In this document: positions 1 to 64,000 of the stretch, piece after piece | Position numbering within the stretch: position 1 is the first letter of the stretch | Layout: every line of letters starts with the position of its first letter | Origin: Sinohyriopsis cumingii | Lineage: Eukaryota; Mollusca; Bivalvia; Unionida; Unionidae | Direction of reading: 5' to 3' | Length of the DNA: 64,000 bases | NCBI GenBank assembly: GCA_028554795.2 | Contig: CM068838.1 | Location: 93,730,974-93,794,973, forward strand | Translations under genes and position numbers: made by a program | The notes under the pieces: generated by a model | What the model saw: the letters and a program-made list of their open reading frames with translations, nothing else | Told to the model about the DNA's origin: nothing | Database searches by the model: none

Positions 1-249
1 TTTGCTAATTTGAAAGTATTTAGCTAATAAATATCATGGAAATTGTTAATTAGGAAAGTATTTAGCTAGTAAAAATCGTGTAAATCCATCAATTTTCAAT
101 GAAAAACAACAACAAATATAATATTGTCAGTGAAAAAATAATCATATTGAAGTCAGAAATTCATTTTTTACTTTCGATTTCATATCCACGAACTTACTTG
201 ATTTCCACCTACTTGATAAAATCATCTTTCGTTTTCGACCGATTCACGA

Positions 250-612
250 TCTGACATAAGTTTTCTTAATTGTGTCACACGAGAATAATTATCTTTTTTG
301 CTTCATATTCAAGAGATAATTGTGATCTAATTTTTTCAATTGCACGAGACAACGAAAGAAATTCCTTTATTCGCGTTTCTTCTACTGTGGCTAGTGATTG
401 ACACATAGCCGTCTGAATTTCCTTTATAAATCTATATTGTGATGGCAGAGCATATCTTCCTTGGAGTTTATCCTCCTGCAGTGTTTCAAAATCAGAAATG
501 ATTTTTTTTAGGATTTAGTTCATCGGATATATTTATGTCGTCATGTTCTAATTTTTTACTAGCAACAATTACATCATTGATATTTTCATAATTCATTAAT
601 TTATATACCGAA
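250..612 (-). other. Possible decayed coding stretch, unknown
   Basis: On the minus strand a readable stretch begins at an ATG near 600 and continues, with one frameshift near 515 and scattered stops, into a Lys/Glu-rich sequence that looks like degraded protein rather than random AT-rich DNA. No domain was recognised. It lies upstream of the virus-like gene cluster at 1.9-8.0 kb and could belong to it, but that is inference only. Confidence 0.2.
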
Positions 613-741
613 TATTATATATTTAAAAGACAAATATTATAGACCAAAAAGAAAACATGATGAGCGGTTATCATTCATGGGTCCCTGCACTGGTCTGTGT
701 GTTTTTCGTGGGGATATTTGTCTTTGTTTGAGACATTTGTT

Positions 742-998
742 GTTGTTATTATTGTTGTTGTAGGGTTTAATGCCATTTTCAGCACACGATAGACTATACA
801 TGGCGGCCAGTATTAATGGTGGAGGAAGAACCCGGGAAAACCCCCGGGAAAAAAACACCGACCCACGAGAAGCTACTGGCAAGTTTTCTCACATACCCAC
901 GCTGGCTGAATTTGAGACTCGAACCCACGCAGACAGAGGTGAGATGGCAGTGATCCGTAACGGAGAGCGCTTTAGACAACTCGGCCACTCGCGGCCCC
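742..998 (-). mobile_element. tRNA-derived SINE (full-length, minus strand)
   Basis: Read on the minus strand it starts with a tRNA-like head (box A around TGGCCGAGTTGTCTAAAG, box B GGGTTCGAGTCTC), continues through a conserved body with AGTAGCTTCTCGTGGGTCGG and CCCGGGTTCTTCCTCCACC, and ends in ATGGCATTAAACCC followed by an (AAC/AAT)n tail. The same body occurs at 55,738-55,994. Imperfect flanking repeats (TTGAGACATTTG and TTGAGACTTTTG) are consistent with target-site duplication. The tRNA-like part does not fold as an intact gene, so this is a retroposon and not a tRNA. Confidence 0.8.
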
Positions 999-1010
999 TT
1001 GAGACTTTTG

Positions 1011-1946
1011 TTTCTTGAGACATTCATTGTCTTTTTTTAAAACCTTTCTTGCACCCCCATGACCTTTTCTTTCTTGACTCTGTCAAGGGCCAAACATTAT
1101 TTCTGAATGTTATTTTTGTGGGTACCCATGTGACTTAGATCTTATACATCCACGCTATTGTTTATTTTGGGGAGTCACAAACATACCTCCAGCGAATTAT
1201 ATAAGCGAAACGAAATGTTAGAATATTCAGAAGGCTGTCTGTGCACTTCAATTTTATGGACAACTCCCCCAGTATCAATCCCCGAGGTGAGTAAAACGTA
1301 CTCATCACGCTGTTTGACGTGCCGAGAGAGGTGTACATGGGCTACTGGCGCCCCAGTTATATAGAAAAAATCTTTAAATCGGTACCGCGGACAATATGCT
1401 CGCTACGAGTGAATCTAAAGGGAATTGAATGATCTGCACTACGAATGCGCCATGGCTCTAATCTACTGATATGGGATTTAAAAATTATTATGTAGTTACC
1501 CACATATCGGTTTCTGAACACACGGTAAAATATATTTGTCTGCACTCAAGATAGATATAACAGCGGTTTCTGAACAAAATGTATAATAGCGTCTTCTACC
1601 TTGATAAAATTGGGTCTGAAATACATGCATCGTAGCAGATCTAAAAATAACTCACTGTTGTGCAATGTGTAACCGTAGTTATTTTTCTATTTGTGAGTCA
1701 GAAACCATAAATATCTTTCTATGTTACATTACTGATATTAATAGCGACGTAGACAGTTAATTAATTAATTACGACGTATATAGTTAATTATTTAATTACG
1801 ACGTAGATAGTTACTTACGACTACGGAGAAAGCTATATTACAGAATTATCTCCCTTGTTTCGGGTCGAACAAGAAGTAGTATGTTAATATAATTTTCTGA
1901 CCAAAAATAAATAAATAGTTAGTGAATAATACATCTTAGCTCTCTC
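1011..1946. other. No gene recognised
   Basis: AT-rich sequence with a short imperfect tandem repeat near 1,745-1,815 (TTAATTAATTACGACGTA-like units). I see no supported coding region. Confidence 0.5.
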
Positions 1947-2405
1947 TCAATGATATTTGAAAAGAATTTTTTGGTCATATTTCTTTGAGAGTGCGGATTT
2001 GTATATATTTTCTGCGACTTTTAGTACTGCATATATCGATTGAAATATTCTCTCTTCGCCAGTATCTAAATTTATGGATACAACTGCTTCGGCGCTACTA
2101 TCATTGCAGCCAGTATTACCAGACTTACAATTATGGCTTTGCGTGACAGTTCTCAGATTGGATAAAGAATTATCGGTTTTTTGATTGTTGATGTGAGCGA
2201 TCACAAGACTGTCTTTGATCACTCCAAGGAAACATTCGAATACAAAACGATGACAGCAATATCTTTTCTTCCCAACACCAAACGTTATATAGCCATGATT
2301 ATTAACAACAACAACTGGTTTTATCAAACAACAATGTATAACTACTCCATCACGAGACGCTTCATAATTTTTAATGGTGGGATGTTGAACAGATTCTTGA
2401 TTCAA
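1947..2405 (-). CDS. HNH/NUMOD-type endonuclease-like protein, intact ORF
   Basis: An uninterrupted 152-codon ORF. The N-terminal part (about residues 10-60) has the layout of NUMOD4/HNH homing-type nucleases: a short domain ending in CCHRFVFECFLG. It is followed at about residues 68-92 by IAHINNQKTDNSLSNLRTVT, matching the HNH core with its His-Ile-Asn, the Lys-x-Asp-Asn and the Asn-Leu. The C-terminal 45 residues (INLDTGEERIFQSIYAVLKV) resemble a NUMOD1-type DNA-binding repeat. Such proteins cut DNA and are common in phages and large DNA viruses; there is no sign of introns here, so the gene looks virus-like rather than host. It is the only intact large ORF of the cluster reaching to 8 kb, and faces away from the polymerase gene. 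Confidence 0.65.
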   Translation of the reverse strand: MNQESVQHPTIKNYEASRDGVVIHCCLIKPVVVVNNHGYITFGVGKKRYCCHRFVFECFLGVIKDSLVIAHINNQKTDNSLSNLRTVTQSHNCKSGNTGCNDSSAEAVVSINLDTGEERIFQSIYAVLKVAENIYKSALSKKYDQKILFKYH

Positions 2406-2525
2406 TTATATAATAATATAATGCGTTTAAATTATAATTTGTCTGAGAACCTATTTAAATAATCCTCTTCATACGCTATAACTCTGCCCTGACAGAGTCA
2501 GGGTCATTTATTTATTATCATAATA

Positions 2526-2711
2526 TCATTTGTGTTCCCTGTATCGCTTACCACAACAACAAGCACATAACTGTGTCTTTCCCCGCAGACATGGTATTGG
2601 TCCTTAGCTTCCATTACGAACACATTGAGAATGTTGCCCGCAGAATTCCTTTACACATGATTTGCCACATGGAGTCACAGATCCTACCTTAAACCATTTA
2701 CACTGATTCAT
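2526..2711 (-). pseudogene. Small Cys-rich (putative zinc-binding) protein with one stop
   Basis: From an ATG at 2,711 on the minus strand about 60 codons can be read through a single in-frame stop after codon 35. Cysteines are paired on both sides of the stop (CGKSC and CGQHSQC before it; LCACCCGKRY after it), a pattern suggesting one or two zinc-binding knuckles. The start lies only about 40 bp from the start of the plus-strand polymerase-like gene, so the two probably shared a divergent AT-rich promoter. The protein family and role are unknown; calling it part of the virus-like element is inference from position. Confidence 0.4.
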
Positions 2712-2752
2712 TATATATAAAAATTTTATTTAAATGTTTGTCTTAATTATAT

Positions 2753-4915
2753 ATGGATGAGTTTAAGAGATTATCCAGAATCAAGCCCTGGAAAGCTTTT
2801 AGATTTGATCTTGACAGACTATCCCCTGACTCGCGAAGTCGAGCCTTGACTGATCTGATTGATATTATCAGAGGTGCCGAAAAAGAATTTCGTGATGATG
2901 GAGCATCTCACGTGTGGTATACATTCAAAATTGTACGCGATGACTCTGTCAAGGACTCTGTCATTGATGCTACAATGAACGATGCACGAGAGAAAGTGAT
3001 TATCGATTACCTCAATCAGAAATATCTTTTCAGAATAAAGTTTATTGTGCAGGCAGATTCCGATACGTGGATTGTTCATGACAAATGTGATCCTGTCCTT
3101 GCTAATGGAAAAACCGCTGTGTTAGGTAAAGATTCCAATCCAGGAATGTTAACTGGGATTGACAGACCATATTACGCTCGATCGTATCCTGTGACTGCGG
3201 TTGTTTATGGAATTTATCAACTTAATGATAGACCTAACAATAATGATCTTGCCCCGATCAGATTTTTAGAGCCGAGCGAGTAAGGAAATATTTTACAAAT
3301 GCGAAGCGTGGAAACGGTTTAACCGATCTGCGACGTGACAAAATAGCAAATTGGGCTGATTCAGTCAAAGATACCGGAGCATCAATAAACGATGTCGCTG
3401 AGTTATCAGGTAAATTAAAATTTCCAACGGTAGTAAAAACGTTAACGGGGGAGGTTTTATATGAATCAGCGAATAAAGGAAAGGAAACGCCAATTGAAAT
3501 TATTGATCATAACGCTCACGCTTGGACCTCCGCAGTAACAATATTTCCACGAGATCATGTCGTGAGATATTACTCGTCAGAGAACTCTGGGAAAGTATGT
3601 TTGATTTTATTAAACAGATAGGTAAAAACGATCCGGTGTCAGTATGGTTGTTTAAGAGCTCCGAAGATGAAGAATATGATCAATTTGTAAGACCCAACGG
3701 CGATCTATATCGTGAAGAATCTCTGCATGAAGAAATGAGAAAACTATCGGAAAAATATTCAGAAAATATTGAGCAATTGTAAACTTATTGTTTCATAGTT
3801 CCGTCACTTGCTGCCCACGCCGCGAGAGAGAGAAATTCATGGAGACCAACACGCGCTGAGTTCCTCGGACATGTTCAGGCGAGTTGTATCGAATATGGAC
3901 ATGGCGGTTTGTGGAATACCGAATATGACCACAAGGATGCCATTTCCGTGGACATGGTCGCGTGTTATCCGGGAAGTTTACTCGGGATGGGCGAGTGTGC
4001 TGGATATTTTGCGCGGTTTGGACATCCTACAAACGAGATGACACGAGTGGCGATTAATGGTCCATTACCCGATTTTGACCTGACAGGATTCACTCGTGTA
4101 GTTTCGTTTGAAATCGCTAAGAATCTTCTTCCGTGTTGTTATGTTTGGTTTGGTAGACATTTCTCGGAGCGACGCTGGGCACCAATAGTTATTACGATAT
4201 ATTCTTGACAACCGCCTATTAATGTCGTTGACGGTCAGTGAAGCAATAATATCATATAGGAAGCAGACCTCAGTTTGGTTACCAACACCGGAGCCTATCA
4301 GTGTAGATGAGGACATCGAAGAATATGCGCGGGTATGTCCAAACGTTCCTAATGATGTCATCGTCGATGACACTCCTAATATTCTGAGGATTAGACTCAG
4401 CAACAGTGAAAAAACCGCAGAATATCTCAGTAGAAGAATAATCGGTAAACTTACTCAGTGTGGAGCAAATGATCATAAACGGCATCACGCACGATTGATT
4501 ATGGATGATGCTGAATTAAATTTTATAATTGCTGATGCCGCTGTGAGAAATATATTTTGTAATCTTGAAGACGTTTACTTTTCTGACGGAACACGGTTGG
4601 GCACAGTTGTTAGTTACACTGATGGAGAATCTCCTCAGTATACACATTAAAGATCTTCAATGTTCCCTTATGTGTCTATAAATTTGCTATCGACGATAAA
4701 TAGATTTCCTCACACCGCAGTTAGACTTGCAACGGATTCATTTTACTTGAATAAAAAATATTCAGAATTACTGGTTCGTTTCACAAGCACTGATGAACCA
4801 TGGAGTTCGTGGAGAATAAAAAGGAAATGTTACATTGTTATTGTGAATCCTAGGATGTTGCGGTTAGAGATAGTTATCGCAAATGAAAATTATCAGAATT
4901 ATCGTCGGAGCCATC
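2753..4915 (+). pseudogene. Family B DNA polymerase-like region of a polymerase-helicase fusion, broken
   Basis: A coding trail with many frameshifts. The first 176 codons (2,753-3,283) are intact, with no domain that I can name. After a stop it continues to 3,600 in another frame (containing HNAHAWTSAVTIFPRD) and then 3,600-3,782. At 3,909-4,208 the segment ISVDMVACYPGSLLGMGE matches polymerase motif A (Asp followed by an SLYP-like YPxS), followed by GFTRVVSFE and WFGRHFSERRWAP. At 4,222-4,650 IGKLTQCG and NFIIADA follow, and at about 4,660-4,760 RLATDSFYL matches the DTDS-type motif C. The order A then C, and the continuous similarity in register with the helicase behind, suggest one gene. 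The element type is unclear: it is not the standard Polinton polymerase seen at 32-36 kb. Dead as it stands. Confidence 0.6.
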
Positions 4916-4916
4916 C

Positions 4917-6185
4917 TTGTTTGATCCAGTATCCAGACACAAAACTGTTCATTTGAACTGGCCGGGGGGTTCTCGTAAGACAACTCGGGTAATCGAATTA
5001 TTTCGACAGAAACACGATGATATGAATGTGCTAACACCAACACACAGACTCGCCAGGGAGATGAAACAACGAGGAGTTAATTCTTGTACTTATCATAGTT
5101 TTTTCAAATACAGCGGCGGCATATGGGCTCCATATCGAATGGGAGAGAAATATATTCCAACGATTATCATTTGGGATGAAGTGTGTACAGTGTCGTTGGA
5201 AATATTAAAAACATTTCTCGATTGGTTGTTATTGAAAAATACATCTGTGATAATGTGCCACGATCACTGTCAACCACCGCCGTTTGTTGGGCCATCTCCA
5301 CACGATTGGTTGAAGAATTGTGTTGATTATAACTCGCAGATAACTGATGATCACATATCTCTCGATGCAGAATTAAAGGAATTAAAACAATTAATCAGAC
5401 TACAACCGAACAAAAGTCAATGTGAAATAGCGCGTAAAATAATTTCATAAGCTTCTATGAACGAATTTCTACAAACATGGAGACCAAACGATTTAATAGT
5501 GGCAAGTAGAAAGTTAGTCAGAGACACACTCCAACAGCGGTTGTTTCAGTTACATAAAGAAAAATTTCCAACATTGCCAGTGCCGCTGTGTTATCGACCA
5601 GCTGATACGCGACGGCAGAATATTGACGTTGATATACCAGGACAGACTGAATCAAGGAAACAGAATCTTGTGTTGAATACTATTGTCGCAGTTGATGTTG
5701 TTGAAGATGCTCTGCGTGCTGATAATTCCCCGTAGACGTTAGGATATGCGATGACAATTCACTCATCACAAGGACCATCAATGACACTGTTGTTTGGATC
5801 GTTGATGATCGTATCGAATGGTCGAACTTGGTTTATCTTGCAGTGTCTCGAGTTAGAAAAATATCTCAATTGCGGAGAATCGTCATGGACTCGTCAGAAA
5901 CCATTAATGCTGATATTGACAAGGATAAAATAAGAACAAAATTGGCTGGTTAAAAACAAAGTGACAAAAAATACTCAACTTTGATCTCGACGTTGAATTT
6001 ATCAACGCGCTAAAGCAGCAGCAGGATAATCACTGTGCAATTTGTAATTGTGTAATGTTATGGCAGTACATGAGTAATAATCCAAGACAATTTACCGTAA
6101 ATAGAAAAGATAACAGTCGCGGTCATACACGAGAAAATGTGATGTTGACCTGTTTTGAATGCAATCTACGTCGAGGCGCTAGTTA
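4917..6185 (+). pseudogene. SF1 helicase plus Cys-rich HNH-like C-terminus of the same fusion gene, broken
   Basis: The first ORF (4,917-5,450) carries a degenerate Walker A (WPGGSRKTTRVIELFR, the usual GKT being RKT), LTPTHRLAREMKQRG, a Walker B IIIWDEVC and a DHCQPPPFVG motif III, in the spacing of RecD/Pif1-type SF1 helicases. The next ORF (5,457-5,735) has the linker and a CYRPADTR motif. At about 5,745-5,860 GYAMTIHSSQGPSM is motif V. After 5,960 another frame reads CAICNCVMLW, then DNSRGHTRENVMLTC and ECNLRRG, a Cys-paired HNH-like nuclease end. Immediately following the polymerase motifs, this suggests a polymerase-helicase-nuclease polyprotein for replicating a linear element. At least three frameshifts or stops make it non-functional. 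Confidence 0.65.
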
Positions 6186-7137
6186 AGTGATCGCGGTGGC
6201 AACTGTGTGTCTTCGGGAATTACTTGTAATTGTTCACGTGTAAATCCACGTTGAGGAGCAGTTGAATCAAGTCTGTAGATTGCTGGTCTACCCGTTGATA
6301 TTGTTATGTTAGATATATTGTGTGTCGTGATGCTCCAAATAGTATCAGTCGCTCTTTTTTTACCGCCTTCAAAATCCCCAGGCTCATATAAATATCTTAC
6401 AGTGTCATTGCCCAGCACTGGCTGTGTTGAAAAATCACGTCGTTGTACGGTTATATATTTTTGTGACTGTGCTAATGGGTTTCATGTTGGTTATTATTTA
6501 TCTCATTACTTAACTCGGTTATCACATTTGGTAATCATGCAAACCATACACGAGATCTCTTTTCTTGAATGAATTCATTCGGGAATTGATATCCAAATAA
6601 CAGCTCAGCAAGTGTTCGATAACATCGTTCAACAAATGCCTGATGACGATGAACTGCAGTACAACCTCGTCTGATGGTGACTTATGTTGTTTCATAAGCG
6701 ATGATACTGCACCCTGAAATTCTTTGCCAGGATCAACTTGTAACATATGTGGCCATTGCAAGGGTCCACGTCGATAAATTCGTTAAAACGCAGAAGCTAC
6801 TTTAGTTGCTCTCTTTGTTGACAACGGTTATGCTTCTTTATATCTACTTGCAACGTCAACTACAGGAGCGCGTACTTATATGTTAGTTGACGTCTTTGGA
6901 ATTTAAAGGTATCATGTAACAGAAATAATATATCAGCTTGATGAACTTCATTAGGAACATTAACATCAAAATGTGCAAAATGAATTTGCTTAGGTGGTGG
7001 TAGTAAATTTGCCATATTGCCTGTTTGGATAACCACTTTTTAGCATCAACACATGTAACCTTTGCTGCTTCAGCGAGTTTACTAATCGCTGCGTTACCCT
7101 TCCAATATCCTCTTGGAGAATAATAAATCGATTCCAT
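6179..7137 (-). pseudogene. rve-type integrase (DDE), broken
   Basis: Read from an ATG at 7,137 on the minus strand: IYYSPRGYWKGNAAISKLAE, then a helical segment ending KKWLSKQAIWQIY, typical of the region ahead of an rve core in Polinton-type integrases. Across frameshifts follow NEVHQADILFLLHD (first catalytic Asp), LQVDPGKEF (second Asp) and FVERCYRTLAELLFGY (catalytic Glu). The last ORF (6,418-6,179) has LYEPGDFEGGKKRATDTIW and ends TREQLQVIPEDTQLPPRS, a C-terminal DNA-binding part. It is convergent with the helicase gene, the two ending within a few bases of each other. No chromodomain is visible, unlike the Polinton integrase at 41.6-42.7 kb. At least four frameshifts. It implies that the element inserted by integrase, not by reverse transcription. 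Confidence 0.65.
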
Positions 7138-7144
7138 TATAATT

Positions 7145-7667
7145 AATTACCAGCACCTAGCGCTAATTTACCTTTCATCGCGGATCTTACTAACCAATTA
7201 GCCAGTGATTCCTTCAAGGATTTATTCGTGATGGAATTTAGCGCGTGAATTAATTTTACATGTACGATATGCATATGCTGCAGATCCGTTATTCGATAAG
7301 CTTAATCATGAGCATAACACGCTTTATCATTAGCGTTCATCGGATACTCACCTGGTTTTGGTTGGTCTTGGTTGTCAAGTCTGATATCAAGTCGGGTTCC
7401 AGGACCACAGAAATTATATCCTGGAAGATGTTTTTCTCCTGGGTATTTAGCCCAGGGAGTCCTTGGTAATTTTGGTAATTTTGAGGCAATATCACCTCCT
7501 TATTTTTTATAACATTATTTGACTCTGACTGTGAGGGAATAAATTTAAATTTCTTTGTACCGCATCGTTCACACTTAGCCGTAACCGCTGATCTGTTATT
7601 TTGTGTTGTAATGGTTGTTAGATCACCTGCTGAGGTACGCGTCCTACGTTTCACGCAATATAGATCC
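7145..7667 (-). pseudogene. Zinc ribbon plus phospholipase A2-like protein, broken
   Basis: From an ATG at 7,667 on the minus strand the first 40 residues (MDLYCVKRRTRTS through KCERCGTKKFKF) form a short zinc ribbon of the DUF5679 kind. In a shifted frame the chain continues with YPGEKHLPGYNFCGPGTRLD and, about 25 residues on, NDKACYAHD followed by AY, i.e. the Ca-binding loop (YxFCGPGT) and the catalytic His-Asp (DxxCxxHDxxY) of secreted phospholipase A2 and of parvovirus VP1. The catalytic HD is directly followed by an in-frame stop in place of the next residue. The chain then reads on to GKLALGAGN and a stop near 7,145. In viruses such domains help the particle through endosomal membranes; here the copy is dead. 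Confidence 0.65.
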
Positions 7668-7673
7668 ATAATT

Positions 7674-7688
<15 letters not shown>

Positions 7689-7750
<62 letters not shown>
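7689..7750. repeat. (TA)n microsatellite
   Basis: About 62 bp of uninterrupted TA dinucleotides, preceded by (ATT)n. It separates the divergent starts of the zinc ribbon/PLA2 gene (7,667, minus) and the ATPase gene (7,752, plus), so it probably grew from their shared TATA-rich promoter. Confidence 0.95.
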
Positions 7751-7751
<1 letters not shown>

Positions 7752-7753
<2 letters not shown>

Positions 7754-8042
7754 GAATGTAATAGATTTTTCTGCAACAGGAAGACAAGAATCAGTCAAGC
7801 GTCATGCAGCGCTACCAAATTCTGTCCGCATGATCATAATTGGACCAAATGGAAGCGGCAAAACACAACTGCTACTTAATTTGATAATGAGATGGCTTAG
7901 GTGAGATCATTTGTATTTGGTAGCTCCGTCTGTAGATGACCAGCGGTGCTATGATGTACTAAAGGACTTGAATGAAAATGCAAAATCGTTAAATGAAAAC
8001 GGCGATGATGGTGGTTTATTTGTAAGATATCAAGGGACACGG
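7752..8042 (+). pseudogene. Packaging-type ATPase, N-terminal fragment
   Basis: An ATG directly after the TA repeat opens a 51-codon ORF with LPNSVRMIIIGPNGSGKTQL, a clear Walker A P-loop placed about 35 residues from the start, as in A32/FtsK-HerA packaging ATPases of Polinton-like viruses. After a TGA at about 7,902 the same frame or a neighbouring one continues with LVAPSVDDQRCYDVL and similar text to about 8,040, where similarity stops before any Walker B. The rest of the gene is missing, so the element is truncated here. Function in DNA packaging is inferred from the family. Confidence 0.5.
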
Positions 8043-8860
8043 AAGTGTCGTTGGTTGCTGTTGAAATCTTAAACAAACGCAGGTTTTCCTCTTGACCTCA
8101 TGATGAGAATTATTCGCTCCACGGGTCAAACAAACTCACAGATGACGTGAACAAGTGTTGGTGGCGCTCTAGTTTTTTAATTTGCATAGGGAAATTTAAA
8201 AAAAAATTCCCCGGCTTTTCTCACTGGTTATACTGGCTATTTAAAACAAACCTTTGTATATATTAGGTATATTACAAAGAACCCTTAATTCCCTTCATTG
8301 TGATGTATGATTGACGGGTTGCAAATGGATTATGGAGTATACAGCTTGGCCTTACTCTAGATGTGCATCTTTCAAAAAAGTGATAGCTCTACTTGGTCAT
8401 TTTCACTTCCTGAACCTCAGAGGTAAATTTTATAAAGAAGAGCATATAATTTTTTTTTTTTTTGCATTTTATATATTTGGTAATTAATTCATTGCACTTT
8501 CAGAAACTGGTATTGTCTAGTCTGGCAATATTCATTTTCCCTAATTTAATGGCTGCTATGGATAGTGAACTTTATACTAATTCAGGCTGATTTTGTAGCA
8601 CAAAGGAGCAGTCATTTTAGTTAGCAGTGTGCTTAAATCATGTACAATTTCTAAATATACAATATCCAAATAAATATCATCCACATTACATTGATATATC
8701 ATAGAGGTATGCCAACATTATCTCCTTTGTAGATGTTTTAAACGCAAATAACTTCACCTTACATAGGTCACTCTCTCAAAACTACATACTAACTGATGAG
8801 CGCCCCCGTTAAACGCTGAATATATAAAATACCTTCCAAGCGAGAACCGTGTTGCACACG
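8043..8860. other. No gene recognised
   Basis: AT-rich DNA directly after the break in the ATPase fragment, with a T run at 8,451-8,464. No supported feature. Confidence 0.5.
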
Positions 8861-10300
8861 TAAATATGTGTCGTCATCGGTTCGCATATCAACATACGGA
8901 ACCGCCAAATCATGGCATACATTTATTAGCCAGCACAAATCTCATGCAGAAAGCCAGGGTACTGCTTCCAAGGCGATCTTTGATAAATTCACTGCCTCAG
9001 TTTGCCATTGTAGTCACCCATCAGGACAGCGGCAATTACGTATTTGTCTGCGAACTGCTTGAATCGGCAATTAACTACGACTTTATGCTTAAATAAGGTA
9101 AACAACTTGCATTTGAACTGGGCAAAGGAAGACATGGATGAATTTCTGATCAACTTTGAATGACATGAATGCTCTACCTTTTGCACTTGACAGAAAGTTA
9201 GAAGAAAACTATCAAAGCATTCACGCCGACATAATCGAGTGGGTCATAAGGCAAAAGTATGATGCTGTCGCTTGTCGCCGGATCGAGATAACTAGTTATG
9301 CCACCATCGGGTCCTAGCTCTACTTGCACATGCAGTGGTTGTCGCTCCTCATGACATCCCATTGCTTTTGAAGTTACTGCACTCAGGGTAGGGTCTCCTC
9401 GGTGAGAAACGATATTTGAAGCATCTTGTTCATGGCTCTTGTGGTGGTTTCCAAAGTGTTCCTTTAGTAGCCCGTACAGTGATACTTCCATGTATCAGAT
9501 CAACTAATTTCGTCACTTGCAGAGGGTTGCGACTTTATTGCCAAAGAGTTCATGTACCTCGGCATATTTCATCTGGCATATAAACTTGCTTTGAAACTTG
9601 CAGTGGACTAACAATCCTTGGAGCCTGTTTCCTAGATGGAAGGATAGGCATTTGCAAACTATACTAGATCCTTCTCCATGATCTGATTGCCGAAGTAGTC
9701 CCAGTTCGAACCCCATGTTTTCGCTATATGTCCTTGATGACAGTCTCGCGGTCGAGACAGCCAAACAGTCCCTTGTGGCGTTAACATCATATAATACGAT
9801 GTCATCGGCTCCAATCGACCCCCACACATATGGATGCTGCCTGTAGATCTCCTCGGTTGGGATACCGGCTATGTCCACCTTGAAGATCGGTAGCGCGGAT
9901 GGTGTTGTGATGTCTCTGACTTTCGGCCAGCATACCTGGGGTACGTGCGGGAAATATTGGATAAGCGTTGTAATCATGGAGCGGTATATGGATGGTGCTG
10001 TAGGTGGTTGTTGCAATAATAAGGACATCGAGAACACCGAGAAGCTATGTGGTACCGGCGAGGACACGCATGTTGGACTAGATTGGTTTATTATACAGCT
10101 CAAATAGCGGACAGTTTGGTTCGGTACTCATCGGAGCTTTCCTTTGGAAGATATTCTACGTCTGCGATAGCATACGCTCTTACTATGCTAGATATTACGT
10201 GCATGCCGATGCACTTGTCCAAAGAGACGATAGCCATGGTGCAAGCGGCTGAGTATGTCTGAGCCTTCATTTGGCGCGTTTTCATCATGATACAGCATTG
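8861..10300 (-). other. GC-richer tract with open minus-strand frames, unassigned
   Basis: This stretch is noticeably less AT-rich than its surroundings and holds several minus-strand frames open for 60-196 codons (9,198-9,491; 9,513-10,103; 10,100-10,288). The largest contains TTLIQYFPHVPQVCWPKVRD and YRQHPYVWGSIGADDIVLYD. No motif matches a family I can name, and overlapping frames are about equally open, so it may be a decayed gene of another element or a chance effect of composition. Confidence 0.25.
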
Positions 10301-12464
10301 TGATAGTAAGATTGATTGTGGAAGCTTGTATATGTAAATGAAAGTTTATTTTCTCCATTGAAAGATTTCAACAACTTCAGCAAAACTGTGGTATATATGG
10401 TTTCTCGTGTTTTCTGTATCTTCGTATTGTAAGGTTACGTCTTGTTGTTAGGTGGTCGATGTGCGCTAGTGTAGGGCTGCAACCTTGCCTCTGCATCTGC
10501 CGGTTTTTGCGGTCTATCTTGGCTTTACGTGATCTCAATGCTTGTTCTTCGTGTTAAAATGAAACGTGCAACTAGTGGCTTGTGTGGTCGTGCGTATGCT
10601 AGAATATGCCAACTTCGGGCTGATGATAATAAAAGGAACAAAGTTGATTTTCAGCTGTTGCTAGTCTCTGCGAGTTACACGTTACTTTTGAAACTGATGT
10701 AATGCGAACGGTAGGTGAAATGTGTTTTGGTTTGGGACGGAATTTGTCCAATAAATTTAAATACTTTTTTCGACGATCGAAAGCACGCAGAAGCTATGAT
10801 CTCTGGATTTAAACTATCCTGAACAATAATATATTAAACCTGCTAGCCAGTACATACACTTTGTCGAGAATTGTCAATGTTGAAAGCAGAGCACTGATTA
10901 AGAAACCAGTGAGGCTATGTCACTTCAAAGTCGTACCCCGGAAGCAAGTTCGTCGCCCAGTGGAATTCAGGCTCCTTGCATCCGCGTTTGCTGCGATGGC
11001 AAATTCATGATGTATTGAAGGGTTGAAACCTAATCAACAACAAATCACAAGCTCATGTAATGATACTGCTGCTTATTTTATACAACTTCAAAGGAACAGC
11101 ATTCCGACCCAGTGAAATTGACCGAGGTATCTTAACACGGTCATTAGAAAGTAAGCATTTGATCTACCAATCCTAACCGCTTGGTAGGAACCTATGTCCA
11201 CTTATCATATTTTCAAAGGGAAATTGTCACGCAATTTCGTAAACATATTCTGAGCTGTCTAAATCTGATGAAAGGAATTATTTCTGTGGGACAGATTAGA
11301 AACCACCGCATACGATTGGATAGAATAAATTAGAGCGTACAGTGTTGAGCAATCGGACTTTAAAGTGACGACCCTAGTCGAAATTATCTAGCCTGGAAAT
11401 GCCCTAGAAGAGGAAACTAAGTTTAAACTCCAGGGAAGCATAAAGTGTGTAGTGCTTTCCTCGTGAAACAAGGAAGGGTCCAGGTGGTCGTTGTGTGAAA
11501 AGAAAGGCACGTTTAATGCTAGGACGCAGAAGTCCTTAAAAAGCAAAGAAATAACAGCGACAAGGAACATCTGTCTGAGAGGAAGACGATACAGACCGAA
11601 GACAGGAGTACCGGAAAAAGAAAGAAAGAAGGATGAGGTCGGAATAAAAGGACCAGGAAGTCCATGAAGGGCATAACGTAGAGTTTATGAAGGATGAACT
11701 AGGATGCCTTGATATACGGTCAAAGTGATTGAAGGTCATGCAATCGATCGTGGACATTGCGATATTTTCACCTCTCGTTATGATGATGTAATAATTCAAA
11801 CTAGACACACCTGTTAAATTCTACTTGTATACCCTAACTTGAAGTGGAATTGGCGTTTCAATTTGTTCTGATTAAATTTGCTATTCTCTTGTAAGAAGGG
11901 GGCTTGTATTGTCAATTTCTTCCCAGTATTCTCGCACAGTTCTCTGTTGAAATTCCATTCTCATTTCACTCCCTCCGGGTATAATATCGAGGGAGGTCAT
12001 CCTCTGAATAACGCCAGGCAAACCCAATTAAAACCCAATTAATCAACACTATTACTAAGATGGCTACGTTACACTGTTCGTGAAGAATATTGTTTTTTCC
12101 ATAACAATCAGGCTCATCAAGGACTATGTTACTTCTAAACTGGACAGATGCTTATGAATGACAACCTTTATTCCAATAATGGACTCCATCTCCTAAATGG
12201 GAATGTTCCTCATATGATGGACAAATACTAGTAAAGGATTATTCCTCATAATAAAAAACACCTGCTTATATAGGGCGATGTTCCGTCTATAACACTACAC
12301 CGGCACATAAAGCGTATCATTCCTCCTGAAAATTACACCTGCTCGTACAGGACAAAGTTTATTAGTTTATTTTGTTATTTTTCCTATTTTAATATAGACA
12401 ATGGAAATGTTGTGCTTGACGATTAAATATATTCTTACTTGTAAAAAGTATTCTTTTAATATAT
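10301..12464. other. No gene recognised
   Basis: No supported gene. A short direct repeat of about 25 bp (ACTTGTAAAAAGTATTCTTT) occurs twice near 12,438-12,490 and duplicates the splice-donor side of the P450 exon that follows. Confidence 0.5.
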
Positions 12465-12470
12465 CCTTAC

Positions 12471-12838
12471 TTGTAAAAAGTATTCTTTTCTCCATCGTTC
12501 TTTCTTCATTCCTGATATAAAAGCATCGATAAAATCATCGATATTTCCTTCATCGAATTTGTTCATGTGTTCCTCAATGAGTTCATTCGCAAAATCTTTG
12601 ACCACTTGCAATATTCGACCGATGTTTTTCACACCAAAGAAATCTTCTGGACGATTTGTAATATAGGCATGAACTTCACAAGAGATGCTGCTGAGACGTA
12701 ATGCATACAGGAATTGAAACCATCGATCAGTATTTTAAATCTAGCATTTTCGTGACTGAAGTGGCCACCAAAAACGAGATGTGAAATTACATTTCGAACA
12801 CTTGTCTCAATAGGGCCGTCATTTTGAACGGCTCTTAG
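12471..12838 (-). pseudogene. Cytochrome P450 internal exon (CYP2-like), with a frameshift
   Basis: The minus strand reads NDGPIETSVRNVISHLVFGG, then HFSHENARFKILIDGFN, the typical NVI-x-x-x-x-FG segment of the middle of a microsomal P450. After a frameshift between about 12,650 and 12,715 it goes on PEDFFGVKNIGRILQ, ELIEEHMNKFD, NIDDFIDAFISGMKKER, as in CYP2-type enzymes between helices F and G. An AG acceptor context precedes it and a GTAAGG donor follows at 12,470-12,465, so it looks like one exon of a spliced host gene. Heme-binding and K-helix exons were not found nearby, so it is either a decayed exon or a copy cut off from its gene. Confidence 0.65.
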
Positions 12839-13834
12839 TTAATGCTTTCTATTTCAGAGAGAAAGAGCTTCACTTACATATTAATTCTTTTCAAGTTTGG
12901 ACATTCAAAATCCATGTGTCTCCCGAACAGATGTAATACATGTGAAAAACATCAAGCAATAACTGATGTCTGAACTGTTGTTTTATAACTAAATATTGAA
13001 AATGTTTGATATGTTTGTACGGACGACAACCGTATCTGACACAATGAAATATTTCGTCTGTTCTCTTTTCAGTAAGAATTTTTGAAACTATAGCAACATG
13101 TTTTTTAACTGCTAAAATGAACTGAAATTATCGGACTATTTTAAGGCTATGCAGTTTATAAAGCTTATTCCATTTTCGTGTAAATATTCATGTTCTTACT
13201 TTACCCATTTTTATTGAAAACGGTAAGGCCGTTGCTTGCTGAAAGCTGAGGTGTACGATAAAATGAAGACTTACTCCAAATTACCCCACATGTCCACGAT
13301 ATAAAATTTATGTATTGGACATTCACGAGGAATCATCAGATATATGAACAACGTTAAAACAAACAGACAAGCAAACACAAAGTCCTGACAATTAATATAC
13401 CCTGATCCAATTAAGTACTTTGGATGTGAGATATTTTCCACACGATGTACACGAGCTTCATACACGAGTTGTGTGTACTTCAGAGTTTTCATAAGAACAT
13501 ACGAGAGTGTTCTCTCCTTTATTTACTTATATTTTTATTACTGCATGTACATCTACATATAGGCTCCATTTGCAAACTTCACAGACCCAGACCTCCAATC
13601 CCATACCGCGCCCTCAGACCAGAGAATATGCACTCTGCTAGAAGTATAAGATGAACAAGCAGCATAGACTGATATACACCAACTCATTTTGCAATGACAT
13701 ATAATGATCTATGGTATTTAGATTGAGACAATAATTATATGCGAGTATATACGGTAATATATACTAAACGTTTCTCAGTAACTATTCGAACGATGAAAAT
13801 AAAGAGCATGACAAGTTAGCATAACAAATGAGAT
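12839..13834. other. No gene recognised
   Basis: A 73-codon minus-strand frame at 13,271-13,492 includes a hydrophobic stretch (FVFACLFVLTLFIYLMI) that could be a membrane segment, but nothing else supports a gene. Confidence 0.4.
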
Positions 13835-14059
13835 TTATTTGTTTAATGATTTTTCTGGAAGAGTTAATACCGTCCAATGACAATCACCTATTTTAAACAT
13901 ATCTATACAATATCTTATGTAATTACTAGTATTCTGTACAAGGTCGTAAAGCCCATATTTTCCTTCATTATAAACCCATTTAATTTTATTTTGTTGATCT
14001 TCTGTTAGATAAAGATGGTCAGTCCATTTTCCCGCACGGTATATCCAAACAGGAACTGG
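13835..14059 (-). other. Possible WWE-like domain fragment
   Basis: An open minus-strand stretch of about 74 codons ending in TAA at 13,835. It reads VWIYRAGKWTDHLYLTEDQQ, then NKIKWVYNEGKYGLYDL, and later RYCIDMFKIGDCHWTVLTL. The spacing of Trp, the IxxxYxxGK segment and Y-x-IDM resembles a WWE domain (poly-ADP-ribose/ubiquitin pathway proteins). A stop lies just upstream, so it would be a single terminal exon or a remnant. The assignment is tentative. Confidence 0.3.
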
Positions 14060-17000
14060 TTAGGATTGTTTTCATTGACGTCCTTGCATCGATACTGTTT
14101 GTTTAATGTACCGAATCGAACATGTAGAGATCTCCGTTTTTTTTTTACATTTCATGTATACTGCACATGTTAAATATAAAAACAGCGTGCAAGAAGGAGC
14201 ATATAATAAATACAATACGCACACGTCTTTTGTTCGGCGTTGCGTATGAATATATCTTAGTCAAAGGGCCTGTAAGTATCTCAAAATTATGTCTTTTGTA
14301 TTTATTCCACAGACTCGAGAAAAGCGCGTATGTTGATTTCTGTATTTTATAATTATTGTATTTTGAATAAACATCACGTGAGCATTGACGATATATCGCT
14401 ATATCGCTATAAAAGGCGACAGCTTTGATTCCGATGGATGCGATTGTATTTTACAATCACTTCACTACACTATTTGTAGCTTTAAAAAAAAATATTGAAT
14501 TGATTCTTCGTGTGATAATTTATGCTTTCCTTTCTCAAACACAACCTTCGAACACGCATATCCCTATCTGTCTTTACAGCCGTTTCTGATTCATATAACA
14601 TAAATCAAGGTATATACGATTGATTATGGAGTATTACAAATATATAGTATGCTAGGCCATGAAATACAGGATATTCCTCACCAAATCTTTGTGATATTTC
14701 ATTGGAGTAAATTACAAGAAAGAATTTCACTGTCACGCCGACAGCAAGATATCCGTGAAATTTAAACTTATTCGTAGATGCTTACGTTACCGAGTGCTTA
14801 ATATTGCCTCTTTTCGACACAGATGGCTCCAGTTCAAATCCACAAAGGCAATAATCAATATTTTCTTAATACGCAATCTTACTTTTAATTGGAATTAAAG
14901 TTATCCTCCGGTTTATATTTATTGGATCACCCAGTGATTTAAATAGAGAAACACAACCATTATATTTCAGATTTACAACATAAGAGAGGGTCGGAGTCAT
15001 GTCAGTATTTGGAGGTTGCTGACCGCCAGTGTTCGGATGTTCGCAAAACGCTGTTGTAGGCCTAATTGTAGTGACACAAACAACTGCAGCGTGGCATGTG
15101 AATGTGCGGGCATATGTATTGTCAGGTCATATTGTTCAGATGACTAATGTATACTATAACATGGATGAAAATGACCAAAGACATGTAAATGTGACAAGTC
15201 ATGCGAGTGCAATTCGTATCTGTCTTACAAACTCTTGCATTCAATATGCAATGACTGATTTACACGATGTAATATTCAGTATATAATAATTAAAATGTCT
15301 TTTAAACCAAAGATTGATTACATGTATATGAAATTAGAGCGATCGACATTAGTTTAGTAAATGTGGCGTGTTGATGAATCAAAATAAAAATACGAAGAAA
15401 TAACGATAGCCTCTTCCTGATATAGACGACTCCCGTTCAAATCATACATGGCGCGAATTGTTTTTTTAATGTGTTTTTTCGTACTTTGAATTGCAAATGA
15501 AACTTATTTAAGTGGTTATATCTTCTGTGTCAATAATCATAAAACACAGCAGAACGTAAAATCTAAACCGTGGATATCGCATGTGACCCAATAAGAAAGA
15601 TGTTAATTCAATCTGTAAAAAAGTACATTCTGTACGTTGGAGTATAAAATAATAAACTTTACTTGTCACTCTTTACAATATTCAGTTTTCACCCACTCGA
15701 TAAAATGCACCAGTTGCTTACTCGTTACAAGTAAATACACTGCTTGAAAAAAAATCATTACTAGATCTAAAAAGATGAATAAAGACAACCTTTGCTTGAC
15801 CTTTACTTAACTTTAATAAAAGTTTTAAGAAAAAGTTAAAGATATTTAAAGAGTTAAAGATGATATTTACAAATAATTTAAGGGTCCTAAAATGAAACTA
15901 AATGGCCCACTTTACCAATGAACAGAAGGTGTATGAAAGAAGAACTTTTAGTATGTAAAGAGGTATTAAATTGTTCCTTTAAGTAATTATAGGGAACCAT
16001 TTCCATTTCTTAAAAGGTAACAAAAAGAACAAATTTAAGTAATAAAATCTCATTAAAGTTTAACATTACATGTCTTTACATTAAATAGTATATACTGCAA
16101 TTTATCTTTACAGTAGTCAGTAGCTACCTTTACAAAAATTAAAGTTGTAGAAAGTATTATCTTTTATTAGTCTATACTGGCAACAAAATATGCATTTTCT
16201 ACTGTAAATGTGATAATAAATAACATTGATTTGCATCAGAGTATATATTGTGTGTAAAACTGTGCAACAAGGCTTTATATAACACATTCAACACTTTGCA
16301 CAAGTGAGCCTTGGTTCAATCCTCCATCCCAGCAGTGGTCACCATTTGAGTTTGAAGGTTTCGTCTAGGTTTTATAATCTCTATCGCAACCAACACCACC
16401 ATATCCATATATATACCAGCTAGCAAGTGCACAAGAATGATGGTAATCTGATGCATGACGAATTTATAAATCAGGAAAACTTCATGCTTATGGAGATGTC
16501 TGTTCACTACTGTAACCTTGGTAACACGTTTTTCTGCATACTAATATGGGTTTATGGGGCAGGTAAGTGTAAAGTGTAAAGAAGAAATGTAAAGAACAAA
16601 CTAATAAAAGAAAAAGCTTTTACCATCATCGTTTATTACAATATTAATTTACTCAATAATTCAACAATAATGACATGTACAATGGACAACAAGATTTACA
16701 ATCGCATCTTGGTTTTCCAACCTCCATTTATCTGACAATTGCCTTACAATATACTTCAAATGTATATGACTGATTCAACATAACGCATACATTTATCCAT
16801 TTATACAACAATTGCCATAATATATTTTTTTTTATTTCAGTCAAGACGAGACACTACATGTTTATGGTTGCTCAAATTAAGAGCATAGAGAAATGATGAT
16901 GTGAAACAATCTGAGATGATATTCTCTAATAGAAGATACCATGTCAGATTTGGTTGCTTAAGCCCCTAGCAAAAGTAGCATCCACTCTCTGTTGAAACAT

Positions 17001-17337
17001 TAATACATAAAAAGGCATTTGAAGCAAGAATCTTCGTTTATGTTCATGCAGGCGGTAATCTTGTTGATTCAGAGAAGTAACCGAGAGACATTTTAAAAAT
17101 ACCATTGTTGATGCATGGTTATACTAACCACAAATACTTAGTCAATGTTACAGTTAGCCACTAGGGTCATATCAATCATAGGTTTAAGACCCAATATGAT
17201 CTTTTCACTGCAAAGAAATGCAGTCATTATCAATAGTGACACTTGATAGTATTTTTTAAAAATTTTTATGACTGAGGGAAAAGTCTTCATATGCCCATTT
17301 CCTTTCAAGAATTATACATGGGGTTTCTCTATATTTC
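14060..17337. other. No gene recognised; probable 5' part of the CACTA element toward the right
   Basis: AT-rich DNA. A C2H2-bearing transposase exon begins at its right edge after a splice acceptor (ATATTTCAG at about 17,330-17,338), so some of this stretch should be 5' sequence and intron of that transposon. I could not place its 5' terminus: CACTGCTTGAAA at about 15,740 is CACTA-like but has no confirmed partner at the 3' side. Confidence 0.4.
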
Positions 17338-18386
17338 AGTCCATTCTAGTTTAAGGAAGTGATGGAAAAAAGAGAAAAAGGAAACACTGTCAACACTGTG
17401 ATGACGATTTGTCAGATCGACACTTAAGACGTCATAATTGCAAAGATGTTCAGTGTGAATCAGGTGAGGAAGAGGAGCAAGGATCAGTTGAGAAAATTAC
17501 TACACAATATTTTGAGAGCACAGATTTACCTTGGCAGACATCAGCGCTGCCCTTGCCAAAGAATATTACAGAGGACGATAGATCGATGTATTTTGAACCA
17601 TTTCAGAGTCAAGGCATCAATTCCTCAGACAGTGAAAGTGACAATAGCATGTATGAAGCAGCTTTTGAAGATGCTATGTCTGACTGCGAAACACAATTTG
17701 TTACTGAAAACTCATCTGGGAATGAATATATTTGGTGGATTCTAAAAACACGTTTAATGTGGCAGTCCTGCTTTTTTATACCTGATAGAGCCTTTTCTTA
17801 CATTTTCATTCTAATAAAATCTGTGTTGTACTTGTTCTCAAATTCATCAGATTTCATGCAAGCTTTGTATCAGGACTTCCCAGTAACCATTTATCAAATG
17901 AATAGATTTGTGTCTTTCAGCAGAGACAATTTTAAGAAATATGTTGTTTGCACAAACTGTTTTACACTGAATGACCATGAGGACTGCATTGATGTTATTG
18001 AAGGTCGTAAAGTTTCACATATTCGTGGACATTTAGCTTATCCATGTCACCCTAGTCCACATTTACGAAGAGCTTGTGGAGAGACATTGTTAAAAATTAT
18101 ACGCTCTCTAAATGGGGATCAATTAACTACTATTAAAACATATTGTTATAGGAAATTAGTGGATAGCATCTCGGATTTGTTAAAAAGACCGAGATTTGAA
18201 AAAAATGGGAATCATGGATGCAGATAAAAGCATCCAATGATGTTATTATGGATGTGTATGATGGAAAAGTTTGGCATGAATTTTCAAGTGATGGATGGAA
18301 TTGTTTTACTAGTGAACGTAGTTATGCATTAATGTTGAATGTTGACTGGTTCCAGCCATTTAAACATACAAGCTATTATGTTGGAG

Positions 18387-18456
<70 letters not shown>

Positions 18457-19825
18457 TGAAATTACCTAGACAAGAAAGGTTTAAGCAGGAACATATGATT
18501 TTAGTTGGGTTAATACCAGACATGAAAACTGAGCCTCCAACAAAGACCTTTATAGAACCACTTGTAGAGGAGTTAAAATATGCTTGGAATTGTTTTTATT
18601 TGAAACGTTGCCAATCTTCAGATCCGCCAGTTCTTGTCAGGCTAGCATTGTTATGTGCTGATTGTGATATTCCAGCAAGTAGAAAATTATGTGACTTTTA
18701 GGCCATTCTGCCACAATGGGGTGTAACAAATGTACTATAGGATTTTTAGGTGGGATTGATTTATGGTGGTTTTAATTTATAGGAGTGGAACTTGATAAAT
18801 AACACATCACATTGAAAATTAGTTCAAAAGATCATGAAAGCAAAGACCAAAGGTTCCAGGGGAGAGTTAGAAAGGAAATATGGCATACGTTAATCTGTTC
18901 ACCATGACTTACACTATTTTGATCCAATTAGAATGACCATTCTTGACTCTATGCATAGCCTTTTCCTGTTGGAAGCGCAAAACATATGTAAAAAATTTGG
19001 AATGCAACAATAATACTGCGTGATGAACATTTAAGCGTGGTATAAGAGGAAATAGAGCTGATTCAATGCCCCTTCTGATGTTGAAAAACTTCACAAAAAA
19101 ATTAATCAAGTTTTGGTAGTTTTAAAGCAGACCAGTGGAAAAACTGGACCATACTTTTCTCAGCTTTTGCTCTAAAAGATGTGTTGAAATCAGAGGATTT
19201 AGGATGCTGGCGAGCATTTGTTCTTGCATGCAAGAATTTATGCAGAAGAACAATGAAAAAGTCAAATATCCAGCTTGCCCAGAGACTGTTGTTGTAGTTC
19301 TGTGAGATATTTGAAAGGCTATACGTGGAAGACCGAGTAACACCTAACATGCATATGCATGCACACTTAGATCAGTGTATTAATATATATTCCTTTTGGT
19401 TGTTCAGTTTTGAGAGAGAAAACGGTGTATTTGGCTCAATATCCACAAACAGAAGAACTATTGAAATTCAACTAATGAGTAAATTCATCAAAAACTTGCA
19501 CACAGTGGATATTGTTTGCAATTTGAACACATTGAATGACTTTGGATCAGAATTTAATAAGTTGTTTGGCTTAGATGAGCGACAAGATCGTGGAACTCTA
19601 AGTGAAATCGGTCGAAAACCAGATTTTGAATATCAAAAAATGTCGTCAATGAATGTATACTTTCAGAATGCAGATTGGAGATTAAATGATGCAATTGTCT
19701 ATCCATCTAGTAAGAGTATGGCTTTGACTGAGGTGGAAGTTAAGTATCTTACTAATGTATGGTTTACTGTATCCAAACAGTGTGATTTCTGCAGAGTCTG
19801 TGTGCAGTTCATACATATCTGTTAG
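17338..19825 (+). pseudogene. CACTA/EnSpm (tnp2-type) transposase, N-terminal and central part, broken
   Basis: It follows a splice acceptor at 17,338. A zinc-finger-like start (HCQHCDDDLSDRHLRRH) is followed by an acidic stretch and the tnp2 core: YQMNRFVSFSRDNFKKYVVC, CHPSPHLRRACGETLLK, VIMDVYDGKVWHEF, YALMLNVDWFQPFKHTSYYV, then after an AT repeat LPRQERFKQEHMILVGLIP and LLCADCDIPASRKLCDF. From 18,702 to 19,325 the frame is broken but HYFDPIRMTILDSMHSLF and WKNWTILFSAFALKDVL are still visible. The 19,325-19,825 ORF has TPNMHMHAHLDQCI and YSFWLFSFERENGVFGS, as in the DUF4218-like region. These are the landmarks of animal En/Spm transposases. The gene is then cut by the RTE-like LINE and resumes at 23,899. 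Confidence 0.75.
18389..18450. repeat. (AT)n microsatellite inside the transposase exon
   Basis: About 62 bp of AT repeats directly between YYVGA and LPRQ of the transposase, i.e. grown inside what was coding sequence. Confidence 0.95.
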
Positions 19826-20709
19826 ACAGGTATCGATATATGGTAGTATATTGGATATATTGGGTTGTCATCGCCGGGGGCGGATGTGAAAGATAGGCAC
19901 CCACTTCCCTTGGAAATCTCCCAACGGCTTGCGTCTAATAGAGCCTCTGCCAACCACATCCAGCTCCAGGCCTTCAAGAGTGGCGGAACCTGTTTAAACT
20001 GACCGGAGAAGGGATGACAGGTGAGCTTCTCGCGCCTCAAAACCAGATGGGGCTCGTTAACTTGGGTGGTCGCCCATCTAGGAGAAGGTCAACTCCGATT
20101 TGAAACCTTCGCTGCCTTGAGACTATACCCTCTCATGGGAAAGGCTAAGGGAGTAAACCCCAACATAAAATCCGGAGACGGAGTCCCTAAGGCGACTTGG
20201 CGTTGATTTCAGTGTCATCTCGGCAACTCCTGCGACGAAGCTGGTGCCATGACGTATCGGATTGTCCTTTCCCTTGGATCCATCAGCTGTGTGGAGAGGG
20301 GGGATCAGCTGAATGGGCAACAGTTGATTCTCCATATCACCCTGCCCAGGCTTGCGCCCTGGAGAGGACACTCCTGCTTCGCTCCACAGCGTCGACACAA
20401 CACGGGAAGGAGCAGTTTACCGGTTATATATCACCGCTCGATTGGCGTTGAGCCAGACTCCAGGGGTTGCTTCTGACGGTGGGAGAGTCCAACATGTTTC
20501 ACTGGACAGCTACCGCCCGCCTCAAACTTGGCAGCCCCCAGCCAGTAAGGTGCCGATCAGCCACAGCTCGCCTGCCTTGCTGCATGCGTAAGGCTTAAGG
20601 TAGGCGAGTACCTGACAAGCGGACTGCAACTACTGCACCAAGAAATAACAAAATAAAAATAAAAGAGAAGACTTCAATCCTCAAGCTAGGTACCTGGAAT
20701 GTCCGGACC

Positions 20710-21348
20710 ATGCTGATTGGGCTTTCAGATGATCTCCAGACAATCAGTGATATTCGTAAGACTTCAGTCATCAACGACGAACTTGCAAGGCTCCAGGTCG
20801 ATATCGCCTCACTACAGGAGACACGACTACCAGAGTCTGGGTCACTCAGAGAAAAGAACTACACATTCTGCTGGCAAGGAAAGAGCGCAGATGAAGCCAG
20901 AGAGTTTGGTGTTGAATTTGCTGTCACGAACACTCTGCTGGGGAATATAGAACCCTGCCAACAAGGAAATGGAAGACTGCTATTCATCCCACTCCACAAC
21001 ACAAACGGGCCTGTCAACCTGATCAGCGTTTACGCTCCCACACTAATATCTTCCACAGATACCAAGGATGAGTTTAATGATGAGTTGAACTCGCTCATCG
21101 ACAAAATTCCCAAGGAAGAGAACTTGATTATGCTGGGCGACTTCAATGCTAGGGTGGGTGCCGATCATGACTCTTGGCCTTCCTGTCTTAGGAAATTTGT
21201 CGTTGGGAAGATGAATGAGAATAGGCAGCGCCTTCTAGAGATGTGCTCGTACCACGAACTCAGACTCAGCATCACCAATTCATTCTTTCAGACAAAGCCA
21301 CAGCACGACGTGTCTTGGAGGAATCCCCGGTCTAAACACTGGCACTAG
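20710..21348 (+). pseudogene. APE-type endonuclease of the RTE-like LINE
   Basis: The preceding bases encode LGTWNVRTM (20,683-20,710), the usual start of the apurinic-type endonuclease. Then come LQVDIASLQETRLPESGS (the catalytic Glu in QET), VNLISVYAPT and NLIMLGDFNARVGADHDSW (the Asp-Phe-Asn active site). The ORF ends at a stop where DLIMTRR-type text should continue, in frame with the next segment after a nonsense change. The enzyme nicks target DNA to prime reverse transcription; this copy is interrupted. Confidence 0.75.
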
Positions 21349-21713
21349 CTGGACTTGATCATGACAAGACGGTCAGCCATGAAGGGTGTGCTCTTTACCC
21401 GTACCTTCCACAGTGCTGACTGCGACACCGACCACTCGCAGGTGTGCTGTAAAATGAAGCTTTAGCCAAAGAAGATCCACCGCTCTAGGCAAGAGGGTCA
21501 ACCACGCATTGATGTGAGCAAAACATCATATCCAGATAAGGCTGAGGAATTCACATATGGTCTTTCCTAGACGTTTGTCTCAGAACCCCCAACGGCAGTG
21601 CCAAAGAAAGATAGGATCACATCATAGAGGCTGTATAGAGCACAGCTACACGGATCTTTGGTAAGAAGCAATCAAAGAACAATGACTGGTTTGAGGCTAA
21701 CTCTTCCACACTC

Positions 21714-23883
21714 ATGCCAGCCATAGAAGAGCGTCGCAGTGCTCACCTGCATTACAAGCGATCCCCCTGCCAGAAGACACTACAGGCATACAGTTCTATC
21801 AGAAGCAAAGTGCAGAGATTAGCACGGCAGTGTGCCAATGAATACTGGCTTCATCTTTGTCAGAGTATCCAGTCAGCAGCAGATATTGGAAACATCAGAG
21901 GCATGTACGATGGCATAAAGAAAGCAATGGGTCCCACGAAGAAACTGACAGCACCACTAAAGTCTGCCACAGGAGATACCATCCACAACAAGGGCAAGCA
22001 GATGGAGCGTTGGATGGAATACTACTCCGAACTGTACTCCAAAGAGAACCACGTGACCAATGATGCTCTCAACGCCATCGAAAACCTCCCTCTCATGGCC
22101 GAACTGGACTACAGACCTACTGTAGACGAACTAAAGAAGGCCTTAGAGAAACTGTCCCTAGGGAAAACGCCAGGGAAGGATGGCATCACAGCAGAACTCA
22201 TCAAGTGCCGGTGTAGCGTGCTGCTCAGACACCTGCACGACCTCCTCTGACAGTGCTGGTACGAGGGTGCAGTGCCTCAGGACATGAGAGACGCTAACAT
22301 CATAACCCTGTACAAGAACAAGGGCGGCAGAAGCGACTGCAACAACTACAGGGGCATATCACTTTTCAGCATCGTGGGTAACGTTTTCGCACGCATCATC
22401 CTGAACAGACTGCAGACGCTTGCTGACAGAGTTTACCCAGAGTCGCAGTGCGAGTTCCACGCAGAGAGGTCCACAATCGACATGATCTTCTCGGTCAGGC
22501 AACTGCAGGGCAAATGTAGAGAACAACACAGACCCCTCTTCCTGGCCTTTATAGACCTCACCAAGGCGTTCGATCTGGTCAGCAGAGACGGACTCTTTAC
22601 AATCTTGGCGAAAATTGGTTGCCCTCCAAAGCTGCTAAGCATGATCCAGTCCTTCCACGATGACATGAAAGGCACAGTGGAGTACGAGGGCTCAACATCC
22701 GACCCCTTTGACATCCGCAGTGGAGTTAAACAGGGCTGTGTCCTTGTCCCAACGCTCTTCTGCATCTTCTTTGCAGTCCTGCTAAAGCACGCCTTTGGGA
22801 CGTCCAGACGGGATTTACCTGCACACATGATCAGACGGCAGACTGTTCAACCTGGCACGACTTAAGGCAAAGAGCAAAGTACGTGAAGTAACCATCATGG
22901 ACATGCTCTTTGCAGACGATGTTGTTCTAGCCACCCACAAAGAAGCTGAGCTTCAACTCCTAACGGCCCACTTTGCTAAAGCATGCGATGAGTTTGGGTT
23001 AACCATAAGCCTAAAGAAAACAAACGTGATGGTTCAGGACGCGGACCCCCAAGCATCATCATTAGCAATTACGAACTTGAGGTGGTGAGTCAGTTCATGT
23101 ACCTCGGCTCTACCATCACCAACAACCTCTCGCTCGATGCTGAGCTCAACAAGCGGATCGGAAAGGCATCAACAACTCTCCAGGTTGTCATCGAGAGTGT
23201 GGAACAACATCATGCTGACCATGAACAATGAGATCACCGTGTACCGTGCATGCGTGCTAAGCACTCTCATCTACGCCAGTGAAACCTGGACTATGTACGC
23301 CTCAAAAGAGAAAAGACTGAGCGTCTTTCACAGGCGATGCCTCCGACGAATACTCGGGATCACCTGGAGCGATCGAGTAACAAACAACGAGGTGCTCGAG
23401 CGTGCCAAGATTTTCAGCATGATCACACTCCTCCACCAACGCCGCATCAGATGGCTGGGCCATGTACGTCGGATGGATGACGGACGCATCCCCAAAGACA
23501 TTCTTTATTCGGAACTCGCCTCTGGCAAAAGGTCGATCGGACGGCCACATCTCCGCTTCAAGGATGTCTGTAAGCACGACATGAAAGCGATTGATATCGA
23601 TGTCAACACCTGGGAAGAGCTCGCTCTAGACAGATCAAGCTGGCTACATGCTCTGATCACTGGTCTGAAAGCCGGAGAGGACAAGCGACGCTTGCTATCT
23701 GATGAAAGACGATCGCAGAGGAAGAAGAAGCAGCTCCAACCAACACCTGACGCAACCTTCAAGTGCAGAAAGTTCAGCAGGGACTGCAACTCCCGCATTG
23801 GACTACTTAGCCATAGCAGACGCTGCATAACCACCAACCGGGGCATCTCTCATAGGCGCAGTTCCATCGTCTCTCGAGACTAA
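21714..23883 (+). pseudogene. Reverse transcriptase and C-terminal domain of the RTE-like LINE
   Basis: Segments in order: LGKTPGKDGITAELIKC (RT0/1), ITLYKNKGGRSDCNNYRGIS (RT2), FLAFIDLTKAFDLVSRDGLF (RT motif A), SGVKQGCVLVPTLF (motif B), MDMLFADDVVLATHKEAE (the FADD catalytic box), and STLIYASETWTMYASKEKR, LRRILGITWSDRVTN, RIRWLGHVRRMDD in the C-terminal part. The end has CRKFSRDCNSRIGLLSHSRR, a Cys/His knuckle common in invertebrate RTE-like LINEs. Stops or frameshifts fall near 22,250, 22,865 and 23,090. Database entries often mislabel this gene as a craniofacial development protein homologue. Confidence 0.75.
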
Positions 23884-23898
23884 CGGATGCCAACTAAC

Positions 23899-24230
23899 TT
23901 AACATGGAAGGAGTTATAGATCGTCAATGATACTGGCTCATTGGTCTGATGTAGATGGTAATATTGCTGGTTGTAATACGGTTGATTTGACCCCACGGCC
24001 AGGTCAGATTGAAAAACCTTTGTTACACAGTCAGTTCCTGGATGGGAAATTGTGTTTGCATTTAATAGCAAAAGTTATTTAGTTTGCATAATTAGATGAG
24101 TCACTTAAAATATGTATGGGAAGCCAGTTGAAGTTTGGAGAAGTGATACATTTGAAAGAGAGGGACCAGCAATATGTATACCTGTGCAAAGAATTAAGTC
24201 AAAATTTGTTAATGCATAAAAAACAATCAA
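23899..24230 (+). pseudogene. CACTA transposase C-terminus, copy 1
   Basis: The reading resumes after the LINE: SMILAHWSDVDGNIAG, TVDLTPRPGQIEKPLLHS, then across a frameshift YGKPVEVWRSDTFEREGPAI and CIPVQRIKSKFV. This matches the end of En/Spm transposases (the RPGxI and GPxxFIPVQRI segments). It is the other half of the gene interrupted at 19,862. Confidence 0.65.
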
Positions 24231-24599
24231 AAGCAAGAAAGTCTTAATTATCAGCATTCGTGATAGATATATTTTGTAAGAAAAAGGGACTTTTAGGTAT
24301 GCATATTAACAAGACATTATTACCATTTATATGTTTAATGAACTAGTGATCAGTTTCTAAATGTTTACATTTTTCTTTTAATTGTGGCCGCATAAACTGA
24401 TAAGTGTGATGAATTAAAACATTGTGATGTAAATGACTGAACATGTATGACTTTAATATTCAGGTCCTGATTAAGTAAATGAAGTATTATTCAGCTGTAA
24501 ATTTGCTGATGTTGATGATATGCTTATTGTTGGCTTGATGGAAATATATTTATATATGTCTGGTTTTTAAATGACTAAAGCCATCGAACAGTTACTTTA

Positions 24600-25010
24600 A
24601 ATGTTAATTGTTACAAGCAAGGTCTTTTTAAATTGCGCCCACACCAAGCTTGTGTGAAACTCTGCACGTGTATAACTTACACGAAGCTGGTACACGCAAA
24701 GTTTGTGTGAAACTCGGCACGTGTATAATTTACATGAAGCTGGTACACACAGAACTTGTGTGAAACCATGCACATGTATGACGTACATGAAGCTGGTACA
24801 CACAGAACTTGTGTGCAACCATGCACATGTATGACTTACACGAAGCTGGTACACACAACCTGTGTCAAACCATGCACATGTATGACTTCCATGAAGCTGG
24901 TACAAGCAGAACTTGTGTGAAACCATGCACATGTATAACATAACTTGCATGAAACTGGTACACACATAACTTGTGTGAAACCGTGCACATTTATTGCTTA
25001 CATGGCACAT
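24600..25010. repeat. Subterminal tandem repeat array of the CACTA element, block 1
   Basis: About seven diverged units of roughly 50-60 bp built round TTGTGTGAAACCATGCACAT, then GTATGACTTACATGAAGC and TGGTACACACA. The same units recur at 52,020-52,160, 52,626-53,060, 53,330-53,510 and 54,270-54,430. CACTA elements typically carry repeated transposase-binding motifs near their ends, which these probably are. Confidence 0.8.
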
Positions 25011-25229
25011 AGCGATGTACCTACCATGGATCATAATAAACGAATTAGTTGATAGCAATGAAAAACTAAGCACTCAAACTCAAAAATAAGCTAACATTTT
25101 CTGTACAGTTGTAGATAAGTATTGTGTCAAGCAATGATTTTTGATAATTATCTTTCGTTTGTTTGAGAAATTTTTGAAAGAATTCAGATCTGTTAGACAG
25201 GTATTGATATACTGTAGTATACTGAGTAT

Positions 25230-25530
25230 TAAATATGGAAGGAGTTGTAGATCATCAATGATAATGGCTCATTAGTCTGATGGAGATGGTACGATTGCAG
25301 GATCTAATACGGTTGATTTGACCCCATGGCCATGTCAGATTGAAAAACGTTTGTTACACAATCTGTTTTTGGATGGGAAATTGTGTTAGCATTTAATAGC
25401 AAAAGTTATTTGGTTTACGAAATAGATGAGACACTTAAAACTATGTTTGGGAAGCCAGTTGAAGCTTGGGGAAGTTATACGTCTGAGAGAGGGACCAGCA
25501 ATATTTATACCTGTGCAAAGAATTAAGTCA
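25230..25530 (+). pseudogene. CACTA transposase C-terminus, copy 2
   Basis: A second copy of 23,899-24,200 with scattered substitutions (same TTTGACCCCA, GGGAAATTGTG and GGAAGCCAGTTGAAG blocks), located beyond repeat block 1. It shows the uninterrupted LINE insertion site and proves that the 3' part of the transposon was duplicated in tandem. Confidence 0.75.
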
Positions 25531-25662
25531 TTATGCATACAAGACAAGTGTTTAAATTTTTCTTTTAATTCTGACACATAAACTGGTAAGTTTCGTGAAT
25601 TTAAAAATTGTGATGTAAATGACTAAACATGTATGACTGTAATATTCAGGTCCTGATTAAGT

Positions 25663-26511
25663 GATATAGTGTGCCCAAAATGCCAGCAAACAGGGCATGG
25701 CCCCCGGGACTGCCCTGAGAACAGAATCAGAATAGAGGCTGAAGTACATACATCAACTTACGCAAGTAAAGTGATGTCTGGCAACCTAATGGACCCGGAT
25801 CCCCGCCCCCCCCCCCCCCAACTACAACAACAACAACAACAACAACAAAAGGAATAAATACTGGACTTGATCAGACAAATACGAGGAGGGAAAGAAGCAG
25901 GGGAAGATTACTCAACCAATACCCTGCCAGAAATGGACATAACCAACATCTGTGAAGGGCAGGAAACGCCAGAATGGGAGCAATTTCTTAGCCCAAATAA
26001 GACAGGAAAAGGAAAAACACCGGCAAAAAACCAAGACATCCAATCAACAAACAGACACGAAGGATTGGAAGTAGAACTACTGCCTGAAAAAGAAGAAGAA
26101 CCTCAAACAAAACCAAGGACGTCAACACCTTTACCAAAAAGGAACCAACAGAAAAGGAAAGCGGAAGTTGTCTCCCCCCAGGACAAGGACGCAGCACCCA
26201 TGACTGAGAAAATGGACCCTACGAAAACCATACCTAAAAAGATCAAAGAAAATGGAGATGCAGAAGACGCAGGAATGGAGGCGGAGACTGAAACTGAGAA
26301 TGGGAAAGAAGAAACTGAATCGGAAGATAACGAAGAAGTAACGGGAATGATAACCGTAACTGAAACTGAGGCCGGAACGGGAACTGAGTATGAAACGGAC
26401 ATATCATATGAACCAGATAGCAGGCTACATGGAACCAATCCTTCAATAAACACTAATGAAACCACGCCCAACTCTCCAGAGGGGGGTGGGGAAACCAGTG
26501 TCCCCATCTAG
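25663..26511 (+). pseudogene. LINE ORF1 (gag-like, CCHC), 5'-truncated
   Basis: Begins in CPKCQQTGHGPRDCPENR, a C-x2-C-x4-H-x4-C zinc knuckle that normally lies near the end of the nucleic-acid-binding part of ORF1. A poly-C run and (CAA)n follow (25,806-25,850), with a stop at about 25,857. From 25,867 to 26,511 a Glu/Thr/Lys-rich low-complexity tail runs to its stop. The protein would coat LINE RNA. The N-terminal half is absent because reverse transcription stopped early. Confidence 0.7.
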
Positions 26512-26574
26512 CTTGATCCAAATTTTACAAATAACTAGAAATTAAATATAGTTCTTAATTGAATATTCATTAAG

Positions 26575-29500
26575 TTGTATAGCCATCATGTGACACCCTG
26601 GGAAGAGACAGGAATGGAAGGAATGAACTTACAGATCCTGTTTATTAATGTGAATGAAATTAATAAAAACAAAATACTTAAATTTCCAAAAGATATTAAT
26701 TACGACATAATGTTCATTCAAGAAACTCATAATGGATTTAGTAACGAGAATATGAAACTATGTGAAAGTCATTTAGATGGTATATTATTAACTAACGGTT
26801 ATGTAGAATCTGACATTAGAGGAGGGGTAGCGACACTAATTAAAAATAAAAGGAACTTAAATTGGAAAAGAATAGAAGAAGGACAATATTTTAGAGGAAG
26901 GCTACTGCACATAGTGATTGGGAAAAATCATTTCATTAATCTATATATGCCTGCTAATAGGAATATAAAAATACCTTTTTAGAAAAATTGGAAAAATAAC
27001 TAGAAAAATATACCATGGAAAATGTAATCATAGGAGGGATTTTAACTGGATAGGAGAGAATATTGATAGAGAAAGGGATTTAGCACCTAATGATATAATA
27101 ATAAAACCGGAAATGGAAGCCTTTATAAATAAACATAAATTAGTAGACATTTATAGAAGACTAGATATTTTAAGGAAAGAGTATACATATGACTATAAAA
27201 CTAACAAAGGGAGCAGATTGGACAAATTTCTTTGTACTAACTATGATGATAAAATATACAAAGAATCTGGAATAATTAACTTTAAAATTTCGGACCATAA
27301 ATTGATATATATGACAATGGAAATTAGAAATAGAAAAAAATGGGGCAATGGGCGGTGGATGGTTAATAACTCGCTACTAAAGATAAAAATTTTGTCAATG
27401 AAATCAAACAGGAAATATAAAATTTCAAACAAATAGGGAATATGGACATCATAACAGAATGGGAAATGTTAAAAAAAATTTAAAGACATTGCAATAAAAT
27501 TCTCTAATATTAAAAGTAGGAAAAAGAAAAAGGAAAACGAGGAAATAAAAATGCAGCTACAAAATTTAAACAATAAGGATTTGGAAACAAAGTTAAAAAA
27601 TAGATTAGAGGAAATTAAAGGGGAAGAAATGAGAGGGAGGGAAATTAGAGCCGGAAAATTTACCAATTTATATAGGAAGGCAGAGGGGCTATACAAAAAA
27701 GAAGAAAGAAGGAAAGGGGGAGATAAAGTTTTAGATCAACTAATGATAGGAGGGAATAGAATATCAACAGATAAATGGGAAATCATGGTTTATATTGAAA
27801 ACTTCTACTCTAAATTATATCAATCACAAAATATCACAGGTAAAATAATTGATGAATATTTACAAAACATCCCCTGCGAGATGATAACATCAGAACATAA
27901 AGACTTATGTGATGGTTTAATCTCACAGGAAGAAATAAGAGATAGTATTCAATCTTCCAATAAAGGGAAAACACCAGGAGGAGATGGACTCTCCGCAGAG
28001 TTCTATACGAAATTATGTGGGGAGTTGTCGCCCATACTTGAATGGTTATACAATAATATATTACTTAAAAACAACAAAATGCCTGAAACAATGAGGGAGG
28101 GAATAATTATTTTAACCTATAAAGGTAAAGGAGAAAGAGATGACCTTACAAACTGGAGGCCCATCTCCCTCCTATATATGGATTACAAGATTTTAAGCAA
28201 AATTTTAACAAATAGAATTATAAAAGGTACGGAACGAATCATTAATATACATCAGACATGTGGACCTAAAAAGAGAGATATCCAAAATAACATATTAAAT
28301 ATCAGAACTATTATAGACTACTTACAAAGAAATAGTTAAAAAGCTGCCATGGTACTTTTTGATCAAGAAAAAGCATTTGACAGATTAGAACACAACTATA
28401 TACAAAAATTATTAGAAAAATTTGGCTTCGGAGAAAATTTCCGAAAATGGACTAAAATACTGTACAATAATATAACTTCCAGAGTACAGGTTAATGGAGC
28501 AACGACAGGTAGATTTGAAATCCAAAGATCAGTGAGGCAAGGATGCCTACTGTCTATGCTATTATACGTAATAGCAATCGAAATGCTAAGCATCAGCATA
28601 AAACTCAACAAAGACATAGTAGGTATAAAAGTTCCCAACTTAAATGATGAAGTGAAAATGCTGCAGCATGCAGACGATTGTACGAACTTTATAGACGATC
28701 CAAAATCCTTTGATCACTTAATAAAGGAATTTGAAAAATTCGGTCAAGCATCTGGATCGAAAATTAACCAGGACAAAACAGAAATCTTAGACATAGGCAA
28801 CTGGCGTGGTAAACACCCAGGTATACCAACGCAATTATTTAAAAAGACAGTCAAAGCCTTAGGAGTACATTTTGGAGTAAATGAGGAAAAAGAAAACTGT
28901 AAAAAAATGGAAAATGAAATTTAAAAAAATATCGATATCTGGGCACAGACGCTACTATGCATAATGAAACGGGCCCAAGTGGCAAAAATATATATGTATG
29001 TTTACATTAATTACATTATTAAATCTATTGATATAAGTAACCTTAACCTAAATAACATAGATAAACAGATCATTAAATATATATGGGATTTTAAAATACA
29101 TTATATTAAACGAGAAACATTATATAGGGCTAAGGAAATAGGAGGGATTGGGTTACCTAGCCCTGTACTTTTAAAAATAACCAATATTATAAATAGATTT
29201 AAAAAATTAAGTGCAGATCCCAAACATCCATGGGAGGGTATTTATACATATTGGTTTGGCTTTATATTAAGGAACAGGAGTGATATCTACAAAAACAATA
29301 GACTCACTAAATTATTAGAATGTCCAATTAAATTTAGAGGTACAAAAGAGCTACTTTTTAAGTACAGGGATAAAAAAAAAAGATTTGTGGGATACGGATG
29401 AAAAATTAACATATAACTGGATCAGGAATGATATAACAGGGAAAATTCTATGCAGAATAGAGAAAGAACATCTATATGTTAATTGGAAAAGGGCATGGGG

Positions 29501-29855
29501 GCACTGGTCTAAGCTAGGCTCCCTTAAAATTCAAAGCCTCGCCTTCAAATACATGCATGATGCATGGTTGACAGGTGAGGCTGCAGCAAGACGGCATATG
29601 GTCCGAGTACCGCCTAAATGTCCGCTGTGTAAAAGAGGGCCTTTTAGCAAAGCACATACAATACTACAATGTACCCAAACTAAAATTAACATAGAAAATG
29701 TCATAGCGGAGATTAGGAAATATGAGGCATATAAACCACAAAATATTCTATTTTTAGATGGAAATTTCAATAAAAACACACTTTATAAAATAACAGAATA
29801 CATAGTTAACACCATGAAAGCTTGTGGCCAAATTATAGTCATAGACAAACGCTAG
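26575..29855 (+). pseudogene. LINE ORF2 (APE endonuclease, reverse transcriptase), broken
   Basis: Six ORF pieces in order: endonuclease with LQILFINVNEINKNKI and DIMFIQETHNGF (26,575-26,982) and its C-terminal half to 27,436. Reverse transcriptase begins at 27,551, with NKGKTPGGDGLSAEFYTKL and DLTNWRPISLLYMDYKI. Then come VLFDQEKAFDRLEHNYI (motif A), SVRQGCLLSMLLYVIAIEML and MLQHADDCTNF (28,349-28,924). The catalytic box is HADD where YADD/FADD is usual. The last two pieces (28,964-29,855) end with a CPLCKRGPFSKAHTILQC knuckle. The DQEKAFDR motif and the CCHC ORF1 point to the L1/Tx1 group. Five or more frameshifts or stops make it inactive. Confidence 0.8.
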
Positions 29856-29904
29856 GAATCCTTCATGAGGAAAGTACGGATAAGGAGGTTATGGGGCTAT
29901 GTCA

Positions 29905-29910
29905 CACGGC
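29905..29910. repeat. Target-site duplication, left (CACGGC)
   Basis: CACGGC immediately precedes the Polinton terminus AGTAGTGAATAGGG and is repeated at 50,975-50,980 directly after the inverted terminus. A 6-bp duplication is the Maverick/Polinton standard. Confidence 0.95.
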
Positions 29911-29929
29911 AGTAGTGAATAGGGCCACC

Positions 29930-30072
29930 TTACGTACAATGGAAATTAGCATTACAGAGACCCCTGGGCCACTTTACGTACAATAGAAATTTAACATGGC
30001 GAAAAATCGCATACCACTTTACGTACAAGGGGAATTAACATGGGAATAAATTGTGGGTCATTTTACGTACAA
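29930..30072. promoter_or_regulatory. Four evenly spaced TTACGTACAA boxes in the left terminal repeat
   Basis: Boxes at 29,930, 29,974, 30,019 and 30,063, i.e. every 44-45 bp, each preceded by CC-A-TT-like bases and followed by an AT-rich GGAATT motif. The core TACGTA is palindromic. The spacing is close to four turns of B-DNA. Function as binding sites for integrase, terminal protein or an origin-binding factor is inferred. Confidence 0.75.
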
Positions 30073-30165
30073 GGGGAATTTAACATGGGATTTTTTTTTT
30101 TTTTTAAAATTTTTAAAAAAAGAGTAGGCAATTGAAAAGTCATTCTCTTTTCGAGAAATATGGCT

Positions 30166-30181
30166 GGCCCTGAAAAGGGCC
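30166..30181 (-). terminator. Histone-type mRNA 3' stem-loop (left TIR, minus strand)
   Basis: On the minus strand: GGCCCTTTTCAGGGCC followed by AGCCA and, about 9 nt on, the purine-rich CGAAAAGAGAATG. Stem of six pairs with a four-base TTTC loop, as in replication-dependent histone mRNAs. It lies just after the stop of the minus-strand gene at 30,206-30,439. Confidence 0.75.
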
Positions 30182-30205
30182 TTTGGGTTTATGTTAATGT
30201 ATTCA

Positions 30206-30439
30206 TTAACATAAATGGCACCGCATTGGTCTTCTTCTTGTTCTTAGGCTGCGTCTCACTGTTGGCCCGTAAATCAGCACTCTTTTCAGGCATCCTTGTC
30301 TTTCAACGTAGATCCTACGTATCCACAGACTGGTGTTTGTCCTGTGGACAACTGTCCACTTGGATCGGACATACATGAGCATGTCAATCCTAAACATCAT
30401 GGAAGACACAAGGGTGGATGACTCAACTGTGGTCCACAT
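30206..30439 (-). CDS. Small basic Polinton left-end protein, unknown function
   Basis: 77 codons from an ATG at 30,439. The product is rich in Arg and Val, ending in RRSLRTRRRPMRCHLC; no family recognised. Support for being a gene is contextual: a TATA box (CTATAAATAAG, 30,482-30,492, minus strand) lies about 45 bp ahead of the start, and the stop is followed within 25 bp by the histone-type stem-loop of the terminal repeat. It faces outward, mirroring the gene next to the right terminal repeat. It could also be a truncated remnant of a longer gene. Confidence 0.45.
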   Translation of the reverse strand: MWTTVESSTLVSSMMFRIDMLMYVRSKWTVVHRTNTSLWIRRIYVERQGCLKRVLIYGPTVRRSLRTRRRPMRCHLC

Positions 30440-30481
30440 CTTGAAGCGATGAGAACAGGTGAATCAATGCAGTGAACTGCG

Positions 30482-30610
30482 CTTATTTATAGGTAGAGGT
30501 AGGATTGAAACGGATTGAGTTCATTCACCAATCCAAACACGCGTTAAAAAATTCAGTCAGACCGCATCCAATCCGAAGAGAACAGTCTGTGACGTCACGT
30601 GGTCTATATA
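30482..30610. promoter_or_regulatory. Divergent promoter region with two TATA boxes and a CRE-like site
   Basis: Minus-strand TATA CTATAAATAAG at 30,482-30,492 serves the leftmost gene. On the plus strand the palindrome TGACGTCA (30,590-30,597, the CREB/ATF consensus) is followed 6 bp later by TCTATATAGA (30,603-30,612), about 50 bp before the ATG at 30,659. Use of these sites by host factors is inferred. Confidence 0.6.
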
Positions 30611-30658
30611 GATTCGTTAGCGCTTGTGTGCAGTCAATCTATGCGACAGTGATTCAAC

Positions 30659-31237
30659 ATGACGGAAACTCAGAAAACGATCCATTGGGGTGCACCAGCA
30701 GGGGAGACTGCCTAAGGGAACTCGGACTTACTTTCAGAAGAGGTGAATTGGGATTTTGTGGATTTTCTTACCTCACAAGAATTTGTTCTGGAACCTTCGT
30801 TACCTTCTTCATTACCGCAAGTGGAGAATTTTAGACAGAGACAGAAAGAAGAATTGGAGAAATTTATACAACGACAAAAGGAAGCGGAACAAGCTTTTCT
30901 CCTACAGCAACAGCAGCAAGAAGAAGAGGTAAGAAAAAAACAAAAGCAACAACAGCAAGAAGAAGTAGCAGCAAAGAAACAAGAGGGTGAAAATCAAACG
31001 GTCACGGTACTGTTGGACATTTTAGCGGAGTTAAGAAGTCTGAAACAAATGTATCAGACTTCTTTATTACGACCGAAGAGAATACGACCTTCCCGAGCTA
31101 AACACGTTAACCCTGTGACTAAGCCTACCGTACCACCCTTAGTGATTTCAACCCAATCATCATCATCAACATTACGCAGTCCAGAAGTAGGCCTTGGTCG
31201 TGGCAAAGGCTTAAGGCAGTTAAAGTTGATTGTTTAA
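30659..31237 (+). pseudogene. Gln-rich coiled-coil Polinton protein with one premature stop
   Basis: The ATG at 30,659 lies at the right distance from the TATA box. An in-frame TAA follows 18 codons on (30,713-30,715); the same frame then stays open to 31,237. The middle is a charged Gln/Glu/Lys-rich helix (RQRQKEELEKFIQRQKEAEQ, then QQQQQEEEVRKKQKQQQQEE), followed by TVTVLLDILAELRSLKQMY, a leucine-patterned helix, and a basic tail. Predicted coiled coil; no enzymatic motif. A decayed homologue lies at 59.5-60.06 kb, which shows that this is a real, conserved gene of this Polinton lineage. The stop codon is followed 25 bp later by a perfect histone-type stem-loop. Confidence 0.65.
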
Positions 31238-31261
31238 ACTCACCCCACACCAAAATAAAAA

Positions 31262-31302
31262 GGCCCTTTTCAGGGCCACCCACATTTCTCGAAAAGAAAT
31301 AC
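31262..31302 (+). terminator. Histone-type mRNA 3' stem-loop and downstream element
   Basis: AAAAAGGCCCTTTTCAGGGC then CACCCA: six-base-pair stem, TTTC loop, ACCCA cleavage context, all as in animal histone mRNAs. CGAAAAGAAAT at 31,290-31,300 fits the purine-rich histone downstream element that pairs with U7 snRNA. It lies 25 bp after the stop of the Gln-rich gene. Confidence 0.8.
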
Positions 31303-31525
31303 AATTTCAATTTGCCAATAACTCAAAAAACCCACTCATTTTACCCTTATAGTACGTGTCTGTGTATGAGTGCGTGAGTGTAGCTTCTTATTTTAAAATC
31401 AAAACTCAAAAGACACTTACCTTGTATCATTAATTTATTCTTTTCTCCATTTTTTTACAATCCAATTCACAATTCACAACAGAACACTTTAATTAAAAGT
31501 TCATTGACTTCTTCTTTCTCCTTGT

Positions 31526-32000
31526 TTAGTCTCTCTGTTTTTTGAATGTCTTCACCGTCAGACTCTTTCCCTCTTCTTCTTCCCCCTCGCTTTCTTCCCT
31601 TCTTCTTTTCTTCTCCTGTTTCTTTTTCTTCACCTGTCTTCTTTCTTCCTCAGAAGAATCCCTCTCTTCCTCTGAAGAATCCCTCTCTTCTTCTGAAGAA
31701 TTCCTCTTTTCTTCTGATTCCTCTTGTTTCTTTCTTGGGCAATCTGGAGACCAATGTCCTTTTTCTTTACAATAATAACAGGTATCTTTACTTTTGTCTT
31801 TTTTAGCCCCTGTTTTTTGGTTTTTTTTGACGGTCTGGACACTCTGAAGACCAATGCCCTTTCTTCTGACAGATATAGCAAGTATCCTGACTTTTATCTC
31901 GAAAGGAAGGAGAGTAGTCCGTGGGCTGGTCTGAAGAGAATTTTCTAATGACCCCTCGCAAAGCTCTGACGAAACGTTCGATTTGGTTAGTCTCTTCCAT
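31526..32000 (-). pseudogene. CCHC zinc-knuckle protein with acidic repeats, one frameshift
   Basis: The start at 32,000 is chosen because a TATA box (32,053-32,063) lies about 55 bp upstream. The first 65 codons end in CYICQKKGHWSSECPDRQ, a CCHC knuckle (C-x2-C-x4-H-x4-C). A frameshift in a T/A homopolymer near 31,805-31,830 moves to the frame with a second knuckle, CYYCKEKGHWSPDCPRK, then three DSSEEER-type repeats and a Lys/Glu-rich tail with KKKKQEKKRRR. Such proteins bind single-stranded nucleic acid; a role in packaging or transcription is possible. An AATAAA lies downstream on the minus strand (about 31,432-31,441). No histone-type stem-loop follows it. Confidence 0.65.
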
Positions 32001-32052
32001 CGTTGTGCTAGGCTTGAGAGTGAAATGAATAGTGAAAGGACAAGACACACAC

Positions 32053-32087
32053 CCTTTTATATACGCTGGTTTGCCATGACTATAAAT
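32053..32087. promoter_or_regulatory. Divergent TATA boxes for the CCHC gene and DNA polymerase
   Basis: TATATAAAAGG on the minus strand (32,053-32,063) and CTATAAATTAG on the plus strand (32,080-32,090), each about 50-55 bp from the respective ATG (32,000 and 32,135). Confidence 0.65.
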
Positions 32088-32134
32088 TAGTCTATGGTGT
32101 TTAAACTTGAGTCATTTGACGTTTTGCACTCAAG

Positions 32135-35100
32135 ATGAAACGATCCTATTCATTCGAGAAGAAAGAAGAAGACAGTAAGAGGCAGAAACGTGATCTATCG
32201 CCTCGTACCAGGGCTGAAATCTTGGCACAAATTCATGCCAGTGATTTTGAAGAGGACATGAGTGAACCAGAATCCGAACCCTCTAAACCAAGTTCACCAC
32301 CCTTAGTCAACCCTGAAAAATACTATTCCATTCGAGAGACGGAAAAGCGCTCCTCTAGAAAATTTAGAACCACGGCTTACAAATACACGGTGAAGTTTAA
32401 AGATTTCAAGGCTGAAGTGCCGTTAGAGAAAGCAGAAGTGTTCATCACTGGGGTGTGGGATTCTTTGCTCACCACACTCAAGCGACAATGTCAACCCAAA
32501 GAAGACGATCGCTTGAGACTTTCCATACAACACGACGGTTTGAAATCTCCTGTTTGGATCGAATTTAGCACCCCTGCAGAATTGACCGCTTCCAAAGTCA
32601 TGGACAAGATTCAACACGTACAACAATCTAATGATCAGATTGACTTCACCGATGGTAAAGCCACACTGGACATGACCCACGTCTCTCCTCCTCAAGGAAC
32701 TGGACGCAAAAAGATGTTATTGGTGGACGACCTTCGCAACACCAAAAAGAGTCTCGTCTTAATTAAAAACCCTCATGACCAGATGTGCTTAGCCCGTGCC
32801 ATCGTGGTGGGACGAACCTATGCCAACAAGAACGACACGGTAGAATGGAAAAGAACCTGGAACACTATTCAACGTTCCCATCGAGCCAAACAACGAAACG
32901 AAGCAGAACTCCTGTTGCAACAAGCTGGCCTGTCTAAAGACGCACCCTGTGGCATTCCTGAGATGCAAAAATTGCAAGATGTCCTAGCTCCACGCTACAC
33001 CTTGAAAGTGCACCCTCAAGAAATGCGCGGGCCTCTGTTGTTTCGAGGCCAAGATTTTAAGGATGGAAAATACATTTATGTTTATTATCACGATGACCAT
33101 TTCGATACCATTACCACCATCACTGGATTCCTGGGATACAGATATTACTGTGAGAAATGTGATTATGGTTATAACAATCGAGAGCAACACAAGCATTGTG
33201 GAATGAAATGCCCAGGATGTTTGGCCTCTCCACCCTGTCTGAGCGAAGAACCAGTGCCTTGTTCAACTTGTCTGCGCACGTTTGTCAGCCCTGCCTGTTA
33301 CCAACAACATCTGAAGACGCAAGGTTCACAGCAGAAATGTGCTTGTCAACTCCTGAGATTGTGCCCTACCTGTGGACAAAGCATATGTACCAATACTGCC
33401 AAGGCACACGTATGTCGAGGAAAGAAAAAATGTCACATTTGTCACCACATCGTGGACTTGGAACACCAATGCTATGTGCAAAAATACCAACCCCCACCAG
33501 AGAAAGAGGACGGTCACAAGAAGAAAGGCAATTTCATCTTTTTCGATTTCGAATGCATGCAAGAGACCGGCATTCCCATTCCTAATTTCTGCGTGGCTCA
33601 TCGAGCGTGCGAGAAGTGCATTCAAGAACCTATCTTCAGTCATTGCCCTCACTGAAGCAAGATTCCTGGAGGGCGTGAAAAAATCTTTCGGGGACCGAAC
33701 ACGTTAGCCGATTTTGCCCAATGGGTCTTAGACGTGGAGTCAAGAGGACATCGAACGTTACGGAGATTGTCATCGTCATGCCACGGTGATGGCTCACAAT
33801 TTTTCCGGATACGATGGACAGTTTCTTTTGAGGTACTATACGGAACATGGCACCGAACGTCCTAAAGTGACTTTGAACTGAGCCAAAATCATTTTCATGC
33901 AAATGGGACAAGTACAGTTTAAAGATTCGATGAGCTATTTGGCCATGCCTTTGAGTCGAATGCCTAAAACGTTTGGAATGACAGAAATGGCTAAAGGGTA
34001 CTTTCCACACTTTTTCAATGCGGAAGCCAATCAACACGCCGTTCTACCCCATTTACCTGAGGCTCACTATTACGACCCCGACAACATGCGTACCGAACAA
34101 CGAGAAGCTTTCTACGCTTGGCACCAGGCTCACGCCTCGGACCCTTTCGACTTTCAGGAAGAAATGCTAAAGTATTGTCGTTCCGACGTGGACATTTTAC
34201 GACGTTGCTGTGGAAAATTTCGAGAACTGTTCATGGAACACGGAGGGGTCGATCCTTTGAAAGAAGCTTGCACCATTGCCAAAGCGTGTTCCTTAGTGTA
34301 CCGACAACGATTCATGCCTGAAAACACCGTAGCTGTCATCAGCCCACAAACGACCCACTATGTCAAGCGTCAATACTCGGTCAAAGCCCTACGCTGGTTA
34401 CATTACTTGTGCGACAAGGAAGACAAATGGATTCAGCAAGCCCGCAACGGAGGGGGTAAAAAGACCATCGGAACGTATTCGGTCGATGGCTGGGACTTAG
34501 AAAACCCCAAGATCGTGTACGAGTTTAACGGTTGCTTATTTCACGGATGTCCCGTCTGTTACCCTGACCGTGGCACTAGAAATCAGTTTCTGCAACGAAC
34601 AATGGAAGACTTGTACCAGGACACTTGTCAGCGGCGCCTAAAGTTAGAACAGCAAGGATACCAAGTGGTGGAAATGTGGGAACACGAGTACGATCACCGT
34701 ATGAAAACCGATCCCAAGTTTAAACGCCTCGTGGAAAGTTACCAGTTCATGGACCCGCTGAACCCGAGGGATAGTTTGTACGGAGGAAGGAACAATGCCA
34801 CCTGTTTGCTGTACCAAGCCGACGAAGATAAAGGAGAAGAAATCAAATACTTGGACGTGTGTTCGCTGTATCCTTACGTGTGCAAATATTGTCGCTTTCC
34901 TGTAGGGTACCCACAATTGTTAACGGAACACATCGACCTGAAAAACATTCGACAATACGAAGGCTTGATCAAGTGTAAAGTTTTGCCTCCCACGAACCTA
35001 TACCATCCCGTCTTACCTCACCATTGTCAAGGCAAACTGATGTTTCCCTTGTGCCGTACTTGTACCGAAACGTGCAACCAAGACCAACCTTGTCAGCACA

Positions 35101-36026
35101 CCCAGAAAGAACGCACCCTGACGGGAACCTGGGTCAGCGTAGAATTGTTCAAAGCTCTGGACATGGGATACCAACTGTTAGAAGTGTACGAAATTTGCCA
35201 CTTTCCCAAGACACAACAGTACCACAAGGGTGATCCCAGTCAGAAAAGCATTTTCGCCGACTACGTGGATGCCTTTTTGAAACTGAAACAAGAAGCCAGC
35301 GGCTATCCTTCCTGGTGTCACACTCCCGAAGACCAAATACAATTCAAAAAGAAATACTACGAACAAGAAGGCATCTCTTTAGACCACATCGAAAAAAGCG
35401 AAGGCAGGCGATCGTTTGCCAACGTAATGTTAAATTGCTTGTGGGGTAAAATGGTACAACGACCGTGTTTACCCAAGACGGAATATTTGACAGAACCTTC
35501 CCGCTACTTCCAGATGATTCACGACAAAACCAAATACATGAAACACGTGGACGTCGTTCGTGAGGATTTGATCTTGGTCAATTACGAAGATGATCTGGAC
35601 TTTGTACAAGACGACCCTTTTGGAAATGTCATCATTGCGGCTTACGTGACAGCTCATGCTCGCTTAAAATTGTACGAAGCTTTAGAACTGTTAGGGGAAC
35701 GCGTCCTGTACTTTGACACGGACAGTTGCATTTACATCCATCACCCAATTCAACATCACCCTGACATCGAAGGAGACCGTTTAGGAGCCTGGACAGACGA
35801 GCATCCCGACGACAAGATTCTAAGTTTCGTCAGTGGCGGCCCCAAAAATTACGGCTACGAATACCGAGAGAAACAAGATCGTACGTTTACCCACTCACCA
35901 CATCGTCAGTCGACCCTTGGAAAAAGTCTATCAAATCGTGTACCAGAAGCGAGTGAGACTTCCCAATCACTTTACGTTGCCGTTCGGTCACGTCGGTATT
36001 GGTCTGTATATAAAAAGGAACCCTAG
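32135..36026 (+). pseudogene. PolB: Protein-primed family B DNA polymerase (Polinton pPolB), broken
   Basis: ORF 1 (32,135-33,655) has a basic start, then a Cys/His-rich zinc region (CEKCDYGYNNREQHKHCG onward, about residues 345-455) and ends just after exonuclease motif I, FIFFDFECMQETG. A TGA at 33,653 and a frameshift near 33,740 follow. Exo II-like AHNFSGYDGQF is at 33,791, with a further TGA at 33,882. ORF 2 (33,897-36,026) carries YCRSDVDILRRCC (exo III), YLDVCSLYPYVC (polymerase motif A), NVMLNCLWGKMV (motif B) and VLYFDTDSCIYI (motif C). A last frameshift near 35,880 puts the probable C-terminus in another frame, so the listed end is approximate. It would copy the element using a terminal protein as primer. 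At least four lesions make it inactive. Confidence 0.93.
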
Positions 36027-36071
36027 GCAAGATCGATAGTTCATTGTGACTACCAAGACCGAGCGAACAAG

Positions 36072-36703
36072 ATGAATACTTTCAGAGAAACACAGAACAA
36101 TTTGTTTAGAAAGGCACAATTCAAGTGTGAGGCTTCTGAAGTGGAATGCGATTGTGAGCCTTGCGATGGGTACGATGCTGTACGCTGTGACCTTAGCGAT
36201 GCCGTAAAGCATCATGGGAACTTTAGTGTCACTACCCCATGATGGAAAGGGATGCTGTGCGTGTCAAACCTGAGGGATGCGAAAGTGATGCCGCTCGTCC
36301 TCTTGGACATTTTACTGGGTTTCGTTTTAAAGGGGAATGTTCACCTTCACGTCTACCCCACTACGGATGTCATCCAGACCTGAGCAAACTCCTGCCCATG
36401 TCACTCAACCCTCATCGAAACGAACCTGTGAAAGACGAATATTCGTTTCCTGTGCGTTTGTCGGAATACTGCGACTTTGAAAATCGTCTTCAATCGTTCA
36501 AAGGAAAATGGCCTAAGTATCTGGGAGGACCGACCCCCGAAGAATTAGCCAGAGCCGGATTTTTCTACTTGGGCGAAGGAGATAAAGTCAAGTGCTTCAG
36601 TTGCGGTGTGTCACTTCACCACTGGGAACCGCAATATTCGGCCTACGTAGAACATGCTCGATGGTCACCGAATTGTCATTACTTACCCTTAGTGGGACCG
36701 TGA
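36072..36703 (+). pseudogene. BIR-domain (IAP-type) protein, one frameshift
   Basis: A TATA box (TATATAAAAAGG, 36,007-36,018) places the start at 36,072, where a 56-codon ORF begins; a frameshift near 36,230 leads into the frame that stays open to 36,703. The C-terminal 75 residues are a complete BIR: GFRF and FKGKWPKYLGGPTPEELARA, then AGFFYLGEGDKVKCFSCG, and CFSC-x16-H-x6-C, the exact C-x2-C-x16-H-x6-C zinc site. No RING follows. BIR proteins of baculoviruses and animals bind caspases or other partners and block cell death; a role in protecting the producing cell is inferred. No introns, so it is likely a captured gene used by the element. Confidence 0.8.
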
Positions 36704-36734
36704 CATTGAAGTAACTTCTTACCATAATCTGTTC

Positions 36735-37190
36735 ATGGATACTTTACAAGAGAACATTCGTGCTTTGCCTGTGGAGTTGAGAGAACGCATTTACCCAGAG
36801 CTGGTCAAAATACAAGTGAAACGTAAAGAACAATTGCATCCGTTACTTCACCGGTGTTTGAATCACTGGTACCTGAAGGCTATACAAGGATTGATTCAAT
36901 TGAAAGTGTTCCATCGGACAGACATTGATGAACGATCCTCTAGTTTTAAAAAGGATTGGTTTGTTATGGACGATTCTACCTACATCATAGTAAACTTACT
37001 GCATCGAATTCCAGAGGAAGAGTTAACGAATTACCAACATCTTGAGCACAATATCAACTTAGTGAAAGAGGAAACTTCTGAACGAATTGTAATGTGCAAA
37101 TTAGTAAATAAAGGATTTAAATTCGACACTGAAGTAAAACCTTGTTTGTGCAAACAGTACATTTCTTGTGTCAGACCAAAGAGGATTTAG
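36735..37190 (+). CDS. F-box-like accessory protein, tandem copy 1 (intact)
   Basis: 151 codons. The N-terminus MDTLQENIRALPVELRERIY has the LPxELxxxI pattern of an F-box helix, followed by a basic KIQVKRKEQLHPLL segment. The rest contains HWYLKAIQGLI, LLHRIPEEELTNYQHLEHNI and a Cys-rich end (CLCKQYISCVRP). Two further copies follow directly, so it belongs to a recently amplified family. An F-box would link substrates to a ubiquitin ligase, but the similarity is short; treat it as a suggestion. It starts 32 bp after the BIR gene. Confidence 0.6.
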   Translation: MDTLQENIRALPVELRERIYPELVKIQVKRKEQLHPLLHRCLNHWYLKAIQGLIQLKVFHRTDIDERSSSFKKDWFVMDDSTYIIVNLLHRIPEEELTNYQHLEHNINLVKEETSERIVMCKLVNKGFKFDTEVKPCLCKQYISCVRPKRI

Positions 37191-37202
37191 TATGACCTAT
37201 TC

Positions 37203-37475
37203 ATGGATACTTTGCTAGAGAACATTCGTGCTTTGCCTGTGGAGTTGAGAGAACGCATTTACCGAGAACTGATCAAAATACAAGTGAAACGCAAACGCAA
37301 AGTGATTCAACCGTTTTTAAATTATGCTCTGTTCCAAAGTACAAGAAGACTGATTATGAGTGGATATTACATCAGACACAAAGTTAAACGAGGCTATTGG
37401 CCACCACCCAACGATTCCAAAAACAGTGTATATACTTATGGATACTTTACAAGAGAACATTTTGGGCTTGCCTGA
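37203..37475 (+). pseudogene. F-box-like accessory protein, tandem copy 2 (truncated)
   Basis: The first 35 residues (MDTLLENIRALPVELRERIY) are nearly identical to copy 1 at both DNA and protein level. It then diverges (FLNYALFQSTRRLIMSGYYI) and is cut short: its last codons are the start of copy 3 read in a different frame (ending GYFTREHFGLA). The pattern indicates an unequal exchange or deletion between copies. Confidence 0.6.
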
Positions 37476-37936
37476 GGAGTTGAGAGAAAGGATTTTAGCG
37501 AAAGCTGGTGAAAATACAAGTGAAACGTAAAGAACAATTGCATCCGTTACGTCACCAGATCTTTAACCACTGGTACCTGAATAATATAAAAGGACTGATT
37601 CGTCAGAAATTTTTTCAGTGGTCAGACCTTGTTGAACACTTTCAGTTTGGGGATGATGATGGACTAGACGTTCGTAATTTTGGTTACTTCGAGATTCACT
37701 TACTGCAACGCACTGAGGAAGACGAGTTAAAGGATTACCAACATTTGTTACATGGAATCTGCTTAGAAAAAGACGAAACATCTAGAAAAACTCTGACGTT
37801 TCAGTTACAGTATGTAACATTTAAATTCCCTACTGGAGAACGAACATGTTTGGTTAGAAATTACCTTTATTGCTTCCGAAACAAAGACACTATAAAATCA
37901 AGTTGCCATGCCACGGATTATGTCACATATTATTGA
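37438..37936 (+). pseudogene. F-box-like accessory protein, tandem copy 3 (frameshift)
   Basis: The ATG at 37,438 opens MDTLQENILGLPEELRERIL. A one-base change near 37,502 shifts the frame, and the rest (KIQVKRKEQLHPLRHQIFNH, HWYLNNIKGLIRQKFF, LLQRTEEDELKDYQHLLHGI) is open to 37,936. It is alignable with copy 1 along its whole length. Its end overlaps the start of the next gene at 37,908. Confidence 0.6.
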
Positions 37937-38633
37937 ACAGATTCCGTGGAAGGTACTCAATGACCATATTCAAACCGTGGATCATTACCATCAATTATTA
38001 CAAGAACTGTATCCATTCAATTTGGGACGACAAGTGGTGTGTGTCTTAGTGACTTGTTTTCTGGGATTTCGTTTACCAGCCGATTCTTTGTGGACTCTTT
38101 ACGATCAGTACTTACCACCTCAATGGCCTTAAATGGTCACGAAAAACTCCTTTTGCTCAAAGCCTTGCGTTTTCATCTGGATACTTCTCGACCTCAACAG
38201 GAAAAAAAGATTCGTCAACTTTTAGCTACCCAAGACGTGTATGACGATGTGTGTGTAGTTTGTGACTTACATCCCCATTGGACAGATGTCCGTGCCTGGA
38301 AAGAATGGGGTTTTGAGGCTTGGACCCAAGAAGTGGCCCAGTATGCACGAGAGTTGTTCAAGGAAAAAAGTTACTTTTCAACCCGTGTTAGTGACGGTGC
38401 CAGAAGAACCCGTCACCCAGGACGGAACTGTCGTGGACAGGCCTGAAAGACCCTTTCGGGAGGACACTTGTGTGACCTTACCCCCTACTATAGAACTGGT
38501 TAGAACATTACCCAAAACATATGGTTGTACAGACACTTGTTTTTATTCCACGTTAATGGTTATCATGTGCCTTTTATTCTTGTACTTAAGCCTTTGGCTT
38601 TTATGTATTTTTGTCTTTCGTATTCATGTTTGA
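37908..38633 (+). pseudogene. Unknown Polinton protein with C-terminal membrane segment, two frameshifts
   Basis: Three overlapping open frames read in succession: 37,908-38,132 (start MPRIMSHIIEQIPWKVLNDH), then a frame visible from about 38,130 to 38,400 (HEKLLLLKALRFHLD, CVVCDLHPHWTDVRAWKEWG), then one to 38,633 with EEPVTQDGTVVDRPERPF and a hydrophobic end (STLMVIMCLLFLYLSLWLLC). The order suggests a single protein of about 240 residues anchored by a C-terminal transmembrane helix. No family recognised. The 3' end is followed by AATAAA (38,649). That these frames form one gene is inference. Confidence 0.45.
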
Positions 38634-38725
38634 AAAAAAAAACCATTCAATAAACGTGTTCTGAAAAAGTATATAAACTCTTGTCTTGTTTGTTTTTTCG
38701 TGTCACAAGTGACATTTCTCACACT

Positions 38726-39481
38726 ATGGCTACCTCGGCTGTCTCTGCTCCCTCTTCCTCTACTGTCAAAGTCATCGACGAACACTTAGATCGTGCCAGT
38801 TGGGAGGCTTTGTATCTTCGCCATCCCTTTAACATGCTCATTGCTGGACCTAGCGGTTCAGGCAAAACCGAATTCGTCAAACGTGTGATCGAACATAAAC
38901 ATCATTTGATCGATCGGCCACCTCAGCGGATCGTGTGGTGTTACAAAGAGTGGCAATCGGCGTACAGCCTCTTGCGAGAAAGTCAAGGCGATTCCATCGT
39001 GTTTGTGGAAGGCATTCCTAAAGAAGATGACGGCATCGTCTCTGACTCCCGTCATACCCATTTGGTCATTTTCGACGATATGTTAGGAGAAGACGAAGAA
39101 GAAATTAAACTGTGGTTCACGCGCAAAGGGCATCACCGTAATGCCAGTGTCGTTTACATCACCCAAAATTTGTTTCAACAAAGTAAAGCCAATCGTACCA
39201 TCAGTCTCAATGCGCATTACGTGGTCTTGTTTAAAAGCCCTCGAGATAAATCGCAAGTGCAAGTCTTAGCCAAACAGTTAGAAACGCCTTGGCTGACTCA
39301 GGCGTACGACGATGCCACTCAAACGCCACACGCCTATTTACTCGTCGATTTGAAACCTACGACCCCGAGGATTTGGGATTTCGTACCCACTTGTTTCACC
39401 ACTGGTGCCAAGACGGAAGGCCTGTCCTGTACACGTCTCCGTCCTCGACTTCATTTCACTCCCCATAAAAAAAATCTATAA
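38726..39481 (+). CDS. Packaging ATPase (A32/FtsK-HerA type), intact
   Basis: The start at 38,726 (MATSAVSAPSSSTVK) is preferred over an upstream ATG because a TATA box (TATATAAA, 38,670-38,677) lies about 50 bp before it, so the upstream ATG would precede the transcript. About 251 residues. Walker A is MLIAGPSGSGKTEFVKRV, Walker B HLVIFDDMLGED, and the polar motif VVYITQNLFQQSKANRT fits sensor residues of viral genome-packaging ATPases. It would drive DNA into the capsid formed by the proteins encoded at 43-46 kb. One of few core genes without a visible lesion. Confidence 0.9.
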   Translation: MATSAVSAPSSSTVKVIDEHLDRASWEALYLRHPFNMLIAGPSGSGKTEFVKRVIEHKHHLIDRPPQRIVWCYKEWQSAYSLLRESQGDSIVFVEGIPKEDDGIVSDSRHTHLVIFDDMLGEDEEEIKLWFTRKGHHRNASVVYITQNLFQQSKANRTISLNAHYVVLFKSPRDKSQVQVLAKQLETPWLTQAYDDATQTPHAYLLVDLKPTTPRIWDFVPTCFTTGAKTEGLSCTRLRPRLHFTPHKKNL

Positions 39482-39522
39482 AAACCTCAGACCCTTTTTC
39501 GTCTGTCTCACACAACGTCAAC

Positions 39523-40450
39523 ATGACGTCCCTTCAGTCGCATCTTCCCGTCAAATTGATTCGTGCCTTGTATGGCATCAGTCGAGAAAAAAATCCACAA
39601 ACACGAGCTCGTGTCTTAGAAGCTAGTCTCAAAGAAGACTTACGATGGTTCACGGTGATGGCACGTCAAATACTCCAAGGAATCATTCAGATTCCTCATC
39701 AAACCAAACGGTTTTTCCATCGAAACAAAGTCGCTTTGGTCCAACTGGCCGATCCCCGCATCGACACTCAAATCAAAAAACAAATCATTTTGAAACCTGG
39801 AGGGAGCGGTACTCTAGGAGGGGTCATCATTCGCTCTCTCTTAAGATGGGATCCTAATGCCCCCAAAGTTATACCCAAGAAAAAAGTCCAACGAAGCCCC
39901 AAGAAGAAGAAAAAGACCAGGTCCCCAAGGAGAACTTCTCCAGTGGCAGGACCCTCCACTTGCCAGACACCACCCCGAGAAAAAGAAAAGAAGCCCCCAG
40001 AAAAAGAAACAGAAAAAAAGTCACCAGAAAAAGAAACGTCCACAGAAGAAAACTAGTCGCAAGAGAGGTACTTCGGCCAGGACGCAACCTTACACTCGCA
40101 AACCACGACCTGCCACGGCGGTGACTGCGTCTCCGGCAGCCTCACGTTTATCCACTTCTCCATTAATGACACCCAGAACTGAAGAGTACTTGGAGACGTT
40201 GATCACACCAAGAACTTCTCCGTTGATGACCCACAAAAGAACTTCCCCAGTGGCAGGACCCTCCAATTTAGTGGCAGTGACTGCTGCTTACAAAGTCCAA
40301 GAAAGATCGGGCATGTTACAAAGTTTACTGGATTTGTCCAAGCAAGAACTGGCTCGATTTAGTCCGTTACGTACCCCTGCACGACGTGTCATGCCTGTCC
40401 TCAAACTGATACGACGTAAAGACAATCAGTGGCGACGCGTTCCAGTATAA
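39523..40450 (+). pseudogene. Basic Ser/Pro/Lys-rich Polinton protein, one frameshift
   Basis: A TATA box (TATAAAAA, 39,477-39,484) precedes the ATG at 39,523. The first 110 residues are structured-looking (KLIRALYGISREKNPQTRAR, DTQIKKQIILKPGGSG), then a Lys/Pro-rich region (KKKKKTRSPRRTSP) runs to a stop at 40,056. The other frame continues seamlessly with PLMTPRTEEYLETLITPRTS and KVQERSGMLQSLLDLSKQEL to 40,450, so a frameshift lies before about 40,050. The IKKQxILxPGG motif resembles the KKxLVQRGG motif of the next gene. Likely a DNA-binding core or minor virion protein; not assigned to a named family. Confidence 0.55.
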
Positions 40451-40509
40451 AAAAGGCCTGTGACCAAGTAGGGTATCAGTGTTTTTTTGGTGCTCCTGAA
40501 GACTCAAAG

Positions 40510-40893
40510 ATGTCATCCTCCAGAAAACCCCAAGGAAAGAAAAGGAAAGGACTGCCACCACGTTTAGCCAAACATGGGGACATGTTATCTGTCCTGTCCA
40601 AAGCTTCTCCACCCCTACGAAAAAAACTCATTCAAACGGCCTCCAAAGAGGTCATCGATACCGTGTGCGAATGTTGTTTGAACGTTTTGAAATTCACGAT
40701 CCCTTTGTCCAAACACCAGAAACAATGCTTAGGCAAACATCGTCACGTTCTTCGCCAAATGGTTCAAAAGAAAATTCCCATTCGTCAAAAAAAGATGTTA
40801 GTGCAACGTGGAGGTATTTTGCCTCTCTTGTTAGGTCCCATACTGAAAGGAGTCTTGGGAACCATGTTGGGAGGACTGGTGGGAGCAAGATAA
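40510..40893 (+). CDS. Conserved small Polinton protein with Gly-rich hydrophobic end
   Basis: A TATA box (TATAAAAAAGG, 40,446-40,456) supports the start at 40,510 (MSSSRKPQGKKRKG) rather than the upstream ATG at 40,429. 127 residues: a basic N-terminus, ASKEVIDTVCECCLNVLKFT, a Lys-rich middle and KKMLVQRGGILPLLLGPILK plus GVLGTMLGGLVGAR. This CECxLNVL plus VQRGG layout recurs in Polinton-like elements and adintoviruses of invertebrates, usually between ATPase and integrase, as here. The hydrophobic glycine-rich end suggests a membrane-active or virion-internal role. Function unknown. Confidence 0.7.
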   Translation: MSSSRKPQGKKRKGLPPRLAKHGDMLSVLSKASPPLRKKLIQTASKEVIDTVCECCLNVLKFTIPLSKHQKQCLGKHRHVLRQMVQKKIPIRQKKMLVQRGGILPLLLGPILKGVLGTMLGGLVGAR

Positions 40894-40942
40894 AAAGGCC
40901 CTCGGAAGTCCCAAGATCTCAGAATCGACCGCTGACAACCAC

Positions 40943-41523
40943 ATGGAAGGACGAAAACTAGCTTTAGTGCCTTACAAACGATGGATAGAATACCATCGGT
41001 GGCAAGAACAACGCACCCCGCATTTACCTCCCAATCCCAATTTGAGCGAGATGTCCCAGTTACAACACGAATTGCAGTCCTTGATGGATCGCCAAGATTT
41101 GTCCGAAACAGAAAAATCGCAAAAGTACGGTCAACTCTTGCACGACTGCAACTCTTTCACCAGAAAGCTTTAGACGAAACAGCTCTACCCACTCTGAAAG
41201 ATTTTAAGACCTTGATGAAAAGTCCAGCACCATCGCCAGTACCAGTACCAGTACCACCAGTACCCGTGACCAAGACAGAAAAAGGAGAAGAAGAAGAAGG
41301 GTTTCAAACTGCACCAGAAAAAGTACGCAAGTTAACAACACCACCTACCTCCAGAATTGGATGGATTAAAAAGATGATGGCCACCCCTTCTTCATCACAA
41401 GAGAAAAAGAAAGTGAAGACAGAAGTGAAACAAGAACCGATATCCCCCGCTCAGACATCCTCCTCTTCAACACCTATTGCCGGTCGCACACGCAAAGCAT
41501 TGCAATCCAAGAAAGTACCCTAA
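40943..41523 (+). pseudogene. Conserved Polinton protein with Pro-rich tail, one frameshift
   Basis: GATAAAAAGG at 40,889-40,898 lies 45-50 bp ahead of the ATG at 40,943. The first 77 codons (EGRKLALVPYKRWIEYHRWQ, LQHELQSLMDRQDLSETEKS) are the ordered part, a helical module with a KYGQLLHD segment common to such elements. A frameshift near 41,150-41,170 shifts to the frame with LPTLKDFKTLMKSPAPSP, a (PV)n stretch and a Lys/Ser-rich tail (RIGWIKKMMATP, GRTRKALQSKK) to 41,523. Function unknown; neighbours make a virion-associated role plausible. Confidence 0.6.
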
Positions 41524-41581
41524 GAGAAAAAGAGTAGCATCCTCCAAGAGTGGGTGCCTTATTAACACACAAACACAAAAA

Positions 41582-42691
41582 ATGGAAAAAGTCTTAGCCA
41601 GCATTTACTACGATCCCTCGCATCCTGCAGGTTACGCAGGAGTTTAAAAATTGTATCGTGCTGCCAAAACGCGACTGAAAAGTCTCCGTTTACCTCAAGC
41701 GCAACGATGGTTACAAGAACAAGCTACCTACACTTTACACAAACCCATTCGACGCAAGTTTGCCAGAAGTCGCACCCGAGTGGAAGGCATCGATCATCAA
41801 TGGCAAGCCGATTTAGCCGATGTCTCTCATTTGGCCAGCTACAGTCGTGGCTACAAATATTTGTTTTGTGTCATCGACGTCTTTTCCAAATTTGCCTGGG
41901 TCGTGCCCTTGACTTCCAAATCCAGCAGCGAGTTAGTGCGAGCCCTGCAACGGGTGTTGAAACAAAGCGGTCGTCACCCTCTTCGATGGCAAACGGACAA
42001 AGGCACCGAATTTCTGAACCAAGCTTTCCAAAAAGAATTAAAGAAACGTGACATTCATTTTTTTACCACCGAGAATCCCGAAACCAAAGCCAGCATCGTG
42101 GAACGTTTTCAACGCACTTTGAAAGAACGCATGTCGAAATATTTTACGCATCACCACACTCTGAAGTACATCGACATCTTACCGCACCTGGTGCAAGCGT
42201 ACAACCAATCTTACCATCGAAGCATCGGACGTGCCCCGCAAGACGTGACTCCCGAGAACGAAGTGCTGGAGTTTGAGCGCCTGTTTGGTACGTCCCCGAC
42301 GAGGGCTGTCCCCAAGAAAAGTGGAGAGTTGACAGTAGGAGATTGGGTGCGCATTGGCAAAACCAAACGCACTTTCGGCAAAGGTTACTTACCTAACTGG
42401 ACGACAAAATTGTTTCGCGTCACTGGACGAGTGCATGGCCGTCATCCTGCCGTCTATAAATTGGAAGACATGAACGGAGAAGTACTCAAAGGAACGTTTT
42501 ATTTGCCCGAGTTACAACGTGTCACCAAAAAAGAAGACGACGTGTACGACATCGAAAGCATTCTCGAACGCAGAACCCGTAAAGTGGGCAAACGACGTGT
42601 CAAAGAAGTCAAAGTACGCTGGAAAGGATATCCGCCCAGTTTTGATTCTTGGATCGACGCTTCGCAAGTCATCGACTATAAAAAGAAGTGA
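41582..42691 (+). pseudogene. Polinton rve integrase with chromodomain, one nonsense codon
   Basis: The ATG at 41,582 opens MEKVLASIYYDPSHPAGYAG, the conserved N-terminus of Polinton integrases. An in-frame TAA at 41,645-41,647 interrupts it, after which the frame is open for 347 codons to 42,691. The rve core has WQADLADVSHLASYSRGYKY (first Asp), RWQTDKGTEFLNQAF (second Asp) and ETKASIVERFQRTLKERM (Glu), about 35 residues after the second Asp. After a linker with an SH3-like part (VGDWVRIGKTKRTFGKGY) comes a chromodomain, VYDIESILERR and VKVRWKGYPPSFDSWIDA. Chromodomains can steer insertion toward marked chromatin. Restart downstream of the stop would lose only about 23 residues, but normal start is lost. 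Confidence 0.92.
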
Positions 42692-42696
42692 CCATC

Positions 42697-43110
42697 ATGC
42701 CCTTTCACACAGCAGACGCAGCTACGTCGACCACTCCTTCTTCACCTAGTTCTTCTGTGCAAGATTTACAAAAACAACCCTTGTGGGTGTGGTGTGGAGA
42801 ACGTGTGGCTAAAACGCAAATCGTCTTTTTCTGCCAAATCTTCGTGGTGCATTGTGTCATCGGGGCAGCCATCGCCAATTTAAGTTTGCAACAAGGAGAC
42901 AAACAATTGTGGACCATTTTATTGAGCAGTTGCATCGGTTACCTGCTTCCCAATCCCTCCCTGAAATTCTCCTCGAACGGGAACCTTGTGTCCAGTGCCA
43001 GTGTCAGTCACCACTCCAACAACAACCACAATCAGAACCCCGTTTTAGACGGAGACACGCCTCTGACGTCCAGTAACCCCTCGGACAGCCACAGAACTCT
43101 GGAATTATGA
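42697..43110 (+). CDS. Small two-helix membrane protein, unknown function
   Basis: The ATG at 42,697 (MPFHTADAATSTTPSS) is used; an in-frame ATG lies 9 bp upstream. About 137 residues: Ser/Thr-rich N-terminus, then RVAKTQIVFFCQIFVVHCVI and GAAIANLSLQQGDKQLWTIL, LLSSCIGYLLPNPSLKF, giving two hydrophobic segments with a short polar loop, and a Ser/Asn-rich tail. The KxQIxFFCQ...NLS...LLSSxxGYxLPNP layout recurs in Polintons beside the integrase. TATAAAAAG at 42,677 overlaps the integrase end and is only 20 bp before this ATG, so it probably does not set the start. It overlaps the next gene by four bases. Confidence 0.6.
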   Translation: MPFHTADAATSTTPSSPSSSVQDLQKQPLWVWCGERVAKTQIVFFCQIFVVHCVIGAAIANLSLQQGDKQLWTILLSSCIGYLLPNPSLKFSSNGNLVSSASVSHHSNNNHNQNPVLDGDTPLTSSNPSDSHRTLEL

Positions 43111-44039
43111 GTCACCGAAACCAATTTTACTTAACCTTACCCAGTGACAGTTCCATGGAGGTGTTTCCCAACAACACGTTGTGCTGTTACACGGCCAAAT
43201 TACCTCAGGCCATCCCCTTAGATCACGAAGCCCATTGGGAAGTGGCTTTAGTAGAAATGATTCACCCGACCCAAGTCCTCAATGTCCTTCCCAATCAAAA
43301 TTTTTTTAAGGTGGAAGTTAATGACGAGCAATTGCAACAGGAATTGAATAAGAGAGCCATGTCTGACATTAAAACCTATAATGTGAAAACTAAAACGTGG
43401 ACCTACCACTTGTCCATTCTCTCAGGCTATTATTTTAGTGGTCATCATTTGGTCAGCGCCATAGCCTCCAGGTTTAATGGAGTGTTTGGGAAAGCTTTTG
43501 AGAATGTCAACAACAAAAGTGTCACCATGGAGTACCACAAAGTAGCTCGTCGCTTCTCGATGAAATTTGACCTGAGTAAAATCGTGTCCATTTTATTTTG
43601 TCCTGAATTGTTTGACATGTTGGGCGGAGACATGGAGATGAGAAAGAAATTTGATCAAAAAGGTGAGCAAGTAATCATTTACGACAACGAGTCTTTTGCC
43701 AAGTATTTTCGTACCCCGGTAGAACTGAATCAAGGACTGAATTTGATCTTTGTGTATTCCGATGTGGTGGAGTACAACGTGGTGGGACACACCTCCGTAC
43801 CGTCACTGCGTGTCAATCCTTTCAAAGTGGATTCTGCCACGAACGCTGACGAGGAAGGTGGAAACACTTACCACGTCCACCGCGAATTTGTCCATCCTCA
43901 CTATTTGCCGGTCAGCAAGTCGTATTTGGATACGGTCAACATTACTATAAAAGGAGATTTGGGACAAAATATTCCATTCACCAAAGGAAAAGTCACGGTG
44001 AAACTCCATTTTCGAAAACGGTTCTCTCACGACTCGTAA
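43107..44039 (+). CDS. Minor capsid protein (penton-like), intact
   Basis: 310 residues with no lesion. It opens with NQFYLTLPSDSSMEVFPNNT, the characteristic start of the Polinton minor capsid protein, followed by HWEVALVEMIHPTQVLNV, SGYYFSGHHLVSAIASRF and, near the end, KSYLDTVNITIKGDLGQNIP. The predicted fold is a single jelly roll forming the vertex (penton) pentamers that close the icosahedral shell. It sits in the standard order before the pVI-like, major capsid and protease genes; the ATG overlaps the previous stop region by 4 bp, suggesting tight packing. Confidence 0.9.
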   Translation: MSHRNQFYLTLPSDSSMEVFPNNTLCCYTAKLPQAIPLDHEAHWEVALVEMIHPTQVLNVLPNQNFFKVEVNDEQLQQELNKRAMSDIKTYNVKTKTWTYHLSILSGYYFSGHHLVSAIASRFNGVFGKAFENVNNKSVTMEYHKVARRFSMKFDLSKIVSILFCPELFDMLGGDMEMRKKFDQKGEQVIIYDNESFAKYFRTPVELNQGLNLIFVYSDVVEYNVVGHTSVPSLRVNPFKVDSATNADEEGGNTYHVHREFVHPHYLPVSKSYLDTVNITIKGDLGQNIPFTKGKVTVKLHFRKRFSHDS

Positions 44040-44042
44040 GTC

Positions 44043-44469
44043 ATGTATCCAGTGTACCGAGGGGTTGCTCGACAGCGAGGACACGGTTTAGGAGATATGC
44101 TGAAATCGGCCTTTCGTTCGGTGGCCCCAGTGTTGAAACCGATGGTGACACGCGGATTGCACGCCTTGAAAGATGCGGAACTGACGCAAGGCAAAGAATT
44201 TCTCCAAAATGTCATCATCGACAAGCAAAACCCTAAAGAAGCCTTCATGAGGGCTGGCAAAAATGTCTTGCTGCAAATTGCTGCAAACGGGCAAAGACAT
44301 TTTAGGCCGACGAGACACACCTATAAATGCCCTGCACGCTACCGAGTCAGGCATTCAGCAAGGACAAGGCAGAAAGAGACGACGAAGAAAACACCCTTTC
44401 ACCAGACTTCAAGCGAGAAAGGCCAAGAAAAGAAGAACCGTTCGAGACTTAGACGTTTTCGATTATTGA
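44043..44469 (+). pseudogene. pVI-like minor virion protein, one frameshift
   Basis: It starts MYPVYRGVARQRGHGLGDML, then a helical part (SVAPVLKPMVTRGLHALKDA) and AFMRAGKNVLLQIA. A frameshift near 44,270 moves to the frame with TGKDILGRR and the basic end GRKRRRRKHPFTRLQARKAK, stopping in DLDVFDY at 44,469. RQRGHGLGD and the basic tail are seen in short proteins placed between penton and hexon genes of Polintons and adintoviruses, comparable to adenovirus protein VI, which binds inside the capsid and disrupts membranes. TATAAAAGG at 43,945-43,953 lies 90 bp upstream. Function is inferred from place and pattern. Confidence 0.6.
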
Positions 44470-44485
44470 GAAAGAACAGAACAAA

Positions 44486-45789
44486 ATGATGCACCGAGAG
44501 TCTTGCGCCTGTTCCAAGACGGAACTGGATCTGTTTGCCATGCCCCCCACGATGATGACGATGCAAGAATCCCAGTGGGTGGAATTTCACCCCGTCTCCT
44601 CATTGACCGATTCCGCTCCCATCGAGTTTGAAATCAAAGGACAACCCGAAGATTACATCGATCTGACTAGCAGTTACTTGTACTTGAAAGTCAAAGTTCT
44701 AGATAAGGATGATGGTGGAGTAGATCACACTGAGAATATAGCTCCCGTCAACAATTTCATGCATTCCTTGTTCAGCTCAGTGGATTTGTACTTGAATAAC
44801 AAACTAGTCAGCAGCAGCATGGATACTTACCCTTACCGTGCCTACCTGGAAAATCTCTTGACGTACGGAATAGATGCCAAGGATACTCATCTCAATGCCT
44901 GTGTGCTGTGGGAACCTGACGAAGCGACCAAGTTCGACACATTGGATGGAAGCAATTCCGGCTTTGAGCAAAGAGAAAGCAAAATCATAGAAAAGAAGAG
45001 TTAGAACTGATGGATCGTTTGCATTTGGACATGTGGTTGCAATATAAATATTTGCTGAACGGGGTGAATGTCCGCTTGAGACTGAATCGCAGCAGTACCG
45101 CTTTCCATTTGCTGGCTGATCCTGCTAAGGCTCCTAAAAGCAATATCGAAGAGGCCAAACTCTACGTACGACGCGTGGAAGTGTTACCCAAAGTGGGAAA
45201 CGACATCAGTCAAACGTTGAGCAGAACGACCGCCATGTATCCCATACGACGTGTGGAAGTGAAAACGTTCACCATTCCCAAGGGACAGCATTCTATGATC
45301 GAAGATCATCTGTTTCAAGGACAGTTACCCAAGCGTTTAATCCTTGGTATGGTCTCGAATTCAGCCTTCAACGGAGCCTTCGCTGAAAATCCTTTCAACT
45401 TTCAACACTTCAACGTAAAGAAAATCGAAGTCAGTCGCGATGGCAAGACCTTGTGTACCCGACCTTTCGAACCTGACTTTAGTGACAAGAAGATGAATTA
45501 CTTGAGATCGTACTTGTCCCTGTACGAAGCCACCGGCCAGTTAGGAACCAACACCAGTCACGGCATTACGTACGACGAGTATGCAGGAGGCTATGCTTTG
45601 TGGGCTTTCGATTTCACTCCAGACCAAGGCAGCGACGAGGGACATTTCCACCCTATAAAATCCGGCCAGATTCGTGTGGAACTTCAGTTTGCAAAAGAAC
45701 TACCAGCGACAGTGAACGTCATCCTGTATGCAGAATTCGATAATACCATAGAAATCAACAGTTTGAGAGAAGTCATTCTAGATTATTAG
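44486..45789 (+). pseudogene. Major capsid protein (double jelly roll), one frameshift
   Basis: Two ORFs (44,486-45,004 and 45,010-45,789) together give the normal length of about 430 residues. The first has ELDLFAMPPTMMTMQESQWV, IEFEIKGQPEDYIDLTSSYL and NNFMHSLFSSVDLYLNNKLV, and the second begins LHLDMWLQYKYLLNGVNVRL, all landmarks of the Polinton hexon-like capsid protein. The second jelly roll ends in FDNTIEINSLREVILDY. A single-base change at about 44,990-45,005 causes the frameshift (stop at 45,002). This protein would build the trimeric capsomers. Capsids would be lost in this copy unless supplied by another. Confidence 0.92.
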
Positions 45790-45794
45790 AAGCC

Positions 45795-46301
45795 ATGGAA
45801 GACTGTTATCCCTCTTTACCTAGTGGAGAAACTTTGGACATGAAATGTGAGGAGACCGTGGAAGGAGAAGAATCTCAAGATAAAGACGAAGAAGTTGTCA
45901 TGATGAAGTCGAGATGGCCAGAACAAGAAGCCCATTTCGTCTCCTGTTTTGCCAAACACTTGGTCGAAAAAATGACGGAATTGATCAAGAAAAATTGTTA
46001 TGGATGTCAAAACGATCATCCCAGTCAAATTCAACACGATAAATGCCTAATGTTAAGTCAAGAAGAAAAATTGGACGAGTATCTGGACGAAGCTTGGAGT
46101 CTCATCTCGAACAAAGACGTGTTGCACCAGTGGTATAAAGACTTGCGTGAACATTCTTGTCCACCATTAACCACTCAAGAGATCCATCGTATCGAAGCTC
46201 TCCTGAATCAGAGTGAGGAAACAGAACGAATAACCGTTTATTCGTCAGACATTTTCAAGCAAAACGCCAGGATCGAATTGACGACTTATTATTACGTGTG
46301 A
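45795..46301 (+). CDS. Conserved Polinton protein with CxxC-H-H-C motif, unknown function
   Basis: 168 residues, intact. An acidic N-terminus (GEESQDKDEEVVMMK) precedes a helical part (FAKHLVEKMTELIKKN) and the motif CYGCQNDHPSQIQHDKCLML, which could bind a metal. The end is EETERITVYSSDIFKQNAR. The same YGCQxDHPSQxxHDxCLM motif is seen in Polinton proteins next to the capsid gene. The start is 6 bp after the capsid stop. The role is not known; a virion or assembly function is likely from position. Confidence 0.65.
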   Translation: MEDCYPSLPSGETLDMKCEETVEGEESQDKDEEVVMMKSRWPEQEAHFVSCFAKHLVEKMTELIKKNCYGCQNDHPSQIQHDKCLMLSQEEKLDEYLDEAWSLISNKDVLHQWYKDLREHSCPPLTTQEIHRIEALLNQSEETERITVYSSDIFKQNARIELTTYYYV

Positions 46302-46327
46302 AGAAGAAAAAAAGCACACACAAATCA

Positions 46328-46876
46328 ATGGATACCTGGGAACTTTATTACCTTTTGAACCACAGTTCGTATACGGCTTCTTGGAATCCTGTCGTCTGTG
46401 CTAAAGATAAACTCCCTCATCGCAAACCTAAAGACCATCAAGCTTACGTGATCAACACGGACGACAGTCATCTCCCAGGAACCCACTGGGTAGTCGTCTA
46501 CTTTCCTCGAGAAGGATGTGTGGAATATTTCGATTCGTACGGATTGCCCCCTTTGGAAGACGATATCATTGACTTTATGAGAAGAAATGCTCAAACCACC
46601 CGATTCAATAATGTGAAATTACAAGGCACAGATTCCTTGGTGTGTGGACAGTACTGTGTGTATTTTCTGCATCATCGCAGCCTAGGCTATTCCTTAGAAC
46701 ATTTAGTGACTCATTTTCATCCTCGTTCTTCTTCTAGAAACGATGTGAAAGTAGATCGATGGTTTTGTGACCATTATGCTTATCTTTTGTCTCAAGCTAG
46801 GAAACGTAGTGTCCATCAATGGCCTAATGACTTCCAACAGTGGAAATCACAACGTTGTCAGCCCTGTTTAAAGTAG
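46328..46876 (+). CDS. PRO: Adenain-like cysteine protease, intact
   Basis: The start at 46,328 (MDTWELYYLLNHSSYTASW) is preferred to the in-frame ATG at 46,298 because the extra residues are only KKKKSTHKS-type. 183 residues. Catalytic His in PGTHWVVVYFPREG, acidic partner in YFDSYGLPP, and the Gln/Cys pair in DSLVCGQYCVYFLHHR are in the order of the adenovirus-type (C5/Ulp1-like) protease. It would cleave capsid and core precursors during maturation. It ends the capsid gene block; a polyadenylation signal AATAAA at 46,985-46,990 follows. Confidence 0.9.
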   Translation: MDTWELYYLLNHSSYTASWNPVVCAKDKLPHRKPKDHQAYVINTDDSHLPGTHWVVVYFPREGCVEYFDSYGLPPLEDDIIDFMRRNAQTTRFNNVKLQGTDSLVCGQYCVYFLHHRSLGYSLEHLVTHFHPRSSSRNDVKVDRWFCDHYAYLLSQARKRSVHQWPNDFQQWKSQRCQPCLK

Positions 46877-47115
46877 ACTGTAAATTGAAAAAAATGTTAG
46901 TGATTTGAAACAATTGTTTGATGTTATATTGTTGGATTATTGTTAAAAATGTTAGAGTTGTTGTTTAGTGTTAAGTGATTTTTGAATAAAAAATGTTGTG
47001 TTTTGAAAAAATGACTTTGTCTTTTGTTTAGCTAGAAGAATGTTGGATTGATGCTCTTTCACTTCTTACTATCCCTCTCATGTCACTCATTGAACGTTAC
47101 GGCTCGAAAACCGTG
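46877..47115. other. Spacer with polyadenylation signal
   Basis: T/A-rich spacer after the protease gene with AATAAAAAATG at 46,985, the likely 3' end for the capsid-block transcript. No histone-type stem-loop here, in contrast to the genes further right. Confidence 0.6.
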
Positions 47116-47155
47116 TGGGGGATGTTTTCCTTCACGTCCGCGCTTTGACTTTAAG
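47116..47155 (+). promoter_or_regulatory. Shared right-end promoter module, copy 1
   Basis: GGGG then ATGTTTTCCTTCACGTCCGC and GCTTTGACTTTAAG. The 20-base core recurs at 47,987, 48,652 and (one change) 50,002. Here the TATA position reads CTTTAAG, weaker than in the other copies. It lies about 60-90 bp ahead of the ATG at 47,210. Confidence 0.65.
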
Positions 47156-47209
47156 AACCGGGGTTGTTTCCAGTCTAACCATCCATTGTCGACTCATCCT
47201 CCTAAGAAG

Positions 47210-47566
47210 ATGTGCTCCAAACTAGCTAAGCTCAACGAAGCCTACGTGAATTTGCATAGGGTCGGACACAGTCTGATACCGAAGCCAGAAGAAATAGAGA
47301 ATGTGAGAATGTTAAAAGTCACTGAAGACCTGATAGAAGAGCTCTTCAGAGAAGAAATGAACAGGGAAAAAGAAGAATGGACAGAGAAGTACAGACTTCA
47401 GAGACAGCAGCAACAGCAGCAACAACAACAGCAGCAGCAACCTGAAGCTGACAGAGGCTTTGTCGATTGTCGTATCGACACCAAAGAGTTCTTCTTCTCT
47501 TTCCGAAGAAGCAGACCTATCGCCAGAAAGTCTATCCTCAGAGGACATCGCATTCTTATAAACTAA
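47210..47566 (+). CDS. Right-end accessory protein A (charged, polyGln), unknown
   Basis: The start at 47,210 (MCSKLAKLNEAYVNLHRVGH) is chosen because it follows the shared promoter module; the frame is open further upstream but would begin before the promoter. 118 residues: helical VTEDLIEELFREEMNREKEE, a run of about thirteen Gln (CAG/CAA repeats at about 47,405-47,442), then EADRGFVDCRIDTKEFFFSF and a basic end. Probable coiled coil. No family recognised. It is followed 28 bp after the stop by a histone-type stem-loop, and its downstream spacer is repeated after gene B, so A and B are duplicated units. Confidence 0.55.
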   Translation: MCSKLAKLNEAYVNLHRVGHSLIPKPEEIENVRMLKVTEDLIEELFREEMNREKEEWTEKYRLQRQQQQQQQQQQQQPEADRGFVDCRIDTKEFFFSFRRSRPIARKSILRGHRILIN

Positions 47567-47594
47567 AAAGATTGCCATAGCAAACAAACAAAAC

Positions 47595-47635
47595 AGCCCT
47601 TTTCAGGGCTACCCAATACTCTAGAAAAGAAATAA
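47595..47635 (+). terminator. Histone-type mRNA 3' stem-loop after gene A
   Basis: AGCCCTTTTCAGGGCTACCC: six-pair stem, TTTC loop, ACCCA, then CTAGAAAAGAAATAAC about 10 nt downstream, fitting the histone downstream element. Confidence 0.8.
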
Positions 47636-47982
47636 CGATAAATGTGCCAATGTGTGTAGGTAGAGTAGTGTGAATATAAACACTAACTCTTTTTTAAAAA
47701 ATGTGAGGGTATGTGTTTGTGTGTTTGTGTGTTTGTAAGTGCTCACGTACGTTGGTATGGATAGTAGATTAAAATGATGTTTGTTTGTTTTTTGGCTGTT
47801 AGAGGTGTAGATTTGGGGTTAGATTGGATTTCTTTGCGTATGTGGATAGTCTATTGAAGTGAGTTATAAAAAATTTTAAAATAGTAATGGGTACCATAAA
47901 AAAGTGAGTGAGTGTTTCTTTTAGGTCCGCGCGTTGTTGTATTTTTTGGTCATGATCTAGGTAAGATCAATTTTATCTTTTT
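47616..47982. repeat. Spacer repeated after gene A and gene B
   Basis: The blocks GTGTGTAGGTAGAGTAGTG, TATAAACACTAACTCTTT and a GTGTTTGT-rich stretch recur at 48,467-48,560. At 47,924-47,960 GTCCGCGCGTTGTTG and GGTCATGATCTAGGTAAGA occur, repeated at 48,668-48,699. These are remnants of tandem duplication of whole gene units. Confidence 0.7.
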
Positions 47983-48022
47983 AGGGAATGTTTTCCTTCA
48001 CGTCCGCGCTTTCACTATAAAT
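47983..48022 (+). promoter_or_regulatory. Shared right-end promoter module, copy 2, with TATA box
   Basis: ATGTTTTCCTTCACGTCCGC at 47,988-48,007, then GCTTTCACTATAAATTG with the TATA box at 48,014-48,020, about 55 bp before the ATG of gene B. Confidence 0.7.
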
Positions 48023-48073
48023 TGAAACTCGTTCGGCAGTCTAGCTACCCTTGTTGATTGATCAACACCAAAA

Positions 48074-48382
48074 ATGAATAGCAGAATAAGCAAACTTCTT
48101 GAACTCCAGATACATCTGGAATATGTCAGGCGCCTGTTAAATGAACTGGCCGCGGAGGCTATAGTAGAAGAGGAAAGAATAAAGAAGGAAGAGGAGGAGA
48201 GAAGACAGAGGGAAGAGGAGGAAAAGAAAATAGGAGAGAGGATGTCGTACAATATTCCCGAGACAGAGGATTGGGGTGTTGAAGCGAATCATGCTCCCTC
48301 TGCGCTCCCCAGAAGAAAGGTGAAAGGAGACTGGGGAATAAGATGCGTGTGTGGCGCCAGGCCAGGAAGGTGCCATCATTAG
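48074..48382 (+). CDS. Right-end accessory protein B (coiled coil), unknown
   Basis: 102 residues. MNSRISKLLELQIHLEYVRR is followed by a strongly charged helix (EEERIKKEEEERRQREEEEK) and ERMSYNIPETEDWGVEANHA; the end has CVCGARPGRCHH, a possible small metal site. Intact, with module and TATA box upstream and a histone-type stem-loop 28 bp downstream. The product resembles protein A only in layout (short N-terminal helix plus charged coiled coil). Function unknown. Confidence 0.55.
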   Translation: MNSRISKLLELQIHLEYVRRLLNELAAEAIVEEERIKKEEEERRQREEEEKKIGERMSYNIPETEDWGVEANHAPSALPRRKVKGDWGIRCVCGARPGRCHH

Positions 48383-48409
48383 ATAGGTGCATCTGGAGTT
48401 TAAAAAAAA

Positions 48410-48450
48410 AGCCCTTTTAAGGGCTACCCAATACTCTAGAAAAGAAATAA
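48410..48450 (+). terminator. Histone-type mRNA 3' stem-loop after gene B
   Basis: AGCCCTTTTAAGGGCTACCC: same six-pair stem, loop TTTA instead of TTTC, ACCCA, and CTAGAAAAGAAATAAC downstream. Confidence 0.75.
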
Positions 48451-48647
48451 CCATCAATTTGCCAATGTGTGTAGGTAGAGTAGTGTGAATATAAACACTA
48501 ACTCTTTATTCATAGTGAGAGTGTATGTGTTTGTGTGTTTGTGTTTGTAAATGCTCAAGTAAGTTTGTGTGAATAGTAGTTTCTTTATTGTTTCTTAGCG
48601 TATGTGGAGAGTATAGTTTGGGTTTTATTATATGATATGAGAAAAAG

Positions 48648-48699
48648 TGGGGATGTTTTCCTTCACGTCCGCGCGTTGTTTGGTCATGATCTAGGTAAG
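48648..48699 (+). promoter_or_regulatory. Shared right-end promoter module, copy 3 (no gene behind it)
   Basis: GGGG and ATGTTTTCCTTCACGTCCGC, then GCGTTGTTTGGTCATGATC and TAGGTAAGA, directly followed by the LINE-derived insertion. It has no TATA box and no gene of its own; it matches the composite at 47,924-47,990. Confidence 0.6.
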
Positions 48700-49979
48700 A
48701 GGACCACAACCACATAACCCTAACTGCTACCACTGCAGGGTCCCAGAAGACATAGAGCATATTTTTAACAACTGCCATACACTTGAAAAAGAAAGGGCTA
48801 AGTTTAAAGTTAAGCAGCATAAAATTTGATCCCCTACAACATACCCAGAATTCTTGATGAACACAAACCCCAATATTAATCTAACATTCAAAAATATCAT
48901 AAGTTTTATACACGAATCCAATCTACTCAAAAAAATCTAAGAAAGTAAATCAAAGACCAGTTAAAAATATAACAAATCACTGTTTGGGAATTATGACGGC
49001 CGGCTCGGTCTCGTGGGTTCACAGACTGACACAGCCGTTCATAGCCCGAATAATAAAAACCAGTTAAGGACGAATATTACAAAATCACTGTTTGGGAATT
49101 ATGACGGCCTGATAGGTCTCGTAGGTTCACAAACTGACACAGCCGTTCATACCCCGAATAATAAAAACCAATTAAGGCCACAAAAAATTAAAATAGGAAA
49201 ATAGGAATTAATTAAAACAGGACTCCATAATAACATACAAACAACCATAAAAACAAGTTTTCATTCCAAACCAATAAGATAGGGAATCAAAATAAATAAG
49301 GAATTGATGAATAAAAAAAAAAAAAAAAAAAAATACTCCTAACCGTCTCCTTGTCTCTTAAACAACATCTGGCTGAACTTTTAAATCAAGCTTCCACAGC
49401 TATTTCTACTAACATACTCAGCCAAATCCAGGCAATGTTGGCAGACGACACTGAAAAATTTGAAACTTCCACGCTGGCAGCGGCCCTGGAAGTATCATCA
49501 TCCAGCGGCGATGAAGCTGATGAACCTGCACCACCTAAACAGAGTGGAAAAAAGGAAGGCTCTGTCTACCGGAATATCGGACTGGGAAAGGCAATTGATG
49601 ATATCAAAAAAGCGGGCCACTTCGTCAATGCCACAAGACCGGGTGTCCTAATGTGACCTCATCGCTGCCGACCAATCGTGGCGGGAGTCACATACTGCTT
49701 GGTTTGACACCTGGGGCATTTCAATCCAAATAAGAAACACGAGTGTGTGGTGTGACTATTCCCACTCATGTCTATTAGCCTTTCAGTCAGGTTGTTAAGG
49801 ACTAGTTAGTCCTACACCTGAGTGGCTAAATTAAAAAGTACTCTTTGAGTACATAAAAGCCTGGGGGATGAGGCTCCTTTTCCTTCCCCCAGGAGTAATT
49901 AAAAATCACGCAGTGCGTGAATAAAAAAGTGGTACATGTTCAAAAGAACGAAAACCACTATAATCCAACTAACTAACTA
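48700..49979 (+). mobile_element. LINE-derived insertion inside the Polinton
   Basis: The junctions are visible by comparison with 47,943-47,985: TAGGTAAGA is followed there by TCAATTTTATCTTTTTAGGG, whereas here 1.28 kb intervene before CAATTTTATGTTTTTTAGGG. The left part encodes YHCRVPEDIEHIFNNCHTLE, the C-terminal knuckle of a LINE reverse transcriptase, followed by a 3' region ending in about 20 A (49,314-49,334). The right part (49,335-49,979) has a 101-codon ORF (49,351-49,656, SSSSGDEADEPAPPKQSGKK, unassigned) and ends CTAACTAACTAAC, a LINE-like tail, so two 3' fragments may be present. Confidence 0.65.
48974..49189. repeat. Two tandem 108-bp units in the LINE 3' region
   Basis: AAATCACTGTTTGGGAATTA recurs at 48,974 and 49,082; both units continue with TATGACGGCC and CTGACACAGCCGTTCATA and end in AATAATAAAAACCA. 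A few substitutions separate them. Confidence 0.9.
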
Positions 49980-49996
49980 ACAATTTTATGTTTTTT

Positions 49997-50037
49997 AGGG
50001 GGATGTTTTCCATCACGTCCGCGCTTTCAGTATAAAA
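49997..50037 (+). promoter_or_regulatory. Shared right-end promoter module, copy 4, with TATA box
   Basis: GGGGGATGTTTTCC, then ATCACGTCCGCGCTTTCAG and TATAAAA (50,031-50,037), about 55 bp before the ATG at 50,089. Confidence 0.7.
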
Positions 50038-50088
50038 CTAACAGTGTTGGCCATTGGAGCCCATTCTACGGAATAAGCAAACAAGAAG

Positions 50089-50691
50089 ATGCCAGCAGCT
50101 TCAGCTTTATACAACGATCTTATGGGAAGTTGGTATTGGATGGTGGATGGATTGAGTGTAGCAGAAAGGGTTGAACAGGAATGGAGGTATGCAGTGACAA
50201 AAGACTTCGTCTCAAGACAAGTAACCAGCCTCCACTTATCCGTAAATATTGTAAAAGAAATGATAGAGGATGAGGAGAAGAGAATCAGAGGTTTAATTAA
50301 CCCACCATATGTGAAAGTGGGTAAGTTAAAAGAAGCGATAGTTCATGTGACGAGTGCAAATTGCTTTCTAGAAGACATTGTAGAATGGACAGATTGGTGT
50401 TTCGCGAAGTAGGGGTTAGACAAACTTAAGAAAGCGGAAGAAGTAATGAGGAATGTGCTGACCGAAGAGGTCAAGAAGATCAAAGAAAAGTGGTCAAAGG
50501 AAAGAAAAGAAGAAGAAAATAGAAAAAAAAAAGGAAGAACTAGAAAAACTAAACGCAAACTGGATGAAAATCCAAGAGAAGTTCCGGGCCATGGTTCACC
50601 CGAACTGGATGCCGGAAACAGAAATGAAGAAGAAGAAAGGAATGATGGACAAAATAAGAGGATGGTGGAAGAAGTTAAGAAGTTAGAAGAA
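50089..50691 (+). pseudogene. Right-end accessory protein D, one stop and one frameshift
   Basis: 107 codons (MPAASALYNDLMGSWYWMVD, YVKVGKLKEAIVHVTSANCF) end in a TAG at 50,410-50,412; the same frame continues with EEVKKIKEKWSKERKEEENR. An A-run at about 50,523-50,532 then shifts the natural frame, which appears to go on as KLNANWMKIQEKF and IRGWWKKL to about 50,691. It is the outermost gene on the right and reads toward the terminal repeat, whose stem-loop starts within 20 bp. Charged coiled-coil protein of unknown role. Confidence 0.5.
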
Positions 50692-50709
50692 GAAGAAGAA
50701 AAACCCAAA

Positions 50710-50750
50710 GGCCCTTTTCAGGGCCAGCCATATTTCTCGAAAAGAGAATG
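50710..50750 (+). terminator. Histone-type mRNA 3' stem-loop (right TIR)
   Basis: AAAGGCCCTTTTCAGGGCC then AGCCA, followed by TCGAAAAGAGAATG. It is the mirror of the left-repeat stem-loop and serves gene D. Confidence 0.75.
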
Positions 50751-50813
50751 ACTTTTCAATTGCCTACCCTTTTCTTAAAAATTTAAAAAAAAAAATCCCA
50801 TGTAATATTCCCC

Positions 50814-50955
50814 TTGTACGTAAAATGACCCACAATTTATTCCCATGTTAATTCCCCTTGTACGTAAAGTGGTATGCGATTTTTCGCCATGTTAAATTTC
50901 ATTGTACGTAAAGTGGCCCAGGGGTCTCTGTAATGCTAATTTCCATTGTACGTAA
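50814..50955. promoter_or_regulatory. Four evenly spaced TTGTACGTAA boxes in the right terminal repeat
   Basis: Boxes at 50,814, 50,858, 50,902 and 50,946, each exactly 44 bp apart; the inverted counterparts of those in the left repeat. Confidence 0.75.
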
Positions 50956-50974
50956 GGTTGCCCTATTCACTACT

Positions 50975-50980
50975 CACGGC
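50975..50980. repeat. Target-site duplication, right (CACGGC)
   Basis: Identical to 29,905-29,910, immediately outside the right terminus. Confidence 0.95.
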
Positions 50981-51817
50981 GCTACGAGAAGTGAACAGGC
51001 CCATAAAAGAGTCTGGAAAAGGAACCCTCATGAAATGGACATAACTATAACAATAGTATATTTCTATCTATGTAACCCGCCTAGACCACTTTCAGTACAT
51101 ATAGGCCCCTACTTCCTTCCCCTTATATTACTAACAATCACACGGCTCTTGTCTGTGCAAATCCCGAAAGGGTGTACTGTCTATAAATATTTCGGAATTT
51201 TGGACTCAAATTAATTAAAGATAGACCTGCCCGAGATGGGAGACATACAATAATAATAGAAAGTGTGAACCCCACCTCGGACACAGTCTCATCAAATCTT
51301 TATATGCGGGAGTGATCATCCTTAATGCACTCTTATAAACCCATATGGTTTAAAATTAACACATTAAATAACGCTCGCCGCCGAAATTCAAAATTGTATG
51401 AATACTCCCGATGTATATATAAACACGGGAGCAGATAAGACAACTGGATTTGCAATAAATTTGGCACAGTATGCTGTCCCAACATGAAAACAAAATAGCA
51501 TCATAACATATAGCACACACACATAGCACACACGGGACATAGGCGACCCTAGCAAGGTCAACTAAATTACTAGGGAAGGAATTCGTAGAGGATAATTGAA
51601 ATCGCTCTCGGATGAACAACCCTATAGACACATTAGGGACCTCTAAAAATACCCCATTCCAAATTTCTAAATAACATAAAAGTTCTTTCAAATTAACTTT
51701 AAACAACAAGCAACATATCCTGGGGGATTACAAAACACACAAAAACCATTTATAGCTTTGGCTAGGAGGAGGGGGGTGGGGATCTGTCTAGTGCCCAAAA
51801 AAAACCAAAAAACAAAA
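50981..51817 (+). other. 3' untranslated region of the Tx1/L1-like LINE
   Basis: Continues the LINE interrupted at 29,910. No gene is supported; it ends in an A-rich tail (CCCAAAAAAAACC, AAAAAACAAAA) directly before the TGATTAAGT duplication. Confidence 0.75.
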
Positions 51818-52019
51818 TGATTAAGTAAATGAAGTACTATTAAGCTATACGCTTGCTGATGTAGATACTATGCTTATTGTTAGCTTCCTAAAGGTAAATT
51901 GTGATTTTGATGTCCACTTTTGATGGAAATACATTTATATATGTCTGGTTTTTAAGTAACTAAATCCATTGAACAGTTAATTTAAATGTTAATTATTACA
52001 AGTACATTCTTTTTTAAAT

Positions 52020-52160
52020 TGCGACCTGACAAAGCTTGTGTGAAACTATGAACGTGTATAACTTACATGAAGCTGGTACACACAAAGCTTATGTGAAATT
52101 ATGCACATGTATCACTTACATGAAGCTGGACATAACTTGTGGAAAACCATGCACATGTAT
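52020..52160. repeat. CACTA subterminal repeats, block 2a
   Basis: Two to three units of the same type as 24,600-25,010, cut by the small transposon that follows; the block resumes at 52,626. Confidence 0.75.
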
Positions 52161-52625
52161 GGTATCACGGTACCAAATGTTTTTCCATATACCTCAATGC
52201 TAATGCTTTGTGAAATAAATATACTTTCTGTCCTACTTGGGCATGCATGTCACACACTGTCATATAGAACAATGCTAGATTGTCAATTTGACAATGACAT
52301 AACCAGGTACTCCATTGCATTTAAGAGAGATAACTCTACTGGAACTAGACAGGGGTAAGAGTTATCTAGTCACAACAAGCACATTTTCAGCCATGTGTAC
52401 CATATTTTAAAAAAATCATAAAAAATACAAAATGTGATCTAGATAGAAATTAACACAAACTCACAGTTGCCAAGAGGCTCAACCTTTTTTTAAGCCAAAC
52501 AGAAAGTACAACTCTTACATAATGCACCAATCACAGCTAGTGTTGTTCTTTAATTCTGAATACAATGTTCCATACACCTTAAGCTCCGCCCACCTGGACT
52601 TGCGCAATTGGTACCTTTATACCGG
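52161..52625. mobile_element. Small non-autonomous DNA transposon (MITE-like)
   Basis: About 465 bp that interrupt a subterminal repeat unit (GTAT before it, ATGACTTACATGAA after it). The ends form an imperfect inverted repeat of about 20 bp, GGTATCACGGTACCAAATG on the left against CAATTGGTACCTTTATACC on the right. No coding capacity. Superfamily not determined; the duplicated target seems to be only 2 bp. Confidence 0.6.
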
Positions 52626-53060
52626 ATGACTTACATGAACTAGTATACATATAACGTGTGGAAAACCATGAACTTGTATGACTCTGGTATACACAAAGCT
52701 TGTGTGAAACTATGCACATGTATGATTTGCATGAAGCTGGTACACACATAAATTGTGTGAAACCATGCACATGAATAACTTGTATGCAGCTGGTACACAC
52801 ATAACTTGTGGAAAACAATGCACATATATGACATACATGAAGCTGATACACAGAACCTGTGTGAAACTCTGCACGTGTATAATATAACTTAACTTGCATG
52901 AAGCTGGTACACAGAACTTGTGGAAAACCATGCACATATATGAAATACATGAAGCTGGTACACACAGAACTTGGGTGAAACCATTCAGGTTTTTACTTGC
53001 ATTAGGTTGGTACGCAAAACGTCTGTGAATCCGTGCACATTTATTGCTTATATGGCACAT
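52626..53060. repeat. CACTA subterminal repeats, block 2b
   Basis: About seven units round TGTGTGAAACTATGCACATG and CATGAAGCTGGTACACACA, ending in the boundary sequence CACATTTATTGCTTATATGG that also ends block 1 at about 24,990. Confidence 0.8.
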
Positions 53061-53104
53061 AGCGATGGTCTGACTATTGATCATAATAAACAAATTAGTT
53101 GATA

Positions 53105-53510
53105 ACAATGACTAAACATGTATGACTTTAATATTCAGGTCCTGATTAAGTAAATAAAGTATTATTCAGCTGTACATTTTCTGATGTAGATAGCATGTTT
53201 ATTGTTGGCTTCTTAAAGGCAAATTGTGCTTTTGATGGAAATACATTTATATATCTGGCTTTTAAATAACTAAAGCCATTGAACAGTTATTTTAAATGTT
53301 AATTGTTACAAGCATGTTCTTTTTAAACTGCGCCCACACAATATTTGTGAAACCATGCGCATGCATTACTTTCACGGAACTGGTGCACACACAAAATTTG
53401 TGTGAAACTATGCACATGTACACATTTCATGAAGCTAATACACACATACCTTGTGTGAAACTATGCACGTGTATGACTTACATGAAGGTGGTATATAATG
53501 AATACATTTA
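53105..53510. repeat. CACTA 3' spacer and repeats, block 3
   Basis: ACTAAACATGTATGACTTTA and CAGGTCCTGATTAAGTAAAT open a third copy of the spacer also found at 24,430 and 25,620/51,818; three repeat units follow (53,330-53,510). Confidence 0.75.
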
Positions 53511-53575
53511 AAATAGAGGGAGGTAATACCACATTGACTGAATTCTGTCAATCTTGAAAATGTCCTGCAGGTTGA

Positions 53576-53576
<1 letters not shown>

Positions 53577-53645
<69 letters not shown>
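53577..53645. repeat. (TA)n microsatellite
   Basis: About 69 bp of TA repeats. Confidence 0.95.
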
Positions 53646-53648
<3 letters not shown>

Positions 53649-54269
53649 CTTTTTTATTATATTATGTACAGATTGGAAGCTGACTCGAGTATAACTGCAT
53701 TCAGAGAATAATTGCTGTTTTTGCATAATAATTTTTTTTCTTGAAATTCCAATATCTAGAATTTAAAATCCTTCTATTTTATGTTCATGAAATCATGTGT
53801 TTAGTGTGCGGATGTATCTTGTGTAACAGTACATAAAAAAATGTTTTTATGTGTGTCGCAGTAGTTCAGATTTTTTCCAATTGTCAGTGTCATGTTTGAA
53901 ACATATCAATCATCAGAAGCTTAACCTATTATTAGGCATTTTTGATTTTGTGGTTGTTGAGTTCATATATATAAACATTTTTTGTTTTGTTCCAACTGAA
54001 ATGTAAAATATTGTGATCAGCATTGGCAGTTGTCTTCACAAATAATGTAAAACAGTAAAAAGTAGCATTTGTATTTGGTTAAAAGTATGTATATCGATAC
54101 AAGAAATCATTCATGTTCATTTATTAAATTTTGACCTAGAGAGCAAAAATATAGCTGTATAAGAAACAAAACGAAAATTTTGCTCTCAGCTATTGAATTT
54201 AATCGATTATTGTTTGTGTGAAACTGATTATCAGCTATGACATTCAGACTGATTCACATCACTAATTGC
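53646..54269. other. No gene recognised
   Basis: AT-rich sequence between the TA repeat and the last subterminal repeats; nothing supported. Confidence 0.5.
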
Positions 54270-54430
54270 ACTGGTATACACAAAGCTTGTGTGAAATCAT
54301 GCGCTTGTATCATTTACATGAAGCTGGTACACACAAATATTGTTTGAAGACATCACATGTGTAACTTAAATGAAGCTGGTAACGAAAAACTTGTGTGACA
54401 CTATGCACATGATAACACACAAAATGTACT
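54270..54430. repeat. CACTA subterminal repeats, block 4
   Basis: Three diverged units (CACAAAGCTTGTGTGAAATC, CATGAAGCTGGTACACACAA), the rightmost trace of the CACTA element. Confidence 0.65.
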
Positions 54431-54832
54431 GAGACTTCATATGTATGCATGAATGAGGAAGAAGTAAAGGATCATTATTGATATATAAACGATGGGGTAT
54501 ATAAGAGATTATTAGATATACAAGTACCTTGGTTTCTGCATCATGTTAATCTATATTTAAACATGTTTGTAGCCCAATAGTTTGAATTTTATTAATTGCA
54601 ATCAAGTTCAAATAACTTATATTCCATACTGGTTATGATAAGGCAGTGCTTATGTTGGAATATAAAATCCAAGAATCACAGAAATATTCTCTCAGTAAAG
54701 TTTTCACTAATCAAATGACTCATTCAGAACTTACAAAGAAAAAAATCATTGATTTCAAGAGATGGAAATGATTAATGTGTCATTGACTAGGTATAAAGCA
54801 GACGAAGTAAAAAAACACAGTCAACGACATCA

Positions 54833-55244
54833 TTGATAAATATTTTATCTGAAATACTTACTCAGTGGAGAATAACACTACCACCAGCAACTATTCTCCA
54901 GTACAACAATGATCCATACGGATGTGCACGCCATATATCTCCGGGAGTAGTCAATATAACATCGACAATCACGGTTATTCTAGTTTGTGACGTGCTCAAT
55001 GGCAGCTATCAAATAGATCTTGGAAAGTCAAATCAGGCTCAGCAGGGTTATATCTTATACATGTTCAATACACAAGTTCCCCTTTGGGGATTTGATCGTG
55101 CAAGAACCAACTAATCATTTTTATCTACTGTGTCATAATAGTGTATTATCACGAATAAATTTTAAACTCACTGACCACCTAGGACGCTTAATAGACGTGC
55201 GTGGGGACAAATTTATTGTGAATCTGTATGTAAAATCGTAGACT
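54833..55244 (+). pseudogene. Capsid-like (penton-type) C-terminal fragment of a virus-like element
   Basis: Two overlapping frames. The first has ARHISPGVVNITSTITVILV, CDVLNGSYQ and QQGYILYMFN; after a frameshift near 55,080 the second continues PFGDLIVQEPTNHFYLL and ends SRINFKLTDHLGRLIDVRGD, KFIVNLYVKS. The LTDxxGRxIDxRG end near the stop resembles minor capsid-like proteins of Polinton-like elements in invertebrates. It differs from the Polinton minor capsid at 43.1 kb, and might be the displaced end of the element at 1.9-8.0 kb. Recognition is from general pattern, so moderate to low confidence. Confidence 0.35.
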
Positions 55245-55724
55245 TTTATCGTAAGATTTCTGATCTTATGATCTTTAATCATAATGAATATTGTCATAAT
55301 GATCTTTGATCATAAAAATTGTATTTATTCCGAAATGTTTTATTTATTCAGAAATTGATGGGGTAGTTGATACTCAAAACCATGTAAATCGATCAGTTTG
55401 TTAATTATGATGGGTAGTAAGGTAGTCAAAATCATGTATTATCGATCAGTTTGCTAATTCTCATATGTAGTTAGGTAGTCAAAATCATATAAATCGATAA
55501 AAAAAAAAAAAACATTTATCCAAAAACTTGGTGACGTGGTGGGAGGGTGATTTTTTCCCGTTGAGTTTCAAGGCTTTAGCGCAGCCCCCAATTAATTATA
55601 AAAATCACAAATATGCGTAACTACCGACAGTTGTCAGTCATGGGACTCGATCGCCAGACCACTAGCAATGAGCCACGGAAGCATCTGACAGATATATGAT
55701 TCAAAAATTATTATATAGTTAACC
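55245..55724. other. No gene; short repeats of TAGGTAGTCAAAATCATRTA type
   Basis: TAGTCAAAATCATGTATTAT and TAGTCAAAATCATATAAATC (55,430-55,490) are related to each other and loosely to 1-110 of the window. No coding region seen. Confidence 0.4.
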
Positions 55725-56007
55725 ATTAACGGTTATCGGGGCCCCGAGTGGCCGAGTGGTCTAAAGCGCTCTCCGTTACGGATCACTGCCATCTCACCTC
55801 TGTCTGCGGCGGTTCGAGTCTAGGATTCAGCCAATGTGGGTATGTGAGAAAGCTTGCCAGTAGCTTCTCGTGGGTCGGTGGTTCTTTCCGGGGTTTTCCC
55901 GGGTTCTTCCTCCACCATTAATATGGGCCGCCATGTATAGCCTATCGTGTGCTGAAAAATGGCGTTAAGCCCCAAAACAACAACAACAACAACAATTAAC
56001 GGTTATC
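55725..56007 (+). mobile_element. tRNA-derived SINE with perfect 13-bp target duplication
   Basis: ATTAACGGTTATC at 55,725-55,737 is repeated at 55,995-56,007. Between them: the head CGAGTGGCCGAGTGGTCTAA (box A), GCGGTTCGAGTCTAGG (box B), the body with AGTAGCTTCTCGTGGGTCGG and CCCGGGTTCTTCCTCCACC, ATGGCGTTAAGCCCC and an (AAC)n tail. Same family as 742-998. Confidence 0.92.
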
Positions 56008-56499
56008 ACCGAAGAATGTTTTCTATGCAACTGAATTTTAATTCTGAACACGTAAACTTCAGGACACTTTATACAATGTATTTATTTCTATATTAAATCG
56101 GATATACCTAAAAATAATGTAGGAAACGTTGTGGATTCATGACATAGTCAATGGGAGGTAACTTAATTACATGAGTGTACTCAATGGAGCTATCTCTCTT
56201 AAAAACACTAATTTTATTTTTTAACGTAGAATACTAAAAAAAAAAAAAACAATTTATCGAATTTATCTTCAATATTACGGGTTCTCACCTGACATAACAA
56301 GGAGAACTAACACAAAAAAAAATTATTTGTTTACAAGTCTGATATTTTATCGTAAATACGTCTGTGGGTCCGTGACATGGTCAAAGATAGGTAACTTAAT
56401 TACATGAGTATACTCAACGGAGTTATCTCCAGTACACTGAAATTTATATAGAAAAACATTAAATAAATAGTTAATAGATATAATTCGTGTGTGATTGTA
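56008..56499. other. No gene recognised
   Basis: AT-rich; the block CATGGTCAAAGATAGGTAAC / CATAGTCAATGGGAGGTAAC with ACTTAATTACATGAGT occurs twice (56,140-56,195 and 56,375-56,430), an imperfect direct repeat about 230 bp apart. Confidence 0.5.
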
Positions 56500-57613
56500 T
56501 GCATGTCTGTTAATATTTTACTGTGTCGTTCCGGTGCTTTTTTTAAACTGTATTTTGGAAGAAGCATGTTTTGTCTTTTTCTATGAGTTTGGATTTAATT
56601 TAATAATTTGTTGAAGAGTTTAAGTTTGGGATTTGTAGAGTGATTTACTGCAGTTGTGGGAGGCTCAAAATTTACGATTCTCTTGAGATGGCCCATATAA
56701 GGTTGGCCTTTAGTATTTGAGGCATCCCTCTTCTGTTTTCTTTGTATACATTACTGAGTGTTTGGGCAGGCAATGTCAGATAAGTAGGATGCGGTCATTG
56801 TGGTACGCTTTTACTATATAGCATTACTCTTGAGTTTGCGCTTATGACTTTATGCTATACATGTGTTGGGTTTTCTTCTGTATTCCTATTCCGGCGCTTT
56901 GAATGCGGCTTAATATAGACCTAATGATCCTTGTATGGCTTATATCAGGTGTTGGGATGGGGTTGGTGTATTGTAATCAGGTATACGGTGCTGATTTAGT
57001 GCATAGTAGGGTGGACATGGTGGATGGAAGTTATCGACTCAGTAATGTGAAACGAAGAAACTAAGCTCCCCGCCGCTTGTGCTTGTAATCTGATAATATT
57101 GACTGGTGTTGGTAGGAGTGTGTGTGTGTGTTTGGGGTGGGGGAGAAGTGGGGACGCAGAGTTCAGACTTATGTCACTGTTAATTATGTTAGCCATATGC
57201 TTCTTCTTCTCCTATCAATAGTGTTGTATATGTAGTCAGTTATTTTTATTATATACACTTTGGAGTCGATAATGTCCCTAGTGTATAGAAGCTGATTTTC
57301 TTTGTTATATCCTATCGTATTTTGAATTTCGTGTACAATTTTATGTATATGTCTTTCATTCCTTTTTCACTATAGTATTAGATGTTTATTTCGTGTATGG
57401 GCCATTTTTACATATTGGACTTGGGGGATGCGCTGCAGGATTTTCCTTTTGAAGGTATTTTCCTTGTCCACCATGCGTCGTGTAGATATAATATTCTTGC
57501 TTGCCTTTGTGTCTCTTTTGTTTTTACCCATTGATCCCATCCCATTTAATAGTAGGATTGTTTATTTATTCTGTATTTAACATGTTATTTGCCTCTTATT
57601 TCAAATAGGTATA

Positions 57614-57702
<89 letters not shown>

Positions 57703-57960
57703 TCTTTTTCTGTATATTTCCATATATGTTTGTCTTCCCTATAAAGTTTTAGTGTATTAGTTATTCTGTATATAGTTTTAGGTGGACTTAGTACTTTAGT
57801 AATTTTATTGTTTCTATATATTTCCGGTTTGTTCAAAAGAAATCCAAACCAGTATAAGTATATGTCTTGCCAAATGTGTTGCTGCTGTAAGTTTTGAAGG
57901 CGATCTATGTGGTTGGTCATTTGTTTAACCCTAAGGGGTGTTTTTGGCCATTACATCGAA
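56500..57960 (-). mobile_element. Second copy of the Tx1/L1-like LINE, 3' part, minus strand
   Basis: Reading from 57,920 leftward: IWQDIYLYWFGFLLNKPEIY and RNNKITKVLSPPKTIYR match the segment at 29,240-29,340 (GIYTYWFGFILRNRSDIY, KNNRLTKLLECPIKFRG) of the first LINE. After a microsatellite, YLHDAWWTRK (about 57,480) corresponds to YMHDAWLTGE of ORF2. It is degraded by stops. The left limit is approximate, set where LINE-like text fades. Confidence 0.7.
57613..57700. repeat. (AC)n(AT)n compound microsatellite
   Basis: About 34 bp of AC repeats followed by about 54 bp of AT repeats, inside the LINE ORF2 copy. Confidence 0.95.
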
Positions 57961-58242
57961 CACATTACACTGGTTTACTAGAATGTAGAATATGATAACA
58001 ACACTGGCTTATATACAAAATTGTAATGTACAGTCCAACATTTAGGTCAGTTCTTGTCATTCATTTGACCAATGAGCGTAAGCCTAATGACCAAAAAATG
58101 GGACGCATTGCTGTTGAATTGTTGATATGTTAGGTGAGTTGTTAATGTTAGTCTTTAGTACAACGAATTTAGAAACAGCATTAATAAACAAAGTATTCGT
58201 GGTATGGTATTTTAGTAATTTGTTTATTCATTGAAATATGGC

Positions 58243-58345
58243 CTCGAGTGGCAGAGTGGTTTAAAGCGCTCACCGTTATGGATTACTGCACTGTCACCTT
58301 TGTCCGCGTGGTTTCGAGTCTCGGGTTCGGCCAATGTATTATATA
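58243..58345 (+). mobile_element. SINE head fragment
   Basis: CTCGAGTGGCAGAGTGGTTT, AAAGCGCTCACCGTTATGGA and GTGGTTTCGAGTCTCGGGTT match the tRNA-like head of the SINEs at 742-998 and 55,738-55,994. The conserved body and tail are missing or unrecognisable after about 58,345. It does not form a complete tRNA cloverleaf. Confidence 0.6.
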
Positions 58346-59339
58346 TACATGGGCGTGTATGTGCGAGGCAGCCAGTTATATGGGGAGACGATTAAACATT
58401 TTTTTTAATACATGTTTTCTTTTATTAGTTAGCTTTTTGAGTAATTACCTCTTTCTGTGTCTCCAAGGGTAATGTATCGTGATAAGAAGTGGTGCGTTCA
58501 TTTGGGTGTAAAATATGGAGAGGACATTTTATTAGGCTACACGTTAGTACAATATCATTCGTTTTCGTTTTAACAGTAACTGCTATCTCCACATTAACAA
58601 AACACTCATATATACATACGCATACACTATGTCTGTGGAATACAAACATAAACAGAGCAATATGTACACATTTGTTTTCGCTCGAAGAAAATATTAGTGC
58701 ACTAAAATAATTTTTACGTCTCACCTCTTCTGTATTTTTTAAATCATGTCTGATAATTTTGTAATTTTTCTGAGTTCAGATGAACTCATACGTGGACTAA
58801 GAGACGGTCGGATTGAGATGATGAACGGACAGAAAATAGCATTAACGAATGTAGTGATTATATTGACCAAAAATAAATGATTCAATGAATAATTGACTGT
58901 ACATCGGATAGTTTTCTAACAATGATATAATACTTGTTGAAGCAAATGAGAGACAGTATTAACACGTATAGTTTCTGAAATAAAAATAAAAATATAATCG
59001 AATGGATGAAAAAGGGCGAGACTAATTTTGGGATGATAGTAACCTCGGGATACAAACACATAAATATATTTTAAAGTCGGTTTATGAGCACATCATATCA
59101 GAAAAAAGTACCAAATTTCTGATGATATAACATTTTTACCTCTACCAACTGTTATCCATTCTCCTTCCTCCTCGTCCCACTCCCATCCCGGCGTATCACA
59201 GTGAAATTAGAGATCATTTTTAATAACCACGTAGTATATAGTGATGCCATTTGTTTTTCTTGCAACAAACTTAACAGTACAAACAGGAAATACTTTGCAG
59301 TAATTGCCAGCAGTTAAAAACATTATGTATGTGTACGAT
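58346..59339. other. No gene recognised
   Basis: AT-rich. A 44-codon frame at about 58,746-58,880 (FVIFLSSDELIRGLRDGRIE) is open from an ATG to TGA but has no supporting evidence. Confidence 0.4.
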
Positions 59340-60330
59340 ATATATTGTATTATTATATTTGATAGATATTAGCATTAGGGCGCTGTATAGCGACAATGAT
59401 AATCGCAGTCAAAAAGGTATTGGGGCTGGATGGCGACAAGGCTTTTACTGACCCCTTTGGGATGTATAGCGACAATGATAAGTTGGCGTCGATAAGTGAT
59501 GGTATAGCAGCGGCTACCAAAGACAACCTAGTCACACATCGGAAGAGACCGATTTTAACTGGGATTTAGTAGATTTCCTCACTTCTTTGCAAGAATTTGT
59601 TGCGGTACCAATACCCTCTTCACATTCTCCTTCCTTATCACACGTTGAGGATTTTAAACAGAAACATCAAAAAACATTGGAGAGGTTTTTACAGTAGCAG
59701 AAAGAAGCAGAACAATGTTTTCTCCTTCAACAGCAACAACGGCAAGAAGAAGAGGCAATAAGAAAACGACAAGAAAAATAAGCAGCAGCATAGACGAAAC
59801 AGTGTCTAGGAGAGAAGGAGGACAGTGAAAGTCCAACGGTGACGGTAATCGCAGACATCTTAACATAGTTAAGGAGTCAGAAACAAATGTATCAGGCATC
59901 TTTATTGCATACCAAGAGAAAGACCTACTCGAGCCAAACAGCCAAACCTTGTTACTAAACCTGAGATAACCACCCTAAAGATTTTACCAAATCAACATCT
60001 ACAGGAACATGTCAAGGAGTTGGCCTTAGCCGTGGCAAAGGCTTAAGGCAGTTAAAGCTGATTACGTCCAGATCCTGTGTTTGTAATTGTTGTGTGAAAA
60101 AGAAAACAAACACCCAACGGTCCTTTTCAGTACCACCCACTTCTCGCGAAAAGAGATCATTTTCATTTTGCCAAATTCAATCAAACATCTAAATCCTTGT
60201 TTCGACCCATGATGTACGCGTGTGAGTGCGCGAGTGTAGGTCCTTATTCCAAACAATCAAAACCAGGAGACATGTTTTCTGTCTGGTCTATTCTGGTACA
60301 CATTTTACAATATAATTGACAACACAAAAC
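59340..60330 (+). pseudogene. Relic of a Polinton left-end Gln-rich gene with its 3' region
   Basis: From about 59,540 the sequence is a decayed homologue of 30,725-31,440: NWDLVDFLTSLQEFV corresponds to NWDFVDFLTSQEFVL, followed by QKEAEQCFLLQQQQRQEEEA in place of QKEAEQAFLLQQQQQEEEV, and TVTVIADI. Several stops interrupt it. The region continues through GVGLSRGKGLRQLKL and the 3' stem-loop to about 60,330 (GAGTGCGCGAGTGTAGG in both). The stretch 59,345-59,565, open in another frame (TDPFGMYSDNDKLASISDGI), has no counterpart in the intact Polinton. No terminal repeats were found, so this is a fragment of an older relative. Confidence 0.75.
60119..60160 (+). terminator. Decayed histone-type 3' stem-loop in the Polinton relic
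   Basis: GGTCCTTTTCAGTACCACCC with ACCCA and CGCGAAAAGAGATCA downstream. One stem pair is lost relative to 31,262-31,277, but loop, ACCCA and the purine-rich element remain. Confidence 0.6.
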
Positions 60331-60479
60331 TGATTTTCAATCATTCTTTCTTTGAAGAATTTTCAAAATATATCGTGTATGCTATATCCTGATTTTATCT
60401 TTGCGAGCCCGTTCTTTTGAAAACAAAACATAGCTCATTGTCAATATGTGTTTTGTAATTATTGTTCTATTCTTCACAT

Positions 60480-60545
60480 ACTGCCCGCCATGTATAACCT
60501 ATCATGTGCGAAAAATGGCGTTAAACCCTACAACAACAGCAACAT
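60480..60545 (+). mobile_element. SINE tail fragment
   Basis: GCCGCC-like CCCGCCATGTATAACCTATC, then AATGGCGTTAAACCCTACAA and (CAA)n, the 3' end of the same SINE family. Confidence 0.6.
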
Positions 60546-63500
60546 GTTCACATGCTTGCGTGTCTATAATGTCCGCTTGCCACTGGTTATCAGTATTTTA
60601 TGCCCTTATGAACTGATATATTTTATGTCGAGTGCTCGTGTAATATATAGATAGATTGTGCAGATAGAAATTCTTCAAAATTCATTTTGCTTAGTTTTCT
60701 GATTGCTCCGATGATTCTTTTCCATAATAGACTAATATTTATGTAAATGTTGACAACTGTTTTGAAGCCTATTGTGAAAGTATTAAGACACCAACTGATA
60801 GCTACACATTTGATAAATTATCTTTTGGTGTTATAAACATTTCATCAAACCGTAAGGCAGTGGCACTAACATCAATTAGAAATTTGGAAGTTATTCATTT
60901 TTGGGTTCACTGTTGTACCAATGTTCTTACTGTTTTAGTCTTAACTTTTAATTCCGTTTTGACTAATTTGGCGTTTGGTGATATGTAACGTTTCCTGCAT
61001 AAGCCATTGCACTGTCAACTATCCCCATCCCCAAAATTAGTATCGGTTTACTGACTCTTGTCCTAATTTCGTTCCAGAACAGCCCAAAACAGTTTTCCAA
61101 ACTTGAAGAGTAATTAGCTACCAGAAGCGTATTTCTCTCGCAGGCTGACCGTGAGTTTTGATGGTGAGAAAGGTATTTATGAAGTCACATGTGAATAGTT
61201 ATAGTAACTGATATTAAATAAAATAGCTTATTTCCATTAAAGGTCCCATTTTAGAGTAGAGTGGTTCTAATATGATGTTTTTAATATCAATGCCTAAAAG
61301 AAACGTTGATGACTTTGTTGAAAATATTATGATGTAAACGCAGCTATTTTGTTGATAACTGCATATATGAGGACATTAAAGAAATTCGTCCAGGGAGCAC
61401 TGAAGATTTTGTAATGATTCCAGCAAAATACAGACAAAATGTCTCTAATGTTTAGCGCATTAGCATGAGATACAGATTTGCCTCTATGAGAGTGAGAGAC
61501 AGAGACAGAGAGACAGAGTTTACATAAATCATCGGCATTCATTGGCCCTCTCCAACATTGCTTTATTTCTTTATTGACGGCGGATTCCCTGATGAAAAAT
61601 GTTACAATGTGAATGGCGAATGCAACGTCACACTTCACACCTCCTCTCTCCTCTAAACGATGTAATAAAAGCTAAATAGTGTAGCTTTGTGCCACTAGGT
61701 TATATATATGAAACAGAGATTAGATTAGCGGAAACATTCTTCAGCTCTACGTAGTGGCAGCTGCGAAAACGTACTTCATGGAACCATGCCAGAATGACTC
61801 TTCATTATTACAATATGGTAAAGTGTAGCCACTTCTAAATTTCTAAACATATAGTGTTTGAATGAAGTTTGTCAGAAGGTAGGCTGGTTCATGTCCACAT
61901 TCTTCTGTGGGCAGGCTTGAGTTTTATTTGTTTCTGTCAGTTAATATTTAGACTAGGCTTCTGTACATAGTGGAATCTGTGCTACATATATTAAACTCAC
62001 CATACCCTCATACACACTGTTAACTAAAATATACCTTTAATTGCACTTTCTGTTGTTCTTTTCCTGGGGCTTTACATCATTTTTCTTAGAAGAATCTATA
62101 TACCGAGTAATGACCCGAAGTGTTGATAAATGGGCCGTATTTAACCGGGCTTAAACTCTTTTCAACAATTCTCTCTGTTCAGTCGAATTGAAAATATGTC
62201 CGCCAAAATGTTGAGTGCAATTGAAAAATGAAACAGTCCCAGTAAGCGGGATAAAGAAATGTTCCCAAGATCGCAGACAATCGTTGAAAAGAATACTGAG
62301 CAAGTATTTGGCAGCGTTTTGGTCCAGCCAGAATCGCATACTGTGATAGTGAACGTATTGACATGTAAAAAATTGAAACTGCATATTCTATATATAAAGT
62401 GGACCGCCTTTTTGAGAAATATAATATCAAATAGATAATTAGTGTATCAGTTCTAACCTATACTATATAGCCTGTTTTTAATAAACAAACAAACACGTGA
62501 ACAAAGGTGCACAATAATCCAAATTCTTTTTCATAATACCTCAGTAAGACTCATTTCAGTGATAAATTTTCCATAGACATCAATAACATTGTTAGAGAAA
62601 AAGAAATATTAGATTTGTGTTCACTCGATTGCTCAGTAAAAAACACGTTTATTTACTTAATGAATTTGCCGCAAACATTACCTAATAAACCTAATGTCTT
62701 CACGATGAATGTCCAAAAAGCTGTATACCTGTAAAATACATCCTTTGCAAAGGTTGTAAACCAAAAACAACTTTGCCGTGAATAGAGGATTATTGGGTTA
62801 AGTGTAAGACGGTATCTATGTGTAATTTGAAATGTGTTGATCAAAGTCCTCATAAATTTCAAAAAGGACAGTTGTCATGTTAATTGTTTTCAGAATGGTC
62901 CATTCTCGAAGTATTGAGTACGGTATCAGATGTTAAGCTATTCTAAGACTGCTGGTCCTCTCAATGAACATGTAATGGTCGAAGTCCATTAAATGTGTAT
63001 CATATGTACTTGGAATGCTTACAATGAAAATTTTTAAAAGAAACGTGGTCTAAATAAAACAATAATCCATGTTATTCGTACATGAATTCAAAGATAATAT
63101 ACAACCCCAGTATTAATATTGGTACATCTCCGTGGTGTTTACATAAGTAATCGAAAATAACGAAAACGAGCACGTTTGTTACAATTCAAGAAATAATTTA
63201 TTTCCCTATAACACAAAGTGAAAATATAAAATTTACTTACGGTATCGCAATTTAAATCCTAAATAATTTAAGAATTACTAACACATATCATATTGAATAC
63301 AGCTCTGAATAAACATTAAATGTATTCAAAATAATTTCCAACGCTGAAGGTAATTATGTGACAGTAATTTCCTGTAGTATCTAATGCACTAATGTACAGA
63401 CGGCAGTAATTCGTAAAGACAAACTGGAATTCCGATGATAGATGGCTCTATATGTTCAAATTGGAGCAGCGCTATAGGAACAAGAGAAACCCTAAGCTAA

Positions 63501-64000
63501 ATGTTGACATAGATTTAACATTTGGGTAAATGGGAACATTGTTTTAAGTGGTTGACCTCATTTCATGAGAATGTTCGGGGATATCTTATGTCAAAATTGT
63601 TAATTGTTTAATATTGCGAGTATATATTAACATTATTTAGATGTGGTTAACCTCAAGTTGCGAACGGGATATCCTGTATTAAATTTGCCCCATAGGCTCA
63701 GGATGTGAATGGCATTATATCGATAAACGTGTCTAAAAGGACAACGTGGCATTGTTTCAGGTGTGTTAAATTTGTGTTAAAATGGCGAAGTAAGTGTCGA
63801 TATCTTATATGAAGAAACAGGAATGGTCAAAGTTTAAACAACCGTTTCAACACACAACACGTCTACAACTGAACACCCGCTTGATGACTACAATCCGGAC
63901 GTACACATATACAAACCAAGAATAGGATGTAACAGACGGTGGTGAAATAGACACATTACAATACAAATATGCTATCTCACACGATGAAGGTACAAAGTGT
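60546..64000. other. No gene recognised
   Basis: AT-rich sequence. Frames up to 103 codons exist (for example 61,327-61,638 minus) but none has a recognisable motif, composition or neighbour that would support a gene. Confidence 0.5.

Follow-up and report, generated by a model that had tools for sequence, protein, structure and literature searches.

Histone-type 3′-end modules follow the end genes of a Polinton in the bivalve Sinohyriopsis cumingii

The modules described here have their closest known counterpart in the replication-dependent histone genes (RF00032), with which they share a six-pair stem whose second pair is G-C, a four-base loop, a tail, the element GAAAAGA 8 to 9 nt past the tail, and a position 23 to 38 nt past the stop codon. 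They differ in following non-histone genes at the ends of a mobile element, and in their tail, which is ACCCA in 95 of 106 copies of the element's stem-loops, whereas the histone genes of the same host have the tails ACACA, ACAAA, ATACA, ACACA, and ACTTT and in no case ACCCA. The element itself resembles the Polintons (Mavericks) and adintoviruses in its terminal inverted repeats, 6-bp duplication, type B polymerase, ATPase, and core block. A further parallel is mentioned in PMC12819152, according to which a bracovirus encodes histone H4, likewise an animal DNA virus gene touching host histone regulation; there the gene is itself a histone, whereas here histone-type mRNA ends are found on non-histone genes. 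The papers found in literature searches, PMC11071296, PMC6210712, PMC12819152, and PMC5011920 among them, do not deal with histone-type 3′ ends in Polintons or adintoviruses.

The element and its end genes

The window, a 64-kb stretch of S. cumingii DNA, contains a 21-kb Polinton at 29911-50974 (Table 1). The element was recognized by its inverted terminal repeats, by the 6-bp duplication of its target (CACGGC, at 29905-29910 and 50975-50980), and by a type B DNA polymerase and a packaging ATPase. Pfam matches in the core block were DNA_pol_B_2 (1.9e-34), Pox_A32 (2.3e-7), and a chromodomain in an integrase-like ORF (3.8e-8). No Pfam match was obtained for the core-block ORFs called capsid, penton, and protease, which are so named, tentatively, by their position. 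The innermost part of the left terminal inverted repeat is a stem-loop module.

Genes at the two ends of the element are short and intronless, as read from their open frames. Two relatives of gMinus were found at 78% identity. The open frame of gene A is directly preceded in this copy by an in-frame stop. The right-end gene, acc50, is frame-broken in this copy, and its frame stopping at 50686 fits, but an ATG ORF in a different frame (50446-50751) reads through the stem-loop. A Pfam search of the end genes at E up to 1 returned no histone family, in agreement with the first-pass annotation, and the candidate explanation that these genes encode histone-like proteins was rejected. AlphaFold2 was uninformative for gMinus (mean pLDDT 44.7) and predicted a long helix with disordered ends for gene A (mean pLDDT 71.1).

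Table 1. Coordinates of the element, its genes, and its histone-type modules within the window
Feature	Position	Strand	Details
Left terminal inverted repeat	29911-30195		arms 29911-29991, 29986-30101, 30096-30195
gMinus module	30181-30146	-	stem-loop 30181-30166, AGCCA 30165-30161, GAAAAGA 30152-30146; 24 nt past stop (30206)
gMinus	30206-30463	-	open frame, 85 codons, basic C-terminus
Gene A	30716-31237	+	open frame; 19 relatives
Gene A module	31262-31297	+	stem-loop 31262-31277, ACCCA 31278-31282, GAAAAGA 31291-31297; 41.2 bits; 24 nt past stop (31237)
Core and middle block	32135-46876	+	type B polymerase, BIR, Pox_A32-like ATPase, chromodomain
acc47 ORF	47210-47566	+	
acc47 module	47595-47630	+	stem-loop 47595-47610, ACCCA, GAAAAGA 47624-47630; 28 nt past stop (47566)
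acc48 ORF	48074-48382	+	
acc48 module	48410-48445	+	stem-loop 48410-48425, TTTA loop, ACCCA, GAAAAGA 48439-48445; 27 nt past stop (48382)
acc50, right-end gene	50089-50686	+	ORF 50089-50412 and open frame 50462-50686
Right terminal inverted repeat	50696-50974		
acc50 module	50710-50745	+	stem-loop 50710-50725, AGCCA, GAAAAGA 50739-50745; in right terminal repeat; 23 nt past stop (50686)
Decayed module outside element	60119-60154	+	after gene A relic; one broken pair

Histone-type modules in the window and in genome-wide copies

All five sites have the same order: a six-pair stem, a TTTC or TTTA loop, an ACCCA or AGCCA tail, 8 nt, and GAAAAGA. The five positions and the full histone-type layout reported in the first-pass annotation were therefore confirmed, with the qualification that the sites comprise only four distinct sequences, those in the two terminal repeats being copies of each other. 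Placement 20 to 30 bp past the stops of short accessory genes also agrees with the gaps that we measured (23 to 28 nt), the right-end gene being frame-broken here. When both strands of the 64 kb were scanned, the combination of six-pair stem, TTYN loop, and ACCCA-like tail occurred at exactly the five end-gene sites, each with six pairs and a four-base U-rich loop, whereas 200 first-order resampled windows held a mean of 0.185 such stem-loops and a maximum of 2; a chance origin of the five modules was rejected (5 observed versus 0.185 expected). Rfam Histone3 (RF00032) scored the sites at 41.2, 33.9, 33.9, 31.6, and 31.0 bits (E 9.6e-9 to 6.4e-5), so that one of the five exceeds the gathering score of 34 bits and the others, at 31.0 to 33.9, have E below 1e-4. 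A sixth, decayed match lies at 60114-60158 (26.6 bits; E 0.0027). No histone-type stem-loop occurs within 250 nt of the 17 core and middle ORF stops of the window, nor after any of 30 core-gene ends in other copies, as had been claimed for the core genes.

The 2.9-Gb host genome was searched with Rfam Histone3, and scores were obtained for 75 of 589,472 first-look candidates. All 75 sit in Polinton copies and lie over the Rfam cut-off, which is the enrichment in related copies that the first-pass annotation had set as a test; the loci having been picked by Histone3 score, the stem-loops in them form a non-random sample. The loci hold 106 stem-loops, the genes ahead of which were recognized by tblastn (93) or by reading (13), and AAAAG stands 9 nt past the tail in 103 of the 106. 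Two further tests are free of choice by Histone3 score, and concern the same element family at loci near such matches. Among 34 end genes not used for fetching loci, 27 pass a strict test and seven, judged by eye, carry one or two motif changes. Within the same stretches, the module follows 10 of 11 acc47 ends (the eleventh judged by eye) versus none of the 30 core-gene ends. Three acc47 genes enter both the 11-gene count (as L091, L092, and L093) and the 34-gene count (as L029, L036, and L038), so that the two counts are not additive. Before counting, tblastn matches that ended ahead of the 3′ end or had insufficient downstream sequence were left out.

Variation in acc48, gene A, and gMinus is least in the stem-loop and purine element and greatest in the spacer; acc47 lacks a clear pattern of this kind (spacer 0.050, four copies). 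A covariation test on 14 rows chosen for variety, with 500 shuffles, gave a covariation score reached in 2 of the shuffles; the number of pairs changed on both sides was equalled in 81 and the number of pair types in all 500. The module is retained in relatives with a protein identity of about 73-78%, and the read-through proteins of two relatives, P0133 and P0141, have tails that encode it. Outside these copies, L007 and L008, the latter a piece of a distant mussel Polinton, yielded nothing with Histone3 at E values up to 1. Searches of IMG/VR with the penton, the ATPase (as protein and as alignment), and gene A returned no relatives. A first motif scan of IMG/VR yielded six stretches, none of whose six contigs reached any Rfam cut-off, and a second yielded four, which when read by script had five of six pairs in one case and three pairs in three. 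The phage collection gave no match.

In the host's own H1, H2A, H2B, H3, and H4 genes, the 3′ end has the stem-loop and purine element seen in the Polinton, the H1 stem being a variant. Their stem-loops lie 27 to 38 nt past the stop, with AAAAG 9 nt past the tail in three of the genes and 10 nt past it in two, the same spacing as in the Polinton or one more. The strict ACCCA-type motif recovered none of these signals because the tails differ; they were recovered by sequence reading and by Rfam. A third block, near CAATTTTGCC, is common to the element and the 3′ flank of host H2A, which makes descent from a histone gene plausible. A search of the host genome with Rfam U7, in which 65 of 801,960 candidates were scored, found none; control genomes gave no match either.

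A putative two-track scheme of 3′-end formation

The modules, their placement, their conservation over copies and in two relatives, the lack of them after core genes, and their resemblance to the ends of all five host histone genes support the original interpretation of histone-type ends. Most likely, judging from these sequence features, the host U7/SLBP histone mRNA pathway would be used for the end genes and polyadenylation for the core. In what we regard with good confidence as the best explanation, SLBP would bind the stem-loops of end-gene mRNAs, U7 would guide cleavage after the tail, and the mRNAs, cut at the module and lacking poly(A), would be stable only while DNA is copied, coupling their expression to DNA synthesis in S phase. 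One element would thereby combine two modes of 3′-end formation: the end genes would be coupled to replication, and the core block would rely on ordinary polyadenylation.

Poly(A) signals bear on both halves of this scheme. Hexamers follow 9 of the 30 core ends, all of them of the protease gene, of which 9 of 11 ends have AATAAA or ATTAAA. In the window only 2 of the 17 core and middle ORFs have AATAAA within 250 nt, a correction to the earlier statement that core genes carry it. The companion statement, that accessory genes carry the stem-loop instead of polyadenylation signals, is qualified by gene A, which in this window has AATAAA just ahead of the stem-loop. Between stop and stem-loop the hexamer is present in 11 of 31 gene A copies and 2 of 12 acc50b copies, and within 150 nt past the stem-loop in 16 of 105 cases, slightly above a background of 239/2250; poly(A) use by some end genes may therefore occur. 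These signals in a subset of gene A copies, like the poly(A) signals of Mytilus H1 "orphon" genes cited in the bivalve paper PMC6210712, would suit a functional histone-type end whose main role is high expression or stability independent of poly(A), or which acts beside poly(A) ends, with expression not confined to S phase. We consider this unlikely, AATAAA between stop and stem-loop being absent from gMinus (0/37), acc48 (0/10), the acc50 variant (0/12), and acc47 (0/4).

Far less probable is that the motif functions as DNA, a repeat belonging to the element's terminal repeats and serving replication or packaging, and not as an RNA signal. Two of the five window sites are indeed the innermost parts of the terminal inverted repeats, but the other three lie outside them, and the module matches host histone ends. 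Moreover, all 106 stem-loops follow the stops of end genes or their variants in the sense direction, and their first stem pair varies (G-C 89, A-U 13, G-U 1, A-C 3). For the sample examined, a gene-independent repeat or terminal-repeat artefact was accordingly rejected.

Least probable of all is that the element captured a host histone 3′ end by chance and carried it along as it spread, without deriving any use from it: the block shared with the H2A flank would fit, but four distinct modules follow five different genes, stem, tail, spacing, and purines are kept while the spacer varies, the relatives mentioned above retain the module, and the tails are unlike those of this host's histones, so the module is not a recent copy of the host's.

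That a whole family of animal Polintons has two-track 3′ ends, with genes at both ends using the histone pathway and expressed only during DNA copying and the core using poly(A), seems to us somewhat more probable than otherwise. In copies of a virus-like element, more than 100 stem-loops with a histone 3′ module stand after genes that are not histone genes. If they are processed in this way, a mobile element has linked some of its genes to DNA replication; the timing of Polinton activity would then be open to direct test, and the end genes would be overlooked in RNA data selected for poly(A). If true, these would be the first non-histone gene set known on the histone mRNA pathway, and the Polinton would be the first case of a virus-like element borrowing that pathway.

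The window Polinton and its end genes

The window contains a Polinton flanked at each side by the 6-bp duplication CACGGC, the main arms of its terminal inverted repeats being 95-98% complementary. Pfam matches identified a type B polymerase, a Pox_A32 ATPase, a chromodomain, and a BIR domain, and we take other genes, by position, to encode penton, capsid, and protease. Relatives of the ATPase include limpet-named P0120 and clam-symbiont-named P0005, the host of that symbiont presumably being a clam. Five short genes lie outside the core block: gMinus and gene A, in divergent orientation, on the left, and acc47, acc48, and acc50 on the right. This copy is in decay, with fragmented polymerase and capsid ORFs, a broken frame in acc50, and an in-frame stop close to the start of gene A, a point through which its nearest relative, P0121, is open.

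The divergent arrangement of gMinus and gene A around a shared intergenic stretch with CCAAT-like and TATA-like motifs resembles that of divergent histone gene pairs. The core of a promoter-like block found upstream of the right-end genes has 39 more copies in the fetched genome loci. Two of these blocks are separated by ~1.3 kb in the window and by ~67 nt in other copies, and the intervening stretch looks like an insertion.

Features of the window, of fetched loci, and of the histone gene unit at host locus L130 (window positions unless a locus is named; bits, Histone3 score; gap, stop to stem)
Feature	Position	Strand	Details
Polinton	29911-50974		21,064 bp; terminal inverted repeats and 6-bp duplication
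Core and middle ORF block	32135-46876	+	ORFs of the Polinton
gMinus	30206-30463	-	stem from 30181; 33.9 bits; gap 24 nt
Gene A	30716-31237	+	match 31257-31301; 41.2 bits; gap 24 nt
acc47	47210-47566	+	match from 47590; 31.0 bits; gap 28 nt
acc48	48074-48382	+	match from 48405; 31.6 bits; gap 27 nt
acc50	50089-50686	+	stem from 50710; 33.9 bits; gap 23 nt
gMinus-gene A intergenic stretch	30463-30716		CCAAT-like and TATA-like motifs
BIR (inhibitor-of-apoptosis) domain gene	36239-36703
Short genes, tandem duplicates	36735-37637		begin MDTLQENIRALPVELRERIY
Promoter-like blocks	47105-47155, 47971-48021, 48636-48686, 49986-50036		GATGTTTTCCTTCACGTCCGCGC, often then TATAAA or TATAAG
Insertion-like stretch	48690-49980
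96-nt direct repeat within it	48974-49069, 49082-49177
Gene A relic with stem-loop	59540-60160		mutated Histone3 match 60114-60158
LINE-like open frame, host locus L100	1-669		upstream of H3; resembles window 28964-29855, beside the left terminal repeat
Twister ribozyme, weak match, L008	15841-15905		28.9 bits vs. gathering 67.2
Host H3	L130		GGCCCT-TTTT-AGGGCC; tail ACACA; AAAAG 9 nt past tail
Host H4	L130		GGCCCT-TTTT-AGGGCC; tail ACAAA; AAAAG 9 nt past tail
Host H2B	L130		GGCCCT-TTTC-AGGGCC; tail ATACA; AAAAG 9 nt past tail
Host H2A	L130		GGCCCT-TTTA-AGGGCC; tail ACACA; AAAAG 10 nt past tail
Host H1	L130		GGTCCT-TTTC-AGGACC; tail ACTTT; AAAAG 10 nt past tail

L008 is a contig of a mussel-symbiont assembly and contains a Polinton piece.

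Histone-type signals downstream of the end genes

The first-pass annotation had proposed that five accessory genes of this Polinton end in histone-type stem-loops. All five sites were matched by Histone3 (Rfam RF00032, the histone 3′ UTR stem-loop), with E from 9.6e-9 to 6.4e-5, gene A exceeding the gathering score of 34, and the gMinus and acc50 sites, both of them in the terminal repeats, scoring 33.9 bits each; a both-strand motif scan of the window returned exactly these five, against a mean of 0.185 matches in resampled windows (n = 200). GAAAAGA lies 8 nt past ACCCA or AGCCA at every site, and the distances past the stops, put at 20-30 bp in that annotation, measured 23-28 nt. A sixth, mutated match lies 3′ of a gene A relic, around which there is no recognizable Polinton remainder. 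The core genes had been said to carry AATAAA instead of stem-loops: no stem-loop occurs within 250 nt after the stops of the 17 core and middle ORFs of the window, but AATAAA is present within that distance in only two.

The host genome, to which the window belongs, was also searched with Histone3 (2,904,868,851 bases; 75 of 589,472 first-look candidates scored). All 75 scored matches exceeded the gathering score and all 75 fetched loci lie in Polinton copies, where 106 stem-loops, every one past an end gene, were found. Ninety-three are 3′ of end genes recognized by tblastn (gMinus 37, gene A 31, acc50b 12, acc48 10, acc47 3). The remaining 13 were placed by reading the sequence, 12 past variant right-end genes, mostly with C-terminal RSWWRNRRN or similar, and one past an acc47 end; none follows a core gene or belongs to a host histone gene. 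To guard against circularity, a separate count took in the 34 end genes that were not themselves the reason for fetching their locus (gene A 9, gMinus 7, acc47 4, acc48 14): 27 pass the strict motif and seven, judged by eye, have one or two changes. As a control, twelve stretches further inside right ends supplied 30 core 3′ ends (MCP 10, PRO 11, ORF46301 8, penton 1), none with the histone-type motif within 200 nt; AATAAA or ATTAAA follows 9/11 PRO ends and 0/19 of the others. Of the 11 acc47 ends in these stretches, 10 carry the motif and the last shows, as judged by eye, a degenerate form; a poly(A) hexamer follows one of the 11. Directly 5′ of the stem-loop, AATAAA occurs in gene A (11/31) and acc50b (2/12) and is absent from gMinus (0/37), acc48 (0/10), the acc50 variants (0/12), and acc47 (0/4); within 150 nt past the tail it occurs in 16/105 cases, vs. 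239/2250 random stretches from the same loci.

Constraint on the signal and its likeness to host histone ends

Mean pairwise differences for stem-loop, purine element, and 8-nt spacer, computed on genes not selected by motif, were 0.065, 0.019, and 0.268 for acc48; 0.057, 0.000, and 0.181 for gene A; 0.016, 0.000, and 0.152 for gMinus, whose tail is also variable (0.179); and 0.000, 0.057, and 0.050 for the four acc47 copies. AAAAG starts 9 nt past the tail in 103 of the 106 genome copies; 105 have a TTTC loop and one has TTTA, and the tail is ACCCA in 95 and AGCCA in six. At the first stem pair, 89 copies have G-C, 13 A-U, one G-U, and three A-C; among 14 hand-picked rows it is GC in seven and AU in seven, none broken, with covariation above shuffles by some measures only.

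Gene A has 19 protein relatives (62-96% identity, conserved C-terminus) and gMinus has two (78%). One relative of each, P0133 and P0141, lacks a stop, and translation extends into downstream DNA, P0133 ending ...IQWPISGPPTSLEKRYYVNCQFQ and P0141 containing ...TQKPFSGPLTLLENIYYVNCQ...; an alternative frame at the window's gene A signal translates as KRPFSGPPTFLEKKYNFN. From these read-through tails we infer that stem-loop and purine element exist in those relatives also. The P0133 codons are compatible with the six-pair stem, short of proof, and those of P0141 imply a first-pair mismatch like that in 3/106 genome copies. The gene A relative P0131 and the gMinus relative P0140 each have 1455 bases as the length of their longest listed contig, and the two may sit side by side on a single contig.

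Host histone genes (Pfam Histone; 150 of 662 candidates scored) form tandem arrays with a unit of ~8.3 kb. The L130 unit carries H3, H4, H2B, H2A, and H1, named by reading, on one strand, each with a perfect stem-loop 27-38 nt past its stop. Histone3 scored 35.9-37.7 bits on host signals in all eight loci scanned of 30 fetched. CTAGAAAAGA is common to host H3, H4, and H2B and to Polinton acc47 and acc48; host H2A has CGAAAAG, like gene A and the terminal repeats, and shares with the Polinton a block near CAATTTTGCC. The ACCCA tail typical of Polinton copies, in contrast, occurs in none of the five L130 genes, and it is nearer the general animal histone tail than the host tails are. At the sequence level, then, the Polinton signals have the same build as the host's.

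A putative histone-type 3′-end pathway

Animal replication-dependent histone mRNAs, as outlined in PMC5011920, lack polyadenylation and carry a stem-loop, whose recognition is tied to S phase, and a U7-binding purine-rich element; PMC6210712 provides a bivalve example. The RNA element itself is of a known kind; no paper found in the literature searches deals with its use in a mobile DNA element by genes that do not encode histones.

Judged from sequence features close to the host's own form, the simplest reading is that Polinton end-gene mRNAs are produced via the host histone 3′-end pathway. The stem-loop is predicted to bind SLBP and the purine element to pair with U7; an Rfam search of the host genome for U7 found none, with 65 of 801,960 candidates scored and no match in control genomes either. 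End-gene mRNAs would lack poly(A) and core genes would take the poly(A) route; end-gene expression would be on during DNA copying and off once copying stops.
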